The notes beneath the pieces were generated by a model. That model was not told where the DNA came from and did not search any database. It saw only the letters and a program-made list of their open reading frames with translations. From positions 186,001-250,000 of the forward strand of contig JAQFWX010000020.1 of NCBI GenBank assembly GCA_027605045.1: 64,000 nt of DNA, given 5' to 3'. Shown piece after piece: positions 1 through 64,000 of the stretch; the first letter of the stretch is position 1; each line of letters starts with the position of its first letter. The translations under genes were made by a program, and so were the position numbers. The stretch is from Phallus indusiatus. Taxonomy: Eukaryota > Basidiomycota > Agaricomycetes > Phallales > Phallaceae.

Positions 1-627
1 TGTTACGCGCCGGGGTCGGGATGACTAAGCGGGGCTCGGGACAGGATCGGACGTGGGTCGGATGTTGGTCGGCTTCAACTTACTCTTGAGTTGTGCCCTC
101 ACAGTGCATCACCAACAATTTCAGGTCGGGCTGGGTCTCCGATGTACAAGTGATGTCGGAGTTGCTAGGATTGAGACTGAGCTGCAAAGCTGCGATGTCT
201 CGAGGCTGGGTCTAGGGTCGGAGAGATGGGGATGAGGTCTGGGAGTGCACAGCGTGGCTGCGACGTAGGATTGAGGGTCGGAGAGGTTGGTCAGAGGTGG
301 TTGTTGAAGAAGATAGACAGAGCGTCGCTGACGACGCTCAAAGACGTCGTCAACGACGACAGGGGATCTTAGATGAGATTGGATCGAGATATGAAACGTG
401 TGAGAGAATGGGCGGAATAAGATCTATATCAGAACTGGAGAAGTAGTTACAGGAAGCTCGATCTTTAAATAGCTATGAAACTAAATAGAGACCTGAAACA
501 GGTTACAACAAGATAACAAGGATGGAAAAGGAAATGGATCGGAACAGGGAAACAAAAGAATATAAGCGAGGTATGGAAAAGGAATGAGCGGAGCTCCGCT
601 TAAGCGAGGTGTTATGCGGGCGTGACA
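1..627. mobile_element. LTR family 1 copy at the window edge
   Basis: Starts TGTTACGCGC and ends GGGCGTGACA, and is nearly the same as 2021-2640, which has target duplications and so fixes the ends. It is therefore a complete LTR of a Ty3/gypsy-like element. No coding part of that element is visible. The left flank lies outside the window, so its target duplication cannot be checked. Bases 628-733 to its right hold nothing I recognise. Confidence 0.8.
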
Positions 628-733
628 CCTCGGATGGTTTTTAAAAACGATTTCCCTCTATTATTTTCGCCTATGCTGCCTGTTATTAGGAGCGTGTCAA
701 GTGCCGTGTTCCGAGCCTATCCCGGATAAGTCC

Positions 734-1119
734 TGTTAGGGCTACTCAGCTCACACTAGAGGGAGGGGATCCTAAGTACTATATTGGACGATAACTATAC
801 TACTCACCTAGAGGGAGGGGATCCTAAGAGAACAAGCTTAGGGACCCTCACTCTAGGTACAGCTACTATATACATAAAACGACGACGCGGCGTGCGGCCC
901 TGACACAGCTAAGTGCCAGGCGCCAAAGCCGAACCTAAGCGACGTGATGTCACGGGCATCACGCCGGGTACGAGCGCACGAGTAGAGAATGTGAAATAGA
1001 GACAGAACAAGGAAACGGAAGATGAAGGTAAAATACGGAAATGATAAATAGAATAGAAATAGAGCGATGCCGATGATAATAAATAGGAAAATGAGAGACG
1101 GCGGTAGCATACCCTGACA
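734..1119 (-). mobile_element. LTR family 2, 3' LTR of the resident gypsy element
   Basis: On the minus strand it begins TGTCAGGGTA and ends AGCCCTAACA. It is immediately preceded (1120-1133) by a purine run, GAAGGGGGGATGG, the expected polypurine tract, right after the pol stop codon. Length is 386 bases. Solo copies of the same LTR are at 3577-3973 and 22332-22727. The bases either side do not match each other, as expected for one LTR of an element whose other end has been lost. Confidence 0.8.
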
Positions 1120-1130
1120 CCATCCCCCCT

Positions 1131-2020
1131 TCAACGAGGCGGCGTCCCGACGCCTGTAGCTTCGACTAATGACGCTTGTAACTTAGAAAAATCGAACCGA
1201 GGGCGACGATGGAAAAGAAGGCCATTTATCGAGCATGGCGCACTCGGATGTTCGCGGTGGAACTCCTTAATGAGATCCGGGGCTGCAATATTCGACTCGG
1301 GTTCCCACTGATCGTGCTCGGGACCATAGCCTTCCCAACGCACCTTATACTCGAGTCGTCTCCGGAAGACACGACTGTCCAAAATCCGTTCCATGACATA
1401 GTGTTCACCGTCGTCTCTGACCTCAGGAGGTGGTGGAGCCTTAACGCGACGGCCCGGGATCGTATCTTCAACCTTTGGACGTAGCTTCCCGACATGGAAG
1501 ACAGGATGGAGTCTTGACATCGACAGTGGTAGATGTAGCCTATATGCATGGGATCCGACCTTACTGATTATCGGAAATGGGCCTAGGTACTGATGCGACA
1601 ATTTGGCGGAAGGTCTGGTAGTGCGGATGTCGCTCGAATCGAGGTATACCTTGTCGCCAACCTTGTATTCAGGTGCTGGGATGTGTTTCCGATCGTAATA
1701 CTTGGCCATCTCGTCCTTCGACCTGGCTATAGCGGCCTTGGCTTCCTCTATCGTCGACTCCATACGCGTCTTGAACTCGTTGACAGATTCGATCTTCGAG
1801 TCGGCAACCAGCGGTTCGAATCCCATACGAGGATGTCGTCCAGTGTCGAGTTCAAACGGTGTCGCGCGTGTAGCTGAGTGTACGTGGTTGTTATATGCGA
1901 ACTCAGCCAAGGGCAGTATCTGGTCCCAGTCATCCTGTTGCTCAGAGGTGAAGAGTCGTAGGTACTGTTCGACTTCTGCGTTGACGCGCTCTGTCTGACC
2001 ATTGGTTTGAGGATGATATG
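1131..2020 (-). pseudogene. Gypsy integrase C-terminal part with chromodomain
   Basis: Carries the end of the integrase core (AEFAYNNHVHSATRATPFEL), a GPFPI-type C-terminal fold (HQYLGPFPIISKVG) and then a chromodomain of about 50 residues (YVMERILDSRVFRRRLEYKV, then RWEGY and WEPESN) that would steer integration to modified chromatin. Stop codon at 1131. The upstream part, with HPQTNGQTERVN just before the break, is cut off by the solo LTR that starts at 2021. Reading frame is otherwise open. Confidence 0.85.
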
Positions 2021-2640
2021 TGTTACGCGCTGGGGTCGGGATGACTAAGCGAGGCTCGGGACAGGATCGGAAGGGGGTCGGATGTTGGTCGGCTTCAACT
2101 TACTCTTGAGTTGTGCCCTCACGGTGCGTCACCAACAATTTCGGGTCAGGCTGGGTCTCCGATGTACAAGTGACGTCGGAGTTACTAGGAGTGAGACTGA
2201 GCTGCGAAGCCTCGAGGCTAGGGAGAGGGTCGGAGAGGTGAGACAGGGATAGAGTTGGGTCGGAGAGGTTATCAGAGGTTAGGAGTGAGGTCGGAGAAGT
2301 TGGTCAGAGGTAGTTGTTGAAGAAGATAGACGCAACGTCGCCGACGACGTTCGAGGACATCGTCAACGACGACAAAGGATCTAAGATGAGATTGGATCGA
2401 GATATGAAACGTGTGAGAGAATGGGTGGAATAAGATCTATATCAGAACTGGAGAAGTAGTTACAGGAAGCTCGATCTTTAAATAGCTATGAAACTAAATA
2501 GAGACCTGAAACGGGTTACAACAAGATAATAAGGACGGAAAAGGGAGTGGTTCGGAACGGGGAGACAAAAGAATATAAGCGAGGTACGGAAAAGGAATGA
2601 GCGGAGCTCCGCTTAAGCGAGGTGTTACGCGGGCGTGACA
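2021..2640. mobile_element. Solo LTR, family 1, with ATATG target duplication
   Basis: 620 bases, TGTTACGCGC to GGGCGTGACA. Flanked by perfect 5-base repeats ATATG at 2016-2020 and 2641-2645, the size expected of a Ty3/gypsy integrase. It lies inside the integrase core of the resident element. No internal coding sequence, so it is a solo LTR left by LTR-LTR recombination. Confidence 0.92.
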
Positions 2641-3178
2641 ATATGCCGTGGAGGGTGCAAGCCGTATTCCAAGGAGCCTAGAAAGCTCCTGTGTGAAGCG
2701 GGACGCGAACTGGGGGCCCCTGTCAGAGATCACCTTCATGGGGAGACCATGGAGCTTCCAGACGTGCTGGAGGTACAGTCGGGCCAGACCTGTCGCGTCA
2801 AGTGTCGTAAATGTCGGCACGAAATGAACCCGTTTGGTGAGAGAGTCGACAACAGAGAGGATCGCGTCAAAACCGTTGGATTCTGGCAGCTCCACGATGA
2901 AGTCGACTGAGATGTGTTCCCAAGGTCGACTTGGCACTTCTGTGGGTCGGAGAAGGCCATAGGGAGCATGACGAGACGGTTTCGTGCGCAGACACATATC
3001 GCAGGCCTCTACATAGCGTTGTACGTACCTAGAGATGCCTGGCCACCAAAAGGTGCGCGAAACGAGCTCGAGGGTCTTGAAACGACCCGGGTGGCCACCG
3101 AGTTTGGTGTCGTGGTGTCTAGAAAGGATTTTCCGACGCAACTCGTCCACATTTGGCACGTAAACCTTGCCACGATAA
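2641..3178 (-). pseudogene. Gypsy integrase zinc-binding and catalytic core part
   Basis: Shows the HHCC-like zinc module (HHDTKLGGHPG then CDMCLRTK), followed by the core with FIVELPESNGFDAILSVVDS (first catalytic Asp region) and KVISDRGPQF (second Asp). The third acidic residue lies beyond the break at 2640. The N-terminal side is cut at 3178 by a MITE and continues at 3520-3576, where SSEWFEDQDLLYYRG is readable. Part of the resident gypsy pol. Confidence 0.85.
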
Positions 3179-3519
3179 TAAGGGTCTCAACGGGTAATGG
3201 GTATTGTGGGTAATACCCTCGGATACCCATACCCCCACCCGTGGATATTGCTACCCGTGGGTACAGGTACCCGGCGCTTATTTACCCGTATGGGTATGAC
3301 TCTGAAAATGTGCAATTTTAAGGGTACCCGTTTGTATATACACAATAATTATATAGTAAACTAAGCCAAACCCGCGGGTAATACCCGTACCCGCACAGGT
3401 ACCCGCATAAGGGTACCCGGCGCTTAAAATATCCGTTCGGGTATGGTATGAGATCTGTGACTGTCAATACCCGCGGATAGGGTACCCGTATCCGAGTGCC
3501 ATACCCGTTGAGATCCTTA
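3179..3519 (+). mobile_element. 341-base hAT-type MITE, duplication CACGATAA
   Basis: Begins TAAGGGTCTCAACGGGTA and ends with the inverse complement of TAAGGATCTCAACGGGTA. Flanked by perfect 8-base repeats CACGATAA at 3171-3178 and 3520-3527, the hAT hallmark. The inside is dense in GGGTACCCG-like inverted motifs and codes for nothing. The same length and ends recur at 20185-20525 and 27604-27944. Confidence 0.92.
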
Positions 3520-3576
3520 CACGATAATAAAGGAGGTCCTGATCCTCGAACCATTCCGACGAGTGAGCTGAACGAC

Positions 3577-3973
3577 TGTTAGGGCTACTCAGCTCAGACT
3601 AGAGGGAGGGGATCCTAAGAGATATATATTGGGAAAGTACTAATTACTCACCTAGAGGGAGGGGATCCTAAGAGAACAAGCTTAGGGACCCTCACTCTAG
3701 GTACAGCTACTATATACATAAAACGACGACGCGGCGTGCGGCCCTGGCACAGCTAAGTGCCAGGCGCCCAAGCCGAACCTAAGCGACGTGATGTCACGGG
3801 CATCACGCCGGGTACGAGCGCGCGATGCGCGCGAATAGAGAAAGTGAAATAGAGACAGAACAAGGAAGCGGAAAGTAAAAGTAAAACACGGAAATAATAA
3901 ATGAAATAGAAATGAAGTGATGCCGATGGTAATAATCAAGGAAAATGAGAGACGGCGGTAGCGTACCCTGACA
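3577..3973 (-). mobile_element. Solo LTR, family 2
   Basis: TGTTAGGGCTACTC to GCGTACCCTGACA on the plus strand, 397 bases, close to 734-1119 and 22332-22727. Flanks are ACGAC (3572-3576) and ACAAC (3974-3978), a 5-base target duplication with one later change. Inserted between the RNase H and integrase regions of a resident element of its own family. Confidence 0.85.
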
Positions 3974-6112
3974 ACAACCACCTAGGGTACGGAGTGTTGC
4001 AACGGCTTTGGACACGCTATCCTCTACCTTGCCTTCGCGTTTGGCCTTGCGAATCTGGCGTAAAAGGTCCTCCTCCTCCCCTTTAAGACGGAATGTTTGC
4101 AGAGCATTGATTGCAAACATTTCGGGTCGGATTAGGGTGACGCCATGATTGTCATCCTTTCCCGAGCCATGGTCTGGGCGACGGGACAGGCCATCAGGTT
4201 TACCCATTGATTTACCCGGTATATGCTGCAGAGTAAAGTCGAATCGCAAGAGATATACTGACCATCTGGCTTGACGACGATTGAGGTTGCGTGCGGACAT
4301 GAAGTACTCTAGATTCTTGTGATCAGTCCGTATGTCGATAGGATGAGACGCGCCTTCAAGAAAGTGTCGCCATTCCTCTAAGGACCGTATGATAGCGAGC
4401 ATCTCCTTGTCGTGAATCTCGTAGTTGCATTCAACGGGACTGAGGGCCTTCGAGAAGAACGCAACTGGGTGCCATTTACCGTCCTCGTTCGACAACTGTG
4501 AAAGAACTGCGCCTGTTGCAAAGTCGGAGCTGTCTGCTTCAACCCGGTAAGGATTAGCGGGGTTGGGGATGAGGAGAATGGGAGCAGAGGTAATTGACGA
4601 CTTCAGAGTATCGAAAGCATGCTGACAAGTGTCGGTCCAGACGAAGGGGGTGTCCTTCTTGGTTAACCCGAACATGGGATTGGCAATACGCACGAAATCC
4701 TTGATAAACTGACGGTAGAAATTGGCGAAGCCCAGGAAGGACTGGACCTCAGTGACATTCTTCGGGACGGGCCAGTCTCTGACACCCGAGACTTTCGCGG
4801 GATCCATCTCGATGGTGTTCTCGGAAATGACAACACCCAAGTACTCGATCTTAGTCCGACAGAACTCGCACTTCTCTGCCTTGAGATACAGCTTGTGCTC
4901 GCGAAGATGTTCGAGAACGCGTCGTGTCACCTGGTCATGCTGTTCCCGATCTCGAGTGTAGATGAGAATGTCGTCGATATAGACGGCAATGACACCTTCC
5001 GAGATCATGTCCTCGAAGATCTCGTTCATCATTGTCTGGAAGGTCGCAGGGCTATTAGTGAGACCAAAGAACATTACCAGAGGTTCGAAAAGGCTGCGGT
5101 TGGTGCGGAAAGCAGCCTTCCACTCGTCTCCTTCCTTTATCCGCACATTGTTGTAACCCCAGCGCACGTCCAGCTTGGTAAAGTACCGGGCACCTTGCAA
5201 TTTGTTGATGAGCTCTGAGATCAGGGGCAGCGGGTAACGGTTCTTAATTGTCATAGCATTCAATGCCCGATAGTCCTGGATGAGACGAAGAGAGCCATCT
5301 TTCTTCTTGATAAAGAACACCGGGGATGCCATGGGCGACTTGGAGGGTCGGATTCGTCCAGACGCAAGGTTTTCTTCTAAGAACGCATCTAACTCGGCTT
5401 GTTCGTTGGGCGACAACGGGTAGATCTTGCACGACTTGGGTTCGGAACCTGGCACAAGCTCTATCGGGTGATCCCATTTCTTCGACTGCGGCAACGAGTC
5501 GAATGACTCTTTCGAGAAAATGTCGGCAAAGTCATGGAACCTCTCTGGCACGATATCTCGAAAACCCTTAGGAGCTGGTGCGTCCGAGTTGTTGGCATGG
5601 GCTTGGGCCAATCGTTGAGAGATGGTCTCCGTGGCATATATGCGGTGTGCGTCGGGCTCGTCGGGCAGCATCGATATCGCGAACAGTCGATCACCTTCTT
5701 CAATCTCAGACTCGACGTTGACCAAGTCCGGTATGTCAGGGTCACTGGTCTCTGTGTTGTCAAGTTCAGGCAGAGGTGTGCGTCGGATCTGCTGGAATGC
5801 ACGTTTAGAAAGCTTACCCGCTGGCCAGTGCGGAGTACAAGACCGACAACTAGGACTGCAGCGCATGAACTCTACTTGACCAGTTGTATAATCTATAACG
5901 GGATTGTGGGCCTTGAACCATGGCAGCCCAAACAAGACGGGATACTTGAGTGAGGTAACGGCGAACAAGGTACGTTCAGAGTGATCCCGGAAACGAACGA
6001 CCAGATCAACGACGTGGAACAAGCTTCTACTCGCAGACTGGTCGTTTCTATCGACACTCGTTATTGAAAAATCGCACTCGACACCGACTGTCGAAGTGTC
6101 GTATTTTCCCCT
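3974..6112 (-). pseudogene. Gypsy pol: protease remnant, reverse transcriptase, RNase H
   Basis: Open for over 700 codons on the minus strand. The start is the C-terminal half of a retropepsin-like domain (VLFGLPWFKAHNPVIDY); the catalytic DSG part is missing. RT follows with FTKLDVRWGYNNVRI and the catalytic YIDD (about residue 390 of the open frame). RNase H has FSKALSPVECNYEIHDKEML, RTDHKNLEYF and ends near GKPDGLSRRPD. The frame then runs into the LTR at 3973. Near 6112 it reads into sequence that belongs to the opposing gag leader. No stop or frameshift inside, so decay is recent. Confidence 0.85.
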
Positions 6113-6177
6113 CGAGTCCCGTCTATAATCGATCCCTCTGCTCCGTCCCAAAACCCTTTTTCCTTTCTCTCTCTCTC

Positions 6178-7036
6178 ATGGATTCCTCACCCCCACCCTC
6201 TGCACCCCAAATCGTCACCCTCGAAGATGTGGCGACTATTATTATGCGGCAATTCGCGGAAATGGATGCCCGCATGGCAAGGCAGGAATCCCAGGCCTCA
6301 CAGATGATTGAGGTGCTACGGAGCATCCGAGACGCGGCTAGAGCTGCTCCTACCCAAAACACCCCTGTTGACGACGCGTCCTCACCTGGACAACCACCGG
6401 CTCCTGAGCATCAAGCCAGTTCACGCTCTTCCCGAAATACCCGACCTGCTGTACCTCCTTCGTTCGATGGAGATCGCTCCAAGGGTCGCGCCTTTTGGAA
6501 CACCGTCGAGTTCTACATGAGTATATGCAGTCGCGACTTCGAGACTGATGAACTCAAGATTGGCTGGGCGATGTCGTACATGAACGAAGGCCGCACCCTT
6601 ACCTTCAGCGAATCTATGCTGAAAAAGTATCAAAGAGGAGAGAAGCCCTTCGCCGACTGGAACGCCTTTCGGGAACGGTTCAAGGAGGATTTCTTTCCAC
6701 AATCCGAGCAAGAAGATGCCATCAACACCCTCTATTCCAACCGCTACATCCAAGGCAACAGGACTGTAGAAGAGTATGTGGATGCCTTCCGCGTGCTCAT
6801 TGAGCACGCTGGCTTCACGGAAGGACTCGCCATTAACACGTACTTTCGTAATGGTCTAGACCCGACAATTGCATCTCTGGTAGCGACGATGAAGGACCGA
6901 CCCGCACTTCACGACTACGAGGGCTGGATCAGGCAAGCACGCATGTTTGACATGGACAGGCGTGCCAACGAGGCTTTCACTGCTGCTCATCACCGACTCG
7001 TAGGCTCTGGAACGGTTCAGACAAATCCCACGATTG
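6178..7036 (+). pseudogene. Ty3/gypsy gag fragment, opposite strand to pol
   Basis: Starts ATG at 6178 after a C/T-rich leader. Reads MDSSPPPSAPQIVTLEDV, a short coiled part, a Pro/Ser linker and a retrotransposon-gag core (PPSFDGDRSKGRAFWNTVEF, FKEDFFPQSEQEDAINTLYS, then RTVEEYVDAFRVLIEHAGF). Cut at 7036 before the zinc knuckle by half a MITE with preceding bases CACGATTG. Gag and pol belong on one strand, so this is a second copy joined in inverse orientation near 6112. Whether it is the same family as the pol cannot be told here. Confidence 0.8.
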
Positions 7037-7138
7037 TAAGGGTCTCAACGGGTAATGGGTATTGTGGGTAATACCCTCGGATACCCATACCCCCACCCGT
7101 GGATATTGCTACCCGTGGGTACAGGTACCCGGCGCAAG
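7037..7138 (+). mobile_element. Half of a hAT-type MITE, broken in the middle
   Basis: Matches the first 102 bases of the 341-base MITE (TAAGGGTCTCAACGGGTA start), then stops at GGCGC and continues directly into the inverted-repeat arm. No right end and no second target copy. The break is at the same spot where the large inverted repeat begins. Confidence 0.9.
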
Positions 7139-7615
7139 TTCAGATTCAGTATCCGTCGAAATAGACCGCTCATCCACTGCCAAAAGATGATTTCTCCGTG
7201 GTTGAGTCCACCATCCTCGTAAACACTTGTAACAGCACGAATGTCCGCATTCCGTCAACCTGAAAAAAAAACCGATCAGCCTGAGAAAAACGATGCACTC
7301 ATGACTTTAAGAACGTACACTTGTGGATTGCGGATTACTTCTTGACAAATAACACATTGAATATTCTCTTTAACACGTTCGAGTGCCTCAGATTTCAACT
7401 TCGCATATAAGAAAGATCGTACGACGGACGACGACAAGGTGGGAAGGGAAGACAAACCTGGTATAAGCGCGCATACGTGTCCTGCTGGCTCCCGCATCTC
7501 TCTCAATTCAGCCTCCAACCCGCTCTCTCTTTCTTTTACCGTAAGCTCACGATGAGCTTCTTCAGCATCATCATCCATCAGTTGGTCGGCGTCGTTAGGC
7601 ACTTGTTCTGGTATT
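7139..7615 (-). pseudogene. RING-B copy, truncated (left arm)
   Basis: Same gene as 27140-28774, cut after the codons for DERSISTDTES where the arm ends in MITE sequence. It retains the acidic N-terminal part, both introns, CVICQEV and ECGHSCCYKCLRGWW, but loses the last CPEC zinc pair and everything downstream. It cannot form a full RING. Bases 7616-8220 upstream of the next gene hold only decayed flank shared with 26526-27139. Confidence 0.8.
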
Positions 7616-8220
7616 GATGCATGGCGACATCATCAGACACTCATGATCAGACTCGGTATCTCCTTCATGATGTTCGAGTTTTTTTTAGACTACTGCAGAC
7701 TACTTCCTTCTTCATCCGGTTTTGAATCCGAGTCGTAGCTTGTGCTCCTACGTGCACACGTCACAAGTCCTTGATGATAGTCCTTTTGGTGTACGCGTGG
7801 CGGCGTGACTCGGAATGACTCAGACGGACTCAGACTCTGACAGGTGTGATGTAATAGCAGTGATATTGGAACGAGAGAGAGGTCGTAGAACTGAGACTGA
7901 CATCTAATTGGTAGGTCTAATTCTCCTACTCGCGCTTCTAATGTTCACTTAGGCACCGCCAGTGAAGTCAAATCCAGAGCATTTCTGAGTGTTGGGCGTT
8001 GGGCATTGGAATTGTTGAATTCACATGTGCAGCTCAGGAAGTACTAGTCAGATTGAGATTGAGATGTCCAGGACTGTCGATATGTACGAAATTATGGAAA
8101 TGTCCCGTCGATGGTTTGAAACTCGTTGAGTGGGTGACCTTACTGTCCATTGTAACTGACATACTTAAACTATATACCCCGCACACAGTGGTACGCAAAT
8201 ACCGGCTTATTGAGTGCTTT

Positions 8221-9725
8221 TTAATTTTGAGTATACACAGGTGGAAATCTATCTTTCGACCGAACCGACCACTCGGAATTTGCACCATCTTCATAATATT
8301 CGTATAATAATGAGGTTCCCGTACCCATTCGAATGCCACTATCTATATGCCATCTCTCCAGGCCACGGTGAGGTAGCTATAATCAAAAGTGTTAGTCTGG
8401 CTTTTTGTTTATCCCCGGGACCCACTGTTGCATTGAAGTTCGAACTCGGACTCGGACTCCATTGATTTAAGAATGGCATTCAGTGCATTCGTATTTGAGT
8501 AGTAGCTTCACCTCCGGGACCGGGAACGGTCACTTTGGCAGTGGATTTGAATTCTGAATCTTCTGTTGTTAATAGTCGTGGTACTCGGACTGCCAGAGGA
8601 GTATCGTGCAACAACAGATTCTGATTTGAGCTTGGGATACCACTGGCAATCGTTTCAGAATCTGAAATTGAATTCGCGTCGTGTCAGCTTGTGTCATCAA
8701 TAATACATTAGTTTGGATGACTCCCTCCGAGGACTCATCGCTGCCCCGGTCGGATGATTGCACCCCTAATCCACTGGTAGCCTGAGTGCCACGTCGTCTC
8801 TGCCGTAGTCGACGTCTACGTTGTTTGAAAAGGAAGAGAATACCCCCAGTAAGAACGAGAATAGCGACGACGATGCCAATGACGACGCCGATTATCATCC
8901 CGAGAATTTGATGATCATCGATGTTGTGTGAGTCCGATGCAGTGTTATCAACAGTACTACTACTTGGTTTCAATGTAGTGCTACCAACAGCCGCCGTACT
9001 ACCACTACTAGTCGCCTCAACTTTCCCCTCAGTATTGCGGGAAACGGCTATTGACAACCCAGAACTAGTCGACACAAAATCATTCAGCGCGATGGTAGTA
9101 CTATCTGAGATGCTGGAACCGGAACTTGTCACTGTGAAAGGCGTTGAAGTTGGAGGAGGCGCCGCTGGGTGGAGGGGGGTGACATCTGTTGGCAGAACTT
9201 GGATTGAGGATGTAGTATTGGGGATCAATGATACGGTAAAGTGTTGCGTACGCAAACAGGCTATGCGGAGATTAGTCAGCGCTCGGTATATGCGCCGGTC
9301 CGTCAATATTTTGCAAATTTTAGTTACTTTGTACTTTTCACATAAAACTTTTCTGGCTTTTTCACATTTTCCATTCTCTTTAGATTACATTTTAGCACCA
9401 TTCCATATTCCTGGAAATCACACAAATAATGTATATAAAACCTTTCTCTTATCTTACAAAATACAACAACAATGTTTCCCTCCTATTTCTCCCTCTGAGC
9501 ACACATCCGCTGATTCCCTTATCTTCCCTGTTCGCTCCTGAGGCGCGCGTATCAAAAGGTTTCGCCTCCTGATGTGGTGAGCGACACAGGGAGTCTGAGA
9601 CCGAAGAATGTAGGTATCGGCGTGAAGGGGATCGGACCTGTACTTGAACTAGGGACCTGTAAGATCGAATTGTCAAGTTGATTGTGACTATCCACGAGCA
9701 CAGGATCTATAAGAGTGGAAGACAT
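8221..9725 (-). pseudogene. TMP membrane protein, broken (left arm)
   Basis: Counterpart of 25022-26525. Start ATG at 9725 (MSSTLIDPVLVDSHNQ), then an in-frame TGA at the edge of an inserted repeat (about 9243-9560). After it come the Ser/Thr-rich part, a helix starting ILGMIIGVVIGIVVAILVL, a basic cluster and the cytosolic tail. Intron 8377-8425, last exon 8221-8376 ending PPVYTQN. This copy also has a 1-base deletion near 8676 that shifts the tail frame; the right-arm copy does not. Confidence 0.75.
9243..9560 (+). repeat. Dispersed repeat of about 310 bases, copy in the TMP gene
   Basis: AT-rich sequence with ends TTGCGTACGCAAACAGGC and, inverted, TGATACGCGCGCCTCAGG, which resemble each other weakly. 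It interrupts the N-terminal coding part of the TMP gene. Related sequence lies at about 19940-20125 and 30020-30325, and the mirror copy at 25187-25504. Probably a non-autonomous transposon; I could not fix a target duplication. Confidence 0.5.
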
Positions 9726-10659
9726 ATCGAGAGCGAAAGAAAGAGAGATAAATAGACAATGTAGACAGCGTAGGAGCCTGAAGGGAAAAACAGAGTGAAT
9801 GACTATATAAACGAAAGAGATGAAGCGGCCATCACGATTATCATCTTACTTGAACGCGTTGATGTAAAAAAAAATTAATTCAGGTAACAATACTGGAAGG
9901 AGAGAACGAAAGAAAAAAGGGGAAATGTTGATTGAAAAGGTAGTAGTAGTATGTAACTACGTTCGACGGGATCTCAATTCGTAGGAAGATTAAATTGCTT
10001 TTGTGAGGTTTTGTCTCAGGCTACGTGTTCTATCATTGGGTTAGATGGTAAATAGGTGATAAATGTTGTTGATGCAATTTTGTTGAAGACGGAACAGACC
10101 AATTGAAAAAAAGGGAGAGTACGCGCATCTTCCTCGCATTGAGATGCCATGTGATGGGGACTTCTCGAAAAGAAGCAAATAAAAATGAAAGGAAAAGGCG
10201 CGCGAGCAACACCAGCGGATATGGCTGATGGTTTCAGCCTGATCATGAAAAAATGAGTTTCCGCCGGGGTTGAGAGGTTCGTGATAAGGGCCATTCAATG
10301 AATTCGCGTGTCAATGGGCCAATCATGCATCACATGTACCGAATTGTAGCGCTGGTTGATCTATAACGGCTATGTATCATTAAACGCGACGTTTAGCAGA
10401 GGAATGGAGGAAAGAATTAGCTTGTTCGCTGGCACCGTATATTGGCTGGATGTGAATCATACTGATTCATACACGGTACCTGAGCTGGACCCCGATTCTG
10501 ATATGAGCTTTCAATTCGCCGGCTGAACAAAGAACATTCAGACTCAAATAAGTCAACCGTTGAATACTAAAGGTTTGCGTGTGATATAGTTCGTTATTGA
10601 TCGAAATCAAATGATAGTCGGTGGACCACAAAATTTAGGGAGAAACCACAGACGTCAAA
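9726..10659 (-). promoter_or_regulatory. Upstream region of the broken TMP gene
   Basis: No convincing ORF. It contains the C/T-rich leader typical of this family (5' of the ATG, read on the minus strand: CTCCTACGCTGTCTACATTG), poly-A and poly-T runs, and further out decayed flank shared with 24088-25021 and more loosely with 44900-46140. Small ORFs here do not follow any family and look accidental. Confidence 0.5.
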
Positions 10660-11190
10660 TGGTCTGTATCTCGTGAGCATTTTGCAACCATCAACCTAAA
10701 AAAAACGATGAAATGGCAAAAAAAGGCGTTACGACTTTCAAAAACGTACACTCATGGATTGCGTATTATTTCTTGACATCTTCTTTAACACGTTCAAAAA
10801 CTCCAGACTTCACTTTCGCATCCTACACCAAGTAGAAAAATCGTACGACGACGACAAGGTGAAAGAAAAGGATGGACTTGGTATAAGCACGCATACGTGT
10901 CCCACATCACTTTCAGCCTCCGACTCGTGTTCCTTTGTTCTCTTATGAATTTCATAAGCTCGCGGGGCACCGCCAGTGAGGCCAAATCCAAAGCATTTCT
11001 GAGTTTTGGAAGCATAGGAATTGGGATTTTTGAAGCCACAAGTGTAACTCGGGAAGTCCTAATCAAGTTGAGGTTGAGATATCCGGGACTATATCAATAT
11101 ATACGAAATTACGAAATGTTCCATCAGCTGTAGCAGTGCCAATCCTCTGAAGCTATTATGTGAGTAGTCAACTGCATGTCGTGACTCTGA
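10660..11190 (-). pseudogene. RING remnant (left arm)
   Basis: Mirror of 23560-24080. Recognisable bits are the M-x-D-TYA-LYQ exon end, the intron starting after it, ERVKEDV and a decayed LTV segment. Its first zinc ligands are gone, and where other copies have C-x-H-x2-C it reads only a single Cys. Non-functional. Confidence 0.65.
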
Positions 11191-11247
11191 CCGTTTTCTA
11201 AGAGGGAGAGATAGGTGACATACGCTCATGGACATATGTGGTATAGT

Positions 11248-12553
11248 TTAATTTCGGGTATACACAGGTGGAAATCTGTCTTTCGACCGTACTGACCACT
11301 CCAAATTTGCTTCACCGTCACGTTTGTACAGTAATAGAGCCCCTTCACCCACGCGAATGCCACTATCAATATGCCATCTCTGAGGACCGCGAGGCAGCTA
11401 TAATTATAATTAGTTGTGATTTTTTCAAAAAAGAAAACTAATTAATTTTAGGACCCACTGAAGCACGGTAGTTCAGATTCAGATTCGAATTCTGACTCGT
11501 ACTCGATTGACGTGGGGATGGAGTAGTTAACAATGACACCGGCATTTGCGCCTGCACCTGAGTAGCAGTAGCTGCACTGCCGGGATCTGGACCAGTTGTT
11601 CTGGCAACAACGGGTTCAAGTTCCGAATCTACTACTGTTAGTAGCTGTGGTACTCGGTCTGTCATTGAAAGTGGAGTATTGTGCAATAGCAACCGATTCG
11701 GGTTTAAGCTTGAGGTATCACTGAGGTCAACAGGGTTTGGATTTGAATGTGAAATCGGCATTGTGCCATTAATATCAGCACTACTAAGTTCTGTCTTCGA
11801 CTTCGATAATACAGTACTTTGAATGATCCCTCCCGAAACCGAGGACGAAAACTCGTCACGGTTACCGGATGATGGCACGCCTAGTAGTAAACCGCGTCGT
11901 TTCTGCCGTCGTTTGAAAAAGAAAAGAATACCTCCGAGAAGGAGGAGAATAACCACTACGACGCCAATGACGATGCCGATTAACATCCCAAGATTCTGAC
12001 GATCACCACTGTGTAAGTCTGATGTGTTTTCAACAGTCACGGTGCTAGTTGTCCTAATTGTAGTGGCAACGGGCGCTACCGATCCAGAACTACTCGACGG
12101 AAGATTAGTCGGTGCAGAACTGTTTGACCCAGAATTATTTGACCCAGAACTATTATTATTTGACGTGGTGGGACTGCTAGTATCTGAGGAGACTTCCGAG
12201 TCGGAATTTGTGCTCGACGGCGTCGAAGTTGGAAACGGTTGTGAAGTTGGAAACGGTTGTGAAGTTGGAAACGGTTGTGAAGTTGAAAACAATTGTGAAG
12301 CTGAAAACGGTGGTGGAGAAGGCGTTGCCGTAAAAGAAGAAGGAAGGGTGGGATCCGCTGGCACAATTGTGAATGTAGAACTGATAGTCACCAGCACACT
12401 GGCACTACTCTCTGGCGGGGGCTCCGGGAAGAGAGGACCATCCCCTGAGTTAGCCCCTGACGGGAAAGGATCCCCTGGGAACGTCGATGAGGGGATTGAA
12501 CTAGAACTAGGCTCCACATTGAAGAGCAAATCGGGAGCTATGAAGGTGGACAT
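11248..12553 (-). CDS. TMP membrane protein with PPxY tail (414 aa)
   Basis: Exons 12553-11459 and 11397-11248 (complement), phase-0 intron of 61 bases, 414 residues. There is no cleavable signal peptide at the start (MSTFIAPDLLFNVEP). Residues 1-189 are Ser/Thr/Pro/Asn-rich with SQPFPT repeated in tandem at about 92-109, likely O-glycosylated. Helix about 190-213 (MLIGIVIGVVVVILLLLGG) is followed by KRRQKRR, so the C-terminus should be cytosolic. The last exon has WHIDSGIRVGEGALLLY, SEW replaced by LEW, and ends SKDRFPPVYTRN. Its 3' 359 bases lie inside the inverted repeat, so the last part exists twice. Function unknown; intact as read. Confidence 0.78.
12228..12300 (-). repeat. 18-base coding minisatellite in a TMP ectodomain
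   Basis: Three near-perfect 18-base units plus degenerate flanking ones encode repeated SQPFPT on the minus strand. In-frame, so copy-number change would alter ectodomain length without breaking the gene. Confidence 0.85.
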
Positions 12554-13100
12554 TCAATAGCGAAAGAGAGAGAGATAAATGGACAATGTAGACAGCGTAG
12601 GAACCCGAGTAGGAAGAAAGCGTGAATGGCTATGTATATGAAAGAGAGAGAAAGAGCAGATGAAGCAACCATCATCTTACCCGAGCGCTTTGATGTAACT
12701 TGTAAAAGCACTAGAAGGGGAGAAAGAAGCAGAACTTTGGCTCAAAAAAATGTTGATTGAAAAAAATGACACCGGCTTTGGGAGGACTTATGTTCCATGC
12801 AATCTCACTTCATATCAAGACTCAATTGCATCTGTGAGGTTTGGTCTCAAGGTATGTGTCCTATCGTCGGGCTATTAGACGCTATTAGATGATACGTAGG
12901 TGCTAAATGATGATGATGATGATGATGATGATAGAACAAACATATGGAAGCAAAAGGAGAGTAGGCACCTGTATCCTAGAAATGTGATGATGGTGTCTGG
13001 GATCCCTAGAAGAAGCAAATCACAAGCAAATGAAAATGAAGAGAAAAAGTGCGTGTGAGACAACTGAGTCTAGTAAGGGCAACAGCGGCCAGAAGCAAGG
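12554..13100 (-). promoter_or_regulatory. Upstream region of the 414-aa TMP gene
   Basis: Next to the ATG (minus strand) is the family's pyrimidine-rich leader with CTCCTACGCTGTCTACATTG. A run of TGATGA triplets lies at 12907-12931, matching the ATC triplet run at 45750-45780 upstream of the related gene at 46143. No coding sequence seen. Confidence 0.55.
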
Positions 13101-13767
13101 GATGCATCGGAGTTTGAAATGCCAAAGACAAAGCTCGATCCAAGCTCGATCTTATAATCTACACAATATCGCAACTAGTCCTGCCTCGTCTCGCTCCCCA
13201 TGAAGGTACTCTAGCAAGCGTTAGGGTGGGATGGACTCGGCGTAATGCGCAGATATACACACAAGGCTGACGTTGAGAAAACCAAAGCACGTCTAGATAG
13301 ATAGGACAGAACGGCGCAACCTCACACTCCAATAGCCAAGAGATTTGAATATAAACAGTAGAGAAGTTGACCGCCTTATGATTAAGACACAATTAGATAT
13401 TATCCCGCCATGCAATATACAGCGCAAAAAAACAAGCAAAAAAACAAGCAAAAAAACCAGCAAAAAAGACGGGCGCTCACTTTAAACTCCGACATGATTA
13501 TCCTTTCTTTTCGTTTGCGTTCGCTTTTTTTGTGACAAGTATAAGGTAAAAGTAGTGCCAGTAGTTCGATGTCCTTTAAAACTTTTCTCTTTCTAGATTT
13601 TCCTCCATTTCCCTTCGCAGCTATGAGTGGTGCTTGCTAGGCATTTCCCCATCTATCCAATAAACGGTCTGTCATTTTCCTTCAGATACGGATCTTACAT
13701 ACGAAAATCTGATTCTAAAAGGTTACTGCTTTTTCAGCCGACATCTTTTCTATCTCTATCAACCGTT
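13101..13767. repeat. Decayed intergenic block shared with 44.4-44.9 kb
   Basis: In reverse complement it follows 44400-44870 with many changes, for example GGGCGCTCAC, AAACTCCGACATG and GTGCCAGTAGTT. Parts recur at 21400-21660 and 41930-42010. It marks an old inverted duplication of this section of the cluster. No ORF of note. Confidence 0.6.
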
Positions 13768-14163
13768 TGTAAGGATACGATCGTTCAGCGGTTTAGACTT
13801 AAGGATCGGACAGTATAACCCAGTAGTCCAATCTATAATAACGCAAGGAGCTACTCTTGCGCGCACAGTTGTATATATATACATGAGTAGGTTATCTCTA
13901 CCAATAACGCTCAGGTGCTATATCTACCAATAGGAAGGAAGGCAGTCGATGGCGAATGAGAAACAGGAGTAGAAAGGAAGATGGTGACAGAATGGAGGCG
14001 TACGGAGAAACGGGGAAAGTACGGGAGAATACGGGAGGATGATACGGACCGGCATACCGGGTACCGTACGATGGATGTGATAACGCGTAGGTCAGCACAT
14101 ACGTCTATACTATACGCACAGTACACTAGATTAGTCCTTATGGTCCTAGCACGTACCCTGACA
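13768..14163. mobile_element. Solo LTR with CCGTT target duplication
   Basis: 396 bases from TGTAAGGATACG to CGTACCCTGACA. Perfect 5-base repeats CCGTT at 13763-13767 and 14164-14168. The terminal CGTACCCTGACA is shared with LTR family 2, and the length equals that of 22332-22727, but the inside differs, so it is a related subfamily. Confidence 0.85.
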
Positions 14164-14168
14164 CCGTT

Positions 14169-14531
14169 CTTCTGTGAACCCCGGTATTGCGCCTAAATTC
14201 GCGCTCTCTTCAAAGATCCTTTTAACACGAAGGCAGCTCGGGTACACCGTCGACCTCTGAAGAGACATTTTTAGACTGCATCTTCCGAGAATTGTAGAAG
14301 TGTGGTGCTGGCGATAACATGAGAACGTGTTTGACAGGAGACATGAGAGATAAAGCAGGATCGGTTGAGGTTGAGGACTAATGAGAACCGCGAATGAAAG
14401 GAGCAGGCAGAGACAGTTCTAGTTGTTTACAGCTATCATGTAAGTAACCAAATCATGTCACCGCCGTAGCTTTTCCTTCTTTGAAATAAAATCTTCAGAA
14501 AATGAATATAGAATTATGGTATGCACATTGG
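14169..14531 (-). repeat. Decayed downstream flank of a TMP pseudogene
   Basis: Reverse complement matches 43956-44330 downstream of the TMP gene at 42930, with changes (shared GGCGCAATACCGG, CTCTTCAAAGATCC). No coding sequence on its own. Confidence 0.55.
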
Positions 14532-14830
14532 TTACTTTCGGGTATACATAGGTGGTAATCCGTCCTTTGATCGGACCGACCCCTCTGAATTTGCCTCATT
14601 CAAGTTGTCATCATCATATTCATACACTAATAGAGTTTCCACACCCAAACGAACACCGCTATCCGTGTGCCATCTCTCGTGAGGCAACTACAAAACAAAA
14701 GCTGTTATGTAATTTATTGCTTTAATCGGGTTTGGGAACCCACCGTTTCATTGGAGATCGGACTCGAGCTCACATTTACACTCGGATTCCATTAATTTTA
14801 ACATACAGTCAACAATGCCGGGGGCCCGAA
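14532..14830 (-). pseudogene. TMP 3' end only
   Basis: Last exon 14687-14532 (complement) encodes WHTDSGVRLGVETLLVYEYD and ends LPPMYTRK, 51 codons plus stop, closest to 43800-43955. Intron 14688-14743. Only about 80 bases of exon 1 remain (14744-14830); helix and ectodomain are gone. Bases 14831-15135 hold nothing I recognise. Confidence 0.75.
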
Positions 14831-15135
14831 CGAAGTGGTAGTTGGTTGACTTTGTTGCGGGAATTGCTGCTGGAGCCCTTATCAATATTCTGGCTGTGAC
14901 GCATTGCTGACTATTGATATTGATCAATCCCGGGTATGTCCACTCGATGGGGCCGCGGATTTCACGAAAAAACGATGAAAACAATACCTGTGTGTACATT
15001 GCGCAGCGAAGATCAAACAACCTTTCTGAACAAAATCAGAACAATCAACAGTAATAGTAAATGCTTTATTTTTTTTTCATTTCAATTGGTAGGTTCCTAC
15101 ACAATGTACACTGGAGATACAAGATTGTGTATTTC

Positions 15136-15990
15136 CTAATGATGGGTATACACAGGTGGGAATCTATCTTTTGACCACAAAGACAACTCTGAATTTGTCC
15201 CGCTGTTATCGTCGTATAACAGTAGAGTTCCCCTCAGACGAACGCCACTATCTGTATGCCACATTTCGGGAGGCAGCTATCATGATGATAATTCAAAGTT
15301 TCAATGGTTTTTTTATTGGTTGAATTGTTTTTGGGACCCACCGCTACATTAATGTTCGGACTCGGTCGCGGACTACATTCATTTGGGGATGGTACCTGTG
15401 CAGCCATTGACAACACTGACACCACCCGGGACAGCACTTGCACTTGCGGTTGGCTTAGAGCAACTGCGTGTTGAGCACTCGTCATAGCAGTTTCCGAATC
15501 TCCTATTGTTAATAGTTGTGGCACTCGGACTGGAGTTGCAGTATGGTCCAAGAATGGATTCGTATTTGATCTTGGGTAATTTGAATTTGGTGCCGCGCCA
15601 GGGATAATATTGGTGATTTCTGCTGTCGATAATACAGTAGTTTGGATAATTCCCTCCGAGGACTCATCACTGTGGTCGAATGATTGTACCCTTGATAACC
15701 CGGCACCCCGACGTTGTCTCTGCCATCATCCACGTCGTCCACATCATTTGAAAAAGAAAAGAGCACCACCAAGAAAGATGAAAATAAAAACGACGATACC
15801 GATAACAACGCCGATTATCACCTCGAGATTTTGACGACCATTGTTGTGCGAGTCAACGGTTACTGTACTAGTCGTCCTAACGGTGGTGGTAGCCAGGACA
15901 ATAGATATAGAGTTATGCGACGTGGTGGGGTTGGCTGGTAGGGACTCAAGAGGGTTGAACGTAGAAAAGTTCAGCATTAGGGTCTTGGTG
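15136..15990 (-). pseudogene. TMP gene cut by the hAT transposon
   Basis: Last exon 15276-15136 (complement; WHTDSGVRLRGTLLLYDD, ends FPPVYTHH), intron 15277-15341, exon 1 from 15342. Exon 1 includes a helix EVIIGVVIGIVVFIFIFLGG, preceded by SHNSISIVLATTTVRTTSTV. That stretch is nearly identical in the TMP gene at 40920. A frameshift lies just after the helix near 15735. The N-terminal end is missing: sequence switches to hAT at 15990 and does not resume beyond 19486. Confidence 0.75.
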
Positions 15991-18900
15991 TAAGGCTCCC
16001 CACGGGTTGCGGGTATACGTGGGTTTACCCGTGAGTAACCCGTATCCGTACCCACGGGTTACGGGTACCCGTGCATGGGTACCCAGCGCCTACTGAACCC
16101 GGGTCGGGTATAGGCAGGGCTTTCAGAAATGGCGGGTACCCATGAGTTTTTCTCTTTGAATTTACATTTGGAAGCTTTATTAATGATATAAAATATTGTA
16201 TTTATTCTTGTAAAATACAACTGAGCTCTAACATGGAGCTCTAACATAGCTTAGTCACACTCCGCAGGTTTCTTGCCTCCTGCTCAACGTGAACCAAACG
16301 TTTGATGCAAACGCGTCAACAAAAAAGAGCCCGAGCAAGCTCAAAGGACAGAAATCCTGACCAGTCATCCAAACGAGTCAAAGGAAGTTGCCTTGACCCT
16401 GATTTAAGCTCTGAATCAGGAGGTGATGATACTCCCCAGCCAAATGCACCGACTTCTGAGCAGGAGGCAGAGCTTGCAACATCGCCGTCAGCTCAAATTT
16501 ACAGCTTCGAATCCACTATCATAGAAAATGAGAGTGATCCCGACCTGGTTTCTTTGAGTAAGTTCTGACAAATAAAAAAGATCTAAGACACTTACATTGG
16601 CAATAGAAAATAAAATGAAAAAATGGACATCAGAGGTGTACCTTCATTATTATCCTGCTGAAATAGCTCGCAACAGAAAAGGCGAGAAAATCTATAAGTT
16701 TGATGGTAATGCTGGCAAGAAGGTTCTGCAGTATTCATTCCGCTGTAAAAGGTAAGCGCAGTTATTATTTTATCATCTTATGCATTAAATGTACTCGACT
16801 TATCAGCACGGGTCATATAAGATTGCGTAAAGCAACCGACGCTTCCACTGGGAATCTAAAGAAGCATGCAGACGCCTGCATATCCACTGTTAACACCAGT
16901 TCCGTTGAACACATGAGCAAATACGTTGGAGGCTATACCCGCGAACGATTACGGTGGCTGATAATCAGATGGATCACCAACAGCAACAGGCCATTTGTTA
17001 TCATCGAAGATCCGGACTTTATTGCACTTCTGAAGATGCTCAACTCCAAGGTTTCCATTCCATCTGCAACAACAGTCGCCCGTGATCTCACAAAAGTTCA
17101 TGAAATGATGAAAAAGAAGCTTATGTCTTTATTTGAGGTTTGTTTGTTTGATCCGAGTACTGAGCGTAAATAATGTTTTTGACAGGCGCATCAAGGAGCT
17201 GTCCACATTGCACTTGACGCCTGGTCATCTAAAAAGTCCAGCTCCTACCTTGGGCTGACGGTCCAGTTCTGTGCAGATGATGGCATGGATGTCACAAAAC
17301 TGACCCTTGATTTTGTTCGGGTCCCACTAAGCCATACCGGTGAATATTTAGCTCAGCAAGTTTCTGGTGTGCTCAGCGACTTTGGGATCACATTCAAGGT
17401 GAGATTGCAGATTTCTATCTATGAATAAGATGGTAACATACATATAGTTTGTTGGACTGGCTGGTGATAACGCCTCAAACAACAACACTATGACGGATGC
17501 CCTTGCACGGCACATTCCATCATGGGGAGGTCAAGCCTATCGCATCCGGTGCTTTGCACACATTATAAACCTTGTTGAACAGGTAAGTATCCTTTCTTCA
17601 TTAACGTTTTCATTACTAATGTATTTTACAGGCTTTTATCTCCCCTTTTCAACATAAAAAAGGAAAGCATTCCAACGCCGAGGATTCAGACGCTGATGAT
17701 GACGTGGCCACATCAACTCGCCGTTTACACACCAAACTCCAATCATTAGAGGAAGAGTATGATGAAGAAGATGAAGAGTATGCACGAGATGAAGATCCAA
17801 CACATCAAGAAATCCTGAACAATGAGATAGAGACACTGAGCGCACAGTCCCCACGAATACTGCGTTCCATGCCAGCTGCACAACAATTCGAGGCTCAGTT
17901 CGTATTATCCAAGGTAGGCTAAATAGTAATTATACATGGTTCATGCAGCTGATTTTATACTTAGTCTACCGGTCTCTCCAAGCGTCTGTCAAAATCGGAC
18001 ACTGTCAAAACAGCGTTCATGGACTGCTGCGAATATGTCGACATCAAGCCGCTTATGCTCAAACGTCCCGTGGCTACACGTTGGAATAGTCATTTTGAAT
18101 GCTTGGAGCGGCTTCTTGAACAAAAAAAGGCTGTCATTCGTCTTTGTGATAATGCGTCCTATTCAAAGTTCAACCTGGACAAGTTTGTGCTTTCTGACGT
18201 TGAGTGGGACATCTTGGACCAAGTCAAACCGGTCTTGCAGGTATGTTGGAGTAATTTCAAGTGATATAGCCTACTAATATACACCGTCTAGCTCTTTCAA
18301 CGGGTAACGAAACATATTTCACAGAGTGAGACCGTGTTGGTGCACCAAGTCATCCCCATCATTGATAAACTCACCAGCGATCTTGAAGACATCTTGCAGG
18401 ACACGAGCGTCCACATTGCAATTCGTCAGGGTGCCAAAAATGCACTGTCCGTCCTTGACAAATATTATGCAAAGACCGACGACTCTCATTTATATCGCAT
18501 GGCTATGAGTAAGCGCATCGTACTTTCATGATCATTTTCTAATCCACCTTCACAGTTCTTCACCCACGGTATAAAACTGAATATTTCCGAGCAAAAAGAT
18601 GGCCGCAGGAGTGGATAGATGAAGCAGTCCGGGTTACAGAAGAATTATGGCGAACCAAATACAAAGACCAAGACAGACTGCACACTGAAGAGAATGAGAC
18701 GGCATCTGTAAGTGCTAGGATTATTTCCAGTAATGAATGACATCTTACTGAATTTATTCAGAAAATTGATGAATTCGAATGGTTTGAAGTCACCAACACA
18801 CCACCATTAGAAGAAGATGAACTTGCGCACTACCTTCGCCAGCCCACTGAACGCAACTGTGTGTCGCCACTTACATACTGGCATGGACAACAGGCATCAA

Positions 18901-19486
18901 GGTTAGCATCTCCACAGTTAGTGAGGTTTGCCAAGGACATATTGAGTGTTCCGGGTATGTTAATTTTGCTTTTTAAGGGGAACTGATCTCACACACTTTC
19001 AGCAACATCGGTTGATGTCGAACGTCTATTTTCACTATCTGGAAAGACATTAAGCCCTGTCCGGAATGCTCTCAGCGATGAGTCCGTTCGGTGTAGTTTA
19101 TTACTAAACTCTTGGATGAAGATGACATCGCTGTGTGTTCAGGAAGAATTTGCGGATGATTTACTTAAGGGCTGGAAAAGGGGGAGGAATCGGCAGGAAC
19201 ATGGCTCCATTCAGGCTGAACCTATCATAGTTGATTGAAAAGTAGTTACTTGATAAATATACTATGGTTTTTCTATACATAACTGAAAATATTGAAGAGT
19301 AAACCCGCGGGTAAACTCATGGGTACTCATGAGTATACTCGTAGAACGGGTATACCCATAGAACCCGTCAAAATCCGCGGGTACCCGTATGAAAAACCCG
19401 AGTCGGGTAATGGATCATAAATTTCTAGTTGTCGACCCGCGGGTACGGGTACCCGTACCCGCGGATACAACCCGTGGGGAGCCTTA
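15991..19486 (+). mobile_element. hAT DNA transposon, apparently complete (3496 bases)
   Basis: Perfect terminal inverted repeat of 19 bases, TAAGGCTCCCCACGGGTTG, at both ends, followed by GGGTACCCG-type subterminal motifs. Between them lies one spliced transposase gene with no lesion in my exon model. The flanks (TCTTGGTG left, CTTTACAG right) do not match, so the 8-base target duplication is missing. Either one flank was rearranged, or the element arrived by an abnormal event. The end sequence is a close relative of that of the 341-base MITEs. Confidence 0.9.
16305..19238 (+). CDS. hAT family transposase (810 aa, 11 exons)
   Basis: Exons 16305-16557, 16607-16751, 16807-17137, 17186-17398, 17448-17582, 17632-17913, 17965-18240, 18292-18508, 18556-18707, 18762-18954, 19003-19238. 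They sum to 2433 bases with phases matching at every junction. In order it shows an Arg/Lys-rich start, a BED-type zinc finger (FRC in exon 2, LKKHADAC in exon 3) and an RNase-H-like core. The core has HIALDAWSS (first Asp), HTGEYLA, GLAGDNASNN (second Asp), RCFAHIINL and RPVATRWNS. The C-terminal hAT dimerisation domain has SPLTYWHGQQ, FAKDILSVPATSVDVERLFS and SLLLNSWM. It should act in the nucleus on the terminal repeats of this element. Intact as read. Confidence 0.9.
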
Positions 19487-20125
19487 CTTTACAGAGTGCA
19501 TTTTAGAAACAGTGCTACCATACATAAATGTATAAATTTTCTGTGAAACTAAAATGAGCACCCGGGTGCTGCAGCCTCCGCTAGTTTTGCGATGAGCGCT
19601 TATGTGAGACCTAAGCGAGTTCGGGCAAACTTGCTCAAAAACGCCAAGTCCCTGTTAATAGACGCCGATGAACTGAGACGCGTCATCGATGTTCTCAGAG
19701 CACCATCCCATCATCTTTGAACATTATTCACTCTGTAATCAATTTTATTTCAAACATATTGAAAATTACAAACTTTTTAATCTTTTGACTTTGAAAATTG
19801 CATTTGTAGAAGAAGGTGAATTGAAAGTTAGGACTGTGAAGGACAATTTCAGCACAGATCAGACTCCGCGGGACACTTACGGACAGTTACAAGACGGTCA
19901 CGGAATGTCGCAGGACGTTATTATGGCATGCTTTACAATTCCTATTTTTACCTTCCCAATCACCTTTTAGTTCCATTTTCCTGGAACATATATTTACAAA
20001 CTGTATATATAAAAAACTACCTTTTGGACTAGAATAACAACGACTTTTATGCCCCCATCATGATTTCCCTCTGAGCACACAACACTGGTTCCCTTTCCTT
20101 CCCTGCCTATCTCCTGACGGCACAC
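19487..20125. repeat. Non-coding stretch ending in the 310-base dispersed repeat
   Basis: 19487-19939 shows no family I recognise. 19940-20125 follows 30140-30320 (TAGTTCCATTTTCCTGGAA, CTTTTATGCCCC, ATGATTTCCCTCYGAGC) and the element inside the TMP gene at 9243-9560. Confidence 0.45.
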
Positions 20126-21212
20126 ATCAGTATACGTCAGCGGAGACCTGTCTGTCGATTGTAAAGACTACTCTGAGTTTGTCCTAAGGATCTCAACGGG
20201 TATGGCACTCGGATACGGGTACCCTATCCGCGGGTATTGACAGTCACAGATCTCATACCATACCCGAACGGATATTTTAAGCGCTGGGTACCCTTATGCG
20301 GGTACCTGTGCGGGTACGGGTATTACCCGCGGGTTTGGCTTAGTTTACTATATAATTATTGTGTATATACAAACGGGTACCCTTAAAATTCCACATTTTC
20401 AGAGTCATACCCTTACGGGTAATTAAGCGCCGGGTACCTGTACCCACGGGTAGCAATATCCACGGGTGGGGGTATGGGTATCCGAGGGTATTACCCGCAA
20501 TACCCATTACCCGTTGAGACCCTTAGTTTGTCCCGTTGTCGTACAATAAAGTCCCCCTACTGATATGAATACCGATATCCGCATGCTACTTCTCCGAGTG
20601 ACTGCTGTTAATATCTACGGAACTCAATCGGGAGTATTGGGCTATGACTGAGTCATGGGAACTTGAATTCGCCATAATACTATGATCTGTCGTCAATAAT
20701 ACAGATACACTTGAATGATCCCCTTCGAGGACACGAATTTGTCGGACTGCACTAGTAGACTGCGTTGTTGTTTCCACATTTCACGTCGTCTGAAAAAGAA
20801 AAAACTATCCCCAAGAAGAACGAGAACAAGCATGATGGCGACACCGACGACGGTACCAATCACTATCCTGAGGTTTTGATCATTGTGTGTTTCTTTTCCA
20901 GGTTCAATAATCACTGTGCTAGTATTCATGATCGTTGACCGTGGTAGTGACAGGCGTTATATTATTCGACGTGGTGTTTATTTTTGTGGAGACGTCGGAA
21001 CTTGTGTTCGGTGCTGGAGACTCCGCCTTGCTAGAAATGGTAGCGAGGGACATCACTGAGAAGGGCGCCATGAAAAGAGAGCTGGTTATACTCTGTAAAA
21101 TAGAAGGTTCGATGAGTCCTATCGTTGCCAAGGGATTGATGCTAGCAGATATGATTGTGACTGTGATAATCGGGTTCAGACTCGAGTTTGCGGAAGAAGC
21201 TAAGGGCTGCAA
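20126..21212 (-). pseudogene. TMP pseudogene cut by a MITE
   Basis: Minus strand. A Ser/Thr/Ile-rich ectodomain (about 21212-20925) is followed, after a frameshift, by a helix IVIGTVVGVAIMLVLVLLGD and RRREMWKQQR. The tail is decayed. The last exon is split by the MITE at 20185-20525, and the residues matching SEW read as stop. The usual initiator is displaced. No intact product possible. Confidence 0.7.
20185..20525 (-). mobile_element. 341-base hAT-type MITE, duplication GTTTGTCC
   Basis: Inverse orientation to the copies at 3179 and 27604: it starts TAAGGATCTCAACGGGTA and ends with the complement of TAAGGGTCTCAACGGGTA. Perfect 8-base flanks GTTTGTCC at 20177-20184 and 20526-20533. Sits in the last exon of a TMP pseudogene. 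Confidence 0.92.
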
Positions 21213-21289
21213 GCCCAGAGGTGCATCAACTTCCTATCTCTAATTTTCTATTATTTATCAAAAACATAAAAATGAAACATTGTGCACTT

Positions 21290-21660
21290 GATTAATTTAG
21301 TAATTGTTGATATAAAATATTTTGGTATTGATCGGAATCAAATGATAGTCGGAGGGCCACAGAATTTAGGGAGGAACCATAAACGTTGATTAATCTAGAT
21401 CTCGTGAGCATTGGTTCATGAACAGATACTACTACGTACGTTAAATCTTCCGAGCCTAATATGCAAATACGAGGCTGGCGCAGAGTTCAGCGAAGCGTAT
21501 CCGGTATTGATAGCCCAGACCGGCATAAGCTCACTTCAACCCGATAGGCAAAAGATCTAAATAACAATAGAAAAGCTGATCGCCTTGCAGCTAAGACATA
21601 GTTATAGTTAGATTATCCTGCCATGCCATACAGCGCAGAAAACAACTTGAGCGGGGGCTC
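21290..21660. repeat. Decayed block, inverted relative to 44.64-44.99 kb
   Basis: Reverse complement of 44640-44990 with moderate divergence (shared GCGCAGAGTTC, CGGTATTGAT, ATTATCCTGCCATG, TACTACTACGTACGTTAAA). No coding content. It supports an old inverted duplication of this part of the cluster. Confidence 0.65.
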
Positions 21661-22185
21661 CTTGATCCGTACCACCATGTTCTCAGTTAGCCGAGGTTCG
21701 CCGAAAGCTGCTGGGGACTTTTGCGGAAAGGAAAAGACTTTATTTCACAACGTAAAACACACCTCAGAGTGTGTACATTCATGAAAACTAAGTCTGGGAA
21801 GATGATGGCCCGTCGCCTGAGTGAGTTTGCCACTGGTGAGGGCAATTGAAGTGGTGTTAGCTGCGCTCCTCAGAGTCTGGTAACCAGACTATAAATCTCG
21901 TGCAGAGCTCTCCCTTGGTAAAGGAGATTCACAGCAACGCTAGTTACACTCTGTTTCGAAAAATGGAAGGAGTTCTCCCTTGGTAAAGGAGACTTGAAGT
22001 GGCACTAGCTGCGCTCACTTTCATTGGGGTTCAGGCAGACGCCGGTGTCGCGCGCCAAAATCTTCCCTTTTTGGTAATTTAGGTTGCTCAGCTAAAAGCG
22101 GACATTCAAAAATCCTATCTTCCTGAACTACTCACTTCCAGCTCATTTGACACCCCCAGTTTACCCAAATCAACAAAACAATAAA
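21661..22185 (+). other. Leader-like region before an unrecognised ORF
   Basis: Contains CTCCCTTGGTAAAGGAGA twice (about 21918 and 21980) and the phrase TAGCTGCGCTC twice, a local direct duplication. It could be an LTR or untranslated leader of an unidentified retroelement, since an ORF starts right after it. I see no TG...CA ends or target duplication that would prove this. Confidence 0.35.
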
Positions 22186-23140
22186 ATGTTCAATCTTCGA
22201 CTCTCTTCCTCCATTTCTTTCAAACACCCTTCTCCTACCCCTATTTTTCGAGAACCTTCCCCAGAAGAAGATGTTTCACCCCCAATCTTTCGTTATTCTC
22301 ATGATAGTCCTCGCACTCATGATCTGGATATTGTTAGGGCTACTCAGCTCACACTAGAGGGAGGGGATCCTAAGTAAAATATATTGAGAGAACTATACTA
22401 CTCACCTAGAGGGAGGGGATCCTAAGAGAACAAGCTTAGGGACCCTCACTCTAGGGACAGCGACTATATACATGAAAAACGATAACGCGGCGTGCAGCCC
22501 TGACACAGCTAAGTGCTAGGCGCCCGAACCGAGCTTAAGCGACATGATGTCACGGGCATCACGCTGGGTACGAGCGCGCGACGCGCGCGAGTAGAGAATG
22601 CAAATAGAGACTGAACAAGGGAACGGAAGATAAAAGTAAAATACGGAAATAGTAAATGGAATGGAAATGAAGTGATGCCGATGATAATAAATAGAAAAAT
22701 GAGAGACGGTGGTAGCGTACCCTGACAGATATCGAGACGACTTTATTCACATATTATTCACCCACTCCTATTCTCGAGATCGACCCAAAGACATTACTCC
22801 CAGTCTACTCGCACAAGGTTCCTCGAACTATCGCTAAGTGTAGAAGTTCAGATATCGTACACCCCTTTTTGGCTTTCGGAAAGGAAGTTTACATCGAAAA
22901 AGAATTAAGATGGTTCACAGTCACTCATGTTTATTCAACTCCAGAATCAGCTCTACAAGATTCATATCGTGTTTGGCTAACAGCACAAGTTGGATTGGAT
23001 TACATGATTATGGTCCTGGATGTTCCCAGCCGATGGATCCTAATAGCATGTAATCATCAACCTGCCTTAGGATTTTATCGATCACCCAATCCTATCCCGA
23101 AAGAACCTCTAAACCCTCTATTTCATGATCCTTCACCCCC
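22186..23140 (+). pseudogene. Unrecognised ORF, interrupted by a solo LTR and fused to a TMP tail
   Basis: ATG at 22186 opens MFNLRLSSSISFKHPSPTP, Pro/Ser/Glu-rich. The LTR at 22332-22727 with its GATAT duplication interrupts it. Skipping LTR and one target copy, the frame continues through PILEIDPKTLLPVYSHKVPR, FGKEVYIEKELRWFTVTHVY and LDVPSRWILIACNHQPA. At 23141 the frame runs without a stop into the inverted-repeat arm, that is into the tail and last exon of a TMP gene. I do not recognise the domain; the position after a leader suggests a retroelement ORF, but this is a guess. Confidence 0.5.
22332..22727 (-). mobile_element. Solo LTR, family 2, duplication GATAT
   Basis: 396 bases, TGTTAGGGCTACTC to GCGTACCCTGACA, with perfect GATAT at 22327-22331 and 22728-22732. 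This copy best defines the ends of the family. It splits the ORF starting at 22186. Confidence 0.92.
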
Positions 23141-23499
23141 TGCCAGAACAACTGGTCCAGATCCCGGCAGTGCAGCTACTGCTACTCAGGTGCAGGCGCA
23201 AATGCCGGTGTCATTGTTAACTACTCCATCCCCACGTCAATCGAGTACGAGTCAGAATTCGAATCTGAATCTGAACTACCGTGCTTCAGTGGGTCCTAAA
23301 ATTAATTAGTTTTCTTTTTTGAAAAAATCACAACTAATTATAATTATAGCTGCCTCGCGGTCCTCAGAGATGGCATATTGATAGTGGCATTCGCGTGGGT
23401 GAAGGGGCTCTATTACTGTACAAACGTGACGGTGAAGCAAATTTGGAGTGGTCAGTACGGTCGAAAGACAGATTTCCACCTGTGTATACCCGAAATTAA
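23141..23499 (+). pseudogene. 3' part of a TMP gene (right arm)
   Basis: Codons from ARTTGPDPGSAATATQ to NYRAS (23141-23288), intron 23289-23349, last exon 23350-23499 ending FPPVYTRN. Identical to the 3' part of the gene at 11248-12553. Ectodomain and helix are absent. It is in frame with the ORF on its left (22728-23140), so a chimeric protein is possible. Confidence 0.8.
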
Positions 23500-23559
23500 A
23501 CTATACCACATATGTCCATGAGCGTATGTCACCTATCTCTCCCTCTTAGAAAACGGTCA

Positions 23560-24087
23560 GAGTCACGACATGCAGTTGACTACTCACATAATAGCTTCAG
23601 AGGATTGGCACTGCTACAGCTGATGGAACATTTCGTAATTTCGTATATATTGATATAGTCCCGGATATCTCAACCTCAACTTGATTAGGACTTCCCGAGT
23701 TACACTTGTGGCTTCAAAAATCCCAATTCCTATGCTTCCAAAACTCAGAAATGCTTTGGATTTGGCCTCACTGGCGGTGCCCCGCGAGCTTATGAAATTC
23801 ATAAGAGAACAAAGGAACACGAGTCGGAGGCTGAAAGTGATGTGGGACACGTATGCGTGCTTATACCAAGTCCATCCTTTTCTTTCACCTTGTCGTCGTC
23901 GTACGATTTTTCTACTTGGTGTAGGATGCGAAAGTGAAGTCTGGAGTTTTTGAACGTGTTAAAGAAGATGTCAAGAAATAATACGCAATCCATGAGTGTA
24001 CGTTTTTGAAAGTCGTAACGCCTTTTTTTGCCATTTCATCGTTTTTTTTAGGTTGATGGTTGCAAAATGCTCACGAGATACAGACCA
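23560..24087 (+). pseudogene. RING remnant (right arm)
   Basis: Keeps TYACLYQ before the first intron, a stretch like FERVKEDV, and the position of the second intron. The CVIC pair is deleted and the C-x-H-x2-C group has shrunk to a single Cys after LMV. Non-functional. It follows the TMP tail as in other units. Confidence 0.65.
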
Positions 24088-25021
24088 TTTGACGTCTGTG
24101 GTTTCTCCCTAAATTTTGTGGTCCACCGACTATCATTTGATTTCGATCAATAACGAACTATATCACACGCAAACCTTTAGTATTCAACGGTTGACTTATT
24201 TGAGTCTGAATGTTCTTTGTTCAGCCGGCGAATTGAAAGCTCATATCAGAATCGGGGTCCAGCTCAGGTACCGTGTATGAATCAGTATGATTCACATCCA
24301 GCCAATATACGGTGCCAGCGAACAAGCTAATTCTTTCCTCCATTCCTCTGCTAAACGTCGCGTTTAATGATACATAGCCGTTATAGATCAACCAGCGCTA
24401 CAATTCGGTACATGTGATGCATGATTGGCCCATTGACACGCGAATTCATTGAATGGCCCTTATCACGAACCTCTCAACCCCGGCGGAAACTCATTTTTTT
24501 CATGATCAGGCTGAAACCATCAGCCATATCCGCTGGTGTTGCTCGCGCGCCTTTTCCTTTCATTTTTATTTGCTTCTTTTCGAGAAGTCCCCATCACATG
24601 GCATCTCAATGCGAGGAAGATGCGCGTACTCTCCCTTTTTTTCAATTGGTCTGTTCCGTCTTCAACAAAATTGCATCAACAACATTTATCACCTATTTAC
24701 CATCTAACCCAATGATAGAACACGTAGCCTGAGACAAAACCTCACAAAAGCAATTTAATCTTCCTACGAATTGAGATCCCGTCGAACGTAGTTACATACT
24801 ACTACTACCTTTTCAATCAACATTTCCCCTTTTTCTTTCGTTCTCTCCTTCCAGTATTGTTACCTGAATTAATTTTTTTTTACATCAACGCGTTCAAGTA
24901 AGATGATAATCGTGATGGCCGCTTCATCTCTTTCGTTTATATAGTCATTCACTCTGTTTTTCCCTTCAGGCTCCTACGCTGTCTACATTGTCTATTTATC
25001 TCTCTTTCTTTCGCTCTCGAT
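24088..25021 (+). promoter_or_regulatory. Upstream region of the broken TMP gene (right arm)
   Basis: Non-coding. It ends with the C/T-rich leader (CTCCTACGCTGTCTACATTG, then TTTCGCTCTCGAT before ATG). The distal half follows 44900-45450 with changes. Confidence 0.5.
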
Positions 25022-26525
25022 ATGTCTTCCACTCTTATAGATCCTGTGCTCGTGGATAGTCACAATCAACTTGACAATTCGATCTTACAGGTCCCTAGTT
25101 CAAGTACAGGTCCGATCCCCTTCACGCCGATACCTACATTCTTCGGTCTCAGACTCCCTGTGTCGCTCACCACATCAGGAGGCGAAACCTTTTGATACGC
25201 GCGCCTCAGGAGCGAACAGGGAAGATAAGGGAATCAGCGGATGTGTGCTCAGAGGGAGAAATAGGAGGGAAACATTGTTGTTGTATTTTGTAAGATAAGA
25301 GAAAGGTTTTATATACATTATTTGTGTGATTTCCAGGAATATGGAATGGTGCTAAAATGTAATCTAAAGAGAATGGAAAATGTGAAAAAGCCAGAAAAGT
25401 TTTATGTGAAAAGTACAAAGTAACTAAAATTTGCAAAATATTGACGGACCGGCGCATATACCGAGCGCTGACTAATCTCCGCATAGCCTGTTTGCGTACG
25501 CAACACTTTACCGTATCATTGATCCCCAATACTACATCCTCAATCCAAGTTCTGCCAACAGATGTCACCCCTCCACCCAGCGGCGCCTCCTCCAACTTCA
25601 ACGCCTTTCACAGTGACAAGTTCCGGTTCCAGCATCTCAGATAGTACTACCATCGCGCTGAATGATTTTGTGTCGACTAGTTCTGGGTTGTCAATAGCCG
25701 TTTCCCGCAATACTGAGGGGAAAGTTGAGGCGACTAGTAGTGGTAGTACGGCGGCTGTTGGTAGCACTACATTGAAACCAAGTAGTAGTACTGTTGATAA
25801 CACTGCATCGGACTCACACAACATCGATGATCATCAAATTCTCGGGATGATAATCGGCGTCGTCATTGGCATCGTCGTCGCTATTCTCGTTCTTACTGGG
25901 GGTATTCTCTTCCTTTTCAAACAACGTAGACGTCGACTACGGCAGAGACGACGTGGCACTCAGGCTACCAGTGGATTAGGGGTGCAATCATCCGACCGGG
26001 GCAGCGATGAGTCCTCGGAGGGAGTCATCCAAACTAATGTATTATTGATGACACAAGCTGACACGACGCCGAATTCAATTTCAGATTCTGAAACGATTGC
26101 CAGTGGTATCCCAAGCTCAAATCAGAATCTGTTGTTGCACGATACTCCTCTGGCAGTCCGAGTACCACGACTATTAACAACAGAAGATTCAGAATTCAAA
26201 TCCACTGCCAAAGTGACCGTTCCCGGTCCCGGAGGTGAAGCTACTACTCAAATACGAATGCACTGAATGCCATTCTTAAATCAATGGAGTCCGAGTCCGA
26301 GTTCGAACTTCAATGCAACAGTGGGTCCCGGGGATAAACAAAAAGCCAGACTAACACTTTTGATTATAGCTACCTCACCGTGGCCTGGAGAGATGGCATA
26401 TAGATAGTGGCATTCGAATGGGTACGGGAACCTCATTATTATACGAATATTATGAAGATGGTGCAAATTCCGAGTGGTCGGTTCGGTCGAAAGATAGATT
26501 TCCACCTGTGTATACTCAAAATTAA
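25022..26525 (+). pseudogene. TMP membrane protein, broken (right arm)
   Basis: ATG at 25022 (MSSTLIDPVLVDSHNQ). The frame closes with TGA at the border of the inserted repeat (25187-25504) and resumes beyond it as VLPTDVTPP and a Ser/Thr-rich stretch. Helix ILGMIIGVVIGIVVAILVL is followed by KQRRRRLRQRRR. The tail has SDSHNIDDHQ before the helix and PGGEATTQIR after it, then an in-frame TGA about 25 codons before the exon end. Intron 26321-26369; last exon 26370-26525 has WHIDSGIRMGTGTSLLYEYY and ends PPVYTQN. Two stops and an insertion make it a pseudogene. Confidence 0.75.
25187..25504 (-). repeat. Dispersed repeat of about 310 bases (right arm copy)
   Basis: Mirror of 9243-9560. See that entry for the ends. 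It carries TATATA near its centre and splits the TMP ectodomain. Confidence 0.5.
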
Positions 26526-27139
26526 AAAGCACTCAATAAGCCGGTATTTGCGTACCACTGTGTGCGGGGTATATAGTTTAAGTATGTCAGTTACAATGGA
26601 CAGTAAGGTCACCCACTCAACGAGTTTCAAACCATCGACGGGACATTTCCATAATTTCGTACATATCGACAGTCCTGGACATCTCAATCTCAATCTGACT
26701 AGTACTTCCTGAGCTGCACATGTGAATTCAACAATTCCAATGCCCAACGCCCAACACTCAGAAATGCTCTGGATTTGACTTCACTGGCGGTGCCTAAGTG
26801 AACATTAGAAGCGAGTAGGAGAATTAGACCTACCAATTAGATGTCAGTCTCAGTTCTACGACCTCTCTCTCGTTCCAATATCACTGCTATTACATCACAC
26901 CTGTCAGAGTCTGAGTCCGTCTGAGTCATTCCGAGTCACGCCGCCACGCGTACACCAAAAGGACTATCATCAAGGACTTGTGACGTGTGCACGTAGGAGC
27001 ACAAGCTACGACTCGGATTCAAAACCGGATGAAGAAGGAAGTAGTCTGCAGTAGTCTAAAAAACTCGAACATCATGAAGGAGATACCGAGTCTGATCATG
27101 AGTGTCTGATGATGTCGCCATGCATCAATACCAGAACAA

Positions 27140-28774
27140 GTGCCTAACGACGCCGACCAACTGATGGATGATGATGCTGAAGAAGCTCATCGTGAGCTTA
27201 CGGTAAAAGAAAGAGAGAGCGGGTTGGAGGCTGAATTGAGAGAGATGCGGGAGCCAGCAGGACACGTATGCGCGCTTATACCAGGTTTGTCTTCCTTCCC
27301 ACCTTGTCGTCGTCCGTCGTACGATCTTTCTTATATGCGAAGTTGAAATCTGAGGCACTCGAACGTGTTAAAGAGAATATTCAATGTGTTATTTGTCAAG
27401 AAGTAATCCGCAATCCACAAGTGTACGTTCTTAAAGTCATGAGTGCATCGTTTTTCTCAGGCTGATCGGTTTTTTTTTCAGGTTGACGGAATGCGGACAT
27501 TCGTGCTGTTACAAGTGTTTACGAGGATGGTGGACTCAACCACGGAGAAATCATCTTTTGGCAGTGGATGAGCGGTCTATTTCGACGGATACTGAATCTG
27601 AAGTAAGGGTCTCAACGGGTAATGGGTATTGCGGGTAATACCCTCGGATACCCATACCCCCACCCGTGGATATTGCTACCCGTGGGTACAGGTACCCGGC
27701 GCTTATTTACCCGTAAGGGTATGACTCTGAAAATGTGCAATTTTAAGGGTACCTGTTTGTATATACACAATAATTATATAGTAAACTAAGCCAAACCCGC
27801 GGGTAATACCCGTACCCGCACAGGTACCCGCATAAGGGTACCCGGCGCTTAAAATATCCGTTCGGGTATGGTATGAGATCTGTGACTGTCAATACCCGCG
27901 GATAGGGTACCCATATCCGAGTGCCATACCCGTTGAGATCCTTAATCTGAAGACGCAGCACCAACAGCACCAGCACCGGCCCCAACAGCAGCCGAAGCAC
28001 CAACACCAGTAGCAGTAGCAGGTCCATCCACCACACAGTCTGCACACGCCCGACATCACCTCCGTCCTGTCATCCACTACTTCAAACGCTGCCCCGAATG
28101 TCAAGCCATCATGCATCATCGACAAACACCGCACCATCTACATCAGTACCTACTACACCAGGTCCTGCCGTACCTCTCATGTCTCCTTTCAAACTCGGTG
28201 CTCAACCCGAACCATCTGCATCTGCATCAGGCCCAGGACAAACATCATTCTCTTTCTCGTCATCCTCGTCGTTGGCATCATCCTCTCAAACACCACTCAC
28301 ACTCATTCACCCACCACAACCTATTCGTTTCCTTCCAGCTGATTCTGAACATTCGCCGCATACGCCTCCAGATCGGTCAATGAATATTATTCAGTCTCTT
28401 CAACATCTTCGTCGTCAGTTTAACGATCAGCCGCGGGAGAGAGAGGCGGAGGAAGAGGGAGAAGGAGAGGGCGGATATATGGATTTCACTCTTTTTCACG
28501 CAATGTTACACGGCGATGCGTCAACGTCAACGTCAACGCCAGCTCAACCTCAGCTTCAACCTCAACCTCAAACACTGGAGCAGATCGAGGACCCGGTCCA
28601 TATCGAAGATCTTTATCCCCCAGACGCTGATGCCGACGCTGACCCCAACGTCGATGTAACCGTCAACATGGTCCCTCCTCTTCCTGCACCCGCACCTCCC
28701 GCATCATCAACCCCTCCCACCTCACAACAACACCACCAACAGCAGATAGTTATGGGATATACTGGTCAACGTTG
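27140..28774 (+). pseudogene. RING-finger protein (RING-B), best-preserved copy, MITE-interrupted
   Basis: Acidic start (DADQLMDDDAEEAHRELT) and a short coiled stretch (ERESGLEAELREMR). Intron 27285-27342; exon 27343-27422 with ERVKENIQCVICQEVIRNPQ; intron 27423-27481. Exon from 27482 has LTECGHSCCYKCLRGWW. The last zinc pair, CPECQ, comes only about 90 codons later, after an Ala/Pro-rich linker, so the zinc order is C2, C-x-H-x2-C-x2-C, long loop, C2. With the MITE and one target copy skipped, RING and CPEC are in one frame. A 10-base insertion before the first intron and a shift right after CPEC break it. The rest (28098-28774) is an open Ser/Pro/acidic tail ending VMGYTGQR. Family role: E3 ubiquitin ligase, probably nuclear or cytosolic; the usual N-terminal MAFSSLKRK is missing here. 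Confidence 0.7.
27604..27944 (+). mobile_element. 341-base hAT-type MITE, duplication ATCTGAAG
   Basis: TAAGGGTCTCAACGGGTA start, inverse of TAAGGATCTCAACGGGTA at the end. Perfect 8-base flanks ATCTGAAG at 27596-27603 and 27945-27952. Inserted in the linker of the RING gene. The inverted-repeat arm ends just at its left border. Confidence 0.92.
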
Positions 28775-29147
28775 ACCGTACATTTTTTTCTTTCTCTATT
28801 TCTCGAATTTACCTTTTCGTATGTCATATCATTATTCCTTGGTATTCTTTTTTAATTTTCTCTCTGTAGTTTATAGATCGATCACATATCCTGTATTACA
28901 AAGAATCATGTATTTTTAGCTACAAGTACTACCAGAAATCGTCAATTCAAATTGTCTTCATGGGTCAAAGAAATCTTGTTCCAGTGCTCATACATATATC
29001 ATATGCCATGCGCACGCATAACATATCTAAAACTCTAAGTCTGTTTACCGAAAAGAAAAATTTGTCAACGCCATGACTAGTAGTAATAAGATTCAAATTC
29101 TCAATCAACGCTGGACGACGCTGACATGGACACCTAAAAGGGGGAAT
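28775..29147 (+). other. Possible 3' end of a gypsy element
   Basis: Largely non-coding. Its last 60 bases read, in one frame, RWTTLTWTPKRG and contain the purine run AAAAGGGGGAA directly before TGTCATAACCC, the layout of a retrotransposon 3' end (polypurine tract then LTR). The rest of the element is not visible. Confidence 0.4.
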
Positions 29148-29565
29148 TGTCATAACCCAGACTCCAGTTACATAATTTTGTAAAAGTTTATGAAAGTATA
29201 TGGAAGAATCCCGAAATTCAGGGCATATATACACATTAACCCCTTGGTTCAAAATCAGACTAACAGTTCCGGAGGCCGTTGCCCATCAGTGCCATGGTAA
29301 AATGTTGGAAAATAACATGTGATAATCCCTTATTAGAGCATTATTTCGAAGCGTGCGGAGTCAGGAGTGATCGGAAAAGGGAGGGAACCGACGTGCGTGA
29401 GAGGGGGGGTAGAATAGAAGTATGATAAGAGTTTCAGAGAATCAAGTGGGGTTTCAAAACGAAGCACGAGTGGAGACAAATATGTCTGAGAATAAAAGGG
29501 GAATTGAGTCTTGTTGTTTCTTCCGTGTCGTTTTTAAAAATAAATTGAATACATTTAGGTGTAAC
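29148..29565 (+). mobile_element. Probable LTR remnant, third family
   Basis: Starts TGTCATAACCCAGACTCC right after a polypurine tract. Contains a typical LTR-like core (GGGAGGGAACCGACG, then TATGATAAGAG). The right end is not sharp (about GTGTAACTA) and no target duplication was found. 29566-30019 shows nothing I recognise. Confidence 0.4.
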
Positions 29566-30019
29566 TATTTTTCCGTTATTCAATACGGAACTCAAATTCC
29601 CTTTTTACCGACGGGTGTTTCAAGAAAATAGCAAAATGGGAACAAAGATTTAAGCAAATGGAGAAGGAAATAATTGGAAAACAACTATCTAAAATTTGAA
29701 TGTTGAAGATCTGAATACAAAATAAAAGAAACCTATCCCCATACTGTGATGTAGGTTTAGCATCGTCCTGAGTTATTTTACTTTCTGAACCAGACAGTCT
29801 CTGAGTCTCAACTTTCGGTGATTTTGGCTCGACGACGGCGCATACATATATCATGGTTGCGCGTTTTTGAACACTGGTGCAGAGTCGTTTTGTGTCCTCG
29901 GATTCTGCGTGTACTCCGTCCTTGCCCTCAAACAGTTCATAGATCTCGTGTCTCAGAAGTTCTGTCCTTTTCTTTCTGATGACATTATGGACGGTTGGAC
30001 CCGAAATATGTTGGGAATG

Positions 30020-30325
30020 TTGGGTGCGCGAACAGGCTACAAGGAGATTTAATAAGCGAAAACTTTATGCGCCGTTCCTTACGGCTAGGTGAATTTCGAG
30101 GTACTAATAGGCTATCTGTTCTATTTTCACCTTTTGTCTTTTGTTTCACCTTTATTTGCAATACACATGTTACCTTTCCAATCGCCTTTAGTTCCATTTT
30201 CCTGGAAAACGCATTTTATAAACTGTACATAAAAAAAACTACCTTTTCAACTACAAGAACAATAACTTTTATGCCCCTATTATGATTTCCCTCCGAGCGC
30301 ACGAACACAGTGATTCCCTAGGCCT
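30020..30325 (+). repeat. Dispersed repeat of about 310 bases
   Basis: Starts GCGCGAACAGGCTACAAGG and runs through TTTATGCGCCG, TCCATTTTCCTGG and TTTTATGCCCC to GATTTCCCTCCGAGCGC. Same family as 9243-9560 and 19940-20125. Confidence 0.5.
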
Positions 30326-31071
30326 TACTTACTCAATAAACCCATGCAATGTGAACCTAGCGCTTTGACTTATTTATAAATCAATATAAATCATTTTCGA
30401 TTTTTGCGACATTTTAAGGCTTCACTATTATTAGCTTCACTTCTCAACTTGCCTAAAAAAGAGTTTGTTGGGCATTGTAATAGCTCCAACGCCTCCAATT
30501 GATCACATTGTCCATACGGATGCTATACATGTTTTAGACAGAGATATAAGCAAGAAGTCTAAGCTCCACACCATACATGCACCATACATACATTCGGCAA
30601 TGTGCTCAAGGCGTTGAGATTTAGGTAATGGTAATGGTAAATAACATGGCCAAATCTCATATTTTGACCATCAAGTAAGGAGTTTTCCGAACGCTGCCAC
30701 CGGCGTAATAGCATAACCCGTCCCATTCTCAAGTTGCTACAACCCTCTGGTATGAATTACTAGTAGCCTCAACGTGTCACTTCGCGTTCTATTAGAATAC
30801 AGATCATCCGGCTGTAAAAATGTTTGGATTCAAATAAAACTTTCAAAGTTCTTCTCTTTGACATTCTCGGGATTTTAACAAGACCGATGTCAAAGGGCCC
30901 CAAAGATGTCATGTCTATTTTAAATCAGTTAGCCTTTAAACTTCTCTGGTTGAGTTTTTGTTGTGGTACTAACTAATCATCCTGAAAGCCTTAGACTATT
31001 AGGGATTAAAACATTAGTCGAACATTTTAGATAAAAAGGACCATATGCGCACGTCTAAACCTACACGAACA
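30326..31071. other. Intergenic region upstream of the laccase gene
   Basis: AT-rich, no ORF over 60 codons that fits the surroundings and no repeat I recognise. It presumably contains the laccase promoter; no TATA box can be singled out with confidence. Confidence 0.4.
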
Positions 31072-31158
31072 ATGTCTCCCTCTTTCTCTACGTCTAAACC
31101 TCCACAAAAAGCGCCTTCCTCTTTCTCTAAATTATTATTCATTAAAACTCTAGGAATT

Positions 31159-33890
31159 ATGAGCTTCGCTTGTCTGGGCGCATTCATTACAACTCTAGAA
31201 ATCCCGAGCTTCGCTCGTCTGAGCGAAGTAACTGGTTCTATCAGAAATTTTAACTGGGAATTGTCCAACCAAGCTCTCGCACCAGACGGCTTTCTCAGAA
31301 ATACTTCCTTGGTCAATGGCCAATACCCCGGCCCATTACTCGCTTTGAATAAAGGAGATAGGGCTTTTGTTAATGTACAAAATGCGTTGACCGAGGCTAG
31401 TATGCTCCGGAGCACGAGCATCGTGAGTAGTGCGAATTGTATTTGGAAATTATACTACGCTCATGCGAAACGTCTCGATATAGCATTGGCACGGTATCGT
31501 ATGTCGTTGAACTCCTGTTATTGTTATCGAACCCCCACGCTGAATAAATTCACTCGCAGTTTCAGCCTCGTAATGCGCAGTTCGTCAGATTACATGATTA
31601 TAATTATTCAACCCTTGTTGCATCTCTAACTTATTTTTTAAAGAGACGATGGTACGTCATTCGTTACCCAATGTCCCATAGCTCCTGGGTTAGTCCATAA
31701 TCTAATCAGATCCTTTCAAAATGAAAGACCCATCATTGTGGCTGAATTCTTGATTTGAACAGTTACTCGTACAACTATTCCATCGCACCTGGAGAGCAAA
31801 CTGGAACATATTGGTACATAGAATATGCCATAATAAGTGGATTTACAACCAATAATCAAACTATTAGGTATCATAGTCATCTGGGTACTCAATACGTCGA
31901 TGGAATTAGAGGTCCCCTGGTAATTTGTAAGTTCTGCTTCGAGGTCGTCGAACCCGTCGAACCATGTCATGGTCAAATTACTCATTTCCCCCCTCTTTAG
32001 ACGATCCCGAAGATCCTCATAAAGATCTTTACGATGTTGATGATGCATCCACGTATGAATCATTCTTACCCAAACCTTCAGCCCCAATCTGAAATTCGAG
32101 TAGGGTTATATCATTGTCAGATTGGTACCATGAGCCAGCTCTGGAATTACTAGGTAAGCTCTCTCATTACATTTACAAAATCACGCTAAATTTCCGTAAT
32201 TATGCAAAAAATATATAAAGAGCGTTGGAATAGCTCCGATAGTGTTCCTGAACCGATTCCCGACTCGGGATTAATCAATAGTGCCGGCCGTTACATCAAC
32301 GGTTCGCTTGTACCACGAACGCGAATCAACGTCCAACAGGGCAAACGATACAGGTTGAGAATCCTAGCTATTTCTGCTACTGGTAAGAATCTTTACAATT
32401 TGCATTCGACGTTGAAAAAAAACATTTTGTGATTTTTGAATAGGTATTTTCAACGTTTCGATACAGGACCATCGTATGACCATTATCGAAGTGGAAGGTA
32501 TGAAATCACGATATTGAGAGTATTGGCTTTTTTTGATCCATCTCTCCTCTTCTGCCGTTGTCGCAGGTATTTCTGTAAGGCCTTATGTCGTCGATTTTCT
32601 GCCGCTGTCTTCAGGACAGCGCTACAGCGTCATTGTAAGTATTTATAGTCATACAGCAGTTGGCGTGTAATATATACTGACAGAAATTGTATAGATAAAT
32701 GCAAACCAACCTATCGACAATTACTGTGACTTTCAGTTTTTATTCAAACGAAAAACTAACCATGCTGACGTATATGGTTTCTGTGATGTTTCAGGGTTCA
32801 GCGCTCTACTAACCGTTCGTGGATCTCCGACCTGGGACGAAAATCCCAATTGTGAGTCATCAGACAAAAAATCTACCTCTTTTTTTGAAAAAATATCTTA
32901 TTAATACCCGTGTAGTCAATGGCTCGGACGTTTTCGGTGTCATTCATTATGCCGGAGCCCCAGATAGCGAGCCAACTAGTTCTCAGATATTTGCATCGGG
33001 TCCAGTCCAATACAACGAAACAGGTCTAGTTGTGAGTTACTAGCTATATGAGTATAAATTCGTGAACGATTACATGGATAATTTCCAGCCTCTAATCGAT
33101 CCGGGCGCGCCAGGCGGTGACGCTCATGATCTTTTATTCAACCTTAGTTTCAAAAAAGGCTCAGATAACGGAAACGTCTGGGTAAAACTATAAAAACAGT
33201 ACCTTAATATCTTATACTAAAAAAAAACTCATTTTATTTTAGCTTATTAACGACATTCAATATCAGCCACCCTCAGTTCCCACTCTTTTGAAAATCCTTA
33301 CCGATCCAAAGTAAAAATTTCAATTGCTTTTTGATCTCCAACCTTAAAAAACTCTACAGCGCAACGTTTGGTAAGAACGAACACACTATCAAATTGCCTC
33401 CGAACTCAACAATCGAGGTTGCTCTTATTGGTGGAGCGGACCACCCTTTCCACTTGCAGTATGCCATACCCTATGTCTCTCAAATTTAAATTTCGAGTAA
33501 ACAATTAACATTATTCAAGCGGTCACGCATTCTCCGTTATTCAATCGGCTTCAGGTGGTGCTCCCAACTATACACACCCACCTCGTCGTGATACAGTTGT
33601 CACTGCCAGTAACAAAACTAATGACCCTGCTGTCCGAATCCGCTTCCGCACCGATAATCCAGGTCCCTGGTTCCTCCACTGCCACAACGACTGGCACTTG
33701 GGTACGAAATATATTAATTGGACAAAACACCTGGGACTAATAAATTTTCTGTTCGGCAGAGGCCGGTCTTGCAGTTGTATTTGCTGAAGATCCTGATGGC
33801 ATGTGTAGTGGTCCGCACTCGATTCGACCCGATCCAGAATGGGACGAGCTCTGTGAGATATATAACAAACTTCCCGAGTCCGAAAGATGA
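31159..33890 (+). CDS. Laccase / multicopper oxidase (541 aa, 19 exons)
   Basis: Exons 31159-31422, 31484-31498, 31560-31579, 31644-31688, 31763-31813, 31868-31926, 32001-32052, 32104-32153, 32221-32392, 32444-32497, 32567-32634, 32695-32725, 32795-32851, 32916-33031, 33089-33181, 33243-33310, 33361-33458, 33520-33701, 33760-33890; 1626 bases, phases agree. All four copper motifs are present: HWHGI, WYHSH, HPFHLHGHAF, HCHNDWHLEAGL, so all ten His and the Cys are kept. It would oxidise phenolic substrates with reduction of O2 to water, normally outside the cell. An in-frame ATG at 31072 adds 29 residues; the hydrophobic stretch LLFIKTLGIMSFACLGAFI ahead of IPSFA would then be the signal peptide. 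Exons 2 and 3 are only 15 and 20 bases. The domain 2 region after DNYW is shorter than usual. No lesion seen. Confidence 0.88.
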
Positions 33891-34170
33891 GACCTGTTCG
33901 GAAGATCATTTTTTGCAACCATGAATAAATTTCTTGTTTTGAATGGTTGAGATTATGTCGCGCTAAAGGCTGGCGCAGATTTAATTTCGGTCATCTCTGT
34001 GTATTATATTGACATTGTTAAAAAGATGTATCTAGGTTCTGTATGAATTTATATAACATCATAGCTGTGACTAGCTATTTTCTACCTGAGTAGCCATATT
34101 TCAAACACGGGTGCTTTCGAGTACTGTTGATCAAACACCTTGCAAACACCAGGAGGCAAACTGAAGCTGG
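33891..34170. other. Laccase 3' flank
   Basis: AT-rich, no ORF. It contains the presumed 3' untranslated region and polyadenylation site of the laccase; no precise signal can be assigned. Confidence 0.35.
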
Positions 34171-35960
34171 TGTGACATCCCAGACTACTGAACCGATAAC
34201 GAGAATCCAAGTTTAATACCACCTATGTACATATCCCCTAACTCTGAATCTGGAAATAAAAATAAGGTAGTTAATTTAGTAAGTAGTACTATCTCGTCTG
34301 CATTTAATGAACATATGCAAAGACTCATAAGTGAAATTTGGAAGGGAGTTTAGATGGGAAAAGGGACCAGAACCAGTGTGGGGTTCCCTAACAGCAGGTC
34401 AAAGTAGAGACGCGTTTACAGAGACTGTGTTCAAACCAGTTATTCAACCAAAATGTCGGATTCCTCTTGTATGTGCGTTCGCGATGAGCGTGCGACCTAG
34501 CGTGCCATCCAGTGAAGAAAGAAGTGATTTTTACCGCAAGAAAAGCCGTTGAGAGAGTTACCCCCAGCCCCATGTCTTTAGCTGCACCCCCAGAATCGTT
34601 TCAGAGCCCTACGCCAGTCCCAAGCCTAGCACCGGAGTCCAGTCAGTTTATTGTTGAGAGCATTGCCACGGAAAATTACTTGCCTTGGAGTCTACGCTTG
34701 CCAGACGTGAGTTTAGAAGTGCCGCTATTCAAAAGTTTTCCTCTGTCTAGAGAGAAACGTCGACGATTGTTTTCACCTTTGGAGAAAGAACTCGTGCGCG
34801 GGACGCAACCACCAGATCTTGTGTTGAACAATGAGAATAGTCGCCATGAACTCATGAATTTTGTGTCAAGATCGCTCTCACGATGGTCACGGATCGAACG
34901 ATACTGGTTGGACAAAGGTGACTGTAAGGACTTGGCGCGAGTATGACACGCCATTCACACAGTTGGTTGAAGAAACCACAATTTATTGTTTGTCGGAAGA
35001 CATATCTTACAAAGAGATTGTCATAAAGGGATCGTTTACAATCGAACTTACCGCCCTTAACCTATTAAGAACGCTCAAGGAAAGGCCTCATCTGTATGCA
35101 AACGCACCTTACTCCTGCAAGTGGCTCCTACGGAAAGAAGAGTCTGTTGAACTAAGAGTAATATCGCGCGGGAAAGGAGAGCCGAGGAAACGCTCCCCTT
35201 GGAAATCGTTAGAAAACGCATCGGGAGCACGAAGAATTGAGGAGTCAAGTACCTTGCGTGGGATCGTAGACGGCGGTACCGTATGGTCCTATACTGCGCT
35301 GTGTTCATTGCCAGGAGTTCAGAAGAAACGACACGAAAGACAATATACTTACTGGGAAACGCTCTCAGACAATATTGAAAGAGAGTGAAAGCGTTGAATC
35401 AGCCCTTACCAAAGGAGGAGGATGCGGTAGTATTGTCATCAAGAAGGCTTGACGTGCGGAAATTACGACCGAGCGATGAACTGAACCTGCATGATAAGAG
35501 AACAAATACGATTGCAGTCGTTACGATAAAAGGAATGTTGGAGAGGAGTTTTCGCGGAAACGACGCGCCTTTGAAGTGTCTAGGAGAAGTCAACATTGGA
35601 CCAGTACAGGGAGACGCAACAGAAGAAAAACCTACACTCGGGAAACCAGAATGCAAGGAACAAGCAACAGAAGGATCGCTAACGTGTTTGATGTCCAGTT
35701 TGCTACCTTTCCTCGCCACGCTCGTCCGACGTTTCGAAACCTATGGCCTTTTGAATCTGCTATCATGTTCGGAAAAGTATAGCGAGTCGACCGCACATTG
35801 AAACTGCAAGTCTTAAAAGGAAGATAGCAATAACTTCGACTCGAAGATGCGCGCGATATTGTTCTTGTTCGCTTTATGCAAAAGAGAGAAACGGAGTCTG
35901 CGTCAAATGTAAAAGAATGTTCAACGGAGACAAAAGAGTTTATTAAGCGCTGAAGCCTCT
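34171..35960 (+). other. Unrecognised ORFs, possible decayed retroelement
   Basis: The region opens TGTGACATCCCAGACTACTG, which resembles the LTR start at 29148 (TGTCATAACCCAGACTCC). Overlapping plus-strand ORFs follow in shifting frames: 34512-34946 (with PESFQSPTPVPSLAPESSQF and PPDLVLNNENSRHELMNFV), 34861-35388 (with EYDTPFTQLVEETTIYCLSE) and 35385-35801. They lack clean starts and match no domain I know. The base composition is coding-like and unlike the flanks. It could be an old retroelement gag or an orphan gene; I cannot decide. Confidence 0.3.
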
Positions 35961-36500
35961 GCGATCTGGTAACCAAGCGATCTTCCACTTCCCAGCACGT
36001 AAGCGCACAAGACTACAAGGACCTACAAGCATTTCTTCCTTCTGATTCGCTGATCTTGTCTCGCTTAAAATAGCCTTGAAAGTCAGGACTCAAAAGGACA
36101 TGAGGAAGAGGGGGCACAAGGGGAGAAAGAAATTGTTCATAAATGAACTGAAAAACATTGGGTATGTTCGGACTTTACGAAACCTTCTGTCTTTTAAGTT
36201 TTAACCATCACCACAGATACATATTTTGATTGCTACTGGTTCTGGCCGCCACTGACAGTGCGTAAACTATTACAAGTGTTCAGCGACGCAAAAATAATCC
36301 TATTTTTTCAGCGTTGATGATCAGTCTATCTCGACGGATACTGAGTCTCAGAGGGTCCCATTTCAACACCGGCAGGAATGCAGCTACTAGCAGCGGGTCC
36401 ACCTATTACCACGCATGCGCATGCACGTACCATTTCCGTCGTCAAGTTATCCACTGCCTCAAATATAGAAATACATACTCTTTCCCGTATAAACATAATA
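35961..36500 (+). pseudogene. RING unit remnant without zinc finger
   Basis: Starts with the unit's upstream signature (CAGCACGTAAGCGCACAAG, then GACTCAAAAGGACATGAGG). Continues to a short piece corresponding to SISTDTES (ATCTCGACGGATACTGAGTC) and the ACACGCATGCGCATGC / TCGTCAAGTTATCCACTGCC part near the linker. Everything between, including CVIC and C-x-H-x2-C, is deleted. The same deleted form recurs at 56150-56640. Confidence 0.6.
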
Positions 36501-37112
36501 TATGTACAGCTCTAATTATATTGTGATATTGCCAATTTGCCTAGCCCAAGTTCAAGAAGGTTTTGTCACCAGAAGTCAATTTTGGTTTTGACAGTTTTTT
36601 TTAGCTCTCAATCATGGATTTGTTGCATCTGGCAGTTGCACCCACGCCCGTTACTATTATGACTAGTTTACTGCTACTTAACACGTTACACGGCACGCCC
36701 ACGCCGGTCTTCTTCTTTTCATGTTCGAGTCTTAAATATCATGATCACAATGGTGGGAAGATGCCGGTATCTGTAAGAGATATATTTATGAGCATTCCTT
36801 TTCTTCAGTTGGTTTCCATGATCGACCATCAACAGTTATCATACAATCACACTATCTTTAATCTAACACGAGAACCGCCTATGAGCTCATTTTGAGATAG
36901 AACCTCACGAATGCACTTTAACCCTGATACGAATCGAGTTCGTGGCGAACTTACTTTACATATTAACCCCCCAAAAGCCTGCACACACACTCTTTCTCTT
37001 TCTTTCATAGTCATTCATTTCCTCAGACTCCTACGCTGTCTGAGTCTGTTCTATCCACCCCCATCTGTCGCTTCTTTCGCTTCTTTAACTCTTTCGCTCC
37101 TTTGCCGTTGAA
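36501..37112 (+). promoter_or_regulatory. TMP promoter region with conserved blocks
   Basis: Holds blocks found upstream of most TMP genes in the array: TATATTTATGAGCATTCCTT near 36780, GATACGAATCGAGTTCG then GGCGAACTTAC near 36930-36960, TATTAACCCC, and CAGACTCCTACGCTGTCTGA at about 37025, then CTTTCGCT repeats before the ATG. Matching copies precede the genes at 48808, 52408, 54270, 57145, 59946 and 62139. Confidence 0.65.
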
Positions 37113-38198
37113 ATGTCTGGTTTTCTTAACGGACCATTGTCTGTTGTTTTTAACAAACCATTAGCTACAGTCACTCCATCCCGGATCCCGACACAGGTAC
37201 CGACAACGTCCACCATCATTGACACTCCATCTCTGACACCGGTACCGACAACGTCCACAGTCATTGACACTTCATCCCCGATTCCACTGACGTCGCTCTC
37301 CGTCGTGTCATTGAAACCCACAGCCACGACCGTGACGCCCGGTGATAAGACTACAATGAAAAATACTGGTATCGCGACGCCGGTTGATAGTGTGAAGACG
37401 GTAACTGCCAGTGTTGACCCGCACAACTTCAATGATCGTTCAAATCCGGGAACGATAATCGGCATCGTCATCGGTATCATGGTGGCTATGCTCGTTCTTA
37501 TTGGGGGAATTCTTTTCCTTTTCAAACGACGACGGTGTGCGCGGGGACGACGGGGTCTATTAAATGTGCAATCGTCCAGTAACCTTGACGTGTCGTCGTG
37601 TTTGGAGGGAACCATCCAAAGTTTTGTATTATCAACGTCGGAGATTACGAATAATGTTGCTATCACCGGAAGGACACCGAAATCAAATTTAATTTCTGAT
37701 ATTACTGCCAGTAGTAATCCAAGCTCAAACCCGAATCAGTTGTTGCACGATAGTAATACTAGTGACGAAACTCCACTTACTGACAGGCTGGTAGTGATCC
37801 AGGGAGTACCACAGCTATTAACAACAGGATATTCGAGCTCGGAATTGGAATCCGTTGCCACTGGCAGAGGAGCGACCGTTCCGGATTCAGATGCAGCTGC
37901 CCAAACACCGGTATTAGTGTTTGCTGTACCAACAAGTCCGCTGAATCCGAATTCAAGGAACTACAATGCAACAGTGAGTCCCAAAAATTAAACCTTAAAA
38001 AAAAGAAAGAAAAAACGCTAATTTTGATCATCATTATTATTATAGCTGCCTCACCGTGATTCGGAGAGATGTCATACGGACAGTGGCATTCGAGTGGGTA
38101 CAGGAACTATATTATCATACGAATATGACGATGGTTCGAATTCAGAGTGGTCGGTTCGGTCGAAAGATAGATTTCCACCTGTGTATACCTCAAATTAA
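37113..38198 (+). CDS. TMP membrane protein with PPxY tail (337 aa)
   Basis: Exons 37113-37973 and 38046-38198, phase-0 intron. Ectodomain residues 1-112 are Thr/Ser/Pro/Val-rich, with a repeated PTTSTxIDTxS unit at about 29-56 and SLSVVSLKPT near 61-70. Helix about 113-137 (GTIIGIVIGIMVAMLVLIGG) then KRRRCARGRRG. The cytosolic part is Asn/Ser-rich with LLNVQSS, TGRGATVPDSDAAAQT and SPLNPNSRNYNAT; the last exon has CHTDSGIRVGTGTILSYEYD and ends SKDRFPPVYTSN. No signal peptide is evident, so it is probably a signal-anchor protein with N-terminus outside, which is an inference. Ectodomain type matches the gene at 54270, tail type that at 62139. Intact. Confidence 0.8.
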
Positions 38199-39137
38199 AA
38201 AAGCAACAAATCAAATCGCGGTATTCCCGTAACCCACTAAAATATGTGTACCAGTGTCTCAGTTGAACGGTCTGTTTCATTTCTTTTGTGCTTGGCAGGC
38301 AATTTTTTAAGTTCGGCCCACTGAACGCGTTTCTTAACCGGAGACAACGGGACATTTCGTGATTTCCGTATATAATGCAATTGACAAGTCCTGGACATTT
38401 ATGGGGTATAAGATGAACCTGACTAAAAAAAACCTGAGCTGCACTTGCGAATTCGCACAAAGTCAAAAAATTAAAAGCCTAACCTGAATTTGATTTCACT
38501 GGTATAATCTAAATAAACGACCAGAAACGTGAATATACCGCTTATTTTCACCAAGTAGATGCTCTTCTCATTCCCATATGCTCGCCCCTACTCGCCCCCC
38601 TTCCGAATCTTCCGACCCTACCAAAAAAAGTCTCTTCATGAAGTTAGAAGTCGAGCAAAAGGTCACATGAATTGCCATATACTTACTTGGGTTTTGGACA
38701 TTTCGACGACCCTGAATTTTGTAGAAAGGTTCTAATAGTCTCAGGACCAATAACGTTCGACGCCTTCGTGGCGTTATTGACCACAGCAAGACCCATTGTA
38801 AATTTGCATTGTCCAAGTCCTAGCGCCGGCTGAGGATCTCTGACCTCCCAGCTCGTAAGCGCGCAAGGACCTACAAATTCAATTGCAACCTGAAGAATGC
38901 ATTCTGATTCGCTCCCGCGTCGTCTTGTCCTAGCACTTAAAATAGCCTAAATTGAGGACTCAAGGGGACATGAGGGAGAAGGACACGAGGGGAGAAAAAC
39001 ATAAATGAACTGAAAACGTCGTTTTCAGTTCATTTATGTCGACGTTGGGTGTGTTCGGATTTTACACGAAAACTCTTGTGTTTGACCACCACCACCATCA
39101 CCACAATTCACAGACTCAAAAAAGAAAAACACTACGT
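38199..39137 (+). promoter_or_regulatory. Flank of the TMP gene and upstream region of RING-C
   Basis: Non-coding. 38850-38990 has the RING-unit signature (CAGCTCGTAAGCGCGCAAGG, ACTCAAGGGGACATGAGG). A 41-base near-perfect palindrome lies at 38999-39039. Just before the ATG are a CCACCACCACCATCACC run and the AAAACACTACGTATGG start context shared with 59190 and 63837. Confidence 0.6.
38999..39039. repeat. Perfect 41-base palindrome in a promoter
   Basis: Two 20-base arms (ACATAAATGAACTGAAAACG and its complement) around a single T. In the paralogous position near 63720 only one arm is present, so the palindrome arose here by a short inverted duplication. It could extrude as a cruciform or hairpin. 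Confidence 0.9.
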
Positions 39138-40307
39138 ATGGCGTTTTCCTCGCTCAAACGTAAATTTCTCGCTGCGTTCCAATTGTCTCCGAGGTCTTCT
39201 CAGCGTGCGGGCTCAAGTACGAGTACGAGCAATTCGGAGTCAAAATTGGACGGGGAAGAAGAAGGCAGCAGTCCCTCTAAAAAGATCAAACATCTTTGAA
39301 AACGAAGAGTCCAGTTCCGCCGTGCATCAATACCAAGACCAAGATCAAGATCAAGTGTCCGAAGAAAATGTGGACGATGACGCGGACGAGCCGATGGATG
39401 AAGATACTGAAGAAGAAGAAGTTCACCGTGAGCTTACGAAGGAGAGTAAAGAGAGAGCGAGTTGGAGGCTGAGCTGAGAGAGATGCGGGACACGTATGCG
39501 CGCTTATACCAGGTTTGTCTTTTCTCTCTCCACCTTGTCGTCGTGCCACCTTTTTACGTTGGACTGTGGGATGCGAAGTTGGAGTCTGAGGCATTTGAAC
39601 GTGTGAAAGAGAATGTTCAATGCGTTATTTGTCAAGAAGTGATGCGCAATCCACAAGTGTACGTCCGAAGTCGTAGCATCGGTTTTCTCAAGCTGATCAG
39701 TGTTTTTCTAGGTTGACGGAATGCGAACATTCGTGCTGTTACAAGTGTTTACGAGGATGGTGGACTCAACCACGGAGAAATCATCTGTTGGCGGTGGATG
39801 AGCGGTCTATTTCGACGGATGCTGAATCTGATAGTGATGATGATGACGATGACGATGACGATACACCGGCCCCAACAGCACCCGAAACACCAGCACCAAC
39901 ACTAGCATCAGTAGTATGTAGGTCCATCCACGACACAGCCCGCACACACCCGACACCACTTCCGTCCCGTCATCCACTACTTCAAACGCTGCCCCGAATG
40001 TCAAGCCATCATCATCCGCCGCCCAGTCCCAGACTTCCGACTACGCCACATTATCGACGCAGCCCGTCTTACCCCTCTTTCCACCGAATCGCAAGAAGCC
40101 GGAGATAAGAAATGGAGCAGCAAACGCGGTGACATGTGGCGTGGTATTTTTCCAGCTGCTGGATATGAAGATGACGTTGATGAGTGGTTTGATGAGCCTG
40201 GTGTTGATGTGGATGTTGACGTTGATGTGAATGTTGGAGGAGGAGGGGATGTGGTGTTTAATTTGATGGATGGTGAAGACGAGGTTGATCCTATTTTGGA
40301 GCATTGA
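39138..40307 (+). pseudogene. RING-finger protein (RING-C), nearly complete, frameshifted
   Basis: ATG at 39138: MAFSSLKRKFLAAFQLSPRS, then a Ser/Glu-rich part with a basic SPSKKIK (possible nuclear signal). It continues as an acidic stretch (DDDADEPMDEDTEEEEV) and a coiled part ending MRDTYARLYQ. Introns 39513-39578 and 39659-39711. The zinc residues are CVICQEVMRNPQ, ECEHSCCYKCLRGWW, then an Asp run (D x9) linker and CPECQAIIIRRPVPDFRLRH, with a final acidic part ending EVDPILEH. Lesions: extra T near 39295, a shift near 39445 and one near 39915. All zinc ligands are present. If the shifts were sequencing errors it would be a working E3-like protein; as read it is a pseudogene. Confidence 0.7.
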
Positions 40308-40919
40308 GCTGTAGCGCAGGCACGAGCGAGAGAAGAAGCAAGAGCGAGGAGGGAAGCTGAGCCTTCAAGCTTTCAAGCTTCAAGCTTCAAGCTTCGAGCT
40401 TCAGAGCTTCAGCATCCTTCAACATCGCCGGCTTCCCTCAGTTTCCATCGGCCTCCATCAGACGGACCTCGCCGGATCAGGCGCAGGTGATTTTTGACAC
40501 GATATGTCGAGTGCTTCTGACAGTTGTCACCCAACAACCGCTACTGCCCAACGCGGCACTTCCACGCCGACGTGCAAACACTAATTCATGAGCATGCTTT
40601 CACTGTGTACAATTGGTTTGTTCCATCATCATAAACATTTCTCATCTGGCCCAATGACTGGAATAGAACCATCTTTGCCCTTATTTCTGAGACGAAACCT
40701 CACAAATGCAATTTAATTTTGATGCGAATTGAGATTGTGTCGAACTCAAGTTACATAGTAAGGTTTGAATCTAGCGTCAACCAACGTTTCCTGAGTCAAG
40801 TCTTTTTCTTCTTTCTCCCATCGCTCCATCTGTTATCTCTCTCTGAGATACTAGTCATTCACTTCTTTTCAGACTCCTACGTTGTCTGTCTATCTATCCC
40901 TCACTCTTTCGCTCTTAAA
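40308..40919 (+). promoter_or_regulatory. RING-C 3' flank and TMP upstream region
   Basis: Starts with decayed coding-like sequence continuing RING-C (Ala/Arg-rich) and a run of CAAGCTT units at 40366-40405. Then follow blocks of the TMP upstream region: CATTTCTCATCTGGCCCAAT, GCAATTTAATTTTGATGCGA and CAGACTCCTACGTTGTCTG, before the ATG at 40920. Confidence 0.5.
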
Positions 40920-41366
40920 ATGTCTACAAGTTCTGGGCCTAGTGATATCGGGCAACCCGACTCCTCCATTAGCAACCCCTCCCCTACGTCGCCCAACCCA
41001 TCCCCTACGTCACCCAACCCCCCCGATTCCTCAAAGGCCAACCCCACCAGTCCCATAAATTCTCCAACGTCAGGTTCTGCTCCGACAAGTATCACCATAT
41101 CGCATAACTCTATATCTATTGTCCTGGCTACTACCACAGTTAGGACGACTAGTACAGTAACCGTTGACTCGCACAACGATGATCGTCAAAATCTCGAGGT
41201 GATAATCAGCATTGTTATCGGCATCGTTGTTTTTATTCTCATCCTTCTTGGTGGTGCTCTTTTCTTTCTCAAACGATGTCGACGGTGGCAGAGACAACGT
41301 CGGGGTGCCGGGTTATCAAGGGTACGATTATTCGACCACAGTGACGCCATCCTCTTCCCAAGTTAG
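40920..41366 (+). pseudogene. TMP gene with its tail replaced
   Basis: MSTSSGPSDIGQPDSS, then PTSPNPSPTSPNP repeats, SHNSISIVLATTTVRTTSTV, helix LEVIISIVIGIVVFILILLGG and KRCRRWQRQRRG. After LFDHSD the sequence leaves the family: no EGIIQ tail, intron or PPxY exon follows, and the frame stops at 41366. The close relative at 15136-15990 keeps the normal tail. Probably non-functional, though a membrane-anchored short form of 148 residues is possible. Confidence 0.65.
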
Positions 41367-42929
41367 ATCAAGTCTAAGCTCATCAATCAAACGAACCTTC
41401 ATCGACAAGGACTATGAACACGTGAGTACTTGTACGGCGCGGATCCTTCAAGAGGCATTTCCAGCTTTTTCATGATGTCTGTTTACGCAAACCCAGACCT
41501 AGATTTGGTTCGGAATGACTACCGCTTCCTTAGCCGAGAGCTTTTCCCTCTCAATCAAACGCTCCTCTATCCCAGCGTGGACGCCAATGTGACGTTTGAG
41601 GTCGCGCTCTCCTCAAAGAACCTTTTTTACATGGATACGACTGATTATGCGGGCGAATTTCCCACTTGCAAGTATCTGAAGGAAAATAACAGATCGTTGC
41701 CTATCGGATAGATGAGGAAAAATGTTTAGCCATATACAGAAGCATCACTCGCAGTTTTGAGGCGATGAATAATAATGGGAATTGGGAAAGAATCTAAAAG
41801 AGAGAAGGATTTCAGTAATATTTAAGTGAAACAGCTATGACCTTATACTTGTATGAAAGATGTTATTTCATGGAATTGAAATGTGTGCTCGTATAACGAT
41901 ATTGTGGATGTTCATTGTTTTCGCAACGAAAGGAAAGCCTTGCGTCGGAGTTTCAAGTGAGCGCCCGTAACCAACCTTTTCCGCACTGCATGAGTCAATG
42001 GGGTGATGGGCTAATCTCAAACTGAGCCTTCCTATGTAGTCGCAAAGTATTTTTCTAATATCCGGACCGCTTGCTTAATGTGGTGAAATGAGGTAAACCG
42101 GTTCTGGTACCTATTAAGCGGTGCTCACCATCAATCTCGGTCCTACTTTGCTGAATACCGATTTTCTCAATGCCGGCCTACTTGCATAGTCGACTCCATC
42201 TGAACGCGTTACTATGTTCTTGCCTCAATCAATGCTAGTACCTTCCAAACTCCAATCGTGCACGCCGCACCAGAAGTCAGAAGGACCCTATCGCATAAAA
42301 ATGAACAAGCGAAGGCGGTTACAGTCATGATAATGGTTCATGACTAGGACTGCTTAGCCTTGGCCATCATAATGACTCTGAACCTGTTCACAGTCCGTCT
42401 GATGAGCTGATGAGGTACAGGAAACTCAAACAAGCTGTACGCAACACCAATCAAAAGCGAGCTATCATTGGCCCCTATGATCGCCGACGCTAATTTGCTA
42501 ATTCGGCTCAATATGAATGCTGAACATCCATTTTTGGATCATAGTCTAACATCAATAACCGTCTCATTCACAGGTCTTGAGTCACAGCACAACGTTGAAT
42601 TGCGGATTGACCGGTCGACGTCTCGAACACCTCGGCAACCGTACCATTTATCATCTATTCATCTGTAACCCCACCCAATGAGGGAACGTACTTGCTGCTT
42701 ATCCTTGGGAGTCGAGACAGAACCTCAAAAACGCAGTGGTCCATGATACGAATTGAGATATCTATCGCGTTGAAAACAAGGAATTGAAAGCTATTCATCT
42801 TACACTTCTCTTCATTTTGTTTTTCTCTCTCGAGCTGAGATTTACATTGGCAATGTTTAAAAGAGACCAAGTACGTGCTTGTAAAGTTCAAACTGCCTGA
42901 CAGTGTAAAGTGCATCTTGAATCCAAGTC
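41367..42929 (+). other. Unrecognised fragment and intergenic sequence
   Basis: 41471-41711 is open for about 79 codons (MMSVYANPDLDLVRNDYRFL, then FEVALSSKNLFYMDTTDYAG). It has weak similarity to decayed sequence at 44180-44430 and, inverted, 14169-14330, suggesting a former coding exon now only in fragments; no family recognised. 41930-42010 matches the block at 44600-44670. 42011-42929 shows no gene; near the end is the TMP leader. Confidence 0.35.
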
Positions 42930-43955
42930 ATGTCTGGGAAGATATTTAGTAGCGTCCTACCGGCATCACCACGTATTGTTGAACACACCACGACGCCATT
43001 GCCATCCAGTATTAGCTTCTCTACAACTACCATCCCGACGCTCAATGTAGGTTCAAGCCCAACGACGTTCAATATCTTTTCGAACTCCACAATTGAACCT
43101 ACATCATCATTCACTATCACAGGACCTGAAGGACTGTCAACAATGTCGGTCCCCTCGATCACGACCTTTTTCATTTCACCGCCATCAACTACCACTTCGC
43201 CCGGGCCCCCGGCCGCACTCCAGGCTATTACCACCACTACCACCACAATTAGGACGATTAACACCATCACTGTTGACCCCACCGTAGGAGATAGTCATCA
43301 CTTGCAGACTCGCGTGAATAACCATTAGTATCGTGGTGTCTACTCTCGTTCTTCTTGGGGGTCTTCTTTTCCTTTTCAGACGGCGTCGACGGCAGCCTGA
43401 GAGACGACGCGGTTCAGTCAGTAACCATGACGAGAATTCCTCGGAGGGGATCATCCAAACTAGCACTGCATTATCGACGACAGCAGTTACTGATCCTATC
43501 ACTGATACGACGACAAATTCAAATTCAAATTCCAATCCTGACACAACTTCTGGTACCATGACAAGTCCGAGGAGGTTGTTGCCCGATACGCCGAGTCCAA
43601 TCCAAGTCCCAAGGCTATTCACCGTAGGAGATTCGGAATCCGTACGCGATGGAGCAGCCGCCCACTCGGAAATGCCAATGACATTGTTGACTGTACGTTC
43701 AAACCAATGGAATCCGAGTCCGAATTCCAACGAAACAGTGGGTTCCCAATACCGATTAAGTCGACAAATTACATAACAATGAACACTTTTATTTTGTAGT
43801 TGCTTCACGAGAGATGGCACACGGATAGCGGCGTTCGCATAGGTGTGGAAACTCTATTAGTGTACGAATATGAGGATGACAACTTGAATGAGGCAAATTC
43901 AGAGGGGTCGGTCCGGTCAAAGGACGGACTTCCACCTGTGTATACCCGAAAGTAA
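42930..43955 (+). pseudogene. TMP gene, frameshifted in the helix
   Basis: ATG at 42930 (MSGKIFSSVLPASPRIVEHT), Thr/Ser/Pro ectodomain of about 110 residues. The helix (ITISIVVSTLVLLGGLLFLF) is in another frame than the ectodomain; the shift lies at about 43305-43325. The tail is open (EGIIQTSTALSTTAVTDP), intron 43738-43799, last exon 43800-43955 with WHTDSGVRIGVETLLVYEYE and end LPPVYTRK. One short indel separates it from a working gene, so an assembly or sequencing error should be considered. Confidence 0.7.
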
Positions 43956-45226
43956 CATTGTACATACCATGGTTCCATATCCACTTTCTGAAGATTATAT
44001 TTCAAAGAAGAAAAGCTACGGCGGCGACATAATTTGATTACTTACATGATAGCTGTAAACAACTAGAACTGCCCCCGCCTGCTCCTTTCATTCACGGTTC
44101 CCATTAATCCTCAAACTCAACCGGTCCTGCTTTACCTCTCATGTCCGTTATCATCATCGTCAACCTCGTTATCACCGACACCACATTTACAGTTCTCGGA
44201 AGATGCGGTCTAGAAATGTCTCTTCAAAGATCCACGGTGTACCCGGGTTGCTTTCGTGCAAAAAGGTTCTTCGAAAAGAGAGCGAATTTAGGCGCAATAC
44301 CGGCGTTTACAGAAGAACGTTTAATTGAGGTAGTGAAGCTATCGGGGTGGCCATTTTGAACCAGGTTTTCATCAGACATGCACGTAAAATTCTCACTAGG
44401 GCCCGGATATTTGAAGGAAAATGACAGGCGTCGACCGTTTAGACATGTTTCTCATCGAATAGATGAAGAAAATTTTAGCAAGTACCACCGTGAAGAGCAA
44501 TGAAAGAGAATCCAGAAAGAGAAGTTTTGAAAGGATATCAAACTACTGGCACAACTGTTACGGTAAAAAAACTACCGCAAAGGAAAGGAAAGGATCCATG
44601 CGGGTCATGTCGGAGTTTCAAGTGAGCGCCCGTCTTTTTTGCTTCAAGTTTTCTGCACTGTATGGCATGGCGGGATAATCTAATTATGCCTTGGCTGCAA
44701 GGCGATCAGCTTCTCTATTGTTATTTAGACACTTTGCCTATCTGAGTGGAGTGAGCTTACGCCGATCTGGGCTATCTATCTAGAGGAGCTCATCATCAAT
44801 ACCGGATACGCTTCGTCGAACTCTGCGCCAGCCTCGTATTTGCACATTAGGCCCGGAAGATTTAACGTACGTACGTAGTAGTATCTGTTCATGAACCGAT
44901 GCTCATGAGATCTAGATTATTTAACGTTTATGGTTCCTCCCACCGACTATCATTTCATTCCGATCAGTACCGAAGTATTTCATACGCAAAACCTTTAGTG
45001 TTTAATGGTTGACTTGTTTGAGTCTGAATGTCCTTTGTTTTGCGGGCGAATTGAAAGTTCGTATTAGGATTGGCGTCCAACTCAGGTACCATGTATGACT
45101 CACATCCACAGTCGTCGTGCTCACAATATACCGTGCCAGCGAACAAGTCGATTTTTTCCTTCATTTCTATGATAAGCGTCACAAGAACGTGCAATTATAG
45201 TCGTGTTGGCTTGACCAGCGCTACAG
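43956..45226. repeat. Decayed intergenic blocks, inverted copies in 13-22 kb
   Basis: 44150-44460 corresponds, inverted, to 14169-14400. 44400-44870 corresponds to 13101-13690, and 44640-44990 to 21290-21660. 44950-45226 also resembles 24110-24410. No ORF with support. Confidence 0.55.
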
Positions 45227-45325
45227 GTCGGCATCAATGATGTGGGTTTTGTCTCTAACGTACATCCCACCATCTAGAGACCTTTAGAGCGCTCAGAGAC
45301 AAAACCCAGATCATTGATCTGAGTT
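45227..45325. mobile_element. Foldback insertion of about 100 bases
   Basis: Outer arms of about 24 bases (TCAATGATGTGGGTTTTGTC and its near-complement ending GATCATTGATC) around a short centre. The corresponding place at 24385-24425 lacks it: there the flanks run straight from GCGCTACA into TTCGGTAC. It is therefore a recent small foldback or MITE-like insertion. Target repeats are not clear. Confidence 0.6.
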
Positions 45326-46142
45326 CGGTATCATGTGCATGATTGGCACGCGAATTCATTGAATGCCATACTTGCCACGAATTTCAACTCCAGTGGAAAC
45401 TCGTTGTTCTCAGGTCGTTCCCATCCGTATCGTTTCAAACACAGATCCGATAAATCACCGAAGTCGCAATGTCCATTCTTGTAAAACGCAGCTGTTTGTA
45501 CAATGATAAGTATGTTGCGTAGATTTCAAGTTTGAGCTCTGTCGCGCAAAGGTTAGTTATGGCATTTTCAAATTCCGATGTGTCGCTTGCTTCTGATGCC
45601 CTGAGCTAGTCGCTACTAGTACTGACGCCCACGCACTTTTTTCTTTTCATTTTCATTTGCTTGTCATCTGCTTCTTTTCGAGAGATCCCAGACTCCATCA
45701 TCACAATTCTAGGAAGATACACCTATAGGTGCCTACTCTTCCTTTGTTGTTTCATCATCATCATCATCATCATCATCAACAACAACAGCATTTAGCACTC
45801 ACGTATCGTCTAATAGCCCAATGATAGGACACGTACAGTACCTTGAGACAAAATCTTACAGATGCATTTTGGTCTTGTACGAATTGAGATCGCGTGGAAC
45901 TTGAGTTACATAATAACTCCCAAAGCCAGTGTCATTTTTCTCAATCAACATCTTTTGAGCCAAAGTTCTTCTTTCTCCCCTTCTAGTGTTACATCAAAGC
46001 GTTCGGGTAAGATGATAACCGTGATAGTCGCTTCGTCTGCCACACTTTCTCTTTCTTATATATAGTCATTCACTCTTTTTTCCCACTCGGGCTCCTACGC
46101 TGTCTACATTGTCTATTTATCTCTCTCTCTTTCACTCTTGAA
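45326..46142 (+). promoter_or_regulatory. TMP upstream region
   Basis: No gene. ATC triplet run at 45750-45780, GCATTTTGGTCTTGTACGAA, then CTCCTACGCTGTCTACATTG and CTCTCTCTTTCACTCTTG before the ATG at 46143. Matches 12554-13060 in reverse complement. Confidence 0.55.
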
Positions 46143-47347
46143 ATGACCACCTTAATAGTTCTCCCCAATGGGGTTACAAATAATCCGATCCCCTCGTCGA
46201 CGTCCGTAGGGAATCCTTTCTTGACCGTGACAACCTTTACCGAGACGATATCGATCAACCCAGGTGGTCCTGAGATACCAGCGCCATCCATACCAGACAC
46301 TACTCTTGTGCCGGTCACCATTGGTACTACACCCCCCGCGGACCCCACCCCTTCTTCACCGACAACGCCTCTTCCAACTTCAACACCATCAAGCACAAAT
46401 CCCGGCTCGGACATCTCCTCAGATAGTCCCACCACGTCGAATAGTAATTCTGGGTCAAATAGTTCTGGGTCAAATAGTTCTGGGTCAAATAGTTCTGGGT
46501 CAAATCATTCTGCGTCAAACAGTTCTGCGCCGACTAATCTTCCGTCGAGTAGTTCTGAATCGATAACGCCCGTTGCCACCACAATTAGGACGACTAGCAC
46601 CGTGACCGTTGATAAAACCGCAGACTTGCACAGTGGTAATCGTCAGAATCTCGGGATGATAATCGGCATCGTCATTAGCGTCGTAGTGGTTATTCTCGTT
46701 CTTCTTGGAGGTACCCTTTTCTTTTGGAAACGACGGCAAAAACGACGCGGTTTACTATCGTCCCCTGCTTCGGAGGGGATTGTTCAAAGTACTGTATTAT
46801 CGAAGACAGAAATTAGTGGTGCTGCTGATATTAATGCCACAATGCCGATTTCACATCCAAGTCCAAACCCTGTCGACCTCAGTGATTCCTCAAGCCCAAA
46901 TCCAAATCGGTTGCTATTGCACAATACTCCACTTTCAATGACAGTCCGAGTACCACAGCTACTGACAATAGGAGATTCGGAACTCGAACCCGTTGTTGCT
47001 AGAACAACCAGTCCGGATCCCGGCAGTGCAGCCACTACTTCTCAAGTGCAGCCGGTGTCATTGTTAACTACCCCATTCCCACATCAATGGAGTACGAGTC
47101 AGAATCCGAATCCGAATCCGAATCCGAACTACAATGCTCCTGTGAGTCCTAAAACTATAAGTTTTTTGAAAAAAACCACAACTAATTGTAATTATAGCCC
47201 CCTCGCGAAACTGAAAGATGGCATACAGATAGTGGCATTCGCGTGGGTGAAGGGGCTCTATTACTGTACGAACGTGACGGTGAAGCGAATTCGGAGTGGT
47301 CAGTACGGTCGAAAGACAGATTTCCACCTGTGTATACCCGAAATTAA
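46143..47347 (+). CDS. TMP membrane protein with PPxY tail (382 aa)
   Basis: Exons 46143-47141 and 47198-47347. Ectodomain residues 1-170 are Thr/Ser/Pro-rich with tandem SGSNS units at about 103-127 and APTNLPSSSSES. Helix about 171-195 (GMIIGIVISVVVVILVLLGG), then KRRQKRRG. The cytosolic stretch has EGIVQSTVLSK, LLLHNTPLSM and NPNPNPNPNYNAP. The last exon reads RWHTDSGIRVGEGALLLYER and ends SKDRFPPVYTRN. Closest relative is the minus-strand gene at 11248-12553 over its full length, consistent with an old inverted duplication. A 15-base coding minisatellite lies in the ectodomain. Intact as read; no signal peptide visible. Confidence 0.8.
46440..46525 (+). repeat. 15-base coding minisatellite
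   Basis: Four consecutive units of TCTGGGTCAAATAGT, with degenerate units after them, encode SGSNS repeats in the TMP ectodomain. All in frame. Confidence 0.88.
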
Positions 47348-47559
47348 ACTACATACCACACATGTTCATGCGCGTATGTCACTTATCTCTCCATCTCAGA
47401 AAAAGGCCAGAGTCACGACATGCAGTTGACTACTCACATAATAGCTTCAGAGGACTGGCACTGCTACAGCCGACGGAACATGTCCTAATCTCGTATATAT
47501 GGATAGTCCCGGATATCTCAATCTCAACCTTGATTAGGACTTTCCGAGTTACACTTGTG

Positions 47560-48170
47560 GCTTCAAAAATCCCAATTCCTATGCTCCCAAAACTCAGAAA
47601 TGCTTTGGATTTGGCCTCATTGGCGGTGTGAGAGACTAAAGAAAATCAAAAAGAGAGCGAGTTGAAGGCGGAGTTGAGGGTGATGCGGGACACATATGCG
47701 CGCCAAGTCTATCCTTTTCTTTCACCTTGTCGTCGTCGTACGATTTTTCTATGTTGGTGTAGGACGCGAAAGTGAAGTCTGGGATTTTTGAACGTGTTCA
47801 AGAAAATGTTAAGTGCGTTACTTGTCAAGAAATGATACCTAATCCATGAATGTGCGTTTTTGAAAGTCGCAACGCCTTTTTCGCCATCTCATCGTGTGTT
47901 TTTTTAGGTTGACGGTTGCAAAGTGTTTACGGAGATCCATGGCGACTCAACTACGGAAAAAATATCTTTTTGCAGTGTCGAAGAGCCGTCTATCTCGATG
48001 GATACTGAGTCTGAAAGCCGACGATGATGGCGAGGGACCGAGGGTGACGATACACCGCAGAAGGGCCAGCAGCGGGTCCATCTGCCACGCACGCACAGCA
48101 CCATTTTCGTCGTCAAGTTATCCACTACCTCAAATGGAATCACATATAAAAATCCATTCTCTTTTCCCGA
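47560..48170 (+). pseudogene. RING remnant
   Basis: Readable pieces: ELKAELRVMRDTYAR, then after the intron FERVQENVKCVTCQEMIPNP, an in-frame stop, the second intron, then LTVAKCLRRSMATQLRKKYL. Compared with RING-B the bases encoding C-x-H-x2-C are deleted. Linker and CPEC part are scrambled. Same lesion as at 23560-24087, so these remnants share an ancestor that had already lost the finger. Confidence 0.7.
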
Positions 48171-48807
48171 CGACGGGAAATTCCTGTATAAACATAATAT
48201 GTGTACAAAAATAATTAGGCTATAATATTGTGTAGCCCAAGTTCGAAGGTTTTGTCACCAGAATTCAATTTTGATTTTAAAAATTTTTTAAGTCTCGATC
48301 ATCGATTTGTCGCGTCTTGCAATTGCACCCACGCCCGTTACTATTATTACTAGTTTACTACTAACACGTTACACCGTGGCACGCCCGCGCCGATCTTTTT
48401 CTTTTCATGTTCGAGTCTTAAATATCGTGATCACAATGGCGGGAAGATGTCGGTGTCTGTAAGAGGTATATTTATGAGCATTCCTTTTCTTCAGTTGGTT
48501 TCCATGATCGATCATCAACACTTATCATAATATCATACTATCTGTAACCCAACGATAAGACTGGTACCATTTATAGGCTTCCTTTTTTGAGACAGAACCT
48601 CACGAATGCAGTCTAGCTTTGATACGATTGGAGTTCGTGGCGAACTTACGTTACATATTAACCCCTTCAAAAGCTCTTACACGCACTCTTTCTCTCTCTT
48701 TCTTTCATAGTCATAGTCATTCACTTCCTTTCCCCCCCTCAGACTCCTACGCTGTTTGAGTCTGTCTATCCACCTTCTTTCACTTCTTTCGCTCTTTCGC
48801 CATTGGG
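48171..48807 (+). promoter_or_regulatory. TMP upstream region
   Basis: Conserved blocks as at 36501-37112: TATATTTATGAGCATTCCTT near 48467, GTTCGTGGCGAACTTACG near 48630, TATTAACCCC, CAGACTCCTACGCTGTTTGA, CTTTCGCT pyrimidine leader. Confidence 0.65.
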
Positions 48808-49876
48808 ATGTCTTTCATTCTTGCTCTTGGTGTTGGTGATGGTAATGGTGATGGTGTTGGTGATGGTGTTGGCGATGATAATGGTGTTACCATTAGTATT
48901 AATATTGGTGATGGTGTTAGCGGTGTTAGTGTTGGTAATGGTGTTGCACCTCACTCACCGACGGCGCCCTCAACGACGCTCGTTGATACCACTACAATTA
49001 TAATCACTAGTAGTATAACGGTAATTGCCAGTGTTGACCCGACTCACAATTTTAACTATGATCGTCCAAATCTGGGAACAATAATCGGCATTGTCATAGG
49101 CATCGCGGTGGTTATTCTCATTCTCATTGGAGGAACACTTTTCTTTTTTCTAAAACGACGGGGTTTATTACATGTCGTACAATCATCTGGTAACCGTGCC
49201 AGTAACGAGGCCGCCGACGCCGAGTCCTCGTCTTTGTCTTTGGAGGGAGTCATCCAAAGTGCTGTATTATCAACGTCGGAAATTACGAATAATGAAATTA
49301 CGAATAATGTTACTATCACAGGAACGACACCGGAATTAAATTTAATTTCCGACACAACTCCCAGTAGTAATCCAAGCTCAAACCCGAATGGGTTGTTGCA
49401 CGATAGTACTAGTGACGATACTCCACTCGCTGACAGGCTGACACCGGTCCCGAGAGTACCGCAGCTATTGACAACAGGAGGTTCGGATTCGCAATTCAGA
49501 TCCGTTGCTACTGGCAGATCTAGAGAAGCGATCGTTCCGGATTCAAGTGCAGCTGTGCAAACGCCGGTGTCAGTGTTAACATTGACTGCACCAGCACCAA
49601 ATCAACGGAGTCCGCCAAATCCGAATTCAAGCTTGAACTACAATATAACAATGGTGAGTCACCTCAAAAACGATTATTTAAATCGTCCAAAAAAAATAAC
49701 GCTAATTTTGATTACTGTCATCATAGCTACCTCATCACAGTGACGAGAGATGGCATACGGACAGTGGTGTTCGCGTGGATGGAGGAACACTAGCGTACGA
49801 ATATGATGATGGTTCAAGTTCCCAGTTGTCTATTCGGTCGAAAGATAGATTTCCACCTGTGTATACCCCAAATTAA
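48808..49876 (+). CDS. TMP membrane protein with Gly/Val-rich ectodomain (331 aa)
   Basis: Exons 48808-49653 and 49727-49876. The first 46 residues are a Gly/Val/Asp/Asn repeat (MSFILALGVGDGNGDGVGDG), then PTAPSTTLVDTTT and SVDPTHNFNYDRP. Helix about 91-115 (TIIGIVIGIAVVILILIGG), then FFLKRRG. The tail has EGVIQSAVLSTSEIT, VATGRSREAIVPDSS and SPPNPNSSLNYNIT; the last exon has ERWHTDSGVRVDGGTLAYEY and ends SKDRFPPVYTPN. Ectodomain type is shared with 62139, tail type with 54270 and 57145. Intact; the ectodomain is not Ser/Thr-rich at its start, unlike most paralogues. Confidence 0.8.
48825..48950 (+). repeat. GGTGNTGGT-type coding minisatellite
   Basis: Degenerate 6- to 12-base units coding Gly-Val/Asp/Asn at the N-terminus of the TMP protein. 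The opposite strand is also open here because of composition, not because of a gene. Confidence 0.8.
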
Positions 49877-50889
49877 AAAACACGAAACAAAATAAGCCGG
49901 GTATGCGCGTACCACTATGTATGCGGGGGACAGTAAGAGTAGGGCCGGTCACCCACTTGAATGAAGGCGTTTTCAAATCGTCGACGGACATTGTCGTAAT
50001 TTCGCGCCTTCAAGGACTTTATGATTCTGTTTTGGATTGGACTTGACTGGATAGTGTTTGTTTTCCCACAAGACGCGTCTGCGAGCATAACGGAAACTTG
50101 ATACAAATTTTAGCTTTCTGAATTTCAGCAGACAGCCTATGTATGTAAGTTAACTAAAACAGAAGAGTAAAAAAAAATTCTCACCATAACTCCAATCCCT
50201 TTCTGTCTCTCGTTCCGATATACACTACTGCTTACTCGCTCACATCCGTCAGAGAAAGTTAAAACCCTAGTACCACGCCAACTGACCATTGACGGAACAT
50301 CTAGTAATTGTTATTTCGGACCTTCGTATATTGACAGTGCTGGAAATTTGAATCTGAATCTGACTAGGTCTTGCTAACTTCAGAGTTGCAAATCCATTTG
50401 AAGGACATACTAGTCCGTACCCAACGCTCAACAATGCTGAGCAGAGCCCGAGTAGACAGCAGAAGCGTGGATCAAAGACTTATTCTCACCAATTCAATGC
50501 GCATGTCAGTCAGCTTTTCTCCCTGATTCTTTCTCGCGTTCCCATAGTGCTGCTACTACACCACCCCCCTTTCAGTCCAAGTCCAGATCCGAGTCCGAGT
50601 CCTTGTGGCCTCCAGTCTAAGGCTCAGATTATTATAACTGTGTATACCAGAATGACCCTATCACATAAATTTATGGACTTGAATTCGCGGCTCGTCATTC
50701 AGTCAAGGAAAAAATATAAGAATTGCGCCACACTTAGCTTTTGGACATTTCGACGACTCTCAAACATTGACCCAAACTTCCTTAAAGTCTCAGCTCAATG
50801 AGCGTCAACGCTCATTGTTGTCACGGTTTTTTTTGGTTGTCCATCGCAAGGCCGATAGAAAATTTTATTGTCCTAGTTCCTGAGCCTCT
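49877..50889. other. Intergenic flank
   Basis: No supported gene. 50400-50830 follows 58400-58860 closely (GCGGCTCGTCATTCAGT, AGCTTTTGGACATTTCGACG), so it is part of the array unit between a TMP gene and the next RING locus. Confidence 0.5.
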
Positions 50890-51800
50890 CCCAGTTCCCA
50901 ACAGGTAAGCGCGCAAGGACCTACACACCAACCAGAGCATTTCTTCCTTCTGATTCGTTGATCTTGTCTCACTTCAAATAGCCTCAAACTGAGAACTCAA
51001 GGAGACATGAGGGAGAGTGACTCTGAGTCATCCATTCTGCATTCCGAGTCACGCCGCCACGCGTACACCAAAAGGACTGTCATCAAGGACTTGTGATGTG
51101 TGCACTTAGGAGCACAGGCTACGACTCGGATTCAAAACCGGATGAAGAAGGAAATAGTCTGTAGTAGTCTAAAAAAAAACTCAAACATCATGAAGAAGAT
51201 ACCGAGTCTGATCATGAGTGTCTGATGATGTCGCCATGCATCAATACCAGAACAAGTGCCTAACGACGCCGACCAACTGATGCATGATGATGCCGAAGAA
51301 GAATGTCATCGTGAGCTCACGAAAGAGAGCAAAAGAAAGAGAGAGCGAGTTGGAGGCTGAATTGGGAGAGATGCGGGAGTGAGCAGGACACGTATGCGCG
51401 CTTATATCAGGTTTGTCTTTTCTCTCCCACTTATTGTCGTACGACCTTCTTACGATGCGAAATTGGAGTCTGAAGCGCTTTAACAGTGTGTTATCTGTCA
51501 AGAAATGATACGCAATCCATTAATGTACGTTTTGGAAAAGTCGCAACGCCTTTTTTCTCCACCTCATCGTGTTTTTTTTTAGATTGACGGTTGAAAAGTA
51601 TTTACGGAGATTCATGGCAACTCAACTACGGAAAAAATACCTTTTGGCAGTGTCGATGAGCGGTCTATCTCGACACTGAGTTTGAGAGCGACGACGATGA
51701 CGCGAGGCTGACGATAGTATGATACACCACCAGTTTCAGTTTCACCAGCGGGTCCATCTACCGCACACGCGCCACTTTCGTCCAGTCATCCACTACCTCA
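50890..51800 (+). pseudogene. RING remnant
   Basis: Signature CCCAACAGGTAAGCGCGCAAG upstream. N-terminal part as in RING-B (GACGCCGACCAACTGATG; ERERVGG/LEAELGEMR) with the same kind of insertion before the first intron and an in-frame TGA. After the intron, CVICQEMIRNP... is partly kept (CVICQ visible), but the next exon reads LTVEKYLRRFMATQL, lacking C-x-H-x2-C. The Asp-rich linker is short. Non-functional. Confidence 0.68.
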
Positions 51801-52407
51801 AATGGAGTCGCATATCGAAAATCATTCTCTTCCAACATAATATGTGCACAACAATACGTATGTTGTGGTACTGCGTGTGTAGACTCCAAGTTTGACTTTT
51901 GTCACGGGAAGTCTATTTTGATTTTGGCATTTTTTGAACTCTCGATGTGTCGCTTCCGGCAGTTGACCTATACCCTCTATTGCTAATACGACATGTCGAC
52001 CCCAACGCTAACGCGCTTTATCTATTCATTTGAGTCTTCAACACCATAATCACAATGTCAGGAAGATGCCGGGAAGATGGTCTCTAAGAGGTATATTTAT
52101 GAGAATACTTTCCGTTTTTCAATTGGTTTGTTATCAACCACTTTATCATTTATCTATTATTAAGAACCCAATGATAGAATCATATATGGGTTTATTTTGG
52201 TACGAACCCTCACGAATGTATGGTCAAATGCAATTCTTGATACGAATCGAGCTCATGGCGAACTTTTATTACATATCAACCCCTAAACGCTCTCACGCAT
52301 TCTTTTTTTTCTTTTATGGTCATTCACTTCATTTCAGACTTCTATACTCTCTGAGTCTGTCTTGTAACCATCTTTCGCTTCTTTCGCTCTTTCGCCGTTG
52401 AACTGAA
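51801..52407 (+). promoter_or_regulatory. Upstream region of a TMP pseudogene
   Basis: Carries degraded versions of the TMP upstream blocks (TATATTTATGAGAATACTTT, GATACGAATCGAGCTC, TATCAACCCC, CAGACTTCTATACTCTCTGA). More divergent than elsewhere, in line with the pseudogene it precedes. Confidence 0.55.
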
Positions 52408-53497
52408 TGCCTCCAGGCACTATTACTTCTATAGATCCCGCGCCAGTGACTAGTCAAAATCAACTTACCATGTCAATTCAATCGACAATATCGTTACTAT
52501 TCCATCCCCGAACAATCTGAGGGTCATTTTTAGCACAGCCACTACCATTTTTTTTACAACCGCTGACCTCACCATTTCCGACCTCACCGCACCTCAGCAC
52601 CTCTCTAAATAATATCTTGTTGAATAGTTTTCCTGAGTCGACACCCACGGCCGTGACGCCCGTTGGTACCGCTACAATCAAAGCCAGTAGTGTAATGACA
52701 GTGACTGCCAGTGTTGACCCGACGCACAATTTCAACGATGATCGTCCAAATATGGGGACGATAATCAGCGTCGTCATTGGTATCGTGGTGGTTATTCTCG
52801 CTCTTATTGGGGCAATTCTTTTCTTCCTTAAACGACGACGGCATGTGCGGAGATGACGGGGTTCACTGAATGTGCAAGGTAACCGTGGCGAGTCCTCGTC
52901 TTTGTCTGCGGAGGGAATCATTCAAAGCACTGTATTACTAACGTTGGAACTTAGTAATAATAATATTACTATCACTGAAATGACACCGAATTCAAATTCA
53001 ACTGCCAGTGCCAGTTATACCTCAGATTCGAATCCGAACAGGATGTTGTTACACAATACTACCTTGACTACTCCACTCAGGCCGGCATTCCCGGGGGTAT
53101 TGACAACAGGAAATTCGGATTTAGGATTCGACCGATGCCACTGAAAGATGTGAAGAAGGAATTGTTCCTAATCCTGGTGCCAGTGCAGCTGCCGTGCAAA
53201 TGCCGGCATCAGTGTCAACTGCACCAGCACCGAATCAATGGAGTCTTCCAAATTTGAGCTGAATTATGATGCAACGGTGTGTCCCCAAGCCAAAAAAACA
53301 AATACTGGTTTTGATCAATGGTTACTGGTATTATAGCTGCCTCACTCTGACTTAGAGAGAAAAAATGCCATATGGACAGTGGTGTTCGGCTGGGTACTAG
53401 GGAAACACCACTATCATATGAATATGACGATGGGGCAAATTCAGAATGGTAGATACGGTCCAAAGATAGGTTTCCATCTGTGTATACTCCTGATTAA
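52408..53497 (+). pseudogene. TMP pseudogene
   Basis: ATG at 52408 (MPPGTITSIDPAPVTSQNQ), TGA after LLFHPRTI. Further on are FPESTPTAVTPVGT, SVDPTHNFNDDRPNMG, helix GTIISVVIGIVVVILALIGA, KRRRHVRR, then TGA. The tail is open in the next frame (AEGIIQSTVLLTLELSNNN, LLHNTTLTTPLRPAFPG), then stops. The last exon (about 53334-53497) reads NSEW-stop and ends FPSVYTPD, with the PPxY already changed to PSVY. At least three stops and a shift. Confidence 0.75.
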
Positions 53498-53569
53498 CTG
53501 TACAATTTGATTATCTCTGTTTCTTTTTGTTTATTGAGATACATATTTCGATTTCTACTGGTTCTGGCT

Positions 53570-53820
53570 GCCATTGATAGTGCTTAAAAATTCACTATTA
53601 CAAATGTTTATGAGGATAGTGGATTCAACCACGGAGAGACCATCTTTTTTCAGTGTCGATGAGCTGTTTGTCTCAGATACTGAGTCTGAGGGCCGGCGAT
53701 GGTGGCGACACCAAGGTCCAGTTTCAGCACCAGCAGGAATGCCAACAGCGGGTCCATCTACTACGTACGCACAACACCATTTCCGTTTCCCGTAAAACAT
53801 AATATATGTACAACAATACG
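53570..53820 (+). pseudogene. RING remnant (short)
   Basis: Begins at TATTACAAATGTTTATGAGG, equivalent to the YKCLRGWW codons, and runs through STTERPSFFSVDELFVSDTES to the linker. No upstream half, so no CVIC or C-x-H; non-functional. 53821-54269 is the next TMP upstream region with its usual blocks (GGCGAACTTACGTTACATAT, CAGACTCCTACGCTGTCTGA). Confidence 0.6.
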
Positions 53821-54269
53821 CCCGTTACTGCTAACACGACACGCCCACACCGATTTTTTTTCCTTTCATTTTCGAGTCTTAGAAGTTAAGCACTATGACC
53901 ATAATGTCGGAGAGATGCCGGAGAGATGCCGGAAAGATGTCTGTAAAAGGTATATTTATCCATCAACATTTATCATAATATCGTACTATCTTTAACCCAA
54001 CGATGAAGCCGGTACCACTTATAAGCTCCATTTTTTGAGACAGAACCTCACGAATGCACTTGAACCTTGATACGAATCGAGTTCGCGGCGAACTTACGTT
54101 ACATATTAACCCCCCAAAAGCCTACACATATTCTCTCTCTCTTTTTTTCTTTCATAGTCATTCACTTCATTTTTCTTCCTCAGACTCCTACGCTGTCTGA
54201 GTCTGTTCGACCCACCTCCATCTGTCGCTTCTTTCGCTTCTTTCACTCTTTTGCACCCTCGTCGTTGAA

Positions 54270-55436
54270 ATGTCTGCGCTTGTTCTTAGCGCTGCAACCA
54301 GCCCATTTCCTCCTAGAGTCACTCCATTCCTGATTCCGACACCGTTACCGATGCCCTTCACAGTCATTGACACTCTATCCCTGATCCCGACACTAGTACC
54401 GACGCCGTTCACAGTCATTAACGCTTTATCCCCGATCCTGATACCGCCGGGACCGATGTCGTCCACAGTCATTGACACTCCATCCCCGATCCCACTGACG
54501 ACGCTCTCCGTCGTGTCATTGAAACCCACACCCGCGACCGTGACGCCCGGTGATAAGACTACAGTTGAAACCACTGGTATCGTCACGCCGGTTGATAGTG
54601 TGAAGACGGTGACTGCCAGTGTTGACCCGCACAACTTCAATGATCGTCCAAATCTGGGAACAATAATTGGCATCGTCATTGGCATCGTAGTGGTTTTTCT
54701 CGTTCTCACTGGGGGAATTCTTTTCTTTTTTCTAAAACGACGGGGTTTACTGAATGCGCAATCATCTGGCAACCGTGCTGGTGGCGAGGCCGCCGAGTCC
54801 TCGTCTTCGTTTTTGGAGGGAAATGGCAACCAAAGTTCTGTATTGTCGATGTCTGAAATTACTGATAGCATTACTATCACCGGAACGACACAGAGTTCAA
54901 ATTCAATTTCTGACACAACTGCCAGCAGTACCCCAAGCTCAAGCCCGTATCGGTTGTTGCACGATAGCACTAGTGACGATACCCTGGCACGGGTCCCAAG
55001 AGTACCACAGCTATTAACAGCAGGATCGGATTTGGGTTCGGAAATCGAATCTTTTACCACAGGCAGATCTAGAGAAGAGGTCGTTCCGGATTCAAGTGAA
55101 GCTGTGCAAACGCTGATGCCAGTGTCAACCGCACCAACACCAAATCAACCGAGTCTGCCAAATGCGAATTTAAGCCTGAACTACAATGTAACGGTAAGTC
55201 ACCAAAAAAAACAATTATTTAAACCGTACCCCCCTCCTCCAAAAAAAAACGCTGATTTTGATTATTATTGTCATGCATTATAGCTGCCTCATCACAGTGA
55301 CGAGAGATGGCATACGGACAGTGGCATTCGCGTGGGTGGAGGAACTCTACTAGCGTACGAATATGGCGATGATTCAAATTGCGAGTCGTCGATTCGGTCG
55401 AAAGATAGATTTCCACCTATGTATAGCCAAAGTTAA
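54270..55436 (+). CDS. TMP membrane protein with PPxY-like tail (358 aa)
   Basis: Exons 54270-55193 and 55284-55436. Ectodomain residues 1-130 contain a unit of about 25 residues repeated three times, around TPFTVIDTLSLIP, TPFTVINALSPIL and MSSTVIDTPSPIP, then TLSVVSLKPTPATVTPGDKT as in the gene at 37113. Helix about 131-155 (TIIGIVIGIVVVFLVLTGG), FFLKRRG. The tail has FTTGRSREEVVPDSS and NLSLNYNVT. The last exon is RWHTDSGIRVGGGTLLAYEY, ending SKDRFPPMYSQS: PPMY still fits PPxY, but the final T-x-N is S-Q-S. Intact. Confidence 0.8.
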
Positions 55437-56149
55437 AAAGCACGATAGAGAATAAGCCGAACATTTTGCGTACCACCATGTGTGCGAGAACAGTAAGAGG
55501 TACCAGCCACTCAACGCGTTTTCGAAGCCGTCCACGGGACATTGTCATAGTTTCGTCATTGGCAATTAAAAGAAGTCCGTCCGAGCCTAAACCTGAGTTA
55601 CGGATCACAAAAGCCTAAAACGTCTAACACTCAGCTCCAATCCAACACTCTCAAGGACTTCATTGAGTCTGGTTTGGATTGGATTTCATACATTGAGCCC
55701 TGGACACAGTTTGAAGCCTGATTAGGTCTGAAAATAAATGACTCATTAACTCACCATTTAGATTAATCTCCATCTCTATCTTTCTCGTCACTGTTCCGAT
55801 ATACTACTGCTACGCCACACGCATTCAAGTCCAATACCTGATCCGCTTATGGCCTCGAATTCCAAGCTCAAGATTCAGGTCATCGATATCGATACACGTT
55901 AATTAAACCTATGGACTGGCAGTCATGGTGGCGGCTCGTCATCTAGTCAAGGAAAAAATGAGAATTGCGCCGTACTTACATGGCTTCTGGACATTTCGAC
56001 GACCCTGAAATATTGTCCCAGACTTCCTAAAGTTTCAGACCAATTAACGTCAACGCGTGAACGCTATTGTTATCCACGGATTTTTTTTTTTGTTTCGTCC
56101 ATGGCAAGGCCCGTGGTAAATTTTATTGTAGTAGCGCCCGCTGAAACCT
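55437..56149. other. Intergenic flank
   Basis: No gene. Array sequence found after other TMP genes (compare 60895-61320); includes CTTCTGGACATTTCGACG. Confidence 0.45.
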
Positions 56150-56640
56150 CCGCGATCTTCCACTCAGCACGTAAGCGCACAAGGACAGAGCATTCTTCTT
56201 TCTGATTCGTTGATCCTTTCTCGCTTAAAATACCCTCCGAGTGAGGACTCCAGGGGACATGAGGAAGAGGGGACACAAGGGAAGAAAAAACATACATGAG
56301 CTGAAAACGTTGGGCGTGTTCGGACTTTACGAAACGACAAGAGAGTCTTGTCTTTTAACCGTCACCACAGATACATATCTTGATTGTTACTGGTTCTGGC
56401 TGCCACTGGCAGTGTTAATAAAATTCACTATTACAAGGGTATCTTATTTTTTCAGTGCGGTCTACCTCGACGCGGATACTGAGTCTGAGAGCCGATGATG
56501 TGATGAGGGTGACGATTCACCGGCACCACTGCCAAGGTCCAGACTCAGCACCAGCAGGAATGCCAGCAACGGGTCCATCTACCACGCACGCACGATATTG
56601 ACACCATTTTCGTCATTCAGTTATCCACTACTTCAAATGG
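56150..56640 (+). pseudogene. RING unit remnant without zinc finger
   Basis: Signature CAGCACGTAAGCGCACAAGG at 56166, GGGGACATGAGGAAGAGG, then directly a piece of the DTES region (GCGGATACTGAGTCTGAG) and linker. Same internal deletion as at 35961-36500, so these two units are copies of one deleted ancestor. 56641-57144 holds the next TMP upstream blocks. Confidence 0.62.
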
Positions 56641-57144
56641 AATCGCATATAAAAATACACGCTCTTTTTTCCCGTAACAACATAATACGTGTACATCAAT
56701 AATCATATTGTGAATATTGTGTAGCCCAAGTTCGAAAGTTTTGTCACCAGAAGTCAAGTTCGGTTTTTGAACTTTTTTTAACACTCGATTGTCCATTTGT
56801 CGCATCTTTAAGAGGTATATTTATGAGCATTCCTTTTTTTCAATCGGTTTCCACGATCGACCATCAAAATTTATTATAATATTATCATACTAATTGTAAC
56901 AACCACTTATGGGCTCATTTTTGAGACAAAACCTCACGACTCGGAATGCACTTGAACGTTTGAACCCTGATACGAATTGAGTTCGTGGCGAACTTACGTT
57001 ACATATCAACCCCTCAAAGGCCCCCTCTCTCACACACTCCTTTCATAGTCATTCACCGTGACTCCGTTTCCCCCCCTCAGACTCCTACGCTGTCTGAGTC
57101 TGTCTGTCTATCTCTGTCTATCTCCCGCTTCTTTCGCCCTTGAA

Positions 57145-58212
57145 ATGACTTCCACTGCTGTTCTTTCTTTGACTTCTACCGTCCCTCTTCAACTCGTTCC
57201 AGTCACGATCCCACTGACGACGTTCACATTCATTGACACTCCATTCACGACCGAACTGACGACGCTCTTCGTCGTGACATCGCAAGAGTCTGAGCTCACA
57301 CCCGCGATCGTGACGCCCGTTGATACCACTACAATTATCACTAGTACCGTGACGACTCCCGTTGATAATGTGATGACGGTGACTGCCAGTGTTGGCCCGC
57401 ACAACTTCGATGATCGTCCGAATCTGGGAACGATAATCGGCGTCGTCATTGGTATCATGGTGGCCATGCTCGTTCTTATTGGGGGAATTCTTTTCTTTTT
57501 CAAACGTCGACGACAAAGACGACGGGTTTTATTAAATGTCCAATCATCCGGTACTAACCGTGGCGAGTCGTCGTCGTCTAATGAGGGAATCATCCAAAGT
57601 GCTGTATTTTCAACGTCAGAAATTATGAATAATATTTCTATCACCAGAACGACACCAAAATCGAATTTAGGTTCTGACACAACTGCCAGTAGTCCTCCAA
57701 GCTCAAACTCGAATCGGTTGTTGCATGATAGTAATACTAATGATGTCGATGATCCCCCCCTCCGACTCACTGACAGGTTGGCACCGGTCCCCAGAGTACC
57801 ACAGCTATTGACAACAGGAAGTTCGAATTCAGAATTCGGAAGTGTTGCTACTGGCCAATCTAGAGAAGCGATCGTTTCGGATTCAAGTGCAGCTGTGCAA
57901 ACGCCGGAGTCAGTATTAACAATAACTGCACCAGCACCAAATCAATCGAGTCCTCCAAATCCGAATCTGAATCCGAACCTGAACTGCAATGCAACGGTGA
58001 GTCACCAAAAACAATTATTTAAGCCGTTCAATTTAATTTTTTGATCATTATTGTTAAAGCTGCCTCACCGTGATTCAGAGCGATGCCATATGGACAGTGG
58101 TATTCGAATGGGTATGGGAACTCCATTATCATACGAATATGACAATGGTGCAGATTCAGAGTTGTCGGTTCGGTCGAAAGACAGGTTTCCACCTGTGTAT
58201 ACCCAAGATTAA
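57145..58212 (+). CDS. TMP membrane protein with PPxY tail (334 aa)
   Basis: Exons 57145-57996 and 58060-58212. MTSTAVLSLTSTVPLQLVPV, Thr-rich ectodomain to about residue 95, helix about 96-119 (GTIIGVVIGIMVAMLVLIGG), KRRRQRRR. The tail has VLLNVQSSG, NEGIIQSAVFSTSEI, LRLTDRLAPVPRVPQLLTTG and GQSREAIVSDSS; last exon CHMDSGIRMGMGTPLSYEYD, ending SKDRFPPVYTQD. An in-frame ATG at 57058 would add 29 residues that look like a signal peptide (LRLLRCLSLSVYLCLSPASF). That stretch is the conserved 5' leader of the family, which is not in frame in paralogues, so the later ATG is preferred. Intact. Confidence 0.8.
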
Positions 58213-58899
58213 AACGCAACAAAATATTTGCGTATCACTAAGTATAAGTGGGGCATACAGATAGCCTAGTATGGCAGTTACAGTAAGGTCACCCACTCAA
58301 ATGTGTTTCAAACCGTCGACGGGGAGTTTTCGTAATTTTATATTAATAATCCTTAATATTTGAATTTAATCTGACTAGGACTTTCTGACTCCTGAGTTGC
58401 AAATCCATAAGGCCAGATTAGTCCGTCGCCCTGGCAATGCTCAACAATACTGACACTGCCAGGCAGAGCCCGGGTAAATAGCAGGAGAGTGGCTCAAAGA
58501 CTTATTATCACCAATTAAATGCGCATTTCAGATTCTCTCCTTAACTCTTTCTCGCGTTCCGATACAGTGCTGCTACCACACCGCCCCCGTTTCAGTCCAA
58601 GTCCACTGGATCCGAGTGCGAGCCCGAGTTCTTGTGGCCTCCAGCCTAAGCATGCTCAGATTATTACAACTGCGTCCACAGGAATGACCCTATCACATAA
58701 ACTTATGGGCTTAAATTCGCGGCTCGTCATTCAGTTAAGGAAAAAATATGAGAATTGCGCCATACTTAGCTTTTGGACATTTCGACGACTCTCAAACATT
58801 GACCCAAACTTCCTTAAAGTCTCAGACCAATGAGCTTCAACGCTCATTGTTATCCAGGGATTTTTTTAGGCCCATAAAACATTTTATTGACCTAGCCCC
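58213..58899. other. Intergenic flank
   Basis: No gene. Closely follows 50350-50880 (shared GCGGCTCGTCATTCAGT, CTCAAACATTGACCCAAACT), a unit-level duplication. Confidence 0.5.
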
Positions 58900-59339
58900 T
58901 GAGCCTCTCCCAGTTCCCAACAGGTAAGCGCGCAAGGACCTACACATCAACCGGAGCATTTCTTCCTTCTGATTCGCTGATCTTGTCTCGCTTCAAATAG
59001 TCTCAAACTGAGAACTCAAGGAGACATGAGGGAGAGTGACACAAAGGGAGAAAAATTGAGCTAAAACGTTGGGTAGGATGTGTTCGAACTTTACGAAAAC
59101 TCTTGTTATTTAACCACCATTACCACCACTACATTTCACAATTTTCATAAAATCTATCCGGATATCATCTCAAAACAGAAAAACACTACGTATGATGTTT
59201 CCTCGCTCAAACGTAAATTTTTCTCTGCGCTTCAGTTGTATCAGAAGTCTTCTTAGCGTTCTAGCTCAAGTTCGGGTACATGGAACGACTCGGGTTCAAA
59301 AGCAGAAGGAGAAGAAGCATCGCAAGTGCCTCATCATAA
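58900..59339 (+). pseudogene. RING remnant, N-terminal part only
   Basis: Signature CCCAACAGGTAAGCGCGCAAG, ACTCAAGGAGACATGAGG, AAAACACTACGTATGATG, then a shifted version of the MAFSSLKRKF start (CGCTCAAACGTAAATTTTTC) with an in-frame TAG, and the E/K-rich stretch. Ends at about 59339 where unrelated sequence begins. No zinc finger. Confidence 0.62.
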
Positions 59340-59690
59340 ATCAATTAATATATTGAACCCAGCGCACGTTAGTACATATGTACTGTACAACAACTCTTAT
59401 GTACTTATAGAGGCAAATTATATAAATGGCTAAGCCATTTTCGGACGTAATTGGAAAAACACACTGATAGTGATCGATGATTGAGAATGTAGAGAGAACT
59501 GGTGCACAGGAGCAAGGGCACTGACTTTCTGAAATTGAACAGGTGCCTGTGGAGCTGTGACGACAACAGCGAACCATGTGGTACTCACCTTTGATGAATG
59601 CGTAGCCCCACGTATTCAATAGAGACCTCGTCTCAACGGCTTGATTGTGGAGCGTGATGGGCCTACATACCTGTTCGTATTAATTGTGTT
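59340..59690 (-). other. Foreign minus-strand fragment, possibly spliced coding
   Basis: Unlike any other part of the array. On the minus strand it reads RPITLHNQAVETRSLLNTWG then YAFIK, a GT...AG segment of 42 bases (about 59590-59549), then APVQFQKVSALAPVHQFSLH and SQSS, with a further shift and stop. It looks like a piece of an ordinary spliced gene captured between units; the family is not recognised. It may also be chance. Confidence 0.3.
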
Positions 59691-59945
59691 GGTTGTGTAC
59701 TTCAGCTCCATTTATAAAACATGTTGACAGATCCTCACGAATGCAATTGAAATTTGATAGGAATTGAGCCTTGATACGAATTGAGTTTTGATACGAATTG
59801 AGTTCCCGGCGAACTTACGTTACATATTAACCAAAAAGCGCATACACACACTATTTCATAGTCATTCACCCCATTTCCCCCCTCAGACTCTTACGCTTTC
59901 TAAAACTGTCTATCCATCTCCATCTTTCGCTCTTTCGCCATCGAA
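59691..59945 (+). promoter_or_regulatory. Short TMP upstream region with a tandem repeat
   Basis: Contains TTGATACGAATTGAG twice in tandem (about 59773-59803) ahead of GGCGAACTTACGTTACATAT, then CAGACTCTTACGCTTTCTAA and the pyrimidine leader. The distal blocks seen elsewhere are lost because of the preceding fragment. Confidence 0.6.
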
Positions 59946-60894
59946 ATGACTTCTGGTATTTCAACCGTTCCGGGGTTCGGCATTTTCGGCCCTGCCTCTC
60001 AAGAGTCTCAATTACCACCGAATCTGCTCCCCTCACAAGGCTCCGTGACTCCTTCACCTACAATCGTGTCGAAGCCAACATCCGTAACGCTCGTTAATAC
60101 CACCATAATTAAAACCGTTAGTGTGATGACGGTGACTGCCAGTGCTGACCCTACGCACAACGTTAACGATGATCGTCAAAATCTGGGAACGATCATCGGC
60201 ATCGTCGTTGGCATTGTGGTGGTCATTCTCTTTCTTATTGGGGGAATTCTTTTCTTTTTCAAACGACGACGGCATGCGCAGAGACGACGGGGTTTATTAA
60301 ATGTGCAATCATCCAATAACCCCGACAAGTTCTCGTCTTTGTTTTTGGAGGGAATCATCCCAAGTAATGTATTATCAACGTCGGAAGTTACCAATAATAA
60401 TATTATCGCCGGCACAGCACCGAATTCAAATTCAAATTTAAATTTTGACACAACTGCCGGTGATACTTCAAACTCAAATCCGAATGGGTTGTGGTTGCAC
60501 AATACTACTAGGACTGCTCAACTCAGGCCGGCATTCCCCGGGCCGGGAGTACCACAGCTATTGACAACAGCAGATTCGAATTTGGGATCTGAATCCGGGG
60601 CCACTGGCAGATCTAGAGAAGCGACCGATCCAGATTCGAATTCAAGCTCGAACTACTATAATGCAACTGTAAGTCCCAAAATCCCTCAATTAAACCTCCA
60701 AACAAAAAGAAAACAAACGCTAATTTTGATCATTATTATAGCTGCTCCATCGTGACCCAGAGAGATACCATACAGACAGTGGCATTCGCGTGGGTGGAGG
60801 GGCTCTACTAGCATACGAATATGACGACGGTGAAAATACGGAGTGGTCGGTTCAGTCGAAAGATAGATTCCCACCTGTGTATACCCAAAATTAA
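59946..60894 (+). CDS. TMP membrane protein with PPxY tail (291 aa, shortest)
   Basis: Exons 59946-60668 and 60742-60894. Ectodomain only about 80 residues (MTSGISTVPGFGIFGPASQE, then VTPSPTIVSKPTS and ADPTHNVNDDRQ). Helix about 81-105 (GTIIGIVVGIVVVILFLIGG), KRRRHAQRRRG. The tail has EGIIPSNVLSTSEVTNNN, LHNTTRTAQLRPAFPGPG and TGRSREATDPDSNSSS; last exon YHTDSGIRVGGGALLAYEYD, ending SKDRFPPVYTQN. Intact. Its tail around LRPAFPG resembles the pseudogene at 52408. Confidence 0.8.
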
Positions 60895-61329
60895 AAAGCA
60901 TGACACAAAATAAGCTGGGTATTCGCGTAGCTAACCACTTATGTGTGCGGGGATACCGGTCACCCGCTCAACTCAACGCGTTTTCAAGCCGTCCACGGGA
61001 CATTGTCGTAATTTCGTTATTGGAAAAAAAAATCCATCCGAACCTAAACCTGAGTTACGAATTTTAAATGTCTAAAAAAAAGCCCGACAATGTTGTGGAT
61101 TTGACTATAACAGCAAAGTCTAAGTAAACAGCCGAAATAAAGCGTGAATAGATGAATCATTAACTTACCCATTAGATGCTCTTCAATCTCTATCTCGTTC
61201 CGGTATGTTGCTGGCTACGCTACACCCGTTCAAGTCCAATTCCAGATCCACTTGTGGCTTCAAATTCCAAGCTCAAAATTCAGGTCATCGATCGATACAC
61301 CCTTACGAAGGATTAACACATAAATATTT
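60895..61329. other. Intergenic flank
   Basis: No gene. Same array flank as 55437-55930 (CAACGCGTTTTCAAGCCGTC, CGGGACATTGTCGTAATTTC). Confidence 0.45.
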
Positions 61330-61560
61330 AAATAAACCTGTTGACGGGAGCCGACGATGGTGGCGATTTGCCACCAAGGTCCAGTTTCAGGCTTCAGCGC
61401 TTCAGCTGCCAGCAGCGGGTCCATCTACCACGCACGTACGACACCATTTTCGTCGTCAAGTTATCCACTGCCTCAAATGATGGAATCGCACATAAAAATA
61501 CATGCTCTTTTTTTCCCGTAAAAAACATAACATGTGTACAATAATAATTATAGTGTGATA
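61330..61560 (+). pseudogene. RING remnant (linker only)
   Basis: Starts within the linker equivalent (CCGACGATGGTGGCGA), then AGCAGCGGGTCCATCTACCA and CGTCGTCAAGTTATCCACTG, the place where intact copies encode HFRPVIHYFK before CPEC. No zinc residues. 61561-62138 holds the next TMP upstream blocks (TATATTTATCAGCATATCTT, GTTCGTGGCGAACTTATG). Confidence 0.55.
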
Positions 61561-62138
61561 TTGCATAGCCCAAGTTCAAAAGTTTAAGTTTTGTCACCAT
61601 CAGAAGTCAATTTTTGGATAACTCCCGATCATGGATTTGCCGCATCTGGCTGATTCTGATTCTGGCAGTTGCACCCACGCTCGTTACTATTATTACTAGT
61701 TTACTGGCTAACACGTTACACGGCACGCCCACGCCGGTTTTTTTCATTTCATGTTCGAGTCTTAAACATCATGATCACAATGGTGGGAAGATGCCGGCAT
61801 CTGTAAGAGGTATATTTATCAGCATATCTTTTCTTCAATTGGTTTCCATCATCAACTATCAACATTTATTGTGATATCATGTTATCTTTAACATAACACG
61901 AGATCCATTTATGGGTTCATTTTTGATACAGAACCTCAGGAATGCACTGTAGCCTTGATACGAATTGAGTTCGTGGCGAACTTATGCTACATATTAACCC
62001 CCGAAGAGCCTACACACACACTCTTTCTCTCTTTTTCTCTTTCAAAGTCATTCACTTCATTTCCCCCCCTCAGACTTTTACGCTGGTCGAGTCTGTCTAT
62101 CCACCTCCTTTCACTTCTTTTGCTCTTTCGCCATTGAA

Positions 62139-63203
62139 ATGTCTTTCTTTCCTGCTCTTGGTGCTGGTGCTGGTGCTGGTGCTGGTGTTGATGATGGTGT
62201 TATTGTTGGTAATGGTGTTAGTATTAGTAATGGTGTTATTGTTGGTAATGGTGTTAGTATTAGTAATGGTGTTATTGTTGGTAATGGTGTTAGTATTGGT
62301 AATGGTGTTATTGTTGGTAGTGGTTTTAGTGTTGGTAATGGTGTTGCACCCTACTTACCGACGGCGCCTTCAACGACGCTCGTTGATACCGCTACATTTA
62401 AAATCACTGGTAGTGTGACAGTAATTGCCAGTGTCGACCCGACGCACAATTTTAACGTTAACGATGATCGTCCAAATCTGGGAACGATAATCGGCATCGT
62501 CATCGGTATCGTGGTGGCTATGCTCGTTCTTATTGGCGGAATCCTTTTCCTTTTTAAACGTCGACGGCAGAGACGACGGGGTCTATTAAACGTGCAATCA
62601 TCCGATAACCGTGGCGAGTCTTCGTCTTTGGAGGGAATCATCCAAAGTGCTGTATTTTCAACGTCGGAAATTAGGAATAATGTTACTATCGCCAGAAGGA
62701 CACCGAAATCAAATTTAATTTCTGACACAAGCTCAAATCCGAATCAGTTGTTGCACGATAGTACTAGTGACAATACTCCACTCACTCACAGGCTGGCACT
62801 GGTCCCGGGAGTACCACGGTTATTAACAACAGGAGATTCGAGTTCCGAATTCGAATCCGTTGCTGACACTGGCAGAGGAGCGACCGTTGCGGATTCAGAT
62901 GCAGCTGCGCAAACGCCGGTGTCAGTGTTTACTGCACCAGCAAGTCCGCTGAATCCGAATTCAAGGAACTACAATGCAACAGTGAGTCCCGAAAAACAAT
63001 TATAAAACCCGTTCAAAGAAAAACACTGATTTTGATCATTGTTTTTATAGCTGCCTCATCGTGACCTAGAGAGATGCCATACGGACAGTGGAATTCGAAT
63101 GGGTACGGGAACTTTATTAGTGTACGAATACGACGATGGGGCAAATTCAGAGTGGTCGGTTCGGTCGAAAGACAGGTTTCCACCTGTGTATACCCCAAAT
63201 TAA
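62139..63203 (+). CDS. TMP membrane protein with Gly/Val repeat ectodomain (331 aa)
   Basis: Exons 62139-62981 and 63051-63203. Residues 1-70 are tandem repeats (GAGAGAG, then the 12-residue unit VIVGNGVSISNG about four times), followed by PTAPSTTLVDTATF as in the gene at 48808. Helix about 116-139 (GTIIGIVIGIVVAMLVLIGG), KRRRQRRRG. The tail has TGRGATVADSDAAAQT and SPLNPNSRNYNAT as at 37113; last exon RCHTDSGIRMGTGTLLVYEY, ending SKDRFPPVYTPN. Intact. The repeats lack Ser/Thr density, so this ectodomain would differ physically from the mucin-like ones. Confidence 0.8.
62195..62345 (+). repeat. 36-base coding minisatellite
   Basis: Units of 36 bases built on GGTGTTATTGTTGGTAATGG and GTGTTAGTATTAGTAATG are repeated about four times in frame, encoding VIVGNGVSISNG. 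The first units are identical, so turnover is recent. Confidence 0.9.
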
Positions 63204-63836
63204 AAAAAAAAAGCAACAGAATAATCGCGATATTTGCGTACCCGCTATGCAGTGTGCGCGGGTGTCTTGGGTGGGCCTCAAGCTTAGAGCTCAGGTTACC
63301 GTTTCATTCCGACCCTACCAAAAAAATTTGTTTTGAGGACTCTTCATAAAGTTAGAAATCGGGCAAAAAGGTCACATTACCATATACATACATACTTGGT
63401 TTTTGGACATTTCGACGACCCTGAACGTTGGACATTGTCCAAAACTCCCTTCAAGTCTCAGAACCAATAACCTTCGACGCCTTCGTGGTTATTGTCCACA
63501 GCAAGGCCCATTGTAAATTTGTTTGTTCTAGCGCCCGCTGATGCTCTCTGAATCTGATCTGATCTCCCAGCACGTAAGCGCCCAAGGACCTACAAAATTC
63601 AGCCTGAAGAATGCACTCTGATTCGCTCCCACGTTGTTCTGTCCATCACTTAAAATAGCCTAAATTGAGGACTCAAGGGGACATGAGGGAGACGGGACAC
63701 AAGGGGAGAAAAGAAAACTGTTCATAAATGAACTGAGAACGTTGAGTGCGTTCGGACTTTACACGAAAAACTTTTATCTTTTAACCACCACCACACGATT
63801 CACAGTTTTCATAAAACAGAACATACTACACTACGC
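63204..63836 (+). promoter_or_regulatory. Upstream region of the last RING gene
   Basis: No gene. Signature CAGCACGTAAGCGCCCAAGG at 63570, ACTCAAGGGGACATGAGG, TCATAAATGAACTGAG (single arm of the palindrome at 38999), CCACCACCACAC run, ATG context CTACGCATGG. Confidence 0.6.
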
Positions 63837-64000
63837 ATGGCGTTTTCCTCGCTCAAACGTAAATTTCTCGCTGCGTTTCAGTTGTCTCCGAGATCTTCTC
63901 GGCGTGCAAGTACAAGCAACGATTCGGAGTCAAAAGCGGAAGGAGAAGAAGGCAGTAGTCCCTCGAAAAAACTCAAACGTCGTGAAGAAGAAACCGACGA
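63837..64000 (+). CDS. RING-type gene, N-terminal part, cut by the window end
   Basis: MAFSSLKRKFLAAFQLSPRS, then a Ser-rich part and GEEGSSPSKKLKRREEE. Without the shift seen in RING-C at the same place, so this copy reads on through KKLKRREEETD to the window end. The basic cluster could be a nuclear signal. Whether the zinc finger survives lies outside the window. It may be the intact member of the family. Confidence 0.65.
   Translation, partial: MAFSSLKRKFLAAFQLSPRSSRRASTSNDSESKAEGEEGSSPSKKLKRREEETD

Follow-up and report, generated by a model that had tools for sequence, protein, structure and literature searches.

A tandem cluster of PPxY-tailed single-pass membrane proteins in Phallus indusiatus, possibly a branch with eroded ectodomains within a larger fungal family

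The 64,000-nucleotide stretch of the Phallus indusiatus genome analysed here (the window) harbours a family of predicted single-pass membrane proteins with a common C-terminal tail ending in a PPxY motif. They may form a tandem birth-and-death cluster, a derived offshoot with eroded ectodomains from a larger family of PPxY-tailed fungal proteins, putative adaptors or cargo of an Rsp5-type ubiquitin ligase, a reading that we regard as evenly balanced between acceptance and doubt. The genes have a clear structure and a tail in common, they share a locus with fuller members of the family, the helix and tail are more constrained than the rest of the protein, half of the copies have decayed, and copy number differs between two collinear contigs.

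A tblastn survey, for which two models of exon 1 and three of exon 2 served as queries, identified 16 tail-exon loci in the window. At eight of them a two-exon model stays open, the GT..AG introns being 56–90 nt long and every one in phase 0; the other eight are broken or partial (Table 1). This matches the initial annotation, which had counted at least 16 loci, eight of them with clean two-exon models, except that the span it gave (37113 to 63203, the latter being the final base of the stop codon in the last model, g63) covers only the right half of the cluster. The PPxY motif is kept at 14 of the 16 loci (12 PPVY and two PPMY); the exceptions are the 53.4 kb locus, which reads PSVY and has an in-frame stop, and the remnant at 20.6 kb. 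Exact DNA encoding PPVYT occurs 12 times in the window versus a mean of 0.05 over 100 shuffles. Genome-wide, at least 40 tail-exon matches (E ≤ 1, a lower bound) were recovered, all on contigs C112 and C128. The PPVYT DNA pattern gave 47 hits across the genome versus 22 (16 and 6) for the reversed-pattern control, so that many of these hits are due to chance; among eight hit loci inspected, L003 (a family member on contig C67), L007 and L008 are C-terminal tails, and no tail context was seen at L001, L002, L004, L005 and L006. The 30 tails that we listed were picked by likeness to a tail exon, and their PPxY conservation is therefore partly selected for.

Table 1. Intact genes, broken copies and the inverted duplication in the window (positions in the window).
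Feature	Span or exon 1	Intron	Exon 2	Strand	Remarks
g11, 414 aa	12553-11459	11458-11398	11397-11248	-	intact
g38, 337 aa	37113-37973	37974-38045	38046-38198	+	intact
g47, 382 aa	46143-47141	to 47197	47198-47347	+	intact
g50, 331 aa	48808-49653		49727-49876	+	intact; ectodomain a Gly/Asn/Val-rich repeat
g55, 358 aa	54270-55193		55284-55436	+	intact; tail PPMYS; allele in C128
g58, 334 aa	57145-57996		58060-58212	+	intact; C128 copy out of frame in exon 1
g61, 291 aa	59946-60668		60742-60894	+	intact; C128 allele with conversion-like pattern
g63, 331 aa	62139-62981		63051-63203	+	intact; GNGV-type repeat ectodomain
Broken copy	8224..8955			-	helix piece, exon-1 stop, tail exon intact; inverted repeat, left arm
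Broken copy	25562..26525			+	exon-1 stop, tail exon intact; same inverted repeat, right arm
Tail exon	23356..23499			+	from 5'-truncated inverted g11 copy
Isolated tail exon	14535..14687			-	PPMYT
Broken copy	15139..16034			-	stops directly past helix, tail exon intact
Remnant	20526..20923			-	helix and degenerate tail, without PPxY
Unclean model	40722..43952			+	exon-1/helix piece 41.1 kb, second helix piece ~43.3 kb, PPVYT tail exon 43800-43952
Broken copy	52638..53488			+	stop past helix and stop in tail (PSVYT)
Inverted segmental duplication	7933..26813			.	7933-11606 versus 23141-26813; five abutting pieces at 100%

The arms of the inverted duplication, separated by 11.5 kb, pair the near-identical loci at 8.2 and 26.4 kb, and the 23.4 kb locus repeats the 3' end of the 11.4 kb gene in inverted, 5'-truncated form. 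Pieces of Ty3-type elements were also detected.

Fuller relatives of these genes occur at the same locus. Specifically, members at 68.9, 111.5 and 453.9 kb of C112 combine a long non-repetitive ectodomain with the same kind of tail, and a member at 122.0 kb of C112 has a different ectodomain. The long two-part ectodomain is present in the founder genes at the locus and missing from the window genes; its second part has 77 genome matches (E ≤ 0.001), none of them in the window. The founders P0001 and P0003 were found as spliced forms with the last exon joined, so that splicing onto the last exon, on which the earlier interpretation depended, is seen for the founders but not for the window genes, for which two protein searches returned no transcript-like match. 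Window tails (PPxY at 14 of 16) and locus founders alike carry a DSG[IVL]R-type motif and a PPxY close to the end of a C-terminal exon, which is spliced on in the founders and predicted to be so in the window genes. In two of the four non-allelic distant members sampled, both tail features lie in one frame (L056, DSGLR and PPIYTTI; L057, DTDIR and PPVYTPS); another of the four, L053, is without PPxY, and in L054/L055 (two alleles) DSGLR and PPSY lie in different frames. Single-pass fungal proteins with a long two-part ectodomain are abundant among mushroom 'hypothetical proteins'; P0001, P0003, L056 and L057 are examples of such proteins. The window proteins resemble them in the single helix, the basic cluster, the DSG-type motif and the terminal PPxY, and some of these relatives lie at the same locus and have a spliced last exon, but the window genes are shorter, lack that ectodomain and are tandemly amplified. 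Among the open-licence papers searched we found nothing on this family, and a sequence search of solved structures with P0001 returned one chance-level match (E 0.76). A structure model of P0001 built from three sequences shows ectodomain strands and one helix, with a mean pLDDT of 35, too poor for use in a fold search.

The cluster is represented on two contigs, which are apparently two haplotypes of one locus: positions 342931-352939 of C128 align with positions 63998-53960 of the window at 95%, and 20 tail matches lie between shared anchors on C112 versus 10 on C128. A second, unlinked cluster on C128 was considered and dropped in favour of a second haplotype because the two contigs are collinear in order, in their opposite orientation and in identity. 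Other regions are duplicated as well (a polymerase-subunit domain on C105/C120/C153, and STE3 on C120/C153 and C61/C120) and some are not, so that phasing of the assembly seems incomplete. Between the two contigs, g58 is open in C112 and out of frame in C128, and the C128 allele of g63 has an ectodomain shorter by 12 aa. The g61 pair differs at 25 of 267 sites in the helix part and tail versus 12 of 597 in the ectodomain and cytoplasmic middle (p 4e-6). Errors in the assembly could account for the stops in the broken copies and for the frameshift in g58.

Across 15 pairs from six window genes, nucleotide identity is higher in the helix part (0.84) and tail (0.81) than in the intron (0.74), ectodomain (0.60) and 3' flank (0.58), which agrees with the initial description of single-pass proteins with a common last exon. 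The tail is thus more conserved than the intron and the 3' flank, but the 200-nt 5' flank equals it where aligned (0.81) and falls to 0.65, versus 0.81 for the tail, when gaps are counted. Median dN/dS (Nei–Gojobori count on MAFFT alignments; 45 pairs of ten genes, eight from the window and one each from C112 and C128) is 0.27 in the helix part, 0.31 in the tail, 0.62 in the cytoplasmic middle and 0.59 in the ectodomain, the last from an unreliable alignment with 33 usable of the 45 pairs. Fifteen of 50 protein columns in the tail are invariant over the ten genes, and seven of these carry silent changes.

These values bear on the possible, if less favoured, alternative that the cluster is a decaying by-product, in which partial copies multiply through tandem duplication and transposon activity, ectodomains drift, and recent duplication and conversion keep the tails alike. 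The eight broken or partial loci, the inverted duplication and the Ty3-type pieces fit such a history, as do the g58 frame difference, the conversion-like pattern of g61 and the window genes' want of a transcript-like match. It accounts poorly for a dN/dS of about 0.3 in the helix and tail, half that of the cytoplasmic middle in the same genes, for tail columns invariant in protein despite silent changes, and for the consistent splice sites of the eight models that stay open.

The initial annotation had taken the pattern 'variable outside, constant inside' as that of recognition receptors or surface coats under diversifying selection; in an extended form of this reading, they would possibly serve mycelial self/nonself recognition. 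The constant part of that pattern holds for the helix and tail, but the stretch between the helix and the last exon varies as much as the ectodomain, and median dN/dS lies below 1 in every part; within allelic pairs, ectodomain dN/dS is 0.86 for g55, 0.24 for g61 and undefined for g63. Ectodomains of the eight intact genes differ in composition and range from 79 to 187 aa, which together with the unequal number of tails on the two contigs would suit receptors, but they vary largely through repeats and indels, align poorly, and showed no recognised folded domain in the three window proteins scanned, whose ectodomains are repeat-built. Of genes with a part in mating or nonself recognition, the search covered the STE3 mating receptors; all 24 STE3 matches lie on C120, C153 and C61, none linked to the cluster. 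We therefore consider a receptor or coat role improbable. Here the outer part varies because its repeats change, above a helix and tail that are under constraint, with no sign of diversifying selection. A reverse-complement origin of the repeats in the g63 and g50 ectodomains was rejected, since in 22 comparisons with 100 codon shuffles per pair its score exceeded every shuffle in one case (25 versus 24), as against 16 of 22 for the forward direction.

All eight intact models contain one strong helix, to which g50 adds a weak segment (1.65), and three to seven Lys/Arg residues follow the helix as against zero to two before it, a charge pattern that suggests N-out/C-in orientation through a signal-anchor. 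A clear signal peptide was seen neither in the window genes nor where the fuller members appear to start, which leaves display at the surface putative. Glycophorin C is a type III membrane protein, N-out and without a signal peptide; the window proteins resemble it in their charge-predicted orientation and in having no clear signal peptide, an analogy of the insertion route only. Membrane insertion is among the subjects of PMC8249459. The least probable alternative is a role as Mid2/Wsc-type sensors of cell-wall stress, with a Ser/Thr-rich ectodomain, one helix and a signalling tail: a founder query reaches 29 bits against Pfam Mid2 (PF04478, cut-off 23.2) over 46 residues around the helix, the helix is likewise followed by a basic juxtamembrane stretch, and g11 and g47 have Ser+Thr fractions of 0.40 and 0.42, but the three of eight intact window proteins scanned stay below the cut-off (17.9, 15.6 and 13.5 bits), no clear signal peptide is present, and the g63 and g50 ectodomains have Ser+Thr fractions of only 0.17 and 0.22 and no N-glycosylation sequon.

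Under the preferred reading of an ectodomain-eroded branch, the fuller members have an ectodomain that is long and non-repetitive, followed by a single helix, a stop-transfer cluster of Arg/Lys and a spliced C-terminal exon with DSGxR and PPxY; the window branch would have had its ectodomain eroded and been tandemly amplified, what remains outside being for the most part low-complexity spacer whose sequence is weakly constrained and changes by repeat expansion. The PPxY would recruit the fungus's own Rsp5/NEDD4-type ligase, making the proteins ligase adaptors or ligase-sorted cargo in the manner of Rcr1/Rcr2 and Commissureless. On C89, three WW matches (114739-115308) adjoin a HECT match (113297-114419) on the same strand, and this gene could be a candidate reader of the tails. 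Judged from sequence, we infer that the window proteins are most likely N-out adaptors or cargo of this ligase. If the tail recruits Rsp5, this would provide a first testable mechanism for a large, little-studied family of fungal membrane proteins, and such a test could draw on the cluster itself, whose members are natural versions without that ectodomain and differ in dose between the two apparent haplotypes. As a speculative extension to which we give little credence, a haplotype-variable array of 'headless' PY-tailed proteins without signal peptide might compete with ectodomain-bearing relatives for the Rsp5-type ligase and so tune how fast the full receptors are turned over, each of the two nuclei in a dikaryon supplying its own dose.

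PMC5578492 describes Rcr1, Commissureless and PRRG4 as short proteins that cross the membrane once and bind Rsp5/Nedd4 through their PY motifs. The same source states that Rcr1 activity in chitin deposition does not need Rsp5; a PY tail is thus no guarantee that function depends on the ligase. The window proteins resemble yeast Rcr1/Rcr2, fly Commissureless and vertebrate PRRG4, as characterized there, in being short and single-pass with a PY motif in the predicted cytoplasmic part. They differ from yeast Rcr1/Rcr2 in that three of the eight intact proteins, scanned against Pfam at E ≤ 1 with filters that drop many weak matches, gave no RCR-type match, and from all of these proteins in that the PY motif lies at the extreme C terminus and the genes form a large tandem cluster.

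The window, bases 186001-250000 of contig C112 in a genome of 67.2 Mb and 206 contigs, carries 16 tail-exon loci (tblastn; queries, two models of exon 1 and three of exon 2), of which 14 keep the PPxY ending and eight have open two-exon models, so the cluster of shared-tail genes described in the initial annotation is borne out. In the intact models, exon 1 spans the variable N-terminal 79-187 aa, the helix, an Arg/Lys cluster and a further 123-161 aa, and is joined across a phase 0 intron of 56-90 nt to an exon 2 coding for the final 49-50 aa. Exact matches to the PPVYT DNA pattern number 12 in the window, versus a mean of 0.05 in shuffles, and each of three window proteins scanned fell under every Pfam cut-off.

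With one tail exon as query, at least 40 matches were recovered genome-wide at E<=1, all on C112 and a second contig, C128, in opposite order. C128:342931-352939 aligns to window 63998-53960 at 95%, and shared anchors span C112:145.6-249.1 kb (~103 kb) and C128:374.7-343.7 kb (~31 kb), enclosing 20 and 10 tail matches, respectively, with five more per contig outside them. For the helix, C112 has 18 matches at the locus and C128 has 11; four more, all marginal, fall on other contigs. The genome, which holds several STE3 receptor loci, looks like that of a dikaryotic mushroom-forming fungus. Because the assembly looks only partly phased, we infer from collinearity that the two loci are alleles on two apparent haplotypes, and an assembly effect could explain part of the copy-number difference. 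Within the window, an inverted duplication of ~3.7 kb (7933-11606 versus 23141-26813; arms separated by 11.5 kb and matching at 100% as abutting pieces) contains cluster members and either arose very recently or stems from the assembly.

In ten genes (45 pairs), dN/dS had a median of 0.27 in the helix part, 0.31 in the tail and 0.62 in the cytoplasmic middle; the ectodomain, with 33 usable pairs, gave 0.59. Among six window genes (15 pairs), nucleotide identity averaged 0.84, 0.81 and 0.79 for helix part, tail and middle, and 0.74, 0.60, 0.58 and 0.81 for intron, ectodomain, 3' flank and 5' flank; with gaps counted, the tail stood at 0.81 and the 5' flank at 0.65. These values indicate that the tail is more constrained than the intron and 3' flank, and that the 5' flank is conserved too. 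The proposed biology of a variable outside and a constant inside was thus half right: a constrained PPxY tail is shared by a varying family, but the cytoplasmic middle is not constant, and the medians, below 1 in every part, do not bear out diversifying selection. A serious rival explanation is that the whole cluster is decaying: the other eight window loci are broken, truncated or remnants, and the frame of the intact gene g58, open in C112, is lost in C128.

Ectodomains contain tandem repeats with units of 18 and 72 nt in g63, ~45 and 51 nt in g38 and g55, 15 nt in g47 and 18 nt in g11, and 12 gapped codons plus a single substitution separate the g63 ectodomain from that of its C128 allele. 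Between g61 and its C128 allele the difference is 1.9% in the cytoplasmic middle, 10.3% in the helix part and 8.7% in the tail (25 of 267 sites in helix part plus tail versus 12 of 597 in ectodomain plus cytoplasmic middle, p 4e-6). In its helix part the C128 allele is nearer to g38 (7.7%) than to g61 itself, suggesting ectopic conversion; for the tail, the own allele was nearest among those compared, hence no conversion donor was found. At C128 ~357.2-357.8 kb, a g50 relative bears another ectodomain repeat (GAGAGGAEAEAGPG), and the adjoining sequence resembles window 3577-3981.

Fuller members lie at the same locus. Those at C112:68.9, 111.5 and 453.9 kb have a long, non-repetitive, two-part ectodomain ahead of the helix, the member at 122.0 kb has another ectodomain, and all four carry DSGVR or DSGIR together with PPxY in the tail exon. 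The database protein P0001 (582 aa) is 100% identical along its length to the joined 68.9 kb query and falls into three genome pieces split by introns; for the 111.5 kb gene the counterpart is P0003 (606 aa), which matches it at 97-100%, likewise in three pieces. Their source contigs are 2,953 and 3,189 bases long, and since both read through genomic introns containing stops they are taken to come from transcripts, each with the last exon spliced on. A relative at 62%, P0002, sits on a 19.5 kb contig and lacks the last exon. For the second part of the ectodomain (94 aa), the genome yields 77 matches at E<=0.001; a large cluster of them lies on C1/C56, and the window contains not one. The ectodomain-bearing relatives that make up this cluster occupy C1 ~734-1043 kb, C56 and C149, and are also present on apparent haplotype contigs. 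A low-confidence structure model of the founder ectodomain, too poor for use, is strand-rich, at most a suggestion of an all-beta fold. A further match to this ectodomain lies at C112:118.6 kb, and a divergent tail (DSGIR...PPTYTRN) at C112:110832-110957 (+), whose neighbour ~0.6 kb away on the opposite strand is the 111.5 kb founder. At C112:120478-123594 and C128:398205-401321 the family tail is kept but the ectodomain is another one (FEPVSNPITCTNVNISW...), which suggests that it was replaced.

Distant members were sampled at five loci, two being alleles. L056 (DSGLR...ELPPIYTTI) and L057 (DTDIR...EMPPVYTPS) keep the helix and both tail features in a single frame. The alleles L054/L055 have DSGLR and PPSYTLA in differing frames, being either broken at the frame change or endowed with an unrecognised intron, and L053 has NSGIR without PPxY. 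The tail is thus intact in two of four non-allelic distant members, and the case for the family link is carried by the founders at the locus. Given these fuller and distant members sharing tail features, the window genes look like a branch that retained helix and tail minus the long ectodomain. A protein search with one window gene found no close relative at E<=1; ten aligned members gave, among the matches listed, only two weak ones (E 0.0085 and 0.076, 10-14% of the query), judged unrelated, and this absence of close relatives is weak evidence. Among the 'hypothetical proteins' of mushrooms, long-ectodomain, PPxY-tailed ones are probably common, and the cluster is a variant of this little-studied kind of membrane protein.

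All intact window models contain a single strong helix; 3-7 Lys/Arg follow it directly and 0-2 precede it (g50 also has a second, weak segment), a charge pattern that predicts an N-out/C-in orientation. No clear signal peptide was found in the window genes or at the apparent starts of fuller members. N-out proteins without one exist as type III proteins, such as glycophorin C. Of the WW and HECT matches recovered, those on contig C89 alone place three WW domains beside HECT, the arrangement of Rsp5/NEDD4 ligases; a weak WW match also occurs at C112:37663-37755 and C128:497354-497446, with the first family member ~30 kb away. Insertion of type III membrane proteins is treated in PMC8249459. PMC5578492 describes Rcr1 and Commissureless as single-pass proteins whose PY motifs bind Rsp5/NEDD4-type ligases, with Rcr1/Rcr2 acting on cell-surface permeases and Rsp5 not needed for Rcr1 in chitin deposition. 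By analogy with Rcr1 and Commissureless, which they resemble in being single-pass with a PY motif, the window proteins may be ligase adaptors or ligase-sorted cargo.

Other features of the window
Feature	Position in window	Strand
Ty3-type retroelement pieces (both segments together: integrase core, reverse transcriptase, chromodomain, gag)	1131-5866	-
Ty3-type retroelement pieces (second segment)	6178-7071	+
Multicopper oxidase, laccase-like pieces (Cu-oxidase_3, Cu-oxidase_2)	31018-33787	+

A relative (84%) of the laccase-like segment, window 30640-34376, is present at C128:335158-338845, and its position out of order relative to the cluster suggests a segmental duplication.
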